From Odontocerum albicorne (Eukaryota > Arthropoda > Insecta > Trichoptera > Odontoceridae): a stretch of 64,000 nucleotides of DNA. Shown here in pieces: positions 1-64,000 of this stretch (position 1 is its first letter; each line of letters opens with the position of its first letter). The notes below the pieces were generated by a model that saw nothing but the letters and a program-made list of their open reading frames with translations, was not told the origin of the DNA and did not search any database. The stretch is from NCBI GenBank assembly GCA_949825065.1, contig OX463844.1:28516076-28580075 (forward strand). The letters run 5' to 3'. The position numbers and the translations under genes were made by a program.

Positions 1-296
1 ACACATAAATAAGGGAGAAGTAAATAAATCCGTTGATGTCTCCTAATGGCTTAAATATGTTCTCTGGAATAACAAATGAGTGATATCGACAGCAAAGTCA
101 AAATTTACAAAGCATGTCTGAGGCTATCATGACTTATGGAACAAACAAAAACAAAAAGTATGTATAGAACTAATGAAATAAAAATCCTCAGAGGCATTGC
201 AGGCAAAACATTTAGATACAGAGTGAACTACCACATCCGAGAAATATGTGAAGTTGAAGATATTGTGATATATGTCAGAAACTGCAGGAAACACTT

Positions 297-530
297 CTTA
301 TGATCCGGATTTATTGAAGCGCTTCGATCGGGAGACAATATTGTTTTTAGTCCCAGTAATCAAGCCTTTGAGTTTAGAACCAGCGGAGTAGACACGGAAC
401 TCGTTGTTCGTAATCACACGTGTTAGCAATACTACCACATTTGAAGATGCAACAACACTCGCACGCGTCTAGCGCGTGCAGGTATTGTTACCAGTCGAAC
501 TTTTTTAACGAGTCTATGTGAAAAGGATGC
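297..530 (-). repeat. SINE family B copy, body only
   Basis: Read on the minus strand, this matches the body shared with copies at 9930-10142, 19860-20165, 39112-39465, 41025-41225 and 54323-54610. Shared landmarks are a segment resembling TGCGAGTGTTGTTGC, one resembling GTAGTATTGCCAACAC, one resembling GAGTTTCGTG, and ATATTGTCTCCCG near the 3' end. The tRNA-like head is not recognisable here, so the copy is 5' truncated or decayed. Family assignment comes only from comparing copies within this window. Confidence 0.7.
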
Positions 531-1564
531 ACAATTTTCGAATTCCCAACATGACAATGAAAAACAATATCCGCTGGTAGTAGTCACCCTGGAAGTTTTT
601 CAAAAATAAAGGAGGATAGCTGGGAGTCAACATCTCAGGTCTCATTTAAGAGAATGAAAAATATACTATTTCATTTTCCGAATCTATCTGTGGTTTTTCA
701 ATATTTCAAATAAACAAAAAATGTACTTTGTGGATTGAGTGCTTTTGGCATATACTCGTACTTGTATACGTTCATTTCTGTTGGGTGTTTACTTAGAGAC
801 GGTCTGTTTGCCTATGATCCTCACCTGCAGAGGCTAACAATTCACTACTACCCACATAACTCCGCTGCAGTTAATTCTTTGAACTTGGTGTTTACAAGTT
901 GTGTAATGAAAGTGGCGTGGCGCGGGGAGGAGTGCATAGTAGACCGCTCCATGACATTTATTACGTGTTGGAACATGGCCAATAAGTTACCATTATGATT
1001 TTCGACTAGAATAGCTGCGTCCAGGGCCGTATATGCTCTTTGATGTTTCTTAAACGTTCCAAGAAAGAATTATAGTAAATCTAAAGCATAGAGAATCTTA
1101 ACAGGCTATCATCATTCTAACAATAACCAACGCTTTGTATACACTCGTACTTCTATTCTTCAACTTTTGCAATCGATGAACCTGTTCCTTCTTTATGTAT
1201 TTATGAGAAAAGAGTTAAAAAAGCATTATTTATATCAAAATGGTTCTCTTTCTTCATTTCTATACAATATCCACCATTTAGTTTTGTTTTCATAATTATT
1301 AATTGGTGTTTAAATATCATTCTTAATTCTTCAAGTTTTGGATACAGTCATTAATATTGAAAATAATATATTATTAAACTACTCGTAAAGTTATTTCACA
1401 GGAAGAAATTGCTACAAATTTATATGTCTAATATATATTTGTATAAAACCTTCGTGACAACCTACATAGTCGGTAAAAAAACCTGTCTTCGGTAATTTTG
1501 GATGATTTTCCATGGCACCCTTAAAAAACAAAGGAAATAATAAAATAAGAGTCCTAATATGGTA

Positions 1565-1740
1565 ATTAGTTCGTCTGGTAACAACATTCGTACATGTTAA
1601 AAGCGTGCTACAGTGTTGCCAAAGACGAACAACGAGTTTCGTGCCTGTTCCGGAAGCTTTAAAACTTATGAGTAAAATGGGGTCGATTACAAGGCTCTTC
1701 AATATGTGTACATCATCAATGCGGATGTGTTGAGGAACAG
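1565..1740 (+). repeat. SINE family B copy, partial
   Basis: Contains GTTCGTCTGGTAACAAC, then GAACAACGAGTTTCGTGCC, then CTCTTCAATATGTG and GGATGTGTTGAGGAAC. These occur in the same order as in the fuller copies at 39112 and 54323. The middle has small deletions and the 3' AATG-type tail is missing. Confidence 0.65.
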
Positions 1741-1842
1741 ATTAAAATAAATAATTGTAAAGATCTCAACAATTTTTTTAATGGATACTTTCTGTTGAAA
1801 ATGAGACATATGATAAACGCCATTTTTATGTCATATTCTATT

Positions 1843-2290
1843 ATTGGGTTGTCCGGAAAGTAATTTTGATTTTTTTTGGCCAAATTTAAGTACAAAATAA
1901 CGCTTAATGATCGTGAACAATAGTTTTCGACATTTTTAGTATCGCAGCGATCCTTGGTGTCGTAATACGCTGGTTATTTTCGATCAAAGGCTTGATTTTG
2001 TCGTTATCAGGGGTAATCAACATTGTAGAGCTGACACCATTTTCATGTGTTGTAACACCATTACTGATTTTAAACTACATTTGACACACGCGATCGCTTA
2101 CGGCATCCTCGTCAAACATTGTAAATATATTTTTTATGTTTGATTCTCATTTTTTTTTCTTTGTGATTGTAAAAAGCATCGAAAAACAAGTTGTTTTGTT
2201 CCACCTTCAAAATGACACCAAATAAAAACACTCAAACAATTTGGGTAAACAATGGCCAAACAATGCGCTTAGTTATCTTTCAAAATAATA
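1843..2290 (-). pseudogene. mariner transposase remnant, N-terminal part
   Basis: On the minus strand, bases about 2020-1905 encode DNDKIKPLIENN followed by QRITTPRIAAIL and KMSKTIVHDH, then a stop. This is the pattern of the second helix-turn-helix in mariner transposases, which bind the element's terminal repeats. The low-coordinate end begins TTGGGTTGTCCGGAAAGTAA, like a mariner terminal inverted repeat. The catalytic DDE region, which should lie between this helix and that end, is missing. The element is therefore an internally deleted, inactive copy. The matching terminal repeat on the high side is not clear. It differs from the mariners at 28.0 and 57.0 kb. Confidence 0.7.
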
Positions 2291-2959
2291 TATGTTATGG
2301 AACCCATACGAGATCTATCTGAAATACGATACTACTTTCCATCATATGAATTGTCATATCACTGACATTTAAGTTTTATTTGATCAGAATCAAAGGATTC
2401 TGATCAAAGGATTCCCCTTTGGGAAGAAACGATTTCAAAATTCATAGTCTAAAAGTGTATATGTAAATCATTTAAAATATTTGATTGCCCATAATACCCA
2501 ACATAATACCCAACAGATCGTTTATTACTTAATTTTCTAAAAATTTTCTTAAATCGTTTGATTTTTTCAAAATATTTGTATTGCAACAAATATGAATACT
2601 TCTAAGATAACATTATATTCTTCTAAGATAACAACAGGAAAATTACATTGAATTACGGTCCTCGTTGAATAATTATGTTATATGAGTTTATTCTCTATCT
2701 TCGTATGATTTGAACCCATAACATAATTCGCTTATAAAATTCTCATTTTCTTTTTGTTTTTAAACCTCACATGTGGAGATAGTTCAAATATCAAATTATA
2801 CGTATATTTTAATTAACCTTCATGTATGAGAAATACTGTTACATGAACAAATTTACTTAAAATTGTTTCAAATCGTTTGTTTCTCAATTTCGTCACATGT
2901 TTATGAACCATTATCACCCATTTCGAAAGGATATTATTATATATTAAATCATACTTGGT

Positions 2960-3300
2960 TAACTTAAAATATCTCCACATTCTCCTTCCACACTTTCCTC
3001 GGTTTATCCCTACCCCTATCTTTATTCATTTCAGGCACATATATTTATTTCGTAAGTCTTTCGCAACTATTTCTATCCATGTGACCAACCATCTCTAGAT
3101 TCCTCTCTTAATTATATTTTTACCACCAATTTCTAACAAACAGTTATCCCTTTTCTGATAATTTATTACTCAATCGTACATTTTAATATCATATATTTCA
3201 CGCTAGGCACGCATTTCTTCTCTTATCATCCCCCATTTCAATGTTCAGACTTCGCTTTCATATATCAAGGCGAGCACGAGCACTTCACAGAGCATAATTA
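2960..3300 (-). mobile_element. non-LTR retrotransposon 3' fragment (family N1)
   Basis: On the minus strand this aligns by eye with the better preserved N1 copies at 16170-16725 and 45170-45615. It has the same order of segments: the YGS.TW region, the block corresponding to ECEL..DVLSK, and the region before the 3' end. Stops and frameshifts are frequent. The inverse CTTTCATATATCAA near 3257 corresponds to the segment just before the YGS motif. Confidence 0.55.
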
Positions 3301-4790
3301 TTTTTGAAGATTTTGCGATTGATTTATTCAAATATTTCGCACAAGGATTATATTTTTTTATTGCTTGCGAGATACAAGCTTGTGAGATAATTTGAATTAC
3401 TGAAAATTGTTATCAGTGAAAACTCGTAAATAATTAATTAGTGGACAATAACGAGACTATTTATATTTTCACCAGAACAGTATCACAGTTTTTTGACAGC
3501 TTTTAACGACACGTTTGAGTGATTATATCTAACCTACCTTGACCTCAGCAAGTGAAACAGAACCTACTTAAATCTAATCTCACTAAGAACATAACCTGAG
3601 AATTACGAGTGAGGATGTCAAGTCTTGGTAAGATGAGATAAAATTAATTCCGAAGAAAATTATATTACTCTTACCAAGATAAAAAATATACTGGGTGTAT
3701 TTTTCATGTGCTTCATTCAAGGTGTTGACATTTAAGGTCAAGCATTTATTACTTGAGATTTTAGCAAACGTTAAAAGAGATCGAAAAATACTTTGAAATG
3801 TTTTTTTTAATACAACTTCATCATTCACAAAATCTAACGGTCTAAAAGTGAACCTAGACCTTTTCCATGATCTTCCATATTGCGCTCTAGTTACCCATCT
3901 TCTTCTAGCCACCTTTACAATTATTCCGTATATCTGGTTCGTAGTCTTCTTCGGTTTTGTTCTCCCATCCAGGTTTAGATATTGTCATATTTTAGCTTAT
4001 CACTCTTCGTCTCGTGTCATAAGTTGACCTCATCTTTACCAATTTAGTTTAGCCACATACAGTGCCGAAATATTTTTCTTCTGACGCGTACCATACATTT
4101 CTTTTTCAATTCATGAGTTCTTTTGCTCCTGAAGTCACTTGAAATTTGTTTGTTAAGTGTTAATATACTAATTTCGAATTATTTTCAGGAAAAACAAAAG
4201 CAGCTTGAGAAACGATATACAAGTATAAAGTAATATTTTGTGATTTAAGCTTAATCCTTTGAACTAGTTTGAACATAAATATAAATTTTATTTAAGCCTC
4301 TCTCCTAAAAATATAAATATAGTTTTATTATTGAATACCAGTTCGTTCCACTTCATCCACGAACTAACATAGTACAGAACCGAAAGCGTCGTGGGTCGTG
4401 TTTGACTCGGGTGCCGAATTTCGTTAATTTCTGGTGTACATCTCACGATTCGAATAAAAAAAATGATATATTTATGTGTATAATAAAAAAATAAAACGAA
4501 AATTTCACGAACTAAACTTTACTGTAGATACATTCAGTCGAATGTAGAAGAATTTTGGAATTTGAGCCAGTATATAGCTGATTTTTGTGTTTTTATTATT
4601 TTGGAACAACTTTTTTGCCATGTATATGTTAAATTATTACGATAAAGAGAAAATATGACAGGGTATTTATTTTTTAATTATATAGTCAAATTTCAAATAA
4701 AGAATATTGAATTAATGTGACATTATTAGATTATAATATAATTTTTATATTTACATATTCACAGCGGAGATAAAAAATACAGTTCTGTAG
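3300..4790. other. AT-rich DNA without identified gene
   Basis: Only short open frames with no recognisable protein similarity. A slightly GC-richer patch near 4330-4440 is not assignable to any family in this window. Under the dlg1 model it would be upstream or intronic DNA. Confidence 0.5.
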
Positions 4791-5060
4791 TAATTAGTTT
4801 AAGATTTTATTCGGTAGCATGTCAGAATAAAAATAAATATTTCAAGATGTTTGGAAATGTGTTCAAATGCCACTTGGAACTTGAGCATTAAGCATGCGCA
4901 AAGTGGCTTTTGATCACATTTTAACAAGCTCAGCATTTTAGCATCACAATTCAAAAGTTTCTTGTTTCTTATGGTGACCTGGGTATGTGACCATGCTTCA
5001 ACATCATAAAAGAACGGGAATATGTAGCAGTGGATCAATCGTAAGATATGTATGTACGAG
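4790..5060 (-). mobile_element. non-LTR retrotransposon fragment (family N2)
   Basis: On the minus strand, an open frame starts with a segment like LIHCYIFPFFYDVEAWS. This resembles the LLYGxExWT region found near the C-terminus of reverse transcriptases of many arthropod non-LTR elements. The rest is divergent and ends in AT-rich sequence. The same family is better seen at 34890-35330. The copy is dead. Confidence 0.55.
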
Positions 5061-5074
5061 TATATAAAGTGTAT

Positions 5075-5190
5075 GGGCAGAAAATGTGAAATATATTGTA
5101 TGTGTTGTGATAGGAACCTTTGGAGCTCTCATCTGTCCGTCTACCCCGACAAAGAACGGCGTGATAGTATGTATGTATATATACATATAT
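5075..5190 (+). mobile_element. N1 retrotransposon 3' terminus with GTAT tail
   Basis: Shows the hallmark 3' end of family N1: CTGTCCGTCTACCCCGACAA, then GGCGTGATAGTATGTATGTA and a TA-rich simple repeat. Equivalent ends occur near 6440, 16715, 20980, 25075, 41685 and 44400. Tails of short tandem repeats are typical of RTE-type non-LTR elements. Only about 100 bases of the element remain. Confidence 0.65.
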
Positions 5191-5474
5191 TTTTCTATTA
5201 ATTTTACATTTCCAAGCCTGTCAACACAGAGTCCATCAGTCTATGTCTGAAAATATCCTTGGTTTTTAGTCGTTTGTTTTGAAAACATTGCCAATTTATG
5301 CTGAGCGGCAGTATATATTTTTTTGTAAATTGAAGTGTTTGAACGACAAATAATATATTATATATCATTGATCCCGTAATATATAAAAAAAATACTTTAT
5401 CCATCTAACAACATCTGTTATCAAAATGTTTCTAAGCATTTATTAAAATAATGTTCAAGGTTTAGCATTGAAGC

Positions 5475-5817
5475 GATTTACTGTGTAAATATGGCAATTT
5501 GAATAGGCTATGGAGTGTACTATGATTTACTGTGTAAATATGGCAATTTGAATAGGCTATGGAGTGTACTATGATTTACTGGGTAAATATGGCAATTTGA
5601 ATAGGCTATGGAGTGTATTATGATTTAATGTGTAAATATGGCAATTTGAATAGGCTATGGAGTGTACTATGATTTACTGTGTAAATATGGCAATTTGAAT
5701 AGGCTATGGAGTGTATTATGATTTACTGGGTAAATATGGCAATTTGAATAGGCTATGGAGTGTATTATGATTTACTGTGTAAATATGGCAATTTGAATAG
5801 GCTATGGAGTGTATTAT
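5475..5817. repeat. tandem array, 49-bp unit, 7 copies
   Basis: Seven consecutive units of GATTTACTGTGTAAATATGG plus 29 more bases. Copies differ at very few positions (TGTG/GGGT, GTACT/GTATT, TTAC/TTAA). High identity means recent expansion or gene conversion. The substitutions occur in mixed combinations along the array. Confidence 0.95.
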
Positions 5818-5819
5818 GA

Positions 5820-6170
5820 TTTTAAAGACATCGAAAATATATTGCCACAAACAAGTATTACGATAAGTAAAATAAAGTGTTCTGACTCGGTAGCCCTAGA
5901 GAATAGATCACCACACTATTTAATCCAAACAAAACTGCCTCATTCATCTTCAAATATCTAATATATATTTCCTTTTTTTTTAATCGATCGCTTTTTTATT
6001 TTTGTATGAATTATTCTTTGTAATGATTCCCGTGTAAACGAGATTGAAAAAAGAGGCGTGGAAATGTTCGATTTGGTCAGATGAAAATGATTTGTAGCTT
6101 GAAAAAAAAAGTATGATAAAGAAAAAAGATTTAAGAATTCAAAATAATAAAATAAATGCTTACAATGGAT
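5820..6170. other. AT-rich spacer
   Basis: No gene, repeat family or structure that I can support between the 49-bp array and the next LINE fragment. It contains several homopolymer runs. Confidence 0.5.
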
Positions 6171-6450
6171 GGGTGTACGATGAACAGCAAGACTAGAGCA
6201 AGTTAAGAACGTTTTCCGGAGATGGTAATATAAAGAAGTTGCTGTCTATTGAACGGTGTGCTGCAAGGTCATTGAGATTTTTACTGAGTGAATGATTTGA
6301 AGCACCAGAAACAGAAGAACATGTTTGATGAGTTGTATGAGTATGGATGAGGTAAAAGCTGTTTATGCGGAAGGTGTGGTAATCTTTCCTCTCTCTATAT
6401 ACCCCAAAAAGGATATGGCGTGATGGTATGGATGGCGTATGTGTGCAAAT
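6170..6450 (+). mobile_element. N1 retrotransposon 3' fragment
   Basis: Carries the N1 end: a CTATATACCCCAAAAAGGAT block followed by GGCGTGATGGTATGGATGG. Upstream, GAGTTGTATGAGTATGG and a GAGGTAAAAGC block match the pre-terminal part of the copy at 16170-16725. Open reading is destroyed. Confidence 0.65.
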
Positions 6451-9280
6451 ACGAATAATTTTATTCAGAAAAACTCGCCAATTGAAACAATACCGATAAT
6501 ATTGAACTTCATCGTCTTCCTAGTCTTATCCCAAATCTTGAGTTATATTCTACTGAGGTCAGTTCTTTTCGCCCGAAAGCTGTAGTTTCTTCTGTGTTAA
6601 TATAAAAAAATATATATTATATGATAAAGCAAAAAACATTATTTTTCCTCGTGATTTCGATTCCTCGTTCATAATTGTTTTGGTGTTAAGTATTTTCAAA
6701 TTCGACTTAGCTGTTACTGTGTAGATAATTTTAAAAATCAATGACACAAACTTTAAAATATTAAATACTATTTACTTATTTAAGAATAATTAAAAAAAAA
6801 ATTTAAATCTACAGGCCATGACAACTTACTTGCCTAGATCTGCAGAACGACTTATAAGGATTCCACGATTGAACAATGTGTAATATAATATAATATATGT
6901 TATGTATGTTATGGTGACAGATCGCTGCAAAGCTTAGTTTCTAGATTTTTAATGACATGCGACACTCTTGAACAGGTGAGAAATGTTCATAAAACAATAT
7001 ATATATCAACATATCCAAAAAACATTAGAACTTTTAAAGATACATCTATCTTTCGAAATATGGCGCTTGAAAATATTTATGTATAGTAAAAAACTGAAAG
7101 TTAATTATAAAATCAAATACAACTAAATTAAATTCAATAAAAAAATGCAAGTGATTAGGTAAAAATAAAATCTCGCTCAAAGGTAACTAGAATATAAAAT
7201 TATAGGGCAAATTACAAAATAAAAAATACTCCAAATAAAATGGATTAACCAGTCTTCAGTCAATACCTAAGATTGATGTAATACTATTGTAAAGAAAAAA
7301 AAAAATTTTGTTTCACTCACATTTTTCTATTCGCTGATTAGAAAACCGGAAAATAATCACAAAGTATGCGGAATAAAGTAACATAATTTAGTTTTTGTTC
7401 AATTATGTTAATAGAGAGTGTCACGGCACAAGAAAGACTTCAACATGATATATACGAGTAAATCGAAATAAATATTTATAATTAAAAGGTGGAATGAAAA
7501 ATTACTTAATTTATTGTGTTTATTCAAAGAATTATCATCTTATATATAGAAAATTTAATAAAAACTCTTCAGAATCTACGAGTTACGGTTTTTTTATACT
7601 AAGGAATCCAAGACGTTTTCAAGTAAGGAATAATAATTTGCCATGCCATCTCCCCTCTGTATTCCTGGATTGATGGCTGAAGAGATATCGGTGAATTTAG
7701 TTTTTCCGAATTTTACGTAAAACTGTTAAATTGGGGATGAAACGAAATGTTTAATCAAAAAGAAAATCTACCTGCCTAAGACCAACATTTCCAATAAAAC
7801 ACGTACATTAGACTCAGCCCCTTGGCGAAGAGATCCCATGGTGGAAAAATATCTTAATTGAAATGTATTTAGAGAGAAAAAGGAACTATCCTTTTGCTGA
7901 TCGATAAAAGGTCGGAAAAAAGGGTTGTAAAACTTTTATCTGAACCCAAAGTATTTAATTTAAATGTAAATCTCGTTACTGAAACTTGGCACTGTCTCTC
8001 TAACGACAAAGATAACATAATATTGAAACGTGAAAAATTTATATTTTTAGTTTCTCAAGATATTTTTTACTGTAATCTAAATACGTATATATTTCGAAAT
8101 TAAATTTAACGTTTTATTCCTTCTTTAGGTTAAATTTTTGTAGATTTTTAACTTTTAGAATAACAGTAGATTTAAAGATAAAATATTTTTCATGTGAGAA
8201 AAATAACTATTTTATAACTTTTTCATATTGAATAATGTTGCATTTTCATATTGAACAAGTGTATGCAATACGCAACTCTTAAAATGGAGATAAAATAATA
8301 TTTTTTATGTTTTAAAAATGTTTATAGTAATAAAGGCCACATTTTTTCTTTTAATTTAACAAGGACAATTTAGATATCCCAGTTAGAGCACAGCATTTCC
8401 TAAAGAGACTCTAACTTGGGAATTGACCCCTTTCTTGTCAGATACAAAAAAAAAATAAGCTGAGTGGAAGGATAGGAAAATGGTACCTGCGGCCTTTAAT
8501 TTTGGCACTTCTTCGCATTAGTTTATGTTTAAAAAAGCATATTTGGTAGTAAATTCGCAGAAAATTTGTCATGGTAAGACGGACTACAAAGAAACCTTCA
8601 TAAACCTTCTGGTCGACATAAAATCTCAAGTTCTTTTCAACCGATTGCCTTCAAATGTGGTATGAAACTCGAATAAATGTTTTTATATCGTCCCTACATT
8701 GGAATATTCAAAACAATTTTTTAACTATTTAAAAAAAATTGAAAAAAGTGTAAAAATATTGAATTTTTTTCAAACAGCCGCCATTTTACGATTTTTTTCT
8801 TTCTTTGGTACCAACTATAAAAAAATTATTTCTTATCAAGAAACTGTATGTAATTTTAGTTTCAAATTTATAAAAGGGTTCTAATCATGTCGACTAGCTT
8901 ACCTCCCTTTTTTTACGACAAGATATAACAGCTGATAACATCTTGAATTTTCAATTTTTTTTTTTCAAAAATGTTTTTGTACATTCTCAAATCATTAATA
9001 AACAAAATGTAAAAAATGTATAAGAAAAATAATTTTTGTTTTTTTTTATTTGTAGTCTAAAAAACGCCCGAAATTCACGCCTCTCGAGTAAAATACCCCC
9101 TTTTAATTAATTTAACATAAGAAAGAAATAGAAAACCATTTTTAAATCAGAAACCCTGTACTGTTCGTAGATAAAGGCATTTGGTATTTTTTCTGATATC
9201 AATTTATATACGTATAAACAAGTGCTTCTGAAGCTAAAACCGTGGGCTTAAAGTCAAGGGTAAAATTCATCCTCATCCTC
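6450..9280. other. AT-rich DNA without identified gene
   Basis: Very AT-rich, with only short frames of low-complexity composition. A stem-loop with arms CCCAGTTAGAG and CTCTAACTTGGG lies near 8380-8421. TACGAGTA occurs at 7453-7460. No protein or transposon family recognised. Confidence 0.5.
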
Positions 9281-9465
9281 AACTATCCTCTATAACATCC
9301 ATACACTACAATAAAGGCATCGCAGAAACCTCTTTTGGACTCGGTCACCTATCATCTATAAAATCTATACACTCTACAATCGCTCAACTATAATCTATAA
9401 ATTTGATAGAATCTATAATAAAGGTGTCGTAGAAATTTCTTTTGATCTCGTTTGACTATCATATA
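9275..9465. repeat. diverged tandem duplication, about 108-bp unit, 2 copies
   Basis: The segment AATAAAGGCATCGCAGAAAC with its surroundings at about 9310 recurs as AATAAAGGTGTCGTAGAAAT at about 9418. Both are followed by TTCTTTTGRTCTCG-like text and preceded by CTATCCTCTATAA-like text. The copies have diverged, so this is an old duplication. Confidence 0.75.
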
Positions 9466-9929
9466 CCATATGTACAAAACGTAGGCAGTTTGAGTAGTCG
9501 AGCAGTCTTTGTGTTCCAATTAAGAACTGTGAAAAAGGTTCGAAAAGAAAGATGTACTTCGATTTTTAGGATCACATATGGCACATAAAGAAGAAAAATA
9601 CAATATCATTTAAAAAAAAACATGAAACATCTTTAACAATACCTTGAATTGTAAACCAAACCAGTAAATAAGACCACAAGATGAGATAGGTAAGTTTACT
9701 ATATCACATAAAAAATATTGTAAAAACATATAATCATTTTGTAATGTCAATACTCGTATTTCGGTAAGCTATGAAATGACAGGAAAAAATAGAAATTATT
9801 ATGATTATAAATATTCATGATCTACTCGTATATTCAAACCTTTCTTACAACTCATTCTAAAAGCATGAGTTTTTTTTATGATCCGATAGCTTTTTTTTAA
9901 ACCTTTTTATTGTATTATCATTGTTCATT

Positions 9930-10142
9930 TTCTTCTTTCTTATGATACTTTTCAACATATTCGAACTTGTGATTCGTCATTTACGTGAAGACACCACATT
10001 TGTACGGCGCGTGAGAGTGTTGTTATCATACGAGCATTTTTACCAGCCCGGATTTTTTATTTTTGGACACCATTGCCATCGAAGCCGAAACCCCCTGATA
10101 GAAGTAAAACGCCTTACTAACTAGGCCACAGAGGTTGTCACT
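9930..10142 (-). repeat. SINE family B copy with tRNA-like head
   Basis: Minus strand begins GACAACCTCTGTGGCCTAGT, an RNA polymerase III A-box-like head. A B-box-like GGCTTCGATGGC follows and then the family B body ending near TTCGAATATGTTG. It shows head and body joined in a single copy, as at 39112 and 54323. Confidence 0.7.
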
Positions 10143-10149
10143 CACATTG

Positions 10150-11015
10150 TTTATTATAATCTTATTGACTAAAAAATTCCCGGCATTTCATTTTCAATAA
10201 TTTCAACTGTAAATTTTTCTAAGTACAAAATAATACTTACATATTTAATCTTGCAGTCGAAATTATTTGTCACTTCTTATTCTTTTTCATGTTTCACAAT
10301 CATACTTGAATGATATGGTATATCGGGAAATTGTTTTGGTTTTCGACACACAGAGCTTTTTACTGCAACCGCAGTGTATATTTTCATTACAACCTTGCTC
10401 ATCCATAAAACACACATTCCACAAAAAATTAAAACATCTTTTCTTCTCAGAAAAAAACATAACCAAGGTTTTGAACCAATTACCTGTAGTCGAGGAATTC
10501 CAATTAATGTTTATTGTGAACAATTGTAGTTTACTCTTATCATTAGCAAAGCAACAAAGCCTGTTATCATCAACAAAGCTCCATTTCTGTTGTCTATATT
10601 CTCGACTATATCATTAATTTCCACTGTTCTCTGAATTCGGAACTTATTTCATTTCCACTCTCATCGATCGAGCCTTTCGTGTTCTTTCGTTCCCGTGTGT
10701 TGTGTGCTTAGCTATTAAAGTACTTTTGTGTTCAATTTAACCCACATTTTTGTATGTCAGGCTTGCTTTGTGGGCAAGGTACACAGCCATTTTCGTGACA
10801 ATGGAGGTGTCACTAAATAATTCAACAGTTTTCAGTCATTTTCTGTATTGTCTGATGGAAATCTCTTCTGGATGACTAATTTAACACTTGGAAAATTATA
10901 AAGCAAACTATAATACATATATGCCCTAGCTTTAATAAATTCCTGATATTTGATAGAATGGAAAACACTTTGCTTATTAGGAATTTTATATAGAGATAAG
11001 TTCAAAACAAAATCA
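10150..11015. other. unassigned DNA, possible solo LTR-like patch
   Basis: No gene supported. A 116-codon open frame at 10267-10617 has no recognisable motif and looks like chance. Bases about 10640-10800 are less AT-rich and look somewhat like the R-U5 end of an LTR (CTATTAAAGTAC, then a GTGACAATGG step). I found no second LTR or internal domain, so this is only a suspicion. Confidence 0.3.
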
Positions 11016-11019
11016 GTAG

Positions 11020-11105
11020 ACGTTCGTGGTCTAACGGTTAGTATTCACGCTAAGCAAGCCAGCGTTCCAGGTTAGATTCCTGGTGGGCTCCCTTCCAGGT
11101 TATTT
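11020..11105 (+). repeat. tRNA-like SINE head or tRNA pseudogene
   Basis: Contains an A-box match TGGTCTAACGG and a near B-box GGTTAGATTCC. It folds partly as a tRNA: a 5-bp ACGCT/AGCGT stem around a 9-nt loop, and a CCAGG/CCTGG T-arm with a 7-nt loop. No acceptor stem can be formed, so it is not a functional tRNA gene. The head differs from the one used by SINE families A and B here. Confidence 0.6.
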
Positions 11106-11109
11106 TTCT

Positions 11110-12635
11110 AAGGCAATTTTACATCAGAATTTATATTTTTTCGTAGCTTATATACTGCTTATCATATGCTACTACTAAGCAACATACAAATAGTGCTATG
11201 CTTAACAAAAAGCTGTAGCAGATTGAAATTTGGACGTTTAATCTCCTTCCCATCGCAACTTTGAGTTTGGTGCTGAAGAACAAAAGCTTGAACGCACAGG
11301 CATCTTGAATCCATAAGATATCTGACAATCGTGCTTGATTATGAGGGGTATACCATCATATCGTATTTTCGTACAAATTGTATCGAGAATCGCAGTAAAA
11401 TATATAGAAATTGACTATGTTAGTGCAATCTATTACCATACATTCTCATTTTTTTACATATAACTTATCCTTAAATTCAATTGTTGATTATTGTTAAAAT
11501 ACGTTCCCGTAAAAAGCTTATTTAATGATGAAACTATAGGCCATGTATTTTTCAGTTGTCCTATGTGAGACAGATTTGACTTACTAAAAACCATATTTTT
11601 ACCGCGTCTGATGACTATTGCGTTTCTTCTTTCTTCGTGGAACTTTTCCACTTACAGATTGATTGTTAAATTTTGGAGATTTAATCAGCTGAAACTTAAA
11701 ATTGTGTAGAATTTTCATTTTTTTTATTTGTTCTATTATTATATATTGACTCATATAATTGCATAATGATTTTAATTTGGTGGCACACATCATCCTAGTT
11801 TGTGTGAATTGTCTATTATAAAAAAAACTTATTTAAGTGTTAACATAATATATAAATGTTTTAAGGGGTTCATTCAAGTGAATGGACTTTTTGAATATTT
11901 ATAAGCAAAAGACGCGTGTGATTCGCCCAGCGTCGAGTGTATAACATATTCTCCAAAAAAAATAAAAGTCAAGTGTGCTCGTGATGAAATTGATCTTAGT
12001 GTGACGAAATAAGTCGACCAACACGTAAAACAATTAAAAAATATTTAGGTTCAATTATGTCAACGTAACACCTATTGCTTCATAAAAGTAGCGTAATGCT
12101 TTTATTTCTTCTAAAATAAAATACTTCACGATTTTATGATTGGTGTGTACGTGATTGTAATCGATTCCTTTTGTAGCCCTGATCATTTTCCCGTTTTTCC
12201 TTTTTTATCCTGAACATAGCGCGCGGTCTTGACTGACAAATGTGTGCCACGTCGACAGGAATGCCATCCCTTCAGCAATACATTCGCCAGGTTGTAAAAA
12301 TCAACAAATGAAATAAATTACCCTCGTCTTTTCATTTCGCCGGCAGACATTGGAAAAAAAAGAATCGCATATGGTCGTTCACTTTCCTATTTTTTTTTAC
12401 TTTATTTTCATTGGAAAAATAAAGAAAATAACCTTCAGAATTTATATCTTTACCGGTTGAATGAATTAGAATTGGTATCAATTGATTGATTTTTTCATTT
12501 TATTTATTTTAACGGCTTATTGAAAGTTTCTAATAGTCTTAAATATCTTTTTGCAATGTAGAAGTTGTGGCTTAAAATGCTTTGGAATTGTTGGTTCTTA
12601 AATAGCCCCATATACCGGTTTCACCCTTATTCATT
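11110..12635. other. AT-rich DNA without identified gene
   Basis: No supported coding region. Bases 12220-12300 are GC-richer and contain a 16-codon frame starting ATGCCATCC, without splice context good enough to call an exon. Confidence 0.5.
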
Positions 12636-12639
12636 AAAA

Positions 12640-12865
12640 TTAACCATCCTCCCTGTATTGGACTATATTACACTTTTGTTGTATACAGAACCAGCTGGCA
12701 AGTTTTCTCCGACGTGGCGTCGCTTCCAGCCAACCAGAAATATATTTAACAAGCCTGAAATGAAAACCGGACAGAAACCTTTTATAAAAAAAACTGGGTG
12801 ACAACGGGAATCGAATCCATTACGCCCTTTTTGTACCTCGATAGAGATAGAGCCATCGGTATAAA
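12640..12865 (-). repeat. SINE family A copy
   Basis: Minus strand carries the B-box region GGATTCGATTCCCGTTG and then a CACCCAG step. After that comes the family A body with CTGTATACAACAAAAGTGTAA and a CAATACA end. Other copies lie at 25170, 35955, 36830, 38505 and 45838. The head resembles that of family B, so the two SINE families share a 5' module. Confidence 0.7.
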
Positions 12866-12939
12866 AGTATTACCATGCTTTGCAAAATTTTATTGTTGCC
12901 TATAAATATTATAGCAATCAAAAAAATAATAAGGCATTC

Positions 12940-13018
12940 CCTGACCTTCTCCGTTTTCTTATATGGAAAGGCTCTCTAAACGGCGCTATATAAATTGTTT
13001 TATTATTATTATTATCGA
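12940..13018 (+). repeat. SINE-like family C copy with ATT tail
   Basis: GGCTCTCTAAACGGCGCTAT followed by ATAAATTG and (ATT)n. The same ending is seen at 13855-13945 and 58070-58165, and partly at 54840-54945. The (ATT)n tail and dispersed copies fit a SINE or short LINE end. Confidence 0.6.
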
Positions 13019-13369
13019 GTGGAGTTCTGGGCACTGAGAGCGAAAATGAGAATAAAATATGGAGTCGAGTTATGGTGCTGAAGACGTATGCCGAGTATAC
13101 CATCGACGACACGACACACCGATGCGTCCGTCATACAACAACTTAGGATCAGGACAGTCTGTCTAAGAATTTTTGACAGCAAGTACTCTACTTTTTTGGT
13201 CGTATGCTATGCAGCGGTTAGAATAATTTGTAAAGAATTTTTCTAGCGGGCAGCATTGAGGGACAACGAGACATTGATAGACCACCAACCCAATGTACCA
13301 ACCAAGTCAGGAAAGCAACAGAGTCCTCTGTGATGGCAGCATACCGATAGACCCAAAATAGGGACATTT

Positions 13370-13434
13370 CAGACACAGGTTTGAAAGATACAATGGTATA
13401 TATCTGTTGTATCTTTCGAATCTTTGTCTGAGAC
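13370..13434. repeat. long hairpin (inverted repeat)
   Basis: Arms of about 25 bases (TCAGACACAGGTTTGAAAGA... and its near-complement ending TTTGTCTGA) match at all but about three positions around a 13-base centre. It may be the remnant of a foldback element. No target duplication was identified. Confidence 0.75.
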
Positions 13435-13665
13435 ATGTTTCTTCGGAGAGGAAAAGAACTTTAAAGTTGATTTCGTCTTCATAAAATACATAGATTTTTA
13501 CTAAATGATGCAATAGAGATGGGTATTATGACAGGACTTTTACTGTTGCTTGTTGAATGGTCTGCTTCATGGGGGGCATGTGCAGTTTAGAAAGCCCTTG
13601 AAGACAACTCTTTTTGAGATATTTTATCAAAATTTATGATTATATATGAACACTACACACATACA
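13435..13665 (+). repeat. dispersed repeat family D, copy 1
   Basis: Aligns with 56817-57037. Shared landmarks in order are a GAGAGGAA..GAACTTT-type start, GATTTCGTCTTC-like text, GTATTATGRYAG, GGTCTGCTTC, ATGTGCAGTTTA and ATCAAAATTTATGATT, ending GAACACTAC. The family is non-coding and its type is unknown. Confidence 0.65.
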
Positions 13666-13854
13666 CATGACACCTAAAATTTACTATCACATACTGGAAG
13701 ATCTAGAAAGGTCTCTCTTAGTAACTTTTCTATGGTTTTCTTACTAAATATTGCATATTTTTCTAAACAAATGTGGGGAAGTACCTAATGTATTGATGTC
13801 AGCCATCACCTTCCTATTCTTACACTCAAATAATGTTTATTTATTTTTTAATAT

Positions 13855-13945
13855 TTTAAGTTTTTCAAATAATAGTGAGTTCGTCTTTGAGGAGAGTCTG
13901 CTCTCTAAATGACTATATAAGTTCTCATTTTATTATTATTATAAT
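13855..13945 (+). repeat. SINE-like family C copy with ATT tail
   Basis: TTGAGGAGAGTCTGCTCTCT then AAATGACTATATAAG and a TTATTATTATTATAA tail. Best match is the inverse copy at 58070-58165, which has the same TTGAGGAGAGT start. Confidence 0.65.
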
Positions 13946-15130
13946 GGGAATTGTTGTAGGCAGAGATCGACGGATGGATGTGCGAAATCATGAACCTCAT
14001 TAGGAATCAATCAAGAATAATAAGATATTTATATGTAAACTTAGCCTAGATGTATCAATAATCGTAATAATGATTTCATTTAATTATCATATGCTTCGTA
14101 TATATCAAGGTTATTTTTTTACATATATTTTCGTTTCATTTTTTTATTTTTTATTTCGTTTCTTTTATTGAAATCACGTCGAAGGGTTCATTAACATCAC
14201 AGTCTGCTTTTAACTGTCAATACATTTGAAAATAAAATTCTAAGAAAAACAATTAAATAGTTTTAAAAAATCTTAAAATTAAATCATATAATAAAATTCT
14301 TAAATTTTATTGCCTAACTTTTCAAATTATGAAATTCTTCAGGTTTTATAAAATTTAGTAAGCCTTTGGGAACCCTTTACTTTGTGAGTACATACGAGTA
14401 ATTAGGGCACATATTTCAAAAGCTTCAACAAAACCACACAGTTATTGATTCCATTATACTCAAATACGGAGGGTGTAAGAGTTTATTTTTTATAGTATTA
14501 AAGAATGAATGTTTTTTTCTAAATAAGATAGGATTCAAAATCAGTTTTTGTTGGGATCGAAAAGTTGAACAAAAACGTTGACGTAATAAATGAAACTCGT
14601 TTGTTTCAAAATAAATGTTTTGGGTTTATAGTTTCGTAGGCTTTCGTGATTATTGTTATAATGAACTTCTGTTTTTAGGTTATCAACTTCGCATAAATCG
14701 CGATATTGATAACAATCAACCCTCGACGATGAGAGCTTCAACAGTCTAAAAATGTTGGATCTTGAGCCTCAAAAACGCGTTATAAACCCCGAAAGATTAT
14801 TTACCTCATAATATCGTTTATGAATTTTCTTTATACTAGTTATTAAATTAAAATTGATTTATTCTTTCAAGTTATCCAATTAATCGATATATGGTATCTA
14901 TCCTTATAGCTCTCCTAGCTAAAAGTGTTTTCAGACATATTGAAAACAAGTTTTGAACTTTGGACGTATCTTAATCGAAATAAAACTGTATCTTTTATAA
15001 TTTCTCTGATTCACGCCATACTTTTAAATCACATACGTATTGATTAGACTTATTTTTGAGGGTATTTCTGAAAAACGATCGATGGTCAATCTATTCAGTT
15101 GGCCCCCTCACGCAAAAATATTGAAAAATT
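13946..15130. other. AT-rich DNA without identified gene
   Basis: No feature beyond one TACGAGTA octamer (14393-14400) and ordinary low-complexity sequence. Short open frames here have no recognisable motif. Confidence 0.5.
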
Positions 15131-15133
15131 GAA

Positions 15134-15253
15134 CATGACTACTACTCGTATTGTCATACATGACTACTACTCGTATTGTCATACATGACTACTCGTATTG
15201 TCATACATGACTACTCGTATTGTCATACATGACTACTACTCGTATTGTCATAC
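15134..15253. repeat. tandem array, 25-bp and 22-bp units, 5 copies
   Basis: Five head-to-tail units of CATGACTACTACTCGTATTG plus TCATA. Two units lack one ACT triplet. Every unit contains the octamer TACTCGTA that is enriched across the window, so the array was amplified after that octamer was present. Confidence 0.95.
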
Positions 15254-15537
15254 ACTTTTTTCTGGGTTTTGAATGATTCATAAATTTTTATTTTCTGGTA
15301 CTCAATATTGTTGCAAAATACAACACCAGAAAATACTCGTAGTTGCCTGACTCGATCTGTGAACTTTGTCTATTATATGATAAATGTAAAATTGGTAAAA
15401 ATAAATAAAAAATAATAAACGGTATCATTTTCACTAGAGTTCAGTTTAGTTATATACAATAATTTACCAAAAAATATTCAAGCCCGTCGTCGTAGCTAGG
15501 CCTTAAAATCGAGCATCTTTTCGATACTCCAATGGAA

Positions 15538-15636
15538 TTATGGAACTGTTCTCCCACAAACATGACACTTCTTGTGGAAGAACAATCCAGTTCCGGAAGT
15601 GCACACCCTGCCGCAGATGTCACACTCAAATATTCG
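15538..15636 (-). pseudogene. short C2H2 zinc-finger-like fragment
   Basis: Minus strand reads FECDICGRVC then TSGTGLFFHKKCHVCGRTVP and a stop. The spacing C-x2-C-x12-H-x3-H fits one C2H2 zinc finger, a DNA-binding module, and a CHVCGR segment follows immediately. A stop lies three codons upstream. A TTTAG just before the frame could act as a splice acceptor, which would make this a terminal exon with a single finger, as in some BTB-zinc-finger genes with alternative 3' exons. It may equally be a chance frame or a pseudogene piece. No neighbouring exon was found. Confidence 0.35.
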
Positions 15637-15639
15637 CTA

Positions 15640-16165
15640 AACCGCCCAGTAATGCTACTGCATGTTATCACCTTTTAGGTAGGCCCTCTTTTATCTTTCA
15701 GCTGCAGCACCATCAGTCAGCGAACATACACTTACCCACCTTCTCCTTAAATCAATACTCAAATATTTTTCTTTGACCTCATAAACTTTTCGAATTTTCA
15801 TAATATAACTTGATATATTTCCAAAGTGTCTTCTATGACTGTTAATTCAATAGATGTTCAAAGAGCGAACCATGTTCCAGATTACTAAAATTACTGCGAA
15901 TAGGTATCAAGAAATTGTAGTTAAATACCAACAATATATATCTTGTAATAAAAATATAAAATAATTTTAAAAATACTTAAAATGAATTAAAATGGTATGT
16001 TGAAGAATCCACCTCTGGTTACAAAATACGAAGCGAAGCGGTAAATAATGTTCCCAGCCGCTAAAACCTTCAATCTTACAAGAGTTGTTAAGTTTAATTT
16101 CCTTATTCGAGATAAAGTTGGGGGTGGTTTGAGTACCCCCAAATCGATCTTCCCCATACCCATTT
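15640..16165. other. unassigned AT-rich DNA
   Basis: No supported feature between the zinc-finger-like fragment and the LINE 3' end. The last 150 bases probably belong to the decayed 5' part of that LINE. Confidence 0.4.
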
Positions 16166-16725
16166 TACATTAGGAATGTGTTGCGAAGAACAGCATATAC
16201 GATGCCGCTAAACTGCGATTTAGCCAACCGTTATTGATTTTAGTACTAGCTTTGATGTATGGGAGTGTAACGTGGACGTTGAACAATACTGAAAAGTGCC
16301 GAACAAATGCTATAGAAATGCGTGCACTTAGAAAAATGTATGTGGTGACTATGTATGACAGAATACGGAATTATGTGATTAGGGATGAGTGTGAACTTAA
16401 GGATGATGTGTTAAGCAAGATTAAGAAGACAACTCTGGGATGGTTTGGGTACGTAGAACGAATGAAAGAAGAACTAACAAAACAAATATACAGTTCAAAT
16501 GTGAGTGAAAACCGTGGTAGAGGGAACCAAGGAAAGTGTGGTTGGATCAAGTGAAATATATTTTGAAAGAAGGATGTGTCAGAAATCAGAGGAATCCTAG
16601 GAGCTGTATGAGAGGTGTATGAATATAGAAAAGGTGAAAGATCTTTGTCTCGATATAAAAGTAGGGCGTTTTCTCCTTTCTGTTTATCGCGATAGGGAGA
16701 CAGCGTGATGGTATGTACGTAGAGG
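16165..16725 (+). mobile_element. N1 non-LTR retrotransposon 3' end, best copy
   Basis: The best preserved N1 copy. An open frame to 16554 encodes the C-terminal part of a non-LTR reverse transcriptase: LMYGSVTWTL near 16255, AIEMRALRKMY, DRIRNYVIRDECEL, KKTTLGWFGYVERM and KQIYSS. These are characteristic blocks after the RT palm in RTE and related arthropod LINEs. After the stop, homology continues through CMRGV- and GRFLLSVYRD-like text to the end GCGTGATGGTATGTACGTAG. The copy is 5' truncated: no endonuclease or catalytic FADD block remains. It is not mobile. Confidence 0.8.
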
Positions 16726-17390
16726 AAAACTACTTATGCCGAAAATGTAACTGAAATTGACATACTTAGTGTAAAATTAGTCTATTTTGACATGATCGAA
16801 ATAATATTATACAGGGTAAGATACTGGATTATGTATTATAAGTTAACACACACGTTAGAGATCTTATGAAATCATTGGATACTTTTTGAAGACCTTCATA
16901 TGGTGCGTAAGGTAAATTAATTGCGATCTAGATTTTTTTGCATATTATAAATAATATACTAATGGACGGATGTTATGGAGAAATGACAAGTTACTGTAAG
17001 AAACCCAAAGGTTTGTTACTGAAATAAATAAATTAATTCATATCCCGGCAACCCTCCAACGCTTTCTTTGGATGGATGTGAGAGACGAGTATTCTTAGTT
17101 AAATTATACCTTAACATTTTTACGTTACATATACGAGTAAGTCCATGCAAAGTGGTATGATGTTTCCTTGATTATCTCTAAACAGGTAACACGTGCGTTG
17201 AATCTTTTTTCATAAACATTGACGGTGTTTTGAGAAAGTGACAAGATCAAAACTGTAATTTTTCTTTATTTACTTTTGAATTGTATTATACAGGATGGTC
17301 CATCAGTCGCGCTGCAGTTTCAAAGATTTATAATTTATTTATTTGATTCTGTTTTAATTATTTTTTTTAAATATATTTTAACAAGCATTC

Positions 17391-17693
17391 TTAACGCTTT
17401 CAGACCTGATATATTTTTAAGGGAGAAAAAAATATTTAAGAGTGGATTAGGCTTCATCGGGGTTTTAATAAAACAAAAATGTTTTTTTTTAAAGTATTTT
17501 TTACTAGGAAATTGAACATGTGCATAATTATGCCCAACAGGTCTCAACGTACACAGACGACTCAAAAGAGAATCTTCTTGCATAGGTTTTTAAAAGAAAA
17601 TTTGCCGTTATATCATGCTTTGTTATTTTATTCGTTATATTATGCTTTGAAATAAGTGTGCATTATTATGCACACAGGGTCTGAATGAGTTAA
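17391..17693. mobile_element. piggyBac-like MITE flanked by TTAA
   Basis: Starts TTAACGCTTTCAGACCTG and ends CAGGGTCTGAATGAGTTAA. The ends are inverted repeats (TTCAGACC core), and both are bounded by TTAA, the target duplicated by piggyBac elements. There is no transposase. An extra copy of the right end, with CATGTGCATAATTATGCCCA, lies internally at about 17516-17548. This suggests an internal rearrangement. Alternatives are another superfamily with chance TTAA flanks. Confidence 0.5.
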
Positions 17694-18130
17694 TTTTTAT
17701 TATGGAGAATTTAACAACAGAGAATCGAACGAAATTGGTCGAACTTTAATCCACGATAAATAGTCAATTATTTGAATACAACGCGAATATCGACGTCATT
17801 CAGCAAGATCGACGATCAGGATATTACCATAATTGCACGTCTTCAATAGTAGGGATCAGGAGCTGACTTGCCCCGAATCGGAAGACAGCGTACTATTCAC
17901 ACCAATGGAGAATATTCAAATGGTAGAATAGAAGGTCGTTGATGATCAACATACTTAAACTAGACAACGTCTAGCTCAATTTGGAATGTCTCGAACGAAA
18001 CTGCGATGAATTTTAAGAGACGGTTTGCATCTCTTTCCGTATAAAATCCAATTCTCATACAAGATTTCAAGCCACAAGATCCACAACGCCTTGAATAAGA
18101 ACATAGGATCACTACTTATAGGGTATTCTG
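17694..18130 (+). pseudogene. Tc1/mariner-type transposase remnant, N-terminal DNA-binding part
   Basis: Begins MENLTTENRTKLVEL. Frameshifted segments follow with LPRIGRQRTIHTNGE, MSRTKLRWILRDGLHLFPYK and QDPQRLE-like text. This order (helix-turn-helix, a GRQRTIRT-type linker, SRTSLRRILK..LHLFPYKIQ) is typical of insect IS630/Tc1-mariner superfamily transposases related to the DUF4817 HTH group. Stops interrupt every frame and the DDE catalytic part is missing. It directly adjoins the TTAA MITE. Confidence 0.6.
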
Positions 18131-19189
18131 TATACCCTTTTTCTGTCACATTTTACATTCTATATATTTGTAGATAAAACCAAATGGAAATCTCTTAATG
18201 CAACGCTTCGCACAGTTTTTCATCTTACGACCTCCGAAATCTGAAAAAAGAAACGAAAGGCTGCCCAAAAAAAATATTTTTAGCGAGCAACAGTACTTTA
18301 TTTTCTATAACTTATTATTATAGGTAGGGTTTTCACTAAACATAACAGAACATTTACTTCCTTACAAGCAAAAATCAAATGAAATATAACAAAAAAATAC
18401 AAAGAGGGTTGTGAAATATAGATTTTTGATAATATAATAAAATAATATTATAAAAAGGTGAGAGTGAGTATTTGGTTTTGCATCATTTGCCGAGTCCTGG
18501 TTAAATTGGTATTCATTATTAATAATAAATTATGTATGTACACTTTTATACTAACAGTTATGTCAATATTCAGTAAACCAATTCAATCAATAATAAAAAT
18601 AGTATATTTACTTTATATTTTGCGCAATGTCCCTGTTCAACTTATTGACATAGTATAAAACCTTCATAATATTTTCAATGATAATATTATGTGTGTCTCA
18701 ATTGTTTCGGGAGCAGACAGGACAAAAAATTATCACTAGTATTTGAAAATGTTAGAAAGATAATTTACATTTATCGATAGGGTAAATGAACACCCGTATT
18801 TGTATCGTCTCTAGACATAAATTACTCATGCGTAATACGTGAATTACGACAATATGAATTTTATATACCGTAATACATTTTTTAACTAACGAATTTAAAT
18901 AATTGAAAAATAATTTATAAATATTAAAAGATCTTTTTTTTTTTTTTTCAAATATTGAAATATTTCGTGGCTCCCTGGCAGGATCTCCACGGCCCCCTAA
19001 GCGAAATATATAACGACATATTTTTCTGAGAAAATGGGATTTATTCGCATGTTGGCGATTCTTGGTTAATTTTTTTTATAATTCTGTACCATTGTGTGTG
19101 GTGGAGTAGGGTGTATGTTGTATCGGAAACTGAACGACAAAAGATAAATTAATTGGTGTGTTGTGCATTCAATTCCAACAAATAAAAAG
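18131..19189. other. AT-rich DNA without identified gene
   Basis: No feature supported. It contains a 16-base T run near 18935. Confidence 0.5.
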
Positions 19190-19350
19190 TGGCAATGCAT
19201 AGTTCACGCATTATTGCCGCGCACTGTTCGGCCTCCCACCGCTCCCCGCCCTTCCCGCGCCGCGCTATCATGGCGCTCGGCAAAGCGCGGACCTTGCTCC
19301 AATTTCTAAATATACCAACCCGCGTCACGTGACAGCGGTGACGGAAGAAT
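19190..19350. promoter_or_regulatory. CpG-rich island, candidate promoter
   Basis: A sharp GC- and CpG-rich block (CTCCCCGCCCTTCCCGCGCC, GGCGCTCGGCAAAGCG) stands in AT-rich surroundings. It ends with the E-box palindrome CACGTG at about 19325. Such islands in AT-rich genomes often mark transcription starts, and it lies upstream of the dlg1 exon on the same strand. No splice donor or initiator codon linked to dlg1 is evident. A GC-rich repeat fragment is the main alternative. Confidence 0.35.
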
Positions 19351-19859
19351 ACATTACACTCGGGATAACATTTTTTTTTCAAGGGATACATACACACATA
19401 ATTTTATAAAAAAAAACTAGCTCAAAGCCCGTTCAAGGACGTGCGAAAACAATAACTAAATAATAGTTCATTAATATTTATTAACTTGTATTAACAATCT
19501 AGAATAAAAATATTTAAGGGCGGACAATTTTTTTGTTTACAACATTTTTAACTAATTTAATTAAATATTTTTTGAATGGTTTTTTTCAATTCTTGTGTGT
19601 ACTCTGAATGCAAATGAGAACAAATATATTTTCGTTTATTTAGTCAAACTGTTAAGAAAAAAATATTTATTTAATTGATCCAAATACTTATCTAATAGGC
19701 GCCTACTATCTTCCAACAGAGTTTTAACAGCATAATGTGTTTAAAAAATTTAACACCTGCGTAGAGATCTGATCATACTTGCTTAATTTCGGTATTATTT
19801 CCCAGTTATATATTGTATACCATAGATATGAAACTACTAGGTGATATGTTATGAAAGAG

Positions 19860-20165
19860 GTTTCATTCATTCATTGTTATGGAACTCCTTAATATATCCG
19901 AATTGAAAAAGTGGACATGTTGAAGAATATGGTCGGGAGACAAAATTGTAGCAAGGTCCAGTAATTAAACCTTCGAGTTGAGAACTACCGAAATAGACAA
20001 GTAACTCATAGTTCGCAACGCACGTGTATATGCAACAATACTGGCATACATCTAGTGTGTGCGAGTATTTCTGTCAGACGAACTTTTTAACTAGACGCGC
20101 GTGAACTAAAAAAACTCCGGAAGGAAGGCTGGTGTCTTACCAACTACACCACGGGGACTCTAAAA
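19860..20165 (-). repeat. SINE family B, near full length
   Basis: Minus strand starts with the tRNA-like head GAGTCCCCGTGGTGTAGTTG (A-box). It continues through the family B body and ends with a run of GAAT/AATG units (plus-strand CATTCATTCATTG). Length is about 305 bases. With 39112-39465 and 54323-54610 it defines the head, body and tail order. Confidence 0.8.
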
Positions 20166-20362
20166 GGGTTAAAACGTGTCTTATAGCTTTTAAAGCTCTG
20201 AATCGCGGTACATGGCGGAAGTGTGCGTTATGTATGTACCGTTTTTGAAAGTTCAGTTCTATTCCTCTACCATTTATGTTATACTGCTACGGAGGACAAA
20301 ATTAGACCCCATCCAGCGCGATCAACACTAGAATATCGAACTCTTCTTAATTTGTTTATGAG

Positions 20363-20374
20363 CGTGACGTCACG
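20363..20374. promoter_or_regulatory. palindromic CRE-like site
   Basis: The 12-base perfect palindrome CGTGACGTCACG contains the consensus cAMP response element TGACGTCA bound by CREB/ATF bZIP factors. A second half-like GACGTCA lies near 20448. No promoter is proven nearby. Confidence 0.3.
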
Positions 20375-20769
20375 TAGTGACAAGAAGAAACCGTCCAAAT
20401 AAACTATTCCTCCCTTGATGACGACACACCTAAGTGCGAAAAAGTTCCGACGTCATGGAAGAAGGAAATTGACTCGGAGTACAGTAAATATACTTATAAA
20501 ACGGATTACGGCCTGGAATTCAATCGGCCTAGCATATTGCCAGTAACTTCACAGAGAACGTCGAATGTAGCAATTTCGAGAATCAAAAATACGAACATGG
20601 GGCATATCCCATAGATTTTTTTTAATTCTGATAATTCAGGCAGAAATTATTAATTTGTTTTTCCTTATGATTTTGATCTTAGTATTTTTACCTCGTAAAA
20701 ACAATGTGACGATGATTTTAAATGCGCGCACTCGTAACGTACACTACGAGCGAATTCGTTGCACGAACC

Positions 20770-20990
20770 GAACGGAATGCCTGGTAGACGAATACCAAGG
20801 AAAGTATGGTCGGATCAAGTTTATGATATTTTGAAAGAAAGAAATGTAGAAAATCAAATAAATCTTAGGAATTGTACAGAAAGGTGTATGGGTGTAAAAG
20901 AGGCAAATATATGTGTCGCGAAATAAGTCTCTATTATCTGCCTACCCCAACAGGAAGACGGCGTGATGGTATGCATGTATGTATTTTTTA
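20770..20990 (+). mobile_element. N1 retrotransposon 3' terminus
   Basis: Reads GAATACCAAGGAAAGTATGG, a TATTTTGAAAGAAAG block, and CTGCCTACCCCAACAGG. It ends GGCGTGATGGTATGCATGTA plus a GTAT tail. It matches the end of the 16165-16725 copy. Confidence 0.75.
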
Positions 20991-21061
20991 TTTGATCCAG
21001 GTTTAAGCTAATTACGTAAAACAAAACGCATTATAAAAAAAAACAACTTAAGTTGATAAAA

Positions 21062-21305
21062 GTCTTTATACAATATAATAACAACAGGAACAATAGTACT
21101 CATGTGTTCCTGTGAAGTGGCTCTTTATACAATATAATAACAACATGAACAATAGTACTCATGTGTTCCTGTGAAGTGGCTTTTTATACAATATAATAAC
21201 AACAGGAACAATACTACTCATGTGTTCCTGTGAAGTGGCTCTTTATACAATACAATAACAACAGTAAGAATAGTACTCATGTGTTCCTGTGAAGTGGCTC
21301 TTTAT
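21062..21305. repeat. tandem array, 59-bp unit, about 4 copies
   Basis: Units of CTCTTTATACAATATAATAA followed by CAACAGGAACAATAGTACTC and ATGTGTTCCTGTGAAGTGG. Each unit holds an 8-bp inverted repeat, ACAGGAAC and GTTCCTGT, around AGTACT. Two units carry mutations in one arm (ATGAAC, AGTAAGAA). Confidence 0.95.
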
Positions 21306-21779
21306 TGCCTACAAAGTTTATTTAATTAAGGAGCTCGATCCGTAATTTTTCGACGGAGATACGGAAGATATTAATATCGAAAGATTAATTCCGTGAGCGA
21401 TTATTAAAATTCTTAACAGCTCAGTTCGTGAACACGGCACAGAAAACAATTTAAATTCGGTGACGAAAACAATTGTTCAGTACATAAAAGAAAAAAAATG
21501 CAAATTCACAAAACAAGATAAGTTGAATCATTTGTATACCGGACAAGTTTCAGTATTAAGAACTAATATATGAGATACAAGATTTCATTTTGTAATCAAT
21601 TTTATATAAATATGTTTTGTTTGTTAAAAAAATACTGTCAGTGTGATGAAAATACAAAATCTTCACTAAATACTCGGTTTAGCATGTTTCTCTGAAAATA
21701 AAAATTAATTAACTAAACCAGATAGAATAAAAGATGAAAGATTTGCAAAAATTATCTAGGTATATAAATAGTATAGGTT

Positions 21780-22010
21780 TAAGAAGAACGAAATTCTGAA
21801 AGAGTGAAAAGCCTTTTGAAGGAGTAAGGTGTCCTACCATCGGACCGAAACTCCGAACAAGCTATCCATCACTTGACAATAGGAGAGTATGCATTACGAG
21901 GTATATGGCCGAGGCTCCAATGAAATATATGTGTCAGAATAGAATGAAGTGGAGACTTGTTCTTTCTACCTATCCCAATAAGGACATGGTGTGGTGGTGT
22001 TGATGTAATA
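21780..22010 (+). mobile_element. decayed N1 retrotransposon 3' fragment
   Basis: Ends CTTTCTACCTATCCCAATAA then GGACATGGTGTGGTGGTGTT. It retains the N1 order of a GGTATATGGCCGAGG-type block before the TACC..CCAATA end. Heavily mutated. Confidence 0.55.
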
Positions 22011-22960
22011 TGATAAACTAAACTAAATTTAATATTTCACAAGAAAATATATTTTAGACAAAAAGGATAATATTTACTATTAAATCAAATTTAATACTTT
22101 CTCTGAATGTCATAACCGTCATAAAAATTAATTTATTTAAAATAAAAATGTATTACCCATTAGAGATAATAATGAACTAATTAATAGTAAACTTCTTTTG
22201 CTCAAGTATGTTGAACAAATTAAGTTTAATCCTCTTAAGGAAGGTACAATAACTTAAATTTTTGGTATATGAAAAACAAATATGATTTCAGAGAATCGCT
22301 TTTGTATATTATATTCACTCGATTACGCTGACTTCGTAAAAAGTATCATGCCTTTTTCGCCCAAAAAATAAGACACTACTTTGCGTTTCACAAAATGAAT
22401 ATTATATCAAATGCATTTTAAGCAATTTTTCTCGTTAATATTATAAAATTTTTGAACATAAATTTTACTCTGAAAATACGTTTCCATAAAAATTAAATAA
22501 ACACAGTTGTATTCGTTGTCGTGAAAATTTACTATTTTCCTTTTACAGTTTTAGTCACTGCGTTAGAATTCCACCCCCTCAGGCACCCCCCCCCCCTCCT
22601 CACTAAGCGACACCACCCTTTTGTTCGGCGGGTGGAATTAATTTTGGAGGACAATAACACCGAAATGATGAGAATTTAATGTCCCTTGAGCGGATCAATC
22701 TCTTATATACACATCGTCGTTTAAATAAGATGTATTTACAATTAAACACAATAATGACTGAACTAAATCTTTGCGGATAGTTTTACCCTAGTGTTTGTAA
22801 AAAATCACTGACCACGGGATGACAATGGATATTGATATTTAATTGATGTGACGTTTGAGCCGTGTGTGTAAGGTCCTGTGAATCTTGATACAAAAGTTCA
22901 ATTCTGTATTCACAAGCATTTCGAATTTTAATTGTATTTTATAAAGATTATAAATAACCA
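22011..22960. other. AT-rich DNA with a C-rich tract
   Basis: No gene. A pyrimidine-rich tract around 22572-22600, with a run of about 13 C, interrupts the AT-rich sequence. Confidence 0.5.
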
Positions 22961-22979
22961 GAATTGGTAGAGAGGACAG

Positions 22980-23315
22980 AAGATCTCATCATACTCGAAC
23001 ATGTTATTCTATTACTTCTATTAAACTATCTCCTTCCATTATTTCATCTTCCATCACTATTAATTTCGTTCTCTATTCAGTTATGTGTGTCTTTCGCAAT
23101 TCAGTCGCTCAACGTGGTCAAACCGTCTCAAGTTTTTTTTTTGTTACTCAAAATATCGTTTCTAATAAGTAATATTTTATTTTATCAATCCTTATTCTAT
23201 CATATATTGTTATGCCATTTTTTAGCAAGATATATATTTCTATCACATTCTTCTCTTATCATTTTTTCGTCTTCCAAACTTCTTTTTCATACATCAGAGC
23301 GGACGAAATCGCTGG
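22980..23315 (-). mobile_element. N1 retrotransposon fragment
   Basis: On the minus strand it has the N1 block order, with the CATTCTTCTCTTATC-like segment also present at 3220. A long + strand open frame across it is antisense to the LINE and shows no protein motif. Confidence 0.5.
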
Positions 23316-23319
23316 TTTT

Positions 23320-24240
23320 ATTTTCTGAACGTACGAAACTACTATTTGCTATCGTCGATTTTCTAAGAATCAATATTAGCTACGGAATCTTCAAAAAAAT
23401 ATTGAGAATCTCTGTTTTTTTTTAAAGATAATGTCTCGTGTATTCTTGTAAACATCTTCTGGTCTGTGAGTGACAGCTGACAAATATCATAACTGAAAGT
23501 CGTCTTTGCTTGAAAGATTCCTTTTAACTCGTTTCCTAAAGAATGTCCATTCACTTGATGGAAGAGAAATGAATCATCGTTATTTTTTTAAAGAAAAAAA
23601 TAATTAATTTGTTATTACTTAAAACTAGAAACTGTTTAATTTTATCCTCTATTTACTCTGGCAAATGAGACATTATTCGAGTATTTGTTCAAATGTAAAT
23701 ATATGAAACCCTTTGCAGGTGAAAACTCGAGCTTTTTTATTTAACATTACTTTATTTTATAAAATGCTTTATTTTTATTTACTTTTATCTTACATGAATG
23801 ATTTTAAATTTCTTAAGAAAACAACGAGATGTAATAATTTAAATAATTTTTATTAAAAAAATATGAGGTCATTTTGATGACAGCTTATTTATATATGTAT
23901 TTGTTAGAAAAGTATTTACCATTTAAGCGTCCTTTACAAAGTATAGCAACATTTATGAAAAGATAAAATATCAAGATTAAAAATAAACCCTATTCAGAAT
24001 ACATACTGCACATAAACTCTAATACAATAGAAGACAATAAACACTTAATTGAATAACAAAAAAGAACTACAAAAAAAAGTTTTTTTCTTTCTTTCGAGTA
24101 ACCTTCAACATATCCGAATCAGTCATTCAGACATTTTGAAAAGTCACAATAATCGAGCCTTTGAGTATGCATGGAACTCAAGAAGAGTGGTACTAAAGAA
24201 GCTGATTAAAACGTTGATCAACAACGATTTTTTAGTATCT
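23320..24240. other. AT-rich DNA without identified gene
   Basis: Nothing supported. A possible minus-strand SINE B end near 24105-24190 (CTTCAACATATCCGAAT) is too short to call. Confidence 0.4.
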
Positions 24241-24244
24241 TAAA

Positions 24245-24705
24245 CTATATCAACGTTTTCTATAGAAATGCATGCACTATGAGGAATTAAGTCATCGGAA
24301 ATTTATTCAGCGATAAAATGAATGAGTTCATAAATCATCTTCTTTATATGCTAGAATGCCTAACAAATAAATTGGTGGAAATTAAAGTAAGATGGAGAAA
24401 GGAGCGTTGAGATGGTTTGAAGATGTGGAGAGAATGAATGACGAAACAATTATTAAGTGAGTATATAAGTCAGAAATGCAAGATATGCTTGGAAGAAGTA
24501 GATCGAGTAAAACGTGACTGGATCAAATTTACCAGATTTTGAAAGAAGGATAAAATGAGAACCTTGTATAATAGAAGATTGTTCATGACGAGATATGAGT
24601 GTGGAGAAGCAAAAGTTGTGATTAAATTGAAAAGTGTGGAAATTCGTTCTCTCTACCACCCCCGCAAGAGACATGTCGTAGTGATACGTACCTATGTACT
24701 CGAAA
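24245..24705 (+). mobile_element. N1 retrotransposon 3' fragment
   Basis: Contains blocks equal to R.LRWFEDVERMND (GAGATGGTTTGAAGATGTGG), CTGGATCAAATT and ATTTTGAAAGAAGG. It ends CTCTCTACCACCCCCGCAAG, then GTAGTGATACGTACC. Closest relative here is 41250-41690. Confidence 0.7.
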
Positions 24706-24929
24706 AATAGGTTCGAACATTTTCATGGTCAAGTTCATTAGTTCAAAAATATTTTTCGGAGTTCAGTGGGTACATTATGTCCGCTAACTAATTCGATTAT
24801 GTTTACGAAAGCAATAGACAGACATGAAAGGGTCAAATTTCTATGAACAAGTCACACTAAGCTGATTGCACTGGCCTTGAAGTGAGAGTTTTTTTAAGGA
24901 TTACATTCAAGTTAGATCACCATTGATTC

Positions 24930-25090
24930 ATTTTAATTTTTTTCAAATATTTTAAGCATTCCGAATTTTGGTCAAGGCTGACTGAGTTTATTCCAAGTAT
25001 GTTGATATTGGATAATTTGGCGCTGTGTCCTTTTTGTCTATCCTTACAGGGAAATAATGTTATGGTATGTATGTACGTATGTTCGTGTAA
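24930..25090 (+). mobile_element. short N1 3' terminus with GTAT tail
   Basis: Ends TTTGTCTATCCTTACAGGGA then TGTTATGGTATGTATGTACG. Only the terminal part is recognisable. It lies 230 bases after the previous N1 end in the same orientation. Confidence 0.5.
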
Positions 25091-25169
25091 CATTGTGACT
25101 TTTTTTCTGATATGTTAATTTTGTTTTCGCACTTGACCTACGAGATTAATAAATTTTACGTTGAAAATA

Positions 25170-25490
25170 ACATGATGAACTCCGTAGCCTAGCTTGTTAG
25201 ACGTCTCTCTTCCAGTCCAGGGGTTGTGAGTTTGATTCCCGCTGGAACCCAGTTTTTTTATATTAAATTTAAATAGTCTGATTTACGCATAACGCCTCTT
25301 TCTGGCATTTTCAACATATTTTTAGTCATTTGAAAGAGATTGCCACTTGGCGATGAGCTTACCAGGATGTACTGCATACAACGAAAGTGTGATTGTCTTA
25401 GAGGAGAATCCGATGTATATAAATTGTCACTCGAACCATGTAATTTTTTTAATATTAAAGTGTAATTCAATACAATACACCATAATGTGT
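25170..25490 (+). repeat. SINE family A, near full length
   Basis: Head CTCCGTAGCCTAGCTTGTTA with a B-box-like GAGTTTGATTCCCGCTGG, then ACCCAG and the family A body. The body includes a TTGCCACTTGGCGATGAGCT block, GTACTGCATACAACGAAAGT, and an end of AATACAATAC. Best copy of family A in the window. Confidence 0.75.
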
Positions 25491-26756
25491 TTTAAAAATT
25501 CAGTTAGTTATTAAATTATTCGAGATGGATCGAAGACAATAACTCTTAGCATTATTCTTATATATTCCCAATTCAAAAGCTACTGAGAATAAAATGGTGA
25601 GTAACGTGATGACTCTTCAGTTATCTCATTAGATAAACATATATCCCTCATTTTTTAGTTGTCTTGCGCGTATACTTTTATCAAAATTGAGTTACTTTTG
25701 AAAGCTTGCGTACCTTTGTGGTTTAAATTTGTACTACTATGAATATACTCGTAAGTAACTATTAAATCTATCATTTCGTGAAAACATCATGAAAATAAAA
25801 ATATATGACTTTTCTATATTGCTAGTGCTTCTTTATGTTTTCTTTACTTATGGAGTACGTACTCATATAATATAATTCATAATTGATTTACTCGTATTGT
25901 AGATAAAATGTATTTATTTGACATGAAACAATATACACGTTTTACTGGAGGCTCGCTCTGTATCGGTTCATCGGCTTTCCGGCGGTCAAGTAATCCACTC
26001 GCCCTTTTAGAGCTTCACGCTCCTCATTAGTTTGAATTAAAATGCACGCTAAGATTTGATAGTCAAATGAGAATACTCGTACATACTCGAACCATGTTAA
26101 TTTAGAAATCAATCCAATGTTTTACCATCTCAGTAGGTAACTCGGTATTTCCAAGTGCGCTTCAATTTGCTCCTTAACGTTTACATTCTGGACTGTAATC
26201 GTAATTTATTTAAATACGAGTGTATACGACACTTACAAAAAATACTTAACACTTATAATACAAAATATAAAATATCAACTGCAACTAATCAACACAATTC
26301 AGAACACATACGGCGTATGAAATCACCAATATATTGTACAACACTAAAAGAAAAACAAATTTAAAAACGATCAACAAAAATTCATAATTAATTGAATTAC
26401 AAAAAAAAATATAAAAATCAAATGGAATATCAATCTCCCAGTCCAGAGATAAAATTGAGGAAATACCGGAGAAGAGACTTCCTGAACTCGTGTATCATAT
26501 ATTAAAAATATTCACCAAACCAAATATGAAATTACCCATTTGTATCATTTTCACGATAATGAATTACAACGTGTAATTAATTGTATAAAATATTCCATGT
26601 GATTCTAGCAGGAGTGTAAATATTAATTTGAGCCAATATATCGGGACTATCAACGATACCATGTTAATATTTCAGAGTTTTTACCGCACGTGTCTCATCT
26701 TCCTTTATATATGTATCATTATTTAATCACACAAAGTGTTTCTCTTCTTATTACAG
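25490..26756 (+). other. probable dlg1 intron, 3' part
   Basis: AT-rich sequence that ends in a pyrimidine-rich acceptor (TTTCTCTTCTTATTACAG) directly before the dlg1 exon. No other feature except TACTCGTA octamers at 25746, 25889 and 26074. Confidence 0.6.
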
Positions 26757-26881
26757 ATATCCAAGAATTCTACGAATTGACACTTCTTGATGAATCGAAA
26801 TCGGTGCAGCAGAAGACAGCTGAAACTATACGTATTGCCAACAAATGGGAGGTGAGCGCGGAAGTTGCCGCACTACATGAC
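26757..26881 (+). CDS. dlg1: discs large (dlg1) exon, end of L27 domain
   Basis: Dlg1 is a membrane-associated guanylate kinase scaffold at septate junctions, synapses and the lateral cortex. Its N-terminal L27 domain pairs with other L27 scaffolds. This exon reads (D)IQEFYELTLLDESKSV, then QQKTAETIRIANKWEVSA and EVAALHD. IQEFYE.TLLD is the end of the L27 domain in fly and vertebrate Dlg1. The acceptor is TTATTACAG and the donor is GAC|GTAAGT. The exon starts in phase 1 (the first base of the Asp codon comes from the previous exon) and ends in phase 0. A second good donor, GAG|GTGAGC, lies inside at 26851, giving an alternative product ten codons shorter in the same frame. No other part of L27 is visible in the window. 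Confidence 0.85.
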
Positions 26882-28030
26882 GTAAGTCCCCCACCACAAC
26901 ACGTTCAATGTCTATGGCATGGTTATAATATTATCTATGGTATTAATGACAACCAAAACTTTGGATGTCACTACTATATATGAAAACAAAATTATGATTT
27001 GGAATAATTCGCTTTCACTAAATTATTACTTTGATTGGTGTTGTAAATTTATCTTAACAATTGATACAATCTTAATTATTAATCCGAAAAATTAATAATA
27101 ACATTTTTTGTTTGTGACAACATTCATTTATAAATTTTATTTAGAAATAAATTTGAAAAGTAAATATTTAACAAACTTTTGTCATCTGTTTTTACAGCAT
27201 AAAATGTATTTTTCGTGGTCAGAAAGAGAACAAATATAGATAATTGGTTTATGTAAAATTAGTATGATATATAATTGTACATACACGTAATATATAGTTC
27301 CTGAAATAAATATGCTATTGTGTATTTTGTGATGTAGTATATGAGTTAACATCATATTTTTTTAAAATAAAAAAATGTATTTTATTTCTTATAAAGTATA
27401 GAAATACTCTCAATTCACATATAAATAATCAGAAAACATAAATATTTTTTTCTTGATCTTCGAGTATGTCGTAAAATATAAAATTATTAGCACTAGTAAG
27501 ACCCGTAAATTTCTGAAAAAAATTAGTCATCTGAAAAGATCAATAGATACGTCTTTATTGAAATTATAGAAATTGATTATGTTGAAGTTGCAAATATAAA
27601 AATATTATTTATACTATATAACTATGAAAACCTTGAAAATGCCATGGCATTGTGCGTGCATATCCACATAACTTTCTGTGACATACTGTTCTTGGAATAG
27701 TTTTTCTTGATTATTTTCTTTACACTTCTTTTGGAACTATTCCAAAATTGTCAAACAAAATTTAACGAATTTCTGGAGTTTCTCCAGATGGTCAAAATTA
27801 TTTTTAAAATGGATATATTTAGACATTTAACATTCTGTTATATTTGTTAAAATGTTACAGGAAGGGTATTATCCATTTGAAAGCATTTCGTTAAATAACA
27901 ATATAAATTGTTCGATTCCAGTACAACCTTTTGTGTGTAATCATTTTCATTGTGAATATGTTTTAGCTGTAAGAGAATTAAATGTATTTATGCAAATAAA
28001 GTGATATTTAGCTGTAAGATAATTAAATGT
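26882..28030 (+). other. probable dlg1 intron, 5' part
   Basis: AT-rich sequence after the GTAAGT donor. No gene found. The last part, from about 27965, enters the 50-bp-class tandem repeat that the mariner interrupts. Confidence 0.55.
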
Positions 28031-28035
28031 GTTTA

Positions 28036-28950
28036 CTACCTTCATCAAAAAGTTTTAGGACCGACCACCGTGTGGCGCTGTCAGTCACCCGATTGGAATT
28101 CTTTTTATTTGTTAGGTTACCACATCTATCATTGACAATTTCCCCCAAATTTCAGCGTCATAGCTTGACATTTGTAAAAGTTACGCTGTACTGAATACAT
28201 CTACCTTTGTGCGTGTTTTCGATTTTTTATTAGTTTGAAAATGGCTTCAACGAGTTTGCATTAAATTTTGTGTGAAAAACGGATTTAATGGTCCGCAGAC
28301 CTTGGAAATGTTGGAGAAGTGTTTTTTGGTGGCACGAACGCTTCAGAAATGGTCATGAGTCGGTCGAGGATGACGAACGCAGTGGCAGTCGAAAACCGAT
28401 GAAAACATCGATAAAATCAAAGAAATGTTGGCCGAAAACAGCAAATTGACCATCAGAGAGCTGGCAGAGGACTTCAACATCGCTTATAAATCCGCTCAAG
28501 ACATTTTGGTTTGTGATTTGGGCCTCAGACGTGTCGCTGCAAAACTGGTGCCGAAAGACCTCAATTTCATGCAAAAAAAGGACCGCGTTGAAATCGCGAA
28601 AGACATGATTTCCACGAGTTTTTGACCAAAAACAACACGACTACTATCCATCAGCCTTTGAATTCACCTAATCTGGCTCCCTGCGACTTTTTCCTGTTCA
28701 ACCGACTTTAAAAACCGCTTCGCGGAACGCGTTACAGCACCCGAGAGGATGTCGTGAAAACATCGAAGACGGCTCTGATGGGCATACCGAAAATTGAGTA
28801 CCAGCGGTGTTTCGAGGATTGGATCAAGCGCTGGCGGAAGTGCGTTGCAGTCGATAGGAAGTACTTTGAAGGTGACCATATCGATTTTGATGAATAAACT
28901 TGTATTTTCGATTTTATGAATAAAGTCCTAAAACTTTTTGATCAAGGTAG
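28036..28950 (+). mobile_element. mariner element, internally deleted, 915 bp
   Basis: Terminal inverted repeats CTACCTTCATCAAAAAGTTT and its complement (right end read inversely: CTACCTTGATCAAAAAGTTT) are flanked by TA. The transposase frame is broken. N-terminal pieces with HTH-type TIRELAEDFNIAYKSAQDIL and RVAAKLVPKDLNF are followed directly by NSPNLAPCDFFLFNRL and a C-terminus ending KYFEGDHIDF. Mariner transposases carry a D,D34D triad; here the block with the first two aspartates is deleted and only the third (LAPCD) remains. The element cannot move by its own protein, but both ends are intact. Confidence 0.9.
28425..28900 (+). pseudogene. broken mariner transposase
   Basis: This is the coding remnant inside the element. 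The helix-turn-helix and linker part is open from 28425 to about 28615. The catalytic core is deleted, and the C-terminal part resumes in another frame at about 28625 (HQPLNSPNLAPCDFFLF, then a frameshift, KPLRGTRYSTREDVVK, IEYQRCFEDWIKRWRKCV). A stop comes before position 28900. The family is distinct from the CGAG-ended mariners at 57-58.6 kb. Confidence 0.8.
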
Positions 28951-29059
28951 TATGCATATATTGATATTTAGCTGTAAGATAATTAAATGTGTTTATGCAT
29001 GTATTGATACTTAGCTATAAGAGAATTAAATGTATTTATGAATACGAGTATATTGATAT

Positions 29060-31157
29060 TTACAACTTAATTTTGAGAAAAGTTTCTTATAATTAGTGTT
29101 ACTTTATTATCCTAAATTCGAGATAATGATTAAAAAGCTTAGGTTTCCTAGGTTTTGGTACATCGTAGGTGTAATATTATATATTGTGAATATATTATTT
29201 AGGTACAAAGAACAATCTTAATGGTGATTTGGAATAAAAATATAAAATGGTTGTTATTTAAAGCTTTTAACAGTTATTTATAGTTGAAATCCGGACCAGG
29301 TATGGAATTTTCACAAACGTGCTCAAATGGTCGTGGGGGCACATAAAAACAAGCCGTAGCAGGGGGAAGTGGGCACATTAAATGAGATTTCATAAAATAA
29401 ATCGTTTGCGTTGCTGTTTACAAAATATTATTCTACTTGCTTAAATGGACAAAATTATGTAAAGTGCCTACTTGATTATATTTTAAGTCTTAGTTGAGTA
29501 TTTTTGTCATAGTTATTCAAAACCTTTCTTGTTACAAAAAGTAAATATATTTAACTTTTCTTTTGTGTTATTTAATTATTCGTGGCTGTCCAATTGAGGA
29601 TAATTGATATTTATAAATAAACAGAAATAAATATAAAGGTTTATTTGTAATAATTTCATTCCACTTATCGTTTCAATAAAATCTTGGTTGTTCTTACTTT
29701 TTGTTGTAAATACTGAAGATGCTCATTGAGTGAAACTGATAAAATGAATAAATAGTTTATATAATAATTTAATAGTTTATCAAACGTATATTGAAAAGAA
29801 TTTAACTTATTTTTTTCAATATACGTTTGATATTTTATACATAATAAAATATTATAGGTACATAATATTACAAAATAATTAATAATCATGAAATTTGCTT
29901 ATTTAGCTTAGAAATCATTTTATTGTTTTTTTTTTTAATTTTATCGTTTTATTCCCGGCTTAAGAAGGAAAATATTTTTTCAAGTATTAAAAAATTGTTC
30001 GAATTCAAAGTATTATTGAATTAATTACTAATAAATAATTTTCGACACGAGACAATAATATTTAGGGGCCATAATCAGGCAAACCTACTTTAATTTATTG
30101 TGAGTTTATTCAATGTTCTGCTAACTTTCAGATTAAATATGATATTATGACTTTCAAATATTTTAAAAATATTTTTTTTCTGTAACAAAATTTTTAAATA
30201 ATTCATTCTGTTAAATCATTTGATATTTATTTATTATTTTGTACTATCGAATTATGATGTTATGTTTTTTTTGTCGACGCTTTTTAGTGTTACCTAAGCA
30301 CATCCACAAAATGTCGAAAAACGTTGCAGCCCAATTTTTAGATAAAAATTTTTAACCTTCAAAATTTTGTATTTTCTGTATGAAATGTATAAAACAATAT
30401 TTTCATTGTTATCATGTTGAAGGGTTGCAAAACTTTTCTTAATTTTGCGGATGTGAAACATTTATACTGACACTCGCTGGATGAAGGCTTTTGAATTATT
30501 TATTTTTAAAAGAGACCAAAAAAATATTAAAACTGGAAACTTTTCAAACATTTTGTTTGCCAACATTTAATTTTTTCTAAATAATATTTTTTTACCTTTT
30601 TGCAAGTTCATTTTCATTACTTGATGTTTCAAAATTACTTTTACCACGTTTAGTGTCTTTAATGTTCATTTTCACTTAAAAAATGAAAATGAAATATTCA
30701 AACATTCAAGTGATTAAAAATCAACTTTCTATAAGGCAAAAAGAGGAAGCAATGTGTGAGTACGTATTAACTGAAAACCTAAGCGCATCATTTGCATCGA
30801 AGATTGCATTTAAACAATTTTTTTGTGATGCATTGAATCACTAAACATTTTAATATATATTATATTGCTATGAAACGCAATTAAATCATAACTCATTTTT
30901 TTCAATGACATTTTTACTGCTATATACGAAGTTAATAGAGCTCTTCGCACTTGTTTGTACATATACTCGTACAAATTACTAACAGTCAAAATAGCGAACT
31001 CCTTATTGATTGAAACATTTTTGTTTAATGTATCTGAAATGATTTACGACGTATTGAATTAATATTGTTTTGTTTACCGTATTTACAAGCTGAGCTATTA
31101 CAAGTGTCACCGCTAGCTCACGAGATTACCTTATTGAACGATTTTTTGATATTGATA
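29060..31157 (+). other. AT-rich intronic DNA with a perfect hairpin
   Basis: No gene. A perfect 20-bp inverted repeat (TATCAAACGTATATTGAAAA and its complement, 15-base loop) spans 29778-29832. It could be a small foldback element, or fold back in RNA. Confidence 0.6.
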
Positions 31158-31406
31158 TCTTCATTGTAATTTGTTTTATCAAACACTGTTTATTCCACTT
31201 TTTGTAACGGTATAACCCTACCGGTTTCCCACAGTCCCCAACCCGAATGTTTACCGTTAGAAGTGTGTATGTTGGTACCAGTTCGAACATAATTCAGTTT
31301 TGTTTGTGCTCCACTGATGATGAGGTGAAAGCCTTGAAACTGGTAGGGTTATACCGTTACAAACAGTGGAATAAATAGTGTTTGATAAAACAAATTACAA
31401 TGTCTT
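31158..31406. mobile_element. foldback (long-TIR) element with TCTT duplication
   Basis: Arms of about 65-70 bp (CATTGTAATTTGTTTTATCA... at 31162 and its complement ending at 31402) surround a unique centre. TCTT flanks both sides (31158-31161 and 31403-31406) as a target duplication. There is no coding capacity. A single-arm relative lies at 49424-49530. The right half holds the hammerhead-like core described separately. Confidence 0.75.
31314..31358 (+). ncRNA. hammerhead-ribozyme-like core
   Basis: CTGATGA (31314-31320) is followed by a stem GAGGT-GAAA-GCCTT with a GNRA loop, then GAAA (31336-31339). After that comes a GGTA..TACC stem. CUGAUGA, stem II, GAAA, stem III is the order of the hammerhead core. 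A good helix I at the open end could not be found, so self-cleavage is doubtful. Hammerheads are known in Penelope-like and other small arthropod elements. Confidence 0.35.
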
Positions 31407-31663
31407 TAAGCCTCCACAATGTTAATGCCTTAACTATAAATAATATATTTATATCTTCCGTTTCTTGGTAAATAATTTCGAGATTTTGCTCCTAAATAAA
31501 CTTTGTACGCATAACTAAACTTCACTCATGCTTCACTTCACAGGGAAGCATGAGTGTGATCGTTCATGTTGTTACCGTTTTTCAGATTTTTATCTACTCG
31601 TATTTAATTTATTTCCTCTCTAATACCATGCATTTTATTTAATGTGTTGAAATTGGTTTGAAC

Positions 31664-34107
31664 CAGTGGTCACCAAACTTAAGGATGTGAGCTACTTTTA
31701 GAAATTGAAATTGTCTGTCGAGCTACTTATACATATTCCTTCTTTATATTTTTTTATCATCGTACCATACACAATATTATTACAATATATTACTTAAAAT
31801 AAATAAGAACATCGGACTTCCAATAAAACATAAAATGCGTACTTTAATTATTTATTTATAAAAAAATAATAATTGAAAAATATCTTGAAATACGTGAGTA
31901 AAAGTAAAAATAATTAGTGAAAAGAATTAGTGGCATTCATTTTCCTCCACATTTTTTTCAATTCTCGGTGAGTACCTGTCACTCCCATCCGAATGCAATT
32001 ATCAAGATGTACATATGTGAGTCTGTTTCTGTATTTACTTTTAACCATCTTCATAGTGGAAAACATTGATTCACATAAGTAACAAGAACAAAACAATGCT
32101 TTCATTTTGAGCGCAATTCGAACTAAAATTGGATACTTTTCTGTTGGGATGAAAGGCCATACAGATTCTGCAGTTGAACCAACACTCTTAAGCGACAAAT
32201 CACATTGGAATTCTATCAATTCCATTTCTGATGACGGGCCATCTTGAAAATTTTCGACGATATTGCTGGATAGTTTTTCAATGTCAAAATTTATAAAAGG
32301 AGCTGAAACAGATTGTCCAAGCAGCTCAACTTTTTAAAAGTCACTAAACCGCAGATCAAACTGTTTTCGCAAGCTTGAAAGAATCTGGACATGATTTTCT
32401 CCTTTGTAGATTTCACGATTTATTTCTTTTTCCAGCTTCTCTTTCAAACAGGCGAAATGTTTAACTTCTCCACGACTTAGGTTGTGCTCCCAGAATGTAA
32501 GTTTGTTGGAAAATGCCTGTACTTTAGAGATCGTTTCCCCAAAAATTTTATCTTGTCCCTGAAATTGAACATTTAGTAAAAAATTTTTTTGTAACATCCA
32601 CAAGAAAGGAAAAATCCCGCAGCCACTCAAAATTTGTAAGCTCTGAGTATGTTTCATCACTTTCGTTGAAAAATTCGACTATTGTAGGTAGAAGTTCATT
32701 AAAACGACGAAGAACATGTCCTTGACTCAACCAACGGATTTCTGTGTGGAGCAGGAGGTCTCCATACTAGCAATTTAGCTCATCTGTCAGAGCCTTGAAC
32801 ACGCGTCTTTGGAGAGCACGAGCCCTCACCTGGTTTATAATTTTAACAAGAAGTTTCATTACCTCGTTGAATTTTAGGTATTTTGCACACAGTGCCTGCT
32901 GGTGAATAATGCAGTGATAAGATAAAAATAGTGGAAATATTTTATCTTTCTGGCATAAGGCAATGAAGCCATTGTTGACATCACAAAAACCTGGAGCAGC
33001 ATCAGTAGTAATACTCACAAGTTTTTGAATAGGTATATTCTCAGAATAAATAATTTTTTTGGTCGCAGAGTAAATATCCTCACCCCTAGTGTGGCCTTTT
33101 AGTGGAATAACTTTTAAAAGCTCCTCTGTCACAGTAAAATCGCTGAAGATCATTCTTACAAATATGGCTAACTGAGATAAATAAATAAATACAGATTTAC
33201 GAGATATGTCAATCATATCGGTAGATTCATCAATCTGAAGTGATATTTAGCAAAATTTCTGCAAGTCGTTTTTTAATTGCAAAACAACATCACTAGACAT
33301 AACCTCAACACGTCTCATTATTGTATTGGCAGAAAGGTGGGTTGATTTAATTGCAGATATTATATCTAATTTGTTTTCGAATGTCGCAAATAATGAATCT
33401 GCTGTCTCTAAAAATGCCACTTTTATTATTTCTCCGTCTTCATAAGGTTTCTTGTTTTTAGCTATGATCTGAGAGACACGATAAGACGCGATAGTAGCGG
33501 CCTTATTTTTATCCCGTTACTATTGTAAAAAATACCGCTGACAACATAACTGACTTTTCAATTGGCTCACCTTCTTTGTCCTTACAGCCGTATTTAAATA
33601 ACAATATTTTTCAATTGAACTGAATGATTTGTTTAATAATGTCGTTCCACGTTGCATTTTTTCCGAACAGCTACACTCGCATGGTACAATAAACAAATAC
33701 ATTTTTCTTTAATTCAATGAAGAAATAATCCTCTTCCCATTCTGTGTGATAATAAGATGTTTTAAATTTTTTATTGTTATTCATTTTTTTGTTGACAGGG
33801 AGAAAACAACAAAATGAATGGTAACTTTGTAAACGTCAAGCTTTGACGGTCGCGTGGAACTGTGTGAATCCGCGAGAGAGAGACAAAGTGTATGGCGCAG
33901 TTCCCATCGTAATACATCGCTGACTGCTTCTCTATTTTACTTAGAAATTCATATTACAACGGCAACTTGTTAAGCATTTCATTGAAATTTAGTTCGAGAA
34001 ATATTTCATTTCGGGTCCAATAATAAAATTTGAGAGGAAAATTTATAAATATGATCCTATGCGAGCTACCGAGATGCCGCTCGCGAGCGACCGTTTGGCG
34101 ACCACTG
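31664..34107 (-). mobile_element. hAT transposon, complete ends, 2444 bp
   Basis: Begins CAGTGGTCACCAAAC and ends GTTTGGCGACCACTG, hAT-type terminal inverted repeats with one mismatch. It is flanked by an 8-bp target duplication GTTTGAAC / GTTTAAAC (31656-31663 and 34108-34115), one substitution apart. It carries a single minus-strand transposase gene with several breaks. The preserved ends and duplication suggest moderate age. Confidence 0.93.
31914..33783 (-). pseudogene. hAT transposase, broken
   Basis: Minus-strand pieces in order. An N-terminal BED-finger-like part near 33783-33690 (TEWEEDYFFIELKK). A region with LQIDESTD (first acidic residue, near 33230). A segment at 33216-32767 with SITTDAAPGF and CIIHQQALCAKYLKF, typical of the hAT catalytic core. 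A middle part with FNELLPTIVEFF and NFEWLRDFSFLVD. A C-terminal dimerisation block at 32225-31914 with LFCSCYLCESMFSTMKMVKS. It resembles the ZBED/GTF2IRD2/SCAND3-like group. Stops lie just before LQIDESTD and after ELNC, and frameshifts separate the blocks, so no full protein can be made. Confidence 0.9.
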
Positions 34108-34115
34108 GTTTAAAC

Positions 34116-34885
34116 CTATACCAAATGTAAAAATAAATGTGTCTAGAAAAATAAATGAATAACTCATCATTTACATTAAATTTATACCTTGATGATTATG
34201 ATATTTATCAGATAAGATAATGTGAAAACCAAGAAACACCGTTTCTTTTTGAAAGTGGTAATCCTTCACCGAACCTATCCTAGTTTCAGAAAAAGTCACT
34301 GTTCAGCATATTTTTTTAATGCATGAGACTTCATGTGTAGTCCCGTCATGAGTAGAAATTACTCTATGATACATTTTTAAGGTTCTTAAAAATATCGTAA
34401 GAGATAAAAAAAATCCCTTAGTTTATGACGTTATATTTTTAAAATTCTTAGAATTTTTAATTAAAAAAAATGTTTGACATTGAATACTTGAAAAAGTTTG
34501 TTCTTTATCCAATTTTACACGACTCGAAACATTTCGTAGGTCCCGAGTTTCTATAAAAAAAACAACTGTAGGTTGAAAACATTTGGTTTTAGGGGACTTA
34601 ATTAGTATGTTCTTGTTTTATTTGAAATAAATTTATGTATCTTTTTTATCTAAGCTAAATATTGACATTAATTTAAGTCCAGTTTTCATCATCAAATTCA
34701 GCCAGAAAAGACAGTTCTCTCTAGTGGTTTCAATCCAAATACATGTCTCTATCTACGTTATTAAATTATTATTTCTATTCTATTTATTTTGAAAGCTTTC
34801 GACTTTAATTATATCCGAGATTCCGAGTATTTTAAACCTTTGAACCAGCAGCTCTGGACAAAAATTTGATACCATAATGAAACCA
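34116..34885. other. AT-rich DNA without identified gene
   Basis: No feature I can support between the hAT element and the LINE fragment. Confidence 0.5.
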
Positions 34886-34889
34886 CCTC

Positions 34890-35330
34890 GGTAAGTTCTT
34901 CAACCAGGAGACGTGTCTTCTTCCCGCACTTTTTCTACCCTAAATTTTCCCTTGCAATATCAGTTGAAGGATCTCTCATTTTTCTTTTAGCATTATGCTT
35001 CAAAATCACTCCACCTTACTCTTTTTTATGGTGGATAATACTTCTCTATCTTTATTCACCTGTTTCAAGATCTCATCATTACGGACTTCGTCAACCCACG
35101 AGACTCTCAGTATTGCTCGATATCATCACATTTTAAAAACTTCTAGTTTCATTGTGATGACCCGAATAAGTTTCCATGCTTAACACTATAGAGAAGTACG
35201 GAGAGTATATTATATGACAAATTCGTATGAGAAAGTTGAGATTAATATTGAGTGTTATTTTGATAAAGTAGTTTCGTGCCATCTTTACTATTACTTTGCT
35301 CTCTTGCGACTGGTCGCATTGATCGTTCAA
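34890..35330 (-). mobile_element. non-LTR retrotransposon fragment (family N2)
   Basis: On the minus strand: CDQSQESKVIVKMARNYF, a METYSG step in place of the usual LYG.E.WT, then VGWRSP-like and NDEILKQVNKDREVLSTIKK. KSKVEWF follows, and QLILQGKI and a GRRHVSWLKNL end close it. This block order (IKxRIAxAR..F, YGxExW, NEEVL..M, LQLILQGKI.G.RG.GRR..WLKNL) is widespread in arthropod LINE reverse transcriptases. Stops are present. It is distinct from family N1 in the C-terminal signature. Confidence 0.75.
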
Positions 35331-35466
35331 CCAGCATCTATGATGTTCATATTATCTTACTTATTCAATTATTTCATTATTTTTTCCCTTTAACTTATGA
35401 CTGTGATAATCTTAAATTGTACAATAGTTGTAGTAAAATATTCATGTATTTGTAATTGCGCATCGT

Positions 35467-35782
35467 TTATTTTGTACTAGTGCTTAGTACAAATCAGATT
35501 GTGAAGATACTCGTAAGAAACTGATAAACAAATCAATTTAATTAAAAAGGTACAGGGCTGATCCTCCCCTCATTTTGTACTAGTGCTCAGTACAAATCAG
35601 ATTGTGAAGATACTCGTAAGAAACTGATAAACAAATCAATTTAATGAAAAAGGTACAGCGCTGATCCTCCCCTCATTTTGTACTAGTGCTCAGTACAAAT
35701 CAGATTGTGAAGATACTCGTAAAAAACTGATAAACAAATCAATTTAATGAAAAAGGTACAGCGCTGATACTCCCCTCATTTT
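35467..35782. repeat. tandem array, 103-bp unit, 3 copies
   Basis: Three units with starts spaced exactly 103 bases apart. Each begins TTTGTACTAGTGCTCAGTAC, an 8-bp inverted repeat TTTGTACT/AGTACAAA. Each then carries GATACTCGTAAGAAACTG (with the enriched octamer) and ends CTGATCCTCCCCTCAT. Unit 1 differs slightly (GCTTAG, CAGGG). Confidence 0.95.
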
Positions 35783-35954
35783 TTTCAAAATTCCGGAATA
35801 TTGAAAATAATATGATAATCTTTATAGCCTAAAGGTAAAAAAAATCACCTGGAAGTGGAAAAAAAATAAACCATATATGGGTCTTCACGTTCAGATATTT
35901 TTAAAACTCTGATATTCTAATAAATAGACCGATATCAATAAATGAAAATGTTGA

Positions 35955-36185
35955 GCTCAGTTACGTTGTTGATACGACGTCTCTCTTTCGATCCGGGGAT
36001 TGCGTGTTCGTTTCCCGTTTATACTCAGATTTTATAGAAAGCTTCCAATATGGTTTTCACTTTAAGCATATTTAACACCTTTCTGGCTAGTTAGAAAATA
36101 TTGCTGGAAGCTCGCTTGGTTATACTGTATATCTTTATAATGAAAGTGTAACATACGAGTAATACAATAGAATACAAAATGTAGT
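35955..36185 (+). repeat. SINE family A copy
   Basis: Head CTCAGTTACGTTGTTGATAC, B-box region GTGTTCGTTTCCCG, and a body with TGGTTATACTGTATATCTTT. The end is AATACAATAGAATAC. A TACGAGTA octamer at 36154 interrupts the tail where other copies read continuously. Confidence 0.7.
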
Positions 36186-36829
36186 AAAATAAAATATTTT
36201 ATTTGTTTTGACTTTAGTTTATATACATTTTTAAATAAACGCTGAAGTCGTTTTGAAGATACACGTATTTTACATAAGTATATTATATAAATATATGCAT
36301 ATTTTCAAAAGCATATCTGCGTAAATTTAAAAATGTATAAATACCAAAGACAATATAAAGAAAATATCGTATTTTACTACATTTTGTATTGTTTTATACT
36401 TTCGTTGCATACATTATAACATATATAAGTTTAAATATTTAAAAATAGGCAAAATAATTCAATAAAGAATTTTTTCCTTTCGGCATTAAATCATTTAGCT
36501 GACATTAGTAGAAAGTTGGGCAAATGGCACGTACCTACGTTTGAAATTATTACCATCATTTTAGACTGAAGGAAATTACCACGATTTTACTTTGTGGAAA
36601 ATGGCGGAGAAATAAAAACACCAAAAGTGTTTCTGAAACTGTGGGTAGAAACATTTTTTAAACAAAAAAATAAAAGTTTTTGTTACTGATGGTTTAGATA
36701 TTTTTAATATATTATATAATATCTCTTAGATATGAACTTAATGCATCTATTTTCAGAAGATTGCGAAACTATAGAAAGTCATAAATATTGATATAATCAA
36801 TAAATTATATACTCATTTCTTTACCTTTA

Positions 36830-37035
36830 CCGTGTGACCCAGTTGATAAGATATGTTGATATCCTGGTTCGCGGGTCCGATCCCGTTGGTACCCAGATAA
36901 AAAAGTTCCAGTCTGGTTTTCATCTAAGGCTTTCTAAACATCTTTTTTGTTGATCGAAATATATTAACACTTAGCAATAAATTGACTAGGTTGTACTGTT
37001 CATAGCGAAAACGTTTTACAATATAACTTAATGTA
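36830..37035 (+). repeat. SINE family A copy
   Basis: Head TGTGACCCAGTTGATAAGAT with B-box GGGTCCGATCCCGTTGG and TACCCAGA, then GTCTGGTTTTCATCTAAGGC and GGTTGTACTGTTCATAGCGA near the end. It is the cleanest tRNA-like head of family A. Confidence 0.75.
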
Positions 37036-37844
37036 AATATTGAACAATAAATTACTATTTTATTCTATTCATTGAGTAAATCCTGGCTTCGTGTGTTTGT
37101 TCCTTCTATCCTGAAGCTGGCACAATAAAAAAGGCCTTGGGACACGAGGTAGAAACACGTGTCGAGAGCATTAATGTTATTAGTGGAATAGCTAAGTATT
37201 TTACAGTTAAATATTTTAATATGGAGTTCCGTTAAGTTAAAGCCGAAACCCTTGATAAATAAATCAATGCGGTTCACCACTCGTTGGCTACAGGATCCTT
37301 TAATATAGAAATTGTTCTGAAAAAGATTCAAAGATTACAAAGATATTTTATGGTCTAAGGTTAATAACACTAGTTAACAAATTTTTACTTTTCGTCTGTA
37401 ACAGAGATTAAATTAGCTGATTTTTACTAAATCGACCCTGCTGATTACGAAAATCACAGCGAAAAGTTTGTATCACGTAATATTTTCGTGTGATAGAAGG
37501 GGGGGTGTTTTAATAAAATAAATACGTTTTTGCGCACTTCAAAAGTCGTAATTACAACAATGAAAATAAATAAATTTCTAAAATACTAAATTTAGACACT
37601 AAATATAATGTTGTTACATAGGAAAATAAAAAGGTTGAATAAAAAACAATTACTTAAAAAAAAATTGACCTTATGGTATATACAAGTTTTTGTTAAAAAA
37701 TAGCCTTTTTTATAAATTTGATCGAATCAACAATTTTTTTAGAGATTGTATATTAACATAAATTGAATAAAAACTCAAATTAGACAACTAATGAGCCCCT
37801 ACATTACAGTAAACAGCAATATACAGATTACTAGCAACATTTTT

Positions 37845-38290
37845 AGCTATTTTTTCCTCTTGAACTTTGTGCCACCTTCTCTAAAACAAACCAAAAGGAG
37901 TCCCCATCATATTGTATTAAAATCCCATCTTCCTTGATATCGTTGTTCCATTCTGTGAATATACTGATGGAATATTTCCCCTTGTTCATCACTTACAGCT
38001 CCTAAGTTATCTGGGAAAAAGTCCAGGTGGGAATGCAGGAAGTGTATTTTCAGTGACATTCGACATCCTAGATTCTGGGAACTATGCAAGAGTTTCTGTA
38101 TAAGCTGCTCGTAATTGTCAGCTTTATTATTACCTAGGAAACCACTAACAACTCTTCCAAAGGCTTTCCAAGCTTCTAGTTCTTCAGCACTTAATTATTT
38201 TTCGATATTTTCATCTTTCAAAAGTTTCAGTTTCAGTCAAAAACTAATTTCAAGTTTTTCTCTTAAAAGGTACGTGATGGAACATTTTCA
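37845..38290 (-). pseudogene. conserved repetitive arthropod ORF of unknown function, broken
   Basis: Minus-strand frame with AEELEAWKAFGRVVSGFL, GNNKADNYEQLIQKLL, NLGCRMSLKIHFLHSHLD, FFPDNLGAVSDEQGEIFHQY and MEQRYQGRWD. I recognise this as a protein family found in many copies in arthropod genomes, usually as isolated pieces. The pattern is MS.KIHFLHSHLD.FP.NLG.VSDE.GERFHQD..ME.RYQG.W. Its function and the element carrying it are not known to me. A stop lies before AEELEAW and another after WDFNTI, so this copy is dead. No terminal repeats were found around it. Confidence 0.75.
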
Positions 38291-38504
38291 AGTTCATATT
38301 CGTTATCAGCACACAAAAATTGACCTAAAATGACCGTTTTCACCCTTGTGACAAAAACCTTGTTAACTAGTGTAATTATTTCGAGTTCAAAAAACAATTA
38401 GAAATTTCTACTTTAGCCTTCTTCCTCATAAAATACACTTGTAGTCCTAATTTTTATTACTGCTTCTTACTCCAAGCCACTCTTTTATCTTTTAAGAGGT
38501 CTTC

Positions 38505-38725
38505 ACGAAGACGATCGACGTAGATGCATACATTAAGTATTATAGTTTGCAAGATGCCTATATTAAGAGGGTTACGCATTCGATTTCCGTTGGTAAACAT
38601 TTTCATTAAAATGTCTAGTTTTCACGTTTGGCTCTTTAACAACTTTCTATTTAGCTAAAGATTGATACATGTCAATAAATCCACCTGGTTGTACTGTATA
38701 CAACAAAAAGGTAATATATACATGT
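38505..38725 (+). repeat. SINE family A copy, decayed head
   Basis: B-box region GCATTCGATTTCCGTTGGTA, a TTTTCACGTTTGGCTC body block, and CTGGTTGTACTGTATACAAC near the 3' end. The A-box part is hard to align. Confidence 0.6.
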
Positions 38726-38834
38726 TCTTATCAGTTTTTCGTACATTTGTATTGCGGGGAACTTTAATACTGTCCATTATTCTCACATGACTTCGGCCAT
38801 CGACTTTCCAGATATCTTCTACATACATGACTTT

Positions 38835-38960
38835 CTCCGTGTCCTTGTTGATAGGACGCTTTGTTCTACTTAGAGTTTCGAGTTCGATTCCCGATAATAC
38901 CCAAATAAGGCGATACTCTGTTTTATTTTTGTTTTATATTTTTTTAGTGGAATAAATTTA
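38835..38960 (+). repeat. tRNA-like SINE head, partial copy
   Basis: CTCCGTGTCCTTGTTGATAG, then GAGTTCGATTCCCGATAATA and CCCAAATAAGG. This is the shared head of families A and B with only a short downstream part. Confidence 0.6.
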
Positions 38961-39111
38961 ATTATATATGATATACTCGTATATCGAAAATGTAAAATAG
39001 TACGTTACTTCACATTTATTGAATGCCGGTGTTCTTCATTCGATCTCAGAGTTTTTTTGCCTACAATAACTAAAGATTTTAACATCACTCATTCCCAATT
39101 AATAAGTCTTG

Positions 39112-39465
39112 ATGACGACCTCAGCGTCTAGTTACTAAGACACTTAATTGACTTCCACTCGGAGGTTTCTGGTCCAATCCCTACGGTACCCGAAAAAATG
39201 AAATAAAAAACCCAGTTCAGTAAAATAATTAGTTTGGTAACAATACTTGAATTCACTGAATATGTGTGTGAGTCTTATTGTTTTTCATGTATGGTAGTGT
39301 TACTGACACACGCGATGATGAACCATGAGTTTCGTGAATACTCCAATGGTCTAAAACCGAAGTCTCAATTATTTAGGTGGAAGATAATATTGTCTCCCTG
39401 TCACGCTCTTGAATATGCCAATTTAGATATGTTCAATGGGTTATACGAAAGAAGGAAACACTGAG
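39112..39465 (+). repeat. SINE family B, full length
   Basis: Head GACCTCAGCGTCTAGTTACT and B-box TCTGGTCCAATCCCTACGG, then a TACCCGA step. The family B body follows: GTGTGTGAGTCTTATTGTTT, GTAGTGTTACTGACACACGC, GATGAACCATGAGTTTCGTG and ATTGTCTCCCTGTCACGCTC. Total about 350 bases. Confidence 0.8.
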
Positions 39466-39509
39466 TCTTTCTTACGTTTGAAACATTATTTTTAAAATAT
39501 TTTTTCATG

Positions 39510-39537
39510 TATCTATCTATCTATCTATCTATCTATC
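39510..39537. repeat. (ATCT)n microsatellite
   Basis: Seven uninterrupted tetranucleotide repeats. Likely length-polymorphic. Confidence 0.95.
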
Positions 39538-39939
39538 ATTATGTTATATATGATTATATCCTTAAAAGTATCCATTGTGCGTGTTCAGTACTAACATTGA
39601 AAAAATATATAAAATGTTTGTGCCATATTGACTTAAGGGTGAGGCATTAAATATGACCTTAATGTACTTTTTTGTCAGCCCAGTAATACGCTACCGAGTT
39701 AGTATTTTTTTCCCTTTACCTTTCCCAAGTATTTTCATAAGGACTATCGACCCGTGAGCGCTGTTCTAAAGATTATTCCATGCGAAGTTGTGGAATTTCG
39801 CTTTTGTACTCAAATTCAAGGGGTAGTTTTACCTCCGTCCCTGTATGCTTATATACTTAGGTGATCTACGGATGAAAACCAGAGTAGTAGATTAAATATT
39901 TTTGGCTGATAAAAGTTTTAAAGGTTGTCAAAACCGAAG

Positions 39940-40462
39940 ACCAATATTTGATATTTGTAATAATTCAAACTCCATAATTCGAAACATGAAATAAATGAAA
40001 ACTGCTTGCATTACAGTCAAATTATCAATATTTGGTATTTATAATTATTTAAACTCCATGATTCGAAACATGAAATAAATTAACACTGCTTGCATTATAG
40101 TCAAAAGATCAATATTTGATATTTATAATTATTCAAACTCCACAATTCGAAATATGAAATAAATTAAAACTGCTTGCATTATCGTCAAAATAGCAATGCA
40201 TATTTGGTATTTATAATTATTCAAACTCCATAATTCGAAATAGAAAATATTAAAACTGCTAGTATTAGTGACAAACGACCAATATTTGATATTTCCAATT
40301 ATTCAAACTCCACATTACGAAATACTCGTATAATATATAAATCTATTGGCATTAGCGTTATAGATCAATATTTGATATTTTTTACTAATTAAACTCCATA
40401 ATTCGAAATATAATATCAAAACTATGGTATTGGCGCCAAACGACCAATATTTGATATTTCTT
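39940..40462. repeat. tandem array, 79-86-bp unit, 6 copies plus a partial
   Basis: Each unit starts ACCAATATTTGATATTT or a close variant, then has CAAACTCCATAATTCGAAA and ACTGCTTGCATTA. Unit starts are near 39940, 40024, 40108, 40192, 40278, 40364 and 40443. The first spacings are exactly 84 bases; later units are shorter or longer and more diverged. Unit 5 alone carries an inserted CTCGTA after CGAAATA. Confidence 0.9.
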
Positions 40463-41020
40463 TTCAACCTGATTATAACGTTTGATCGAGTTTGTTTTGA
40501 TGAACCTGTTCATTTTTTAATTTGATCGAGTTAGTTGAAACTATACCTTTTCAATTGCATATACATTTAGATGATGTATACCTTAATATTGCGGCTTTTC
40601 TGGCCGTTTCCTTTTGAATTTGTTTATCTACTGGCCCTTAGTAGCTGTTTATTATTTACTATAAGTACATTATTTGAGGGATTGACACATGTTATTAAAT
40701 AGCCCCGAATAAGTTGTTTTTTAACTTTGTGGTCAAGACTAAAGAAAATATACATTTTTGGTTTAATTTTAAATCTTTTTTAAATTGCTTTTTTCTTATC
40801 ATAATGTGAAATTAACTGAACCTTTTTGCTGCAAAAAGAAGTAGTTAATATATTTTTAAACAATCTAGAAACTAGCAATTACAAAACAGATCATATCATT
40901 TATATCCTTTTCAAAGTGTGTTTTTGTAGTTTACAATTTTCCAATTGAAATATTAGTAGACGAGTCGGGCATTTTTTTCTGTTCCACGGTAACCTGTACA
41001 AAACAAGTAGTTAAATTTGC
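40463..41020. other. AT-rich DNA without identified gene
   Basis: Nothing supported here. Confidence 0.5.
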
Positions 41021-41024
41021 AAAA

Positions 41025-41225
41025 AGTAACAATACTAGCGCGTGCCAAGTATGTGTGCGAGTGTTGTTGCTTCTTTATGCGCGGTAGTATTGCCAACACA
41101 TGCAATGAAGAACCGCGAGTTTCGTGCTTACTTTATTAGCTTTAAACCCGAATGCTCGGCTACTAGGGCGAATACTATATTATCTCCTAGCCATGCTCTT
41201 TAATATATCCGAATTACCAACCGAA
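41025..41225 (+). repeat. SINE family B copy, body
   Basis: AACAATACTAGCGCGTGCCA, GTGTGCGAGTGTTGTTGCTT, GCGGTAGTATTGCCAACACA, ACCGCGAGTTTCGTGCTTAC, CTCTTTAATATATCCGAATT. Well preserved body; the head is missing or very decayed. Confidence 0.75.
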
Positions 41226-41249
41226 AGAAGTACTATGTGAAATAAATGA

Positions 41250-41690
41250 GTATTTAATCAGAAGAAGGATAAGAGCGAGATTAATGCTGTGGAGTTGCGT
41301 GCACTAAAGAAATTTCGTTGAAACAAGGCAGAACGAAGACATCAGGCATGACTTCATTGATGTAATGGATGTTTTAAGTAAGATGAAGCAAGGAGATTTA
41401 TGATGCATTGGACATGTGGAGAGAATGAATTATGAAATAATAACTAAGCGAGTATAGAAGTCAGGAGTGCAAGGTGTGTGTGGAACAGGAAAACCGAGGA
41501 TAACGTGGCTGGACCAAATGGATCAGATATTGAAAGAAGTTAAAGTGAGAAGTATGAATTATAACAGATTTTGCATGACAATATGTATGAATGTGGAGGA
41601 GGCGACAGTTGTGTACTTGGATAGAAATGTTTGGATATTTGTTCTCTCTGCTTACTCCACAAGGGACACGGTGTGATGGTATGAATATAT
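41250..41690 (+). mobile_element. N1 retrotransposon 3' end
   Basis: Blocks equivalent to AVELRALKKF, a GHVERMN-like stretch (GGACATGTGGAGAGAATGAA), TWLDQMDQILKEVKVR and the terminus CTCTGCTTACTCCACAAGGG plus GGTGTGATGGTATG. Frames are interrupted. Orientation and end match 16165-16725. Confidence 0.75.
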
Positions 41691-41793
41691 CTACTGATAA
41701 TTTTTCAAAAGGCAATAAGTAACATACTTGATTCTAGTTATCGAGAAATAAAAACGAATGATGATCGGTTTTTTCTCTTTCTCAGTTTTTATT

Positions 41794-42147
41794 ATTCTCT
41801 TGAAACTTGGATGTGAATATATGGTTGACATTCTCTTGAAACTTGGATTTGAATATATGGTTGACATTCTCTTGAAACTTGGATGTGAATATATGGTTGA
41901 CATTCTCTTGAAACTTTGATGTGAATATATATATTCAATATATGGTTGACATTCTCTTGAAACTTTGATGTGAATATATGGTTGACATTCTCTTGAAACT
42001 TTGATGTGAATATATATATATATTCAATATATGGTTGACATTCTCTTGAGACTTAGATGTGAATATATGGTTGACATTCTCTTGAAACTTTGATGTGAAT
42101 ATATGGTTGACATTCTCTTGAAACTTGGATGTGAATATATGGTTGAC
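41794..42147. repeat. tandem array, 36-bp unit, about 9-10 copies
   Basis: Units of ATTCTCTTGAAACTTGGATG plus TGAATATATGGTTGAC. Variants are TTGG/TTTG and inserts of TATATATTCAATATATGG between blocks. Because 36 is a multiple of three, all frames stay open and show 12-residue repeats (minus strand STIYSHPSFKRM). The TA inserts break the phase, and I do not call a protein. Confidence 0.9.
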
Positions 42148-42365
42148 ATTTTGATATACGCGTTCACTCAAGAAAGCATTCTCGCCGATTCTTACAGCCA
42201 TTTCCAGATTCATTATTGCCTTTTGACAAATTTGACATTAAATTACTTTCAGATGTTTCAGTTTCGTCTTGCCAATATACAATATGAACATTTCAAAGAC
42301 TGTGTATGGCGTTACGTCACTTTTAGAAAGCGACTTATTTATGTATAAAAAATATTATATTTTAT

Positions 42366-42590
42366 ATTTTAAAACGGATTATCAGTAATGAATAAATGAC
42401 AAATATATTATTCACCGAACTTTTGATACCGGCAATGCTGTATCAAATGTTCATAAGCGCTACCAAATAGATTCAGATGGAATGATGTTTGAATGTATAT
42501 TTTAAAACAGATCATCAGTTATGAATAAATAACAAATATATTATTCACCGAACTATTGACACCGGCAATGCTGTATCAGATGTTCGGGTT
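42366..42590. repeat. tandem duplication, 133-bp unit, 2 copies
   Basis: ATTTTAAAACGGATTATCAG with GCAATGCTGTATCAAATGTT recurs 133 bases later as ATTTTAAAACAGATCATCAG with GCAATGCTGTATCAGATGTT. Confidence 0.85.
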
Positions 42591-42599
42591 AATATCTAG

Positions 42600-43270
42600 A
42601 TTATTGTGATATAATTATGACGTACGATGATAAATCAATAATATTGGTTGAGAAAACGCTAAGTCAATTTTCAGTGAAAGATCGTTCCACACAATTCTTA
42701 GATTCATTTAGTAATTGAGTGCTTGGGCATGCAGAAGGAATGTCTTGGTCCAAAGGTTTGTGTGAACTCTTCCTCCACAGAGTTACTCGCGTGATACATA
42801 CGAGTACATGTAACATAATTGAGTCTCACTGTTTACCAAGTTGATGAGAGTTTTCGACGAGGTATTGTATGATGAATAATCGGAAAAAATACGAATCAAC
42901 TTATTTTTCCTTGTAATATGTCCTCAGTACACGACACGGGACACGACAAATAAAAGGCAACAAACCCATATTCACATAAATTGTGTTTTCATATATTACG
43001 TATTTATGAAATTTATTGTCACGTATAAATAAATAAAAAAAAGTACGACTCAACAACACTACATATCATACAGTAATTATAAAAATTAAACTTTCGTAAT
43101 AAATTTTTATTCAGGTTTTGACTTAAAAACAAAATGTTTTAAAGAAAAAAAAAATATTAATCAAAATGTCTCGAACGCCATAAAGCCTTATCCAGCCATA
43201 GGTTCCCCCTCTGGACACGGGGGCGGAGCTCCTTGTTCCCAGCGAGTGTCAGGGTCGCCTTTTGTTGCAG
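42600..43270 (+). other. probable intron before exon 43271
   Basis: Mostly AT-rich until about 43185. The last 80 bases are GC-rich and end in the acceptor GCCTTTTGTTGCAG. Confidence 0.45.
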
Positions 43271-43363
43271 GCCTTCCCCGAGGGCGCTTTCATGCCCGTG
43301 GCTCAGTGTATTATCGACAACTTTGAAGAAGAACGGTGCGCCACGCCAGAAAGTGACCGCCAA
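43271..43363 (+). CDS. candidate internal exon, probably of the dlg1-like gene
   Basis: A 93-base open block coding AFPEGAFMPVAQCIIDNF then EEERCATPESDRQ. It is bounded by TTTTGTTGCAG and by CAA|GTTAGT. Both boundaries are phase 0, matching the phase-0 end of the exon at 26757-26881, so skipping or including it keeps the frame. It stands out by base composition from the AT-rich surroundings. I do not recognise the peptide. In Dlg1 the region between L27 and PDZ1 is variable and alternatively spliced, which fits. The donor is not ideal, and the link to dlg1 is inference from strand, phase and order. Confidence 0.55.
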
Positions 43364-43910
43364 GTTAGTTTTTGTTTGCTTTCTCAAATCTTCCTTTGCT
43401 CTTCCCCTACCTCCTTTTGCTCCCGTCTTAATGTGATCATGAAGCACACTATTATTTCCATAACATTTCATGGATTCATTCATACCTCACATTAACACTG
43501 CATTTTGTTTTGCACTATTTTGTTCATAGTCACAATTTTACCAAGCAACATTTCAATGTGTGATTTTTATCTGATTTTTTTTGCATTTTCATATGATTTT
43601 GTTTTTTTTTTCTATTACTAAAAACACAAAACTATTATTTTGAACCAAAACGCATTATCGTAAACATCAAACTGTATGAACAAAGAAAACATTTAAATAT
43701 ATTTGTATATTTTATCAAACCAATATTATACAACCCATCGTATAGTCCAAGATGATACAAAATATAAATGTTCACATTCCCCTATTCTCGTACGTAGATT
43801 AAATAGTAGATGTGTATATTGTCAACAAAGCGTAAAATAGTTAGCCTTAATGTGAATAACTTTACAGAATAAAGTTTATAAGTTTCTCTGTAAATTTAAA
43901 TAATATTATA
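43364..43910 (+). other. probable intron
   Basis: Quickly returns to AT-rich sequence with no feature before the next LINE fragment. Confidence 0.45.
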
Positions 43911-43914
43911 CTAA

Positions 43915-44415
43915 AATAATCCTTCACAACAGCGTATTAGTGCCAACATTGGTGTATGGGAGTGAAACCTGGACGTAGAAAATGAATGAAAGAATTCGAA
44001 GAAATGCAGTGGAAATGTGCACTGAGAAGAATATGTGATGTGTTGATGTATAACAAAATTAGAAATATAAACATAAACGACGTATGTGAGCTGAAACTGT
44101 TGGTGTAGGATAAAAGCGAGCAAGTTGGGTGGGTGGTTTGGACATGTTGAAGGAATGAGAAACGAAAGATCGTCTAAACAAATTTAAAATGCAAGCAAGT
44201 GGAATTCGTGGTCGAGGACGACCTAGAAAAGTATTGTTAGACCAAGAAATAAAATTGTGATAGAAGGAAGGTAAGGAGTAAAAGAAACACAAAGAGCTGT
44301 ATGGATGGGATGGAGGCGAAGTAAGTATGCCGTGATAGGAAAGTTTATCTACGCTCTATCCTCTAGCTTATCCCAATAGGGAAAAGGCGCGATGGTATGC
44401 GTATTTGTAACATAT
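43915..44415 (+). mobile_element. N1 retrotransposon 3' end
   Basis: Shows LPTLVYGSETWT (CATTGGTGTATGGGAGTGAA), NDVCELK, GWFGHVEGM (GGTTTGGACATGTTGAAGG) and RGRGRPRKVLL-like text. The terminus is CTAGCTTATCCCAATAGGGA plus GGCGCGATGGTATGCG. Several frameshifts and stops. Closest to a consensus N1 in the YGSETWT region. Confidence 0.8.
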
Positions 44416-44419
44416 ATAA

Positions 44420-45165
44420 CATTATACATTGAAATTACATATTTTTTCTTTTTGAAATAAAATAAACCCGAAATGTTAGTTATTGCAACTGAAGGATGTA
44501 GAGATACAATGGTTTTGAACCCTTTTATTTTAACCCCAGAATTTCGTTACCTTATATTTTATCTTTTATATATAGAAAACTCATGTGAATTGAGGAATGT
44601 TTTTTTATTTCAAGTATATTACCTCCATTCGCATAAAAATGTTTACTAGTTTACGCTTTGTAAGACGAAATTATGGTAAGTATTGAATCAAAAATAAGAT
44701 AAGATTCATTTCACTGATAAGATATTTTTTAAATTTTAAGCGAAATCTTATAATGTAATCAACACTACTAATTTTATGTGGTTAAGGTAGCAAGATACGT
44801 TTAAAGTTTGTTGAATGTTTGGACTGAAATGATATTTAACATACCTACTCGTATTTTTTGTGTGTAGTTTATAATCCACCAATTGCCATATCGGTTAGAG
44901 AATTATGTATATTTCTGTAGCCCGGAGTCATAATACACGTGTCGTGTCTATTTTGCTTATTTTACAGGAGAACAAATAAATGATGTTTTTTATTGGATCA
45001 TTTTAATAGTTAAAGACAGTTTACACTTTTTTTGTATGAATTTTAAAAAAAAAGTGTACAAACCAACTTATAAGACCTTTGAAAATTAAAAAAAATATGT
45101 CTATGATAAATGACGTTTAAAATGTACGCACGTTGTCTATGTCTCCGGGAAACAGATGAATATAC
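44420..45165. other. AT-rich DNA without identified gene
   Basis: No supported feature apart from a TACTCGTA octamer at 44846. Confidence 0.5.
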
Positions 45166-45169
45166 TCGT

Positions 45170-45615
45170 ACATGCATACATACCCACACCGCACCGTTTC
45201 CCTTTTGGGGTAGGCATTTCCACATCCATACACCTTTTCAAACAACACGATTTCTCTGACGTTTTACATTTTCTTCTTTCAAAGTATCAATTATTTGATG
45301 GAATTATATTTTCCTTGGTCTTTTCTACCACGTCTTGTACTCATTTTTGTACTGTATATTTGTTTTGTTTGTCTTTCTTCGTTTATTCTCTTCTCGTATC
45401 CAAAACGTTTCAGAGTGATCTTCTTCACCTTACTCAATACATCAGCCTTCAGTTCACATTCATCCCTAATAATTTCATTCCATATTCTATCACATATTGT
45501 CATCCAATATATTCTTCTCGGTACCCGCAATTGTATAGAATTTATTAAGTTCTTTTCAATATTTCAACGTCTACGTTTCACTCTCATATATCAAAGTTGG
45601 TACTAAAATACTGTT
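45170..45615 (-). mobile_element. N1 retrotransposon 3' end
   Basis: Minus-strand frame at 45530-45291 reads RRIYWMTICDRIWNEII then RDECELKADVLSKVKKITLK and RFGYEKRINEERQTKQIYS, the same blocks as at 16330-16500. The 3' terminus is at the low end (complement of TACCCCAAAAGGGAAACGGT, followed by GTAT units). Long + strand frames here are antisense. Confidence 0.8.
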
Positions 45616-45837
45616 GTGAACCTTAGCAAATTTTGATATCATTCTACAGATTAATATCGTTTAAGATATAATACTGTAATACCAAACATAAATCTGTGAC
45701 TATGGCTATCCATATAATACAATAAATAACAATATTTAAAATTGTATCAAAAGTGGTCAAAAGTTTTCTTAATGTATTTTTTTTATTATTTTAATAGTTA
45801 GACATTATAAAATAAGTGATAAGAAAGTATTACTTAG

Positions 45838-45995
45838 TATACTATTGTATTACGGTAGTTTTATTGCCATGTGGCAAACCGGACTAGACTCTTTTTGAAA
45901 AATCTGGATACCAACGAAAATTGAACCTACGAGTACAACTTCCGAGCTGAGAGATAAAATCTTTCAAACTAGACCATGGAGGTTATTTACCATTG
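45838..45995 (-). repeat. SINE family A, short copy
   Basis: Minus strand: head AACCTCCATGGTCTAGTTTG, then GGAAGTTGTACTCGTAGGTT in the B-box region, GTTGGTATCCAGA and a short body ending TACCGTAATACAATAG. The octamer at 45928-45935 splits the B-box region; removing six bases restores alignment with other copies. Confidence 0.65.
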
Positions 45996-45999
45996 TTTT

Positions 46000-47109
46000 A
46001 TTATATCGAGTAGGTATATCGACGTTTTTGGCTGGAAATATTGACCACTAGATTAGATTTGATAAAGTACGTACCATGACTTGAGAGAACCTGCTATAGT
46101 GTAAAATTGAAAAATATGTCTTCAACGTGTTTGAACCATCAACCTGGATAAGTTGAAAGGTACCATACGAATGAATGAAAAGTCATCAATGACTTTTGAG
46201 TACGGACTGTGTGATTAGTTTGAAATTCGTTATCTACTCAACATTATAATATATACTGAGTAATAATTCCGTAAATCTTATTTTACAATCATGTATTAAC
46301 ATATTATTTCAGATTTTTTCTAATACTATAATTTCAATAGGTTTATTGTCATGTTTTTGTATAATTTTAGGAAAATTTATACTCTTTATTAGGTAAATAT
46401 TGATTGAAAATGTTTGAATTATAAAAACGTCATTAAGTAAATCTGGCTATGATCATAGAGTCTATATACTATATATGGTTTTATCATTCGATCCCTTGTG
46501 TTGTAACACCTCTCCTGAATTATATTTTTAAGAGACTACTCTTCGAAATTTTCTTCTCGATAAATGCGAAGAGGTTTGTGAGTTCCAAGCACAAATCAAT
46601 CAATTTCCTGCCTTGTTACTGTGAAAGCTTCTTAAATGTTTTAAGCCTCGAGGTCGGAATTGTGATCAATGACTTATTGGATACGCTGAAATTTATATAA
46701 AAAGTTCATTTCTTTAAGATATTGCTACAGCACGAAAAATACTTGTGCTTGGTTTCAGATTTCCTGAAAAAACATCAATTCAATAAATTACTACATTTTT
46801 TAGTGAAATAAAAATAAAGATATTTTATTTTGAATTTTTGGAGTAGATAATGTTATGTTTTTAAAGTATTATTTTTAAGGATATACTGATGTCTAAATCA
46901 TAATAAGTGAAATTTATTACTTTCTATTACATTTTTTACTGACATTTATGCTATAAATATTTATTATTTTTTTGTTATTTTAACAGTCACTGTGTATCTA
47001 GAAGGCGGGGACACTGGTTTCCTCCTTTTTAAATGTACAAGTATGTAACCTAAATTAAAGAACCATATCTCTATTGTCATAGATATTGAATATTTGTGAC
47101 GGCTTGCAG
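46000..47109 (+). other. probable intron, AT-rich
   Basis: No gene. Ends in GACGGCTTGCAG before the candidate exon. Confidence 0.45.
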
Positions 47110-47172
47110 CTCCAGCAGAACAATGTCTCCAAGCAGAGGCTGTCGCCGACGCGGGAACCGGAAGAAGTGACG
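47110..47172 (+). CDS. candidate internal exon, probably of the dlg1-like gene
   Basis: A 63-base block coding LQQNNVSKQRLSP then TREPEEVT, with acceptor GGCTTGCAG and a strong donor ACG|GTGAGT. Both ends are phase 0 and the length is 21 codons, so it can join in frame after the exon at 43271-43363 or directly after 26881. GC-rich and clearly different from its surroundings. The peptide is not recognised; the SPTREPEE segment is low-complexity and polar, as expected for a linker. Other readings would be a non-coding exon or chance. Confidence 0.5.
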
Positions 47173-49420
47173 GTGAGTTCCGCCATATTGTTTCCTCCCG
47201 CCACCTCTTTCCGCTTTCACGGTAGGGGTGTTTATGCATGATAGCTTTGGAAAAGAACCGTTTGGACTTAATGTCATGGGTGATTTTATATTTTGATTCA
47301 GTGTGTACGTAGATTTGTGGTGTACACGCTTTCCGTTGTTGTATTTCACGTCAATATTAACTGCTTAAAGCTTCACTTATATTTAATTATTAGATATCTA
47401 CTCAGCAGCACAAAACGGAACACACAAACTCGATTGATATTTTTATATATCATACATACATACGTCATATACTTATGTTATTTTTATTTTAACCTATTTT
47501 TAATTGGTTATTATCCCAATTGAACATACATTCTAGTACTGTACCATAATATGTTATTATAGATATACGAGTAATATAACTGTACTTTCACATGAAATAA
47601 CTCTTGTGGACACCAAGGACTAAAATTGTTAGAATCTCAGAAGGCCAAAGCGAAGTAAGAAGGAATTTAAGAATTTCTTTAAATTTAAGAAAAAATAGTG
47701 TTAAGCCATGAACACAATTTAAAATAGAGACTTTAATTTGTCATTAGTCGTGATATTAGTTTTCTTTAAGTTTGATAGTTTAACGTATAATACAATATTT
47801 GAAAAAATAACCAAACGTAATATTTCATAATTATTAATTTTAAGATATTCGTCCAAATTTGTAGATTTTTCGAAAAGAGTTTTTCATAAATTTTGCAAGT
47901 GGTTTTCTATCCTGATTCTGATAATAAATATTTTGTTTAGCAATAAATATTAAATAATAAATAGTAATTAAACAAAAATTATATGAAATTGTTCATAACA
48001 TTTTGTGTTGCTGTGTGTGATTTCTACATTTAAATATAAAAAAGAACTTTAAGACCTGTTTAGACTTGAGTGTGTAAGCTAAAAATAACTTCAAATCGAA
48101 ATGTTGCTTCGTTCACACTCGTTGCAATTTAGTTTAACCAGTTCATTTTCGTTTTATACAAATACTTGAAATTTGATAGTAACGAATAAAATGTATAAAA
48201 AAGTTAAATTGATTACCAATGAGTGTGACAGATATTTAATTGACATTTTGTTTTGCCAAGGTTGTGCACTATAGGCTAAATGGATTATCATCGGTACGAA
48301 TATTTGAATGTTGCCGGAGGTTTGTGCGAAATATCGCACGCTAACTTGTATTTTCATTTAAATAAAATTAACAATATCATGGAAGGTTGAATTGTCGCAC
48401 TTTTTCAACCAGGTAGATGTTTAAACCATTCACGAGAATGTTCATTTCAAGAAGAAATGAAAACTTAACTTTAGATCACTTTTCACGGATTAGCACAGAG
48501 AGCTTCAAGCAAAATCGACAATTTAAGAAATAAAACAAAGCAACTCAATTATGTCATGCCGACTTTCAATCTTTGATCGTATTCAAAGCTGTCGTTGATC
48601 AAGATATTTCGCGTGTGTAAATGTATCTTATAAAAATGTTTTTGAACGTCGGTACTTTTCCGTCAATTTAGAAAACCAGAAAAAAGTAATCAAGGATATA
48701 TTTATTTGTTATTTCTTTCATATTAGATAATTTCGCTCCGATAATAGTCATCCATAGGTTTTTAAAAATGTTACTTTCAAATATTTATGATGTTCATACG
48801 TCATTAAAAATGTATAGACCTTTCCGCAATCAAAGGCAGCTCTAGATCAGATAAAAGGTTGATGATCATTGTTGGTATGATATGAATCAGACTTTACACG
48901 CGAGCACCTAATTTCGGAATCACAGAGCAAACAGAATTTGATAATTTGTATCCTTCTTGGCGCACACGTATACTGATTTTTGATGTATTGTAAATATAAA
49001 TTTTGATTTCATATATGTTTATTTCTTCGATTTTTATTATTATTCACGTATTCACGGAGCACCAAGTACCAGCAACTGATTTGAATAGCAAAATATAAAT
49101 TTTATCGATTGCGTCTTTATCGTTCTAATATAACTAATAATACACTTTTCAGCATGCTACATTAATGTGAAAATATTACTTGAACATTAATAATTATTTC
49201 CTTCCATAACATCTGTCGGAGTTTAAGGTTTTCATAGTTTTCACCGCACATACTTATAATTTTAAAAATGTGTTTTCTACGATTTTCGTGAAATGAACAA
49301 TATGGGAAAGAACTTCCCAGCATCGATCAACATCTTTATCTGAGCACTATTCAACTTTTAATGCTTGAAGTTAGACGCACTCATTCTTTCCGATAATACC
49401 TTAGCAAATATTTTTATATT
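47173..49420 (+). other. probable intron, AT-rich
   Basis: No feature supported except a TACGAGTA octamer at 47576. Confidence 0.45.
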
Positions 49421-49423
49421 GTA

Positions 49424-49530
49424 CTTCGTAATTTGTTTAATCAAATGCTGTTTATTCCATTTTTATATCGGTATAACCCTACCGGTTTCAAGGTTTTCAC
49501 CTTATCATCAGGAGAGCACAAGCAAGACTT
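49424..49530 (-). mobile_element. half copy of the foldback element with hammerhead-like core
   Basis: Matches one arm of 31158-31406 (GTAATTTGTTTAATCAAATG, GGTATAACCCTACCGGTTTC). On the minus strand it shows CTGATGA, then stem AAGGT-GAAA-ACCTT, then GAAA and CCGGTA..TACCG (49511 down to about 49469). Stem II differs from the 31314 copy by changes that keep pairing (G-U to A-U twice). Confidence 0.6.
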
Positions 49531-49827
49531 TTTATACTTCTACTTAAGTATTATGTATGTATTATTGTTTTCGTTTGAAAATTCAATTTACTTTGTATGG
49601 TTACTAATACGAGTATACATTATTATATTTTACAAGTTTTGGCCATTAAAATACATTTTTGAAGGTTCTGCATATTCCAGTTATTCAAGCAAAGAAAATG
49701 GCCTTGATGATTTTCACTTGTATTATATTTCATATAAATAAGCAATAAACTATAATATATATAAGTAATATAATCATATGCGTTTATCTAAACATGTGCA
49801 GATGCGGGGAAGTACTTAAACTTTTTT

Positions 49828-51243
49828 TTTATTGAACAAAGTAATATAACATATGGTACAAATATTTGCCAAGGCTATACCTATATACAAATTTATTACT
49901 TAACTAATCTTAATTATAAATTATAATTAATGAACTAACTTAATCTTATTTTCCTACATATAATTTTATTTTTATTTTTTATAATCATAATATGATTTCT
50001 TAGAAATAATTAACACCTACATACTTACTATTAATCATACTTTTTTATTAAACAAGTAAATTATTGTACAAACATTTGTCAAGGCTATACCTATATACAA
50101 ATTTATTACTTAACTAATCTTAATTATATGTTATAATTTATGAACTTATTTAATCTTATTTTCCTACATATCATTTTATTTTATTTATTCAATCTTAATA
50201 TATGAGATCTTAGAAATAATTAACACCTACATACTACTTATAACTAGATAACAATTCTTACACTAATTATTTAGCAAAAACAAGTCCACTCGTTCAGGCT
50301 ACTTGTATTCCATCACATTCACTCAGACCTTGGTCGTCCCAGCTAATACTGAAGGTGGACTAGTCAGGCAACAGATAATGCTTCGGGAGCTTGTGCTTAT
50401 AACGGAAGGGTAGGTCGGATTTACTCTCGTAAGCCCCCAGGGCAGCGACTAAGGGATTTCTGTAATTTTGTTGGCTTTTATAGAACTTCACGGTCCAAGC
50501 GAGGATGTGGTGTTGTAGGGTTTCTTCTCGCTGTTCAGCGTGAAGTCGGGTAAGATTTGTTCTGGGATGGGTGTTAAAAGATATCTTGAATGCCTTGTTC
50601 TGCACTCTCTGGAGTTTCAGGTGATCCGTGTTGCTCACACTACCCCAAACGGGTGCAGCATAGGTCAAGATAGGACGAATAAGGGTTTTATAGAGGAGGA
50701 GCTTATTTTTGGGGGAAAGGAAGCTGCGTCGATGAAATATCGAACTGATAGCCCCTATGCCCTTGTGACCCTTCTGTCTGATGGTATTCAAATGGGTTTT
50801 CTACGTCAGTCGCCGGTCAAGGTGCAGGCCGAGGTATTTAACCACGTCCTGCCACTCAACCAGGCAACCACCGATGAATAAGGGCATCGACGGCACTCTT
50901 TCCTTGATTTTTCGGGAGAACATGATGGCCTCAGTTTTGGCGTCATTGATTTTGAGCCTCCAGTCCTGGTAGTATTTCTCATGGATCTCAAGAGCAATCT
51001 GAAGACGGCGACCAGCTCGATCCACCTTGAGTGACGATGCGTAGCATGCCGCATCGTCAGCAAAGAGTGCGAGTTTACAGTTTGGGGGAGTAGGAATGTC
51101 GTGTGTGTAAATGTTAAATAGACATGGTCCAAGTATACTGCCTTGGGGGACACCCATAGGGATGGGCCTGGTGGATGACGTAGAATGATGAGTGGTGACT
51201 GTGAAACTTCTATTGGAAAGGTAGGATTGAAGTAGTTTCACGA
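49828..51243 (-). mobile_element. Jockey-type LINE, copy A (5' truncated)
   Basis: Minus strand. The frame 51241-50801 carries the reverse transcriptase palm: RPIPMGVPQGSILGPCLFN and LALFADDAACYASS with the catalytic aspartates. A frameshift leads to 50791-50360 with LYKTLIRPILTYAAPVWGSV and LQRVQNKAFKISFN, the Jockey-clade thumb, ending at a stop near 50360. The 3' UTR (49828-50245) is duplicated in tandem with a period of 210 bases. No endonuclease or N-terminal RT part is present. It abuts the 3' end of copy B. Confidence 0.88.
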
Positions 51244-53800
51244 GGCACCTACATACTATTTAACATAATTAGATAATAATTCTTTCAAAAATGTTTTTAG
51301 CAAGAACAAGTCCACTCGTTCAGGCTGCTTGTATTCCATCACATTCACTCAGACCTTAGTCCTCCCAGCGAATACTGTAGGTGGACTAGTCAGGCAACAT
51401 ACTCGTATAAAGCTTCGGGAGCCTGTGCTTATAACGGAAGGGTAGATCGGATTTACTCTTGTAAGCCCCCAGGGCAGCGACTAATGGATTGCTGTGATTT
51501 TATTGACTTTTATAGAACTTCACGGTCCAAGCGAGGATGTGGTGTTTTAGGGTTTCTTCTCGCTGTTCGGCGTGAAGTCGGGTTAGGTTTATTCTGGGAT
51601 GGGTGTTGAAAGAGATTTTGAATGCTTTGTTCTGCACTCGTTGGAATTTCAGGTGATTCGTGTTGCTCACACTTCCCCAAATGGATGCAGCATAGGTCAA
51701 GATAGGACGAATAAGGGTTTTATAGAGGAGGAGCTTATTTTTGGGTGAAGGAAGCTTCGTCGATGAAATATCGAACTGATAGCCCCTATGCCCTTGTGAC
51801 CCTTCTGTCTGATAGTATTCAAATGGGTTTTCCACGTCAGTCGAGGTGCAGGCCGAGGTATTTAACCACGTCCTGCCACTCAACCAGGCAACCACCGGTG
51901 AATAAGGGCATCGATGGCACTCTGTCCTTGACTTTGCGGGAGAACATGATAACCTCAGTTTTGAAGTCATTTATTTTGAGCCTCCAGTCCTGGTAGTATT
52001 TTTCAAGGATTTCAAGAGCAATCTAAAGGCGGCGACCAGCTCGATCTACCTTGAGTGACGATGCGTAGCATGCCGCATCGTCAGCAAAGAGTGTGAGCTT
52101 ACAGTTTGGGTGAGTAGGTATGTCGTGTGTGTAGATGTTAAATAGACAGGGTCCTAGTCTACTGCCTTGGGGCACACCCATAGGGATGGGCCTGGCGGAT
52201 GACGTAGAATGATGAGTGGTGACTGTTAAACTTATATTGTAAATGTAGGATTTTCGTAGTTTCACAAGATAGAAAGGAGTGCCAGTAAGGAGACGTTTGT
52301 CGAGAAGGCCATCGTGCCAGACGTGGATTTTCGGTAAGTTTATTTGGCTTGTGGATAGGAACAATATTGACTAGTTTCCAAATACTCGGAAAATAGCCCT
52401 TGAGGAGTGAGGCATTTATTATTTCAGTAAGAAAAAATCTCGCTTTAAGTGGTAAATGTTTAAAGAAGGATATTGCGTATATTGTCGGGGCCGGGGGCTT
52501 TTCGTGTTTTAAGTCTGTCAAGGATACGACCAATTTCGGACGGGGTGCAAAGTTGCACCTCATTTTGGTTGGTCGGGGAGCAAAGCTAACGAGAGTGTCC
52601 TCGACAGCTTTGTTGACATCAAAATTTTCAAGGTCGGAAGTGATTGAGTACGTATTCTCGTAAGCGTCCGCCAAGGCCTTGTCAATGCCAGCCAACAGCC
52701 AACTCTGAGGTTGTGCGCAGAGGTGGTATGCTCTGAGACGAGCACTTAATACCCTTGACGACTCGCCAGATAGTACCATTATCCGGTTTCAGGGCCGCCA
52801 ATTTTCTCTGCCATAATTGGTTTTTAAATAGGCGGATTTATTTTTTGATTTCATCTTGAAGAACGTTTAATAGTGTTTTGTCACGTTTGTCTAGTGTACG
52901 TCTGTCTTTGTTTGGTTTATAGGGATATAAGGAGTTTTATATGAGGAGTGAGAGTTATTTGGTATGGAGTGACAATTTTGACGAGAACATTTTCATCACG
53001 AGCATAATGGATGAAGGTGGATATGATATCGATCGCGGCATCGATGTCCTGTGGGCTCACCAGAGTTTCAGGTGATAGACAGAGCTGGTTGTGGAGGTAG
53101 GCTTTGTAGCCCTTCTAGTCAGCATTGGCGTAGTCGTACTGCTCCCTGAATCTAGCAATCGGCCTCACTCCCAATGTGAAGTAGACTGGGAGGGGGTATG
53201 ACGAGAGAGCTTCTAGAGCAGTCAACCCAGAGATGTTGGGGTAGTTTTTGGCTACGGCAATGTCCAGTGTAGAAGGACTACGGGGGTTGGTGAAACAGGT
53301 ATGTTGATTTGGATGGAGTATTTGACAATTGTGGCTTTACATATAATTGTACAGCGTCGTTCCGTTTGGGTTAGCTCTCAAGCAGTTCCAGTAACGGTGC
53401 TTGGCATTGAAGTCCCCGGCCATGATGACCTTGGCCCCCATGGCCAACACTGCCTCGATGTCCTTTTCAAGAAGTTAACGATAGTCGATACAATATGCTG
53501 CCATAATGGTGACTGTCTCCCGGTCAATCTTGAGGCTGATGGCTATAGCCTCCAGGTTTGTTAGGGCAGGCGTGAGGAGTTGGGTATGATAGATAGTTTT
53601 GGATGAGGATCGCGGTGCCTCCACCTCTACCGGAAGTGCGATCCGATCTCTAGACGGTAAAGCCACCGATGCCTCTCATACTAGAGTCAGGTTTTAGCCA
53701 GGTTTCCGTAATAAGCATAATATCTATATCTGAATTGTTCACCAATAGCATCAGCTCCTCGATTTTCTGCTGCATGCTGTAGGCATTTCCTTCTTTCTAA
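51244..53800 (-). mobile_element. Jockey-type LINE, copy B (with endonuclease, internal RT deletion)
   Basis: Minus strand from high to low coordinates. The apurinic-type endonuclease region (QQKIEELMLLVNNSDIDIML, ITETWLKP, TNLEAIAISLKIDRE) spans about 53790-53100. A linker and RT fingers (LTEIINASLLKGYFPSIWKL, NIVPIHKPNKLTENPR) reach 52350. A jump to a WHDGLL block follows, so the RT core carrying the first catalytic Asp is deleted. Then comes the palm (MGVPQGSRLGPCLF, LTLFADDAACYASS) and the thumb (LIRPILTYAASIWGSV). Many stops and frameshifts. Inactive. Confidence 0.85.
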
Positions 53801-54115
53801 ATATTATTCATTTGATCCAACTATACTTATTTTGGTCGTTCTCTACGCCCATTCATGGTTGTATTATTCATTGTGACCTATCCGTTTAACATGTCCAACC
53901 ACCTCAACATGTTCTTTCTCACCCTACTTAATACGTTTAGCTGACGTTCATAATTAATAATTACATTTCTTACTTTATAATAAATCATCACACCACACAT
54001 TCTGTTTAGTGCATGTATTTCCTTCATTTTCACGTCCACGTTTCGCTTCCATATATCAATATTAGCACTAATACGCTGTTATGAACCATAATTTTTAGCA
54101 GATCTTGCTATTGCT
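53800..54115 (-). mobile_element. N1 retrotransposon fragment
   Basis: Complement shows TGTTGAGGTGGTTGGACATG (the WFGHVE block), the block before it, and a CACTAAACAGAATGTG-type RALNRM region. The YGS-type end (CATATATCAATATTAGC) is at the high side. It immediately adjoins the 5' end of LINE copy B. Confidence 0.65.
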
Positions 54116-54322
54116 TGGTTTCAATGTATATCTTTTAGCACCCCGTTGACCTTGTTTTCTATTGCATTCAAAATAACGTTTTTCTGTCTTTCCAATGGAA
54201 TGATTAGTTTTAAAATATTTCAGGACACTAAAAATAATCATTGACTTGTCTACCTATTGCACGAACTTATTAATGAAGAAGATATGGTCTCAGCAATTTT
54301 GTTTGCCAACTCCCCATAAAAG

Positions 54323-54610
54323 ACCTCAGTGATGTAGTTGATAAGTCGCTTGTCTTTCAACTCGGTATTGCGGACCCGATTTTCTATCATACGTGAATAG
54401 AAAGGGGTCTCGCACTAGACGTCTACCAGTGTTGTTGTCTCTACATGTGCGATGATGAACTAATAATCTCGTGCGTATTCCAGTGGCTCTAAATCAGAAG
54501 GCTCGATATTGGGTCAAATATAATAATGTCGTCCGGCTACAATCTTCAATATATCCACGTCGTTAAATGGATGTGTTGAGGGGAACCATACAAATGAATG
54601 AATGAATTAA
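54323..54610 (+). repeat. SINE family B, full length
   Basis: Head CCTCAGTGATGTAGTTGATA with a B-box-like GCGGACCCGATTTTC, then the family B body (CCAGTGTTGTTGTCTCTACA, GATGATGAACTAATAATCTC, CTTCAATATATCCACGTC). The terminus is GGATGTGTTGAGGGGAACCA with AATGAATGAATGAATT tail. Confidence 0.82.
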
Positions 54611-54839
54611 TTATTAAAATAAAACTTTCATCGAGATTTCTCGACCCCTGCAAACTCTGCTGTTTATAAAAATAAATGTGTTCGTTTTTCTCAGAAAATA
54701 TATTATTTTCCTTTTATATATGTTATGTAAGTTATGTTTATTTTCGCGACCTCAAACATTTAAAATTTCTGGAGTCGGAAATTATTTAGCCGACCCCACA
54801 ACACTGTACGAGTAAAATATCCTTTGGCAGCGTTTTGTA

Positions 54840-54950
54840 GCTGCCTATTATCAAGTCGAAATTATACTTGACATAGTGGCTTTGGATCACGACAAAAAAT
54901 ACAAAACAGCGCTATATAAACCATGAAAATATTATTATCATTACGAGTAC
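54840..54950 (+). repeat. SINE-like family C copy with ATT tail
   Basis: GCTGCCTATTATCAAGTCGA, then AACAGCGCTATATAAACCAT and a TATTATTATCATTA tail that ends in the octamer TACGAGTA. Confidence 0.5.
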
Positions 54951-55224
54951 TTAGGAATATATTATGTTCTTATTTTATTTTCCATATATGCAATTAATTC
55001 AAGCAATTATTATCAATATTTATATTAATTAAGAGTATATGGTAGTGTTGTTAGTAAAAAGCTAGAATTCGGACCACGTTTACAGCAGATTATCTCGTTT
55101 TCAGGTGTTAACATTTTGATATGCCTGTTAATAAAAAAAAATACACGTGCGGAGCGCGAACTTTTATCCAATTTTTTTGACAACCCGACCAAAAAAGTCA
55201 TCCCCTGCTATACGTGTATATTAT

Positions 55225-55680
55225 AATTCCTATTTTCCTGTTGGAAAAGGCGGAAAGGACAGAGCGCCAGGCTTTCCTATCGCGACACATGCATTTCGTC
55301 TCCTCTACATCCACATACAACTCCTAAGATTTCTCTGATTTTGTAAATTTCCTATTTTGAAAATGCCCTTAATTTGATCCAACATTGCTTTCATTGATCT
55401 GGTCTCATTTGAACTGTATATTATTTTTTTATTATTTCTTCATTCGTTCTACATACCCAAACTATACCAGAGTGCTATTCCTTTATCTTATTTAAAACAC
55501 CAATATTGAGTTTACATTCACCTATAATTACTTCATTCCATATTCTGTCATACTTTGTCACCCAATGTATTCTTCTCAGTACATGCATTTATTTCTGCAG
55601 CATTCATTTGACTCATTTTTTTCCACGTCCATGTTTCACTTCCATAAATCAAAACTAAAGTTAAACTTAGGCTCTATTCA
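55225..55680 (-). mobile_element. N1 retrotransposon 3' end
   Basis: Complement of GTCATACTTTGTCACCCAAT (MYWVTKYDRIW block), of ATTCACCTATAATTACTTCA (NEVIIGECKL), and of CATTCGTTCTACATACCCAA. The 3' terminus near 55225-55260 is the complement of TTTTCCTGTTGGAAAAGGCG. The high end carries the YGSETWTW-like complement CACGTCCATGTTTCACTTCC. Confidence 0.7.
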
Positions 55681-56300
55681 ATTGGGAATCAAACCCAAGA
55701 TTCAAATTGATGAATAAAATATACGTAATTGGTTGAGAAAAAATATATAACCAATAAAAAAACAATATAGAATTTTTCTAAGTGTAAATTGGAAAATGAA
55801 TGTAATTCATTTTGATCTGTCAATTAAAATGAATGTCGATTAGAGAATCGATAAAACATTCGTGAATTAAAAAAAAATATATGTTTTCAATTCAAGCGAA
55901 TAAAAAGAATCAAAGTTTTAAAACTGATTTTATGAAAACGACCGCAATGAGAGCAAAATATAAATGTACTATAAAATGATTTCATTAAAAATACTTTTTC
56001 TCACACAAGCCGTTTCAGTCTATCAGATTCTCTCATATGAAACCACATTAAATGTAATAATTGTCACTTTCAGGCCGCACAAGAAGTTTAATGGCATACG
56101 GGGCTATTTTAAGGGATCTTTTAGTCAAGAATATCAAAAGTTATTTTTTTGACACATTTCATCGAGGGTAGTCCTCAGATCAAAGTTATATTTTATCTTG
56201 GAGTTCTTTGTATGAGTACGTTTCTATATTTTATAACGCTATAGTATTAAGGACATTTAAAATCATGAATATAATTTTCATAGCTCCAATAAATTTTTAA
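55681..56300. other. AT-rich DNA without identified gene
   Basis: A 62-codon frame at 55964-56152 has no recognisable motif. Nothing else supported. Confidence 0.45.
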
Positions 56301-56304
56301 CTCC

Positions 56305-56667
56305 AAATTAAAAATGCAACTTCGGGCATCTTTTTCGTATTTTTGGCACCAAATTAAAAATGCATATTCGGGCATCTTCGTATCCTCGACTTCAAATTAA
56401 AAATGCAACATCGGACATTTTCGTATTATTGACTTAAAATTAAAAATGCAACTTCGGGTATCTTCGTTTTATTGACTTCAAATTAAAAATGCAACTTCGG
56501 GCATCTTCGTATTATTGTTTTCAAATTATAAATGCAACTTCGGATATCTTCTTATTATTGACTTCAAATAAAAAATGTAACTTCGGACATCTTCGTATTT
56601 TTTACCCCAAATTAAAAATGTAACTTTGGGCATCTTTTTCGCATTTTTGACACCAAATAAAAAATGG
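56305..56667. repeat. tandem array, 43-bp unit, 8 copies plus a partial
   Basis: Units of AAATTAAAAATGCAACTTCG then GGCATCTTCGTATTATTGAC and TTC. The first and last full units share a longer form with CTTTTTCG and TTTTTG(G/A)CACC, while the middle units share the shorter form. This nesting suggests growth from the inside. Confidence 0.92.
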
Positions 56668-56816
56668 ATGAATGAGTATTTTAAATGATTTTAAAAAAAA
56701 TATTATTTGAAAAATATTAAATTACAATCATATTATAGTGTGCGCTACATAAATAACACTGTACCACCTCGAAAGATTATCTTAAAAATACACACGGTTA
56801 TCAAAAATTGTTTATT

Positions 56817-57037
56817 ATGAGAGGAATAGAATTTCGAAGTCGATTTCTTCTTTATCTAATAAATGTGTTGTTGCAAATCGATCCAATAGGGCGGAGTATT
56901 ATGGTAGAGCATTTGCCATTGCTAGTCTTGTGACGTGAATAGTCTGCTTCCTAGTATTAGATATATGGGTGGCGTATGCAGCTTTATGAAGTACTTAAAA
57001 CCAACCCTTATCAAAATTAATGATTGTAAATGAATAC
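56817..57037 (+). repeat. dispersed repeat family D, copy 2
   Basis: Aligns with 13435-13665 (GTATTATGGTAG, AGTCTGCTTC, GGTGGCGTATGCAGCTTTAT, ATCAAAATTAATGATTGTAA, GAATACTAC). The copy ends exactly where the mariner at 57040 begins, so the mariner probably inserted at its edge. Confidence 0.65.
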
Positions 57038-57039
57038 TA

Positions 57040-57994
57040 CTAGGTAAGTCCAGAAAGTAAGTGTACTGAATTTTTGTAGGTTACAATTTTTTTATTTAAA
57101 CAAAAAAATTACGTGGTTACCGTAGTACATATGTAAGCTATTTTTCGACATAGTCGCCATTCCTCTCAATGCAGGTGGTGAAGCGGGGTATCAACTTTTT
57201 GATGCCTTCCTCGAAGTAGTTTCCCGCCAACCCCTCCGTCCACTTCTCCAACTCCTCCTTTACCTCCTCGTCGGTTGAAAACCTTTTTCCACCCATGTGC
57301 AGCTTCAGGGAGGTAAAGAGACAGTAATCTGAAGGTGCTAGGTTAGGGGAATGCGCGGGATGGTTCAGGACATCCCATTTAAACGAGGCGAGCAGTTCCT
57401 TTGTGGCGTTGGTCGTGTGTGGTCTGGCATTGTCATGCAGCAGGCAGACTACCTTTGTCAGCATGCCTCTCCTCTTGTTCTGAATCGCCCTCCGCAATTT
57501 TTTTAGGGTCTCACAGTATCTTGCAGAGATGATGGTCTCCCCTTGAGGCATATATTCAATCTGCGATCGTCACGGAGCGCATTTTCGATTTTTTCCACAA
57601 TTTCGTCAGTCACAATTGAAGGTCTTCCGCTCCTCTGATCATCATGCACAGACGTACGACCGTTTTTCAATTCGCGACACCACTTGTTCACACACTTACG
57701 ATTCATAGCTTTATCACCATATGCAGTTTTCACCTCATTATAAACCTCAACCGGAGGTTTTCCCTTCCAAACGAGATAACGGATGACGCCGCGTATTTCG
57801 CACTTGGCGGGAGATTGGATTGACATTTTTCACGAAACGTGTTGTCGCGTCGACACTTCTCAACGTACTGACCTCGAACCGGTCTCGTTGCGGAGGGGAA
57901 GGGTCAGGCTACACGGAAGTGTAGCCAACATGTCGAAAATAAAATCCATCCGGTCGTGAGAGCCTCAGTACACTTACTTTCTGGATAGGCCTCG
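57040..57994 (-). mobile_element. mariner element with CGAG termini, 955 bp, internally deleted
   Basis: The right end reads CTGGATAGGCCTCG followed by TA. The left end reads, after TA, CTAGGTAAGTCCAGAAAGTA, matching the inverse of the right end (CGAGGCCTATCCAGAAAGTA) with several substitutions. The terminal inverted repeats are about 28 bp. The element is flanked by TA. A deletion removes the middle of the transposase gene. A second copy of the same family lies inverted at 58174-58645. Confidence 0.9.
57135..57826 (-). pseudogene. mariner transposase, broken by central deletion
   Basis: The N-terminal DNA-binding part (57826 down to about 57545) has CEIRGVIRYLVWKGKPPVE, VNKWCRELKNGRTSVHDDQR and SGRPSIVTDEIVEKIENALR. 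The frame then changes and resumes with QGETIISARYCETLKKLRRA and CLLHDNARPHTTNATKEL. NHPAHSPNLAPSDYCLFTSL and a C-terminus CIERNGDYVEK follow. The second and third catalytic aspartates (HDN and PSDY) are 34 residues apart, as in the mariner D,D34D triad. The first aspartate (GDET-type block) and the second helix-turn-helix are deleted, so the protein would be inactive. Confidence 0.9.
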
Positions 57995-58069
57995 TATATT
58001 ACTTTTTTTCGCTATATTACTGAATAGCGCTTTACAATTTATTGGGTTCGAAAATAATTCACGGTTGTT

Positions 58070-58165
58070 AATAATTATAAGAATAATAAAAATAAAATTT
58101 GTACAGCACCGTTTAGAGAGCAAACTCTCCTCAAGGGCGCTTTAACTCGGGGATCCCACTATTAT
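58070..58165 (-). repeat. SINE-like family C copy between the two mariners
   Basis: Complement of 13855-13945: plus strand reads a TAATAATTATAAGAATAATA tail, then TTTGTACAGCACCGTTTAGA and GAGCAAACTCTCCTCAAGGG. Lies between the inverted mariner copies. Confidence 0.65.
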
Positions 58166-58173
58166 TGACAGCT

Positions 58174-58645
58174 TAAATTGCGGAGGGCGATTCAGAACAA
58201 GAGGAAAGGCATGCTGACAAAGGGAGTCTGCCTGCTGCATGACAATGCCAGACCACACACGGCCAACGCCACGAAGGAACTGCTTGCCTCGTTTAAATGG
58301 GATGTCCTGAACCATCCCGCGCATTCCTCTGACCTAGCACCTTCAGATTACTATCTCTTTACCTCCCTGAAGCTGCACATGGGTGGAAAAAGGTTTTCAA
58401 CCGACGAGGAGGTAAAGGAGGAGGTGGAGAAGTGGACGGAGGGGTTGGCGGGGTTGGCGGGAAACTACTTCGAGGAAGGCATCAAAAAGTTGATACCCCC
58501 CTTCACCTCCTGCATTAAGAGGAATGGCGACTATGTCGAAAAATAGCTTACATATGTACTACGGTAACCACGTAATTTTTTTGTTTAAATAAAAAAAATT
58601 GTAACCTACAAAAATTCAGTACACTTACTTTCTGGATATGCCTCG
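58174..58645 (+). mobile_element. mariner copy 2, 5' truncated, inverted relative to copy 1
   Basis: Begins within the transposase gene (AAATTGCGGAGGGCGATTCA) and ends GGATATGCCTCG, followed by TA. The frame 58178-58546 encodes RRAIQNKRKGMLTKGVCLL, HDNARPHTANATKELLASFK, HPAHSSDLAPSDYYLFTSL and ends RNGDYVEK. It is intact to the stop and contains a 9-base in-frame duplication (GLAGLAGN). The left terminus and the N-terminal half are missing. Copies 1 and 2 form an inverted repeat of roughly 470 bases. Confidence 0.9.
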
Positions 58646-58735
58646 TAGATAAAAAAGTAATATAGATAAAAAAAAGTAATATAATAGATAAAAAAATTAA
58701 TATAGATTAAAAAAAGGATGAAAAAAATAAACCAC
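58646..58735. repeat. imperfect AT-rich simple repeat
   Basis: Repeated TAGATAAAAAAAGTAATA-like units immediately right of the mariner end. Confidence 0.8.
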
Positions 58736-59180
58736 CAAAATATAAATAAACAACCATCTTTCACCTTGTCAACCGTTTTCCGCGTGTTCAATTTACAAAC
58801 TTGAACAATAAATGTAACCACTTTATCACAAGCGTTGCCTAGTGAAGTGGTTCCCTATTTCCATAAAATTGTGACTTGTATGTCGTGTACTATGTATTCT
58901 ACGGTTCGCTTATCTATTAAAACAATCTAAACTGTAAATATTGTATCGTGGATAATAAAAATACTGAGCATGTGGTGGTTGAGTTATGTAGTCTACTTGG
59001 AAATTTATAAAGAATGAAATATCTCAGTTTGTAACTAAAGCTTTTGGCACCTGGAAACGGAAAACATTTTAATGGCAATTTAAATTCGATTACGCACATT
59101 ACTAATATAGTATTTAAAAATAGTAAAACTTTTGCCAAAAATTAATTATAGTTTGTCCGAATATTTGCACTAATATATAT
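58736..59180. other. AT-rich DNA without identified gene
   Basis: No feature supported. Confidence 0.45.
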
Positions 59181-59182
59181 TA

Positions 59183-59265
59183 CTAGTTGCAACCCGTGAA
59201 ATATTCACGGAAGTAAAACAAATTCTACATTTATGAAAATATATATTCATAAATATAGAATTTGT
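59183..59265 (-). mobile_element. possible Helitron 3' terminus
   Basis: On the minus strand a perfect hairpin CCGTGAATATTTCACGG is followed by GTTGCAACTAG and then T. Helitrons end in CTRR shortly after a GC-rich hairpin and insert between A and T, which fits. A second hairpin with roughly 20-bp arms (59218-59265) lies just inside. The 5' TC end and any Rep/helicase gene were not found, so this could be a non-autonomous copy or a coincidence. Confidence 0.35.
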
Positions 59266-59269
59266 TTAT

Positions 59270-61640
59270 ATACTCGTATATATATCATTTATACATCGTC
59301 CCCTTTTACACCGGTTCAAAAATTGCTATGTATTTACAATTCGTTCAGTATTACGGACCCACCGAGATTCAAACTTCGAATTACTTTCGCAGAGAATCTA
59401 AGTATTCCTCTCTCGCTCTCTTGTATTCAAAATTCAATTCTCGTATTCTTTCTTTGACGACAACCATCGTATGGGTTTTGGCCTATAATATACAAACTTA
59501 CACACGTCTTCAATTTAACAAATATTTTGCAGTGTTTTCCTATTTCGTAATTTCTAGCAATTCGATAATTTTCTGTGTTTTTAACAATTTTCAAACTTCC
59601 CAATTGTTGAGCAGGTTTCTGAAAACTTTTATCAACGATTAAAAATAACGTTTTGCATATTTTCTATGATTTAAGAAGTTTAAGGTAGTTACGGGTATAA
59701 CTTGAAAATTTCGTCAGTTCACTATTTATTTCAAACATTTTCATCAGTTAAACCTTAGCACACACGTTATACATACATGGTATTCAGATATGGATTGGAA
59801 ATCACAATGGAAGAACTGACATTAAATCTGTACGTTAGAGCTGAAACTCCGGATGTCACATTTGCAAAATTGTTCAGTTTCAGACTTTTTGCCCTTTAAT
59901 TAATTAAGTTGGATTACTAAAAGCCTGGATGTTACAATGTATGACTCTTACTCCGGTAGCTCAGTATAGGTAAAACAAGGCTCAATAAGATCTCAAGATG
60001 TCGTGGGAAGAGGTAGGCATTCGTCAGTGCTTGGGTAGGTATAAATACATAATGAAACACATATTTGCTGTTAATAGGTTATATATTTAATCCTGACGAG
60101 CTGATACTCCGTCAGGAAAATCAAATGGGCAGATTTCTCTCTGCTACTCCGCTAACCTTTCAGATGGACAGGCAGTCGAAGTAATTTATTATCAGGGGTA
60201 ATCACACAACAGTCCGTTGCGGAAATGTGTCAATTCTCAAAGATTAGATCTCGCCAATCTCTAGAATACTCAGATATCACCATAAAATGACAAGCAAAAG
60301 AGGATAAATAAGGTTGATCTTACTCCAATACAGGACAAAATGTATTATCCCAGATCCGCTTCAAGTGTATGACCAGGTCGACTCGTATATGGCCCTCTGA
60401 CCTTATACTGTTACTACAGGGCCGCTGATGTGAAGAAATTCCCTCAGTGGTTGGCGACCGCCAATTCGTGCCGTAATACACCCACACGACTCAGTTCCTC
60501 CAGAATTTACCGGACAAATTGTATCAAATAAGAATGAACAATCAAATGTGAGAAAAGCTTGTTCAAGTTCGCGAACAGCGTCAAGACGAGAATGATGTTG
60601 ACTTGATAACTTCGTGGCGAGGAAGATGTGGGGAGATCGCGGTTCCTTTATTTAAGGGATCTCCCCAAGCTCCGCCATTTTGGAACTCTTTAGAAAGTTG
60701 CTCGCGACCGTAAAAAAAATCATAAATCTTTTTTGTCCGGCCGGACGTTATTTTGCCAATGAATAGTATATTTAAACTTTCACAGCGTAATTAAGTCGAG
60801 AATCCCTTTTGTATAACATCCGGTAACCCTAAAGGCGACACTTAAAATTGCTTAAGGGACAATAGTCACTTCTTTTGAAATGTATCTCGAGTGAAGTGTT
60901 TTTTTTGTCTTCTTACCGTTGAATCCATATTTAACTATGTCCGCAATAAATTAAGCGCGACGTATTTCTTTAGAAAGGAGAAGAGAAATTTTTGACCCCT
61001 TTTTTCTTTCTCGCATAACAATCGCGGTCATAAAAGCGCATACACCCTCTGAAATATATCTTGCGCAAAGTTTTATTTCTTTTCTTAGTAACAATAGTTA
61101 TCTGTGACTGCAATAAATCAGATCGTAAGACGGAACACTAATTGCCGATCCTCATAAAGTGTCGTGTATTTCTATACAAACGGGACGACAAAGCCAGCCA
61201 CTCGAGGCAGTTAAGCTTGAAACAATAGGAAGCAATCCTTCTCGAAAATGACGCAAGATCTCCCTTTGACTGTCCCGGTTCGCTATTTTTAATGGTTATT
61301 TTTAACTACAATAAACTAATTGGTCGGCCGTACCCAAGTCCTGACACTCCATTTTATGTTACCGAAAAGAAAAAAAAATATTAAAAAAAAATAATAATTC
61401 AAGTACTGATTACGGCCCTGTGTCAATTGGTCATACACCTGCTTGCCGAAACAAGGATTAGATACTATGCTAAAGGGCATGACGTTACTGGGTCATGCCG
61501 GATACGCTCGTGGACGATTTAATAAGCCCCTGCATTTGCGAAAGAGTAGGAAACCACGAAAAACTAACTCTCAGGGCTTCCCTATCTAAGAACACCTGGA
61601 AACAGTTAAACATTTTATAGAGCAAGGCACAATACAGGAG
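59270..61640. other. less AT-rich DNA, no gene recognised
   Basis: From about 59900 the sequence becomes less AT-rich and loses the octamer and SINE signatures seen elsewhere. No open frame with a motif. It might be LTR or untranslated sequence of a retroelement, but I saw no paired LTRs. Confidence 0.4.
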
Positions 61641-61641
61641 A

Positions 61642-61905
61642 ACATCAATTATCGCCTTCCCCTCAACATGGTTACACATAATAAGTCTTATTATTATTTT
61701 TACAAAAAAAAGAAACATACAACATTTAGGATAACAAGACAAAACAGTCACAAGAGTAATGTTCAAGAACAGATACTATCGCCTTCTCTACAGCATGGTT
61801 ACACATAATAATTCTTATTAATTTACAATAGAAAAATGTACAAACATTTAAGATTACAAAGGCAACACACTCACAAGAGTAATGCCCAAAAACAGATCAA
61901 GTTAC
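61642..61905. repeat. tandem duplication, 127-bp unit, 2 copies
   Basis: TATCGCCTTCCCCTCAACAT with GGTTACACATAATAAG recurs 127 bases later as TATCGCCTTCTCTACAGCAT with GGTTACACATAATAAT. Both units end in CACAAGAGTAATG and AACAGAT. Confidence 0.85.
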
Positions 61906-62284
61906 TTAATAGTAATTATGTTAGTTCACAACGGCTTCCCCAGAACCGGATCCGATAGTCTGCACTTTTAGGGGCACTGATTTAGTTTCCTAACCTAATC
62001 ACTTAAATTAAGGAAGCAAGGTGAGTTTCCTCCCGCTTGTCTGGTGATCTTTGATATTGCAAGATACAAGTCTGGCGATATATCAATAATGAGACTATAT
62101 AAGACACATTTAACATACGATTTTCCATTACACGGCCCTGAGACACCACTCATAGGGGCGACATCTGACTATAGGCCTCCTCCAGGTCTAAAAACTGACA
62201 AGAAACAGTTACACTTGGTTATACAATACAGCAAATATGTGTTTATAATATCATCACCTCGGGGATCGTCATCCCTTTAGTGCC

Positions 62285-63305
62285 AATTCTCGTGCTAGCC
62301 AGAGTCGTCAGTGCGACGCCCACCCACATCACGGACGGTGCCAAAACTCGCATGATCCATAAAATACCATGGTTATCCGGGCACCGACGGTGCCATGAGC
62401 GTCCACCTAGACCGGGAGCACATGCAAATTTGGGTTCATGACGCCCATGGTTGGAGTCACACTCAACAACCCCCACTGGATGTATATAGGCCATCCGTAA
62501 GCCTCCACTGGATGTATATAGGCCATCCGTAAGCCTCCTACTGGATGTATATAGGCCATCCGTAAGCCTTTCGCTGATTGGTTGGAGCCTACTCCACAAC
62601 CGTTGTCACCAGTGCGACACCCGCGGACCCAAATGGCGGAGCCAAGTTGTACATGTTGTCCACGCACAAAACTACGGTCGTCCTTGTCCCAATGGTGCCC
62701 ACGAGCGCCCACCTAAGTCGTCGGTGCGACGGCCGCAGAACCAACGGGCGGACCCAAGATACGCATGATGTCCCCACACCATGCTACCTACGTCCGGGTA
62801 CCGATGGCGCCACGGACGCCTGCCCACCTGGACCGGACTGACAATAAAACCTTTGTCACCAGTGTGACGCCTGCGGACCCAAAGGGCGGAGTCCATACAC
62901 ACTACTATGGAGGTCCTGGTACCAATGGTGCCGCGAGCGCCCACCTAAGTCGTCGGTGCGACGGCCGCAGAACCAACGGGCGGAGCCAAGATGTGCATGA
63001 CGTAGTCATATCATACTATGCACCTCCGTGTACCGATGGCGTCGCGGACGCCTGCCCACCTAGACCGGACTGACAATAAAACCTTTGTCACCAGTGTGAC
63101 GCCTGCGGACCCAAAGGGCGGAGTCCATACACACTACTATGGAGGTCCTGGTACCAATGGTGCCGCGAGCGCCCACCTAAGTCGTCGGTGCGACGGCCGC
63201 AGAACCAACGGGCGGAGCCAAGATGTGCATGACGTAGTCATATCATACTATGCACCTCCGTGTACCGATGGCGTCGCGGACGCCTGCCCACCTAGACCGG
63301 ACTGA
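62285..63305. repeat. GC-rich satellite block, 232-bp higher-order unit
   Basis: Units of about 111 and 121 bases alternate. Starts at GTACCRATGGYG are 62798, 62919, 63030, 63151 and 63262, so the two-monomer unit is 232 bases. The last two dimers are nearly identical. More diverged monomers extend left to about 62285. The monomers share CCCACCTA, GCGGACCCAAAGGGCGGAG-like and GTCACCAGTGTGACGC-like parts. Because 232 is not a multiple of three, each unit shifts frame, so the open frames are not one protein. Confidence 0.9.
62467..62570. repeat. short tandem array inside the satellite, 32-33-bp unit, 3 copies
   Basis: CCACTGGATGTATATAGGCC plus ATCCGTAAGCCT occurs three times; the third unit has CCTACTGG. 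It lies between diverged satellite monomers. Confidence 0.92.
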
Positions 63306-63309
63306 CAGT

Positions 63310-63790
63310 TACAAAAAAAAAAAAAATATACAAAACAACAACAAAAAAAAATCATTGGCCGAAGCCTCACAATTAAAGGATATCCCATCGAAAGCCCCCC
63401 CCACCAAAGCACGCACCCAATCCTTTTCATTCATACTTCCCAGCAGCACTTCCCAAACCCCGGTAGCAACCCCACTCATTCCCTATCATGGAGCTGCCTT
63501 CCATTCAACCTATACGACCTAGTGCCAGGTGAGCGACCCTTGATAGAACAGGATAAGGAATTGGTAAGGATGTATCCAATGTGACATCATGAGGAAGTGA
63601 GCGTCGACGCTCTATCAAAAGACGCGCATACAAACGCTATGCTATCAGCAAAAATCACCACTCATTGTCCAGCGCATGGTCTATTGAGCGCCACCATATT
63701 TTTTTCTTGGAACATGGAAACCTAATTTGGTAAAACTGAATTACCACAAGTGCCACGGCAGCTCTCGCGTCAATTCACCGTAATGGAGCC
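63310..63790 (-). other. possible 3' LTR or untranslated region of the gypsy element
   Basis: Starts with A-rich tracts (63315-63350) right after the satellite and runs up to the end of the pol-like frame. On the minus strand it lies just downstream of the gypsy pol end, where a 3' LTR would be expected. LTR borders (TG..CA) and a polypurine tract were not established. Confidence 0.3.
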
Positions 63791-63791
63791 T

Positions 63792-63999
63792 TTATTCCAC
63801 CTTGGCGATGTCTTTGACGCGAAATTTACCTGCCACTTTCCCCTTCAGGTCAGACAGTTCATATATTGTGTCGGAAATTTACCTTGTGACCACACACTTG
63901 ACAAATCGGGGCGCTAATTTGTTGCTGAAATATCGCCCAGCGTTTGATTGGCTAGAATACCCTCTCCATACCACCTGTCCAACTAGGTGGTTTATAACC
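63792..63999 (-). pseudogene. Ty3/gypsy pol C-terminus (integrase end), partial, broken
   Basis: Minus-strand frame entering from beyond the window edge: VGQVVWRGYSSQSNAGRY, FSNKLAPRFVKCVVTR, an in-frame stop, then ISDTIYELSDLKGK and VAGKFRVKDIAKVE followed by a stop. The pattern of FSxKLAPRF..xxxVxR..SxxxYEL.D..G...G..HVKD.K is the end of the integrase C-terminal region in insect Ty3/gypsy LTR retrotransposons. The stop at 63879-63881 shows the copy is inactive. The rest of the element lies to the right of the window. Confidence 0.75.
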
Positions 64000-64000
64000 T

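Follow-up and report, generated by a model that had tools for sequence, protein, structure and literature searches.

An abundant octamer most likely left behind by mariner excision, and a seemingly countable record of past jumps in the Odontocerum albicorne genome

In a finished genome, the excision of a DNA transposon is as a rule difficult to recognise. The window analysed here, a 64,000-nucleotide stretch of the O. albicorne genome, raises the question of why a single octamer, TACTCGTA on one strand and TACGAGTA on the other, recurs throughout its length, and whether its copies are fossil footprints of mariner excision, as an earlier note proposed. We consider it probable (about 80%) that most of the octamers were left by the excision of a young and abundant mariner of the D34D type with a Mos1-type HTH, possibly aided by other CGA-tipped families. 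As mariner excision most likely leaves the octamer behind, earlier jumps seem to be preserved in this genome in a form that can be counted.

Abundance and distribution of the octamer

The window holds 36 exact octamers (24 TACTCGTA and 12 TACGAGTA), which agrees exactly with the earlier hand count of about 36. The over-representation claimed for them is borne out: 100 dinucleotide shuffles of the window gave a mean of 1.59 and a maximum of 6, and the pair ranks highest by z among the window octamers. It also has the highest z among the 105 TANNNNTA classes present in the window, where the next class, TATTTTTA, reaches a z of only 3.4, so that no other TA-NNNN-TA octamer is comparably enriched. 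Exact matches on the plus strand are located at 753..760, 1380..1387, 9751..9758, 9823..9830, 15334..15341, 25746..25753, 25889..25896, 26074..26081, 30964..30971, 31595..31602, 38974..38981, 44846..44853 and 45163..45170, and those on the minus strand at 5055..5062, 7453..7460, 14393..14400, 17132..17139, 29043..29050, 36154..36161, 42799..42806, 45928..45935, 47566..47573, 49608..49615, 54807..54814 and 54942..54949. Two positions first given as 30963 and 47576 are corrected here to 30964 and 47566.

Eight of the 36 copies belong to two octamer-bearing tandem arrays on the plus strand. Five (15143, 15168, 15190, 15212 and 15237) occur one per unit in a 22/25-bp array (15143..15244), which the octamer presumably predates, and three (35508, 35611 and 35714) one per unit in a 103-bp array (35508..35721). 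Masking 12 tandem arrays leaves 26 octamers, against 2.36 expected from an order-3 Markov model of the window; the earlier figure of roughly 30 copies outside arrays is thus too high by this count, and is recovered if the two octamer arrays are each counted once.

The excess extends over the whole 1.287-Gb genome, with 381,502 copies compared to 30,151 for a reversed-pattern control. In 224 kb of sampled sequence with tandem repeats masked, it is the most over-represented octamer, with 87 copies against 6.5 expected. Sixteen other 10-kb stretches contain 62 octamers in total (range 0-18), with at least one in 14 of the 16 and a local cluster of 18 in locus L016, and the flanks are non-redundant at 93 of 98 sampled sites. 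One-mismatch variants number 841,879 genome-wide, compared to ~855,000 (order 2) or 900,000-920,000 (order 3) expected by scaling up from the 224-kb sample; by this comparison the octamer has no one-mismatch halo. Among inner one-mismatch variants, an AYA/TRT flank is slightly enriched (22/78 vs 379/2,170), and therefore some older copies may exist. A double footprint would read TACKMGTACKMGTA. Rfam and tRNA scans returned no matches, and a protein frame at 52.2-52.8 kb had no match at E <= 0.001.

Gains of six base pairs at TA and a common target preference

At 5 of 12 comparable octamer loci, the best non-identical paralogue is shorter by exactly 6 bp (TA to TACTCGTA), compared to only 4 of 235 control sites with other TANNNNTA words, as expected of terminal element bases lying between two TAs at a former TA site. 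Clean 6-column gaps, with an indel nearby, are also seen at L016:7805 and L020:7606, and the 12 loci include three that are not clean, namely 40323 (a difference of 3), L016:7830 (0) and L024:7060 (-30). Within the window, the octamer copy at 51400..51407 (plus strand) is exactly 6 bp longer than a copy of 89% identity at 50228..50525 (plus strand), which lies beside a reverse-transcriptase frame (RVT_1, 50801-51259), lacks the octamer and has GA at the TA position expected from the 51400 copy. For the octamer at 29043, which is carried by the third, partial unit of a tandem repeat, the comparator is provided by two units without octamer (28951..29036, plus strand) that have TA (first) or TG (second) at its position; with respect to a further copy (27963-28010), the difference amounts to 4 bp instead of 6. 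The octamer at 40323..40330 (plus strand) occurs in one unit of an 84-bp array, the next unit of which shows a 6-bp gap with TA left, and the other units give no clean 6-bp difference. In a coarse all-against-all indel scan, the octamer accounted for 4 of 13 six-base insertions; one-base insertions were far commoner (113/279 sites), so six forms no global spike there.

One repeat displays the empty, footprint and occupied states side by side. Its copy in the window carries an octamer at 59271..59278 (plus strand), that in L013 is empty with a plain TA, and that in L009 carries an octamer at a different TA (L009:7723), which makes two separate gains. Mariners reside in the copies L088 and L089, two among the first 60 listed mariner ends: the TA of the L088 mariner matches the L009:7723 octamer, and the left junction of the L089 mariner matches window position 59271. 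When the flanks of three mariner copies and the window copies were compared with the sample, no octamer case was noted.

The octamers and the CGAG-tipped mariner ends have a common target preference. AYA is found beside TA at 55 of 186 octamer half-sites, compared to 6.8% of all TAs, and at 3,327 of 10,439 mariner ends genome-wide and 28 of 100 sampled ends. The flank log-odds of octamers and mariner ends correlate with r = 0.87 over positions -4..-1. At the octamers the preference is palindromic and confined to ~3 bases, with little conservation beyond, and is somewhat weaker than that of the mariner (T at -1, 0.16 vs 0.05). The target consensus of Tc1 is CAYATATRTG.

The mariner family and a proposed repair route

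The window contains two copies of the mariner family. The first (57038..57996, minus strand) is internally deleted and flanked by TA on both sides, with a right end of ...CCTCG-TA and a left end of TA-CTAGG; the second (58175..58647, plus strand, start approximate) is truncated, with a right end of ...CCTCG-TA. As noted earlier, the ends at 57994 and 58645 read ...CTCG before TA. The ends of the family read TA-CGAGGC(A/G)TATCCAGAAAGTAAGTGTACTGA; genome-wide, 10,439 ends match one 24-base mariner end pattern, and loci L025, L026 and L027 have matching ends that start with CGAGGC and are flanked by TA. The family has terminal inverted repeats of ~30 bp, a TA target duplication, a Mos1-type HTH (HTH_48, 30.4 bits, cut-off 24.1) and the D34D spacing of DD34D mariners (HDNARPH...APSDY, 34 residues between the two D by hand count in the ORF). 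Against Transposase_1 (cut-off 24), the window copy scores 27.3 bits, but the L025 fragment only 20.1. An intact ORF was absent from the copies in which frames were read, the L025 frame being broken and the window copies internally deleted or truncated. The five best protein matches, Ignelater and Cacopsylla among them, are 84-94% identical.

Copies of the family differ mostly by 1.4-5.4% in ungapped columns, in addition to an outlier pair, L025/L026, with ~10% over 709 columns. Given this small divergence and the missing one-mismatch halo of the octamer, both look recent; a mutation rate of 3e-9 is the background for such dates. The earlier reading of fossil footprints is supported as to excision, in view of the paralogues with plain TA and exactly 6 bp fewer, the matching mariner-occupied TAs of one repeat and the shared target preference, but not as to age, as the octamers look young, not fossil. 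With ~36 octamers per mariner end found, most source insertions would be gone. In the window, no TACGAG...CTCGTA pair was found whose ends resemble each other.

The insert consists of four bases in essentially one form, and thus differs in length from a 3-nt overhang. The 3-nt form TACGATA (21 vs 29 expected) and the 2-nt form TACGTA are not enriched in the 224-kb sample, and footprints of 2 or 3 nt were accordingly rejected; the matching 5-nt word TACGACGTA is rare there (2 vs 0.73), with TACGAGGTA at 4 vs 0.92. The mariner cleavage stagger is given as 3 nt in the covered parts of two papers (PMC5714172, PMC7827188). We propose that a mariner would insert at TA, preferring AYA-TA-TRT, and duplicate the TA, and that its excision would leave a few terminal bases on both flanks of a break; end joining would then convert TA to TACGAGTA, which reads TACTCGTA on the opposite strand. 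The usual 3-nt stagger would yield 3' CGA overhangs on both flanks, which would not pair when fully aligned; offset by one base, they would bring two GA steps face to face as tandem G·A mismatches, and after a one-base fill-in on each strand, resolution in favour of either one would yield CGAG. Alternatively, an identical product would result from a 4-nt stagger that leaves CGAG. Tandem G·A mismatches have special stability, and nothing useful on them appeared among the literature matches listed. Generic DNA energies for CGA overhangs (-10.5, -14.7 and -20.1 for 3, 4 and 5 nt) do not set the 4-nt alignment apart from the other two.

With less assurance, we lean towards a broader reading in which one mariner family with a near-single repair outcome left ~3 x 10^5 germline-DNA excisions in the assembly, at a few percent divergence and dozens of times above its present copy presence. 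The octamer would then be a datable genome-wide ledger, and its 4-base product would be invariant because CGA overhangs anneal through tandem G·A or because the stagger is 4 nt, compared to 3 nt in the mariner papers covered. Among the literature matches listed, as far as their texts were covered, there was no description of a genome-wide footprint octamer.

Rival readings and known systems

It is possible, though we regard it as unlikely, that the footprints stem mainly from another family, Tc1/mariner or MITE, whose tips are CGA or CGAG and which is perhaps nearly lost now. Related elements may have TA targets in common, the octamers far outnumber the ends of the window family, and a second CGAG-tipped mariner-like end exists at L012:6219 (TACGAGGGTGGATC...). 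However, it is the window family that has the identical fine target preference, is also young and occupies corresponding TAs in copies of one repeat. Moreover, among the non-octamer TACGAG words of the window and the loci covered, three (at two window ends and in L014) trace to this family, and visual inspection showed no recurrence of any other mariner-like end.

A functional binding motif under selection, marking a regulatory, chromatin or chromosome site, could account for one exact word that lacks a one-mismatch excess and spans most sampled stretches, and the octamer form recalls bacterial genome-wide motifs. Nevertheless, the exact 6-bp gains at TA within repeat copies at several sites, a flank preference like that of an integrating transposon and only slight conservation beyond three bases make this highly improbable, and the regulatory-motif reading was rejected on these grounds. 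Even less credit, indeed almost none, is due to an origin of the excess in base composition, in the expansion of microsatellites or in the amplification of a single repeat: the array copies and the clustering in L016 would fit such an origin, but the masked counts contradict it, as do the non-redundant flanks and shuffles that never exceeded 6.

If the octamer marks excisions, past transpositions could be counted, mapped and dated without a surviving element, and one assembly would suffice to measure how often excision occurs in the germline, how far hopping is local and how the breaks are repaired; an unusually uniform end-joining product would also be documented. The case further serves as a warning that a genome's most over-represented short word may be a transposon scar, not a regulatory motif.

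Among known systems, as described in the covered parts of the cited texts, Mariner-2_DF of the fire ant is an insect mariner that went through a recent burst following horizontal transfer, and a somatic excision was seen (PMC6307670). It has 857 copies, whereas in O. albicorne a single 24-base pattern is matched by 10,439 ends, and the word "footprint" is absent from the main text of that paper. Passer resembles the present case in a footprint length range that reaches 4 bp (0-4 bp in an excision assay, PMC9976928), but it belongs to the pogo superfamily and was assayed in cultured cells, with no genomic record in the text covered. For Sleeping Beauty and other Tc1-mariner elements, likewise from partial texts, NHEJ footprints match 3-nt overhangs (PMC7827188), and lengths of 2-4 bp are given for the superfamily, with 0-3 bp in the case of ZB (PMC7913693). 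The likeness lies in a few terminal transposon bases between two TAs at the old site; by contrast, the O. albicorne insert has four bases in essentially one form, and is found at ~3 x 10^5 genomic sites instead of as an assay product.

Abundance, exactness and clustering of the octamer

The earlier note had counted by hand about 36 copies of the octamer in the window, and exact matching of TACTCGTA/TACGAGTA, the two strands of one word, indeed returned 36, whereas dinucleotide shuffles averaged 1.59 and never exceeded 6. With 12 tandem arrays masked, 26 octamers remained against 2.36 expected, and the word had the highest order-3 z among the window's octamers. It ranked first again, with 87 copies against 6.5 expected, in 224 kb of sequence with tandem repeats masked, comprising the window and sixteen other 10-kb stretches of the genome. 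Sampling beyond the window covered these 160 kb plus small pieces. The genome-wide count proposed in that note, made by pattern matching over 1.287 Gb in 1,241 contigs, gave 381,502 copies, compared to 30,151 of the reversed pattern. Judged by its transposons, the genome is that of an animal, probably an insect.

The 24 one-mismatch variants, pooled, numbered 43 against 43.4 expected in the masked window and 142 against 134 or 145 in the masked 224-kb sample. Genome-wide, 1,223,381 matches with at most one mismatch leave 841,879 with exactly one, against ~855,000 (order 2) or 900,000-920,000 (order 3) when scaled from the sample; the reversed control, which differs in composition, has 990,232 matches with at most one mismatch. 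One-mismatch variants are therefore at expectation, and a halo of decayed octamers is not visible; were the lower expectation still 10% too high, the mean octamer divergence would be below ~3%. A less clean result is that 22 of 78 inner one-mismatch variants are flanked by AYA (the three bases directly preceding TA) or its reverse complement TRT, compared to 379 of 2,170 other TANNNNTA sites, which may point to some decayed copies. With that caveat, the octamer is exact and looks young.

One sampled stretch, L016 (G000:C2:27000001-27010000), holds 18 octamers in 10 kb, whereas counts in the remaining fifteen range from 0 to 5. Crowding of this kind might reflect local hopping or else chromatin that is open in the germline. 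L016 contains four close pairs spaced by 25-33 bp, and a 72-bp tandem array of 16 copies (L016:1-1186) lies upstream of its octamer-rich part. Three other pieces (L020:189/199, L022:2430/2449 and L023:89/100) each contain a pair spaced by just 10-19 bp, arranged either directly or as an inversion. At G000:C1:25700 and 25706 two octamers overlap, six bases apart, an arrangement that renewed use of a TA within a footprint would be expected to produce. The window itself is AT-rich except for a GC-rich 232-bp tandem repeat of 2.7 copies at 62680-63307.

Target-site flanks and six-base gains at TA

Non-redundant octamer flanks (30 window sites; 93 sites, or 186 half-sites, in the sample) are palindromic, with A at -3, few G at -2 and A at -1, and approach background composition beyond these positions. 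AYA precedes TA at 55 of 186 octamer half-sites, compared to 6.8% of all TAs. For the mariner family with two damaged copies at 57.0-58.65 kb, 10,439 genomic ends match a 24-base pattern (control, 0), and AYA precedes 3,327 of them. Against the first 100 ends among the matches listed, all from contig C1, octamer flanks correlate at -4 to -1 (r = 0.87) and not significantly at -12 to -5 (r = 0.29, p = 0.10). The mariner preference is slightly sharper, with T at -1 in 0.05 of its flanks compared to 0.16 of octamer flanks. The octamer flanks are those of a mariner target. Two mariner ends (L040 and L078, at G000:C1:923452 and 2812292) share an identical 16-base flank, which hints that a second repeat serves as a mariner target.

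A qualifying diverged paralogue was found for 18 of 98 sampled octamers. All paralogues keep the octamer in six cases; among the remaining 12, five have a best paralogue that is shorter by exactly 6 bp. As a control, 368 of 2,162 other TANNNNTA sites have a paralogue and 133 keep the word, while only 4 of the other 235 differ by 6. From these alignments, the octamers, where comparable, appear to be 6-bp gains at TA. L016:7805 and L020:7606 also show a clean 6-column gap, with an indel close by, whereas the comparisons at L016:7830 and L024:7060 are not clean. The octamer at 40323 is not clean by its best paralogue, yet the following array unit has a 6-bp gap. Units next to 29043 have TA or TG at this position, but the difference to the copy at 27963 is 4; for 51400, the copy lacking the octamer has GA in place of TA. 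In one repeat, at L015:2197, L021:2230 and L022:5166, the octamer occupies the same place in all three sampled copies, so this footprint has multiplied along with its host repeat.

One repeat, centred on (TA)n (window 59170-59440, L009:7560-7840, L013:8970-9150, and L088 and L089), has gained the octamer twice, once in each orientation and each time at a separate TA (window 59271 and L009:7723), and its L013 copy has neither octamer nor mariner. It also holds two of the first 60 mariner ends among the matches listed. In L088 the mariner occupies the TA corresponding to the octamer site of L009:7723, and the L088 sequence retrieved shows no right end of the element. In L089 the left junction of the mariner is identical to that of the octamer at 59271, the right side is off by two TA units, and the far end reads CTAG. 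A third end among the first 100 listed (L095) has its flank in the same repeat, at other TAs. As these copies are paralogues and not alleles, they show the mariner using TAs that carry octamers elsewhere and assign no given octamer to a given mariner copy. The CGAG-tipped mariner appears to hit this repeat with particular preference.

Origin of the octamers and a possible repair route

We consider the octamers to be mainly excision footprints of the window's CGAG-tipped mariner family (probability about 0.8). A full-size copy elsewhere (L025, ~1.28 kb, broken frame) ends in TACGAGGC(A/G)TATCCAGAAAGTAAGTGTACTGA and encodes a Mos1-type HTH; a window copy gives a partial DDE match above cut-off, with D34D spacing by hand count. 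The five best protein relatives share 84-94% identity over 206 residues; a click beetle (Ignelater) and a psyllid (Cacopsylla) are among the named matches, as are leafcutter-ant relatives that align along part of the length. Six copies or pieces differ pairwise at 1.4-5.4% of ungapped columns, except for ~10% over a 709-column stretch between L025 and L026. The copies thus lie mostly ~1-3% from a common source, within the range allowed for the octamers, although this spread and the 10% stretch make the age match looser. Another CGA-tipped family as the main source is unlikely, though a second CGAG-tipped, mariner-like end at L012:6219 (TACGAGGGTGGATC...) could yield an identical footprint, and the mariner end counts cover the window's own family.

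Insertion would duplicate TA, and excision would leave terminal bases on both flanks. Published mariner cuts are staggered by 3 nt (PMC5714172, PMC7827188), so the flanks would be expected to end in 3' CGA. Fully aligned, two such overhangs would form no base pairs; shifted by one base, they would face each other in two G-A mismatches, which would lie between two C:G pairs once each strand is filled in by one base. Either strand would resolve to CGAG and hence to a single word, whose two strand readings are TACGAGTA and TACTCGTA. An identical product is expected from a 4-nt stagger. Generic energies for CGA overhangs are -14.7 for 4 nt, -10.5 for 3 nt and -20.1, the most favoured, for 5 nt, whereas the matching 5-nt word TACGACGTA is rare in the masked 224-kb sample (2 against 0.73 expected; TACGAGGTA, 4 against 0.92). 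The energy argument is therefore just partial, and we infer the step from overhang to product.

Event number and relation to known footprints

Subtracting chance and tandem copies from 381,502 leaves an estimated ~3 x 10^5 independent presumed excision events. With a mutation rate of 3 x 10^-9 per generation, this number within ~2% divergence would roughly correspond to the order of 0.05 per haploid genome per generation, or ~5 x 10^-6 per element copy and generation given 10^4 copies, which does not seem extravagant.

Among the literature matches listed, we came across no account of a footprint word spread over a whole genome. Excision footprints as such are already known, with a length of 2-4 bp quoted for Tc1/mariner elements (PMC7913693). 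New here are the uniformity of the 4-base product and the scale.
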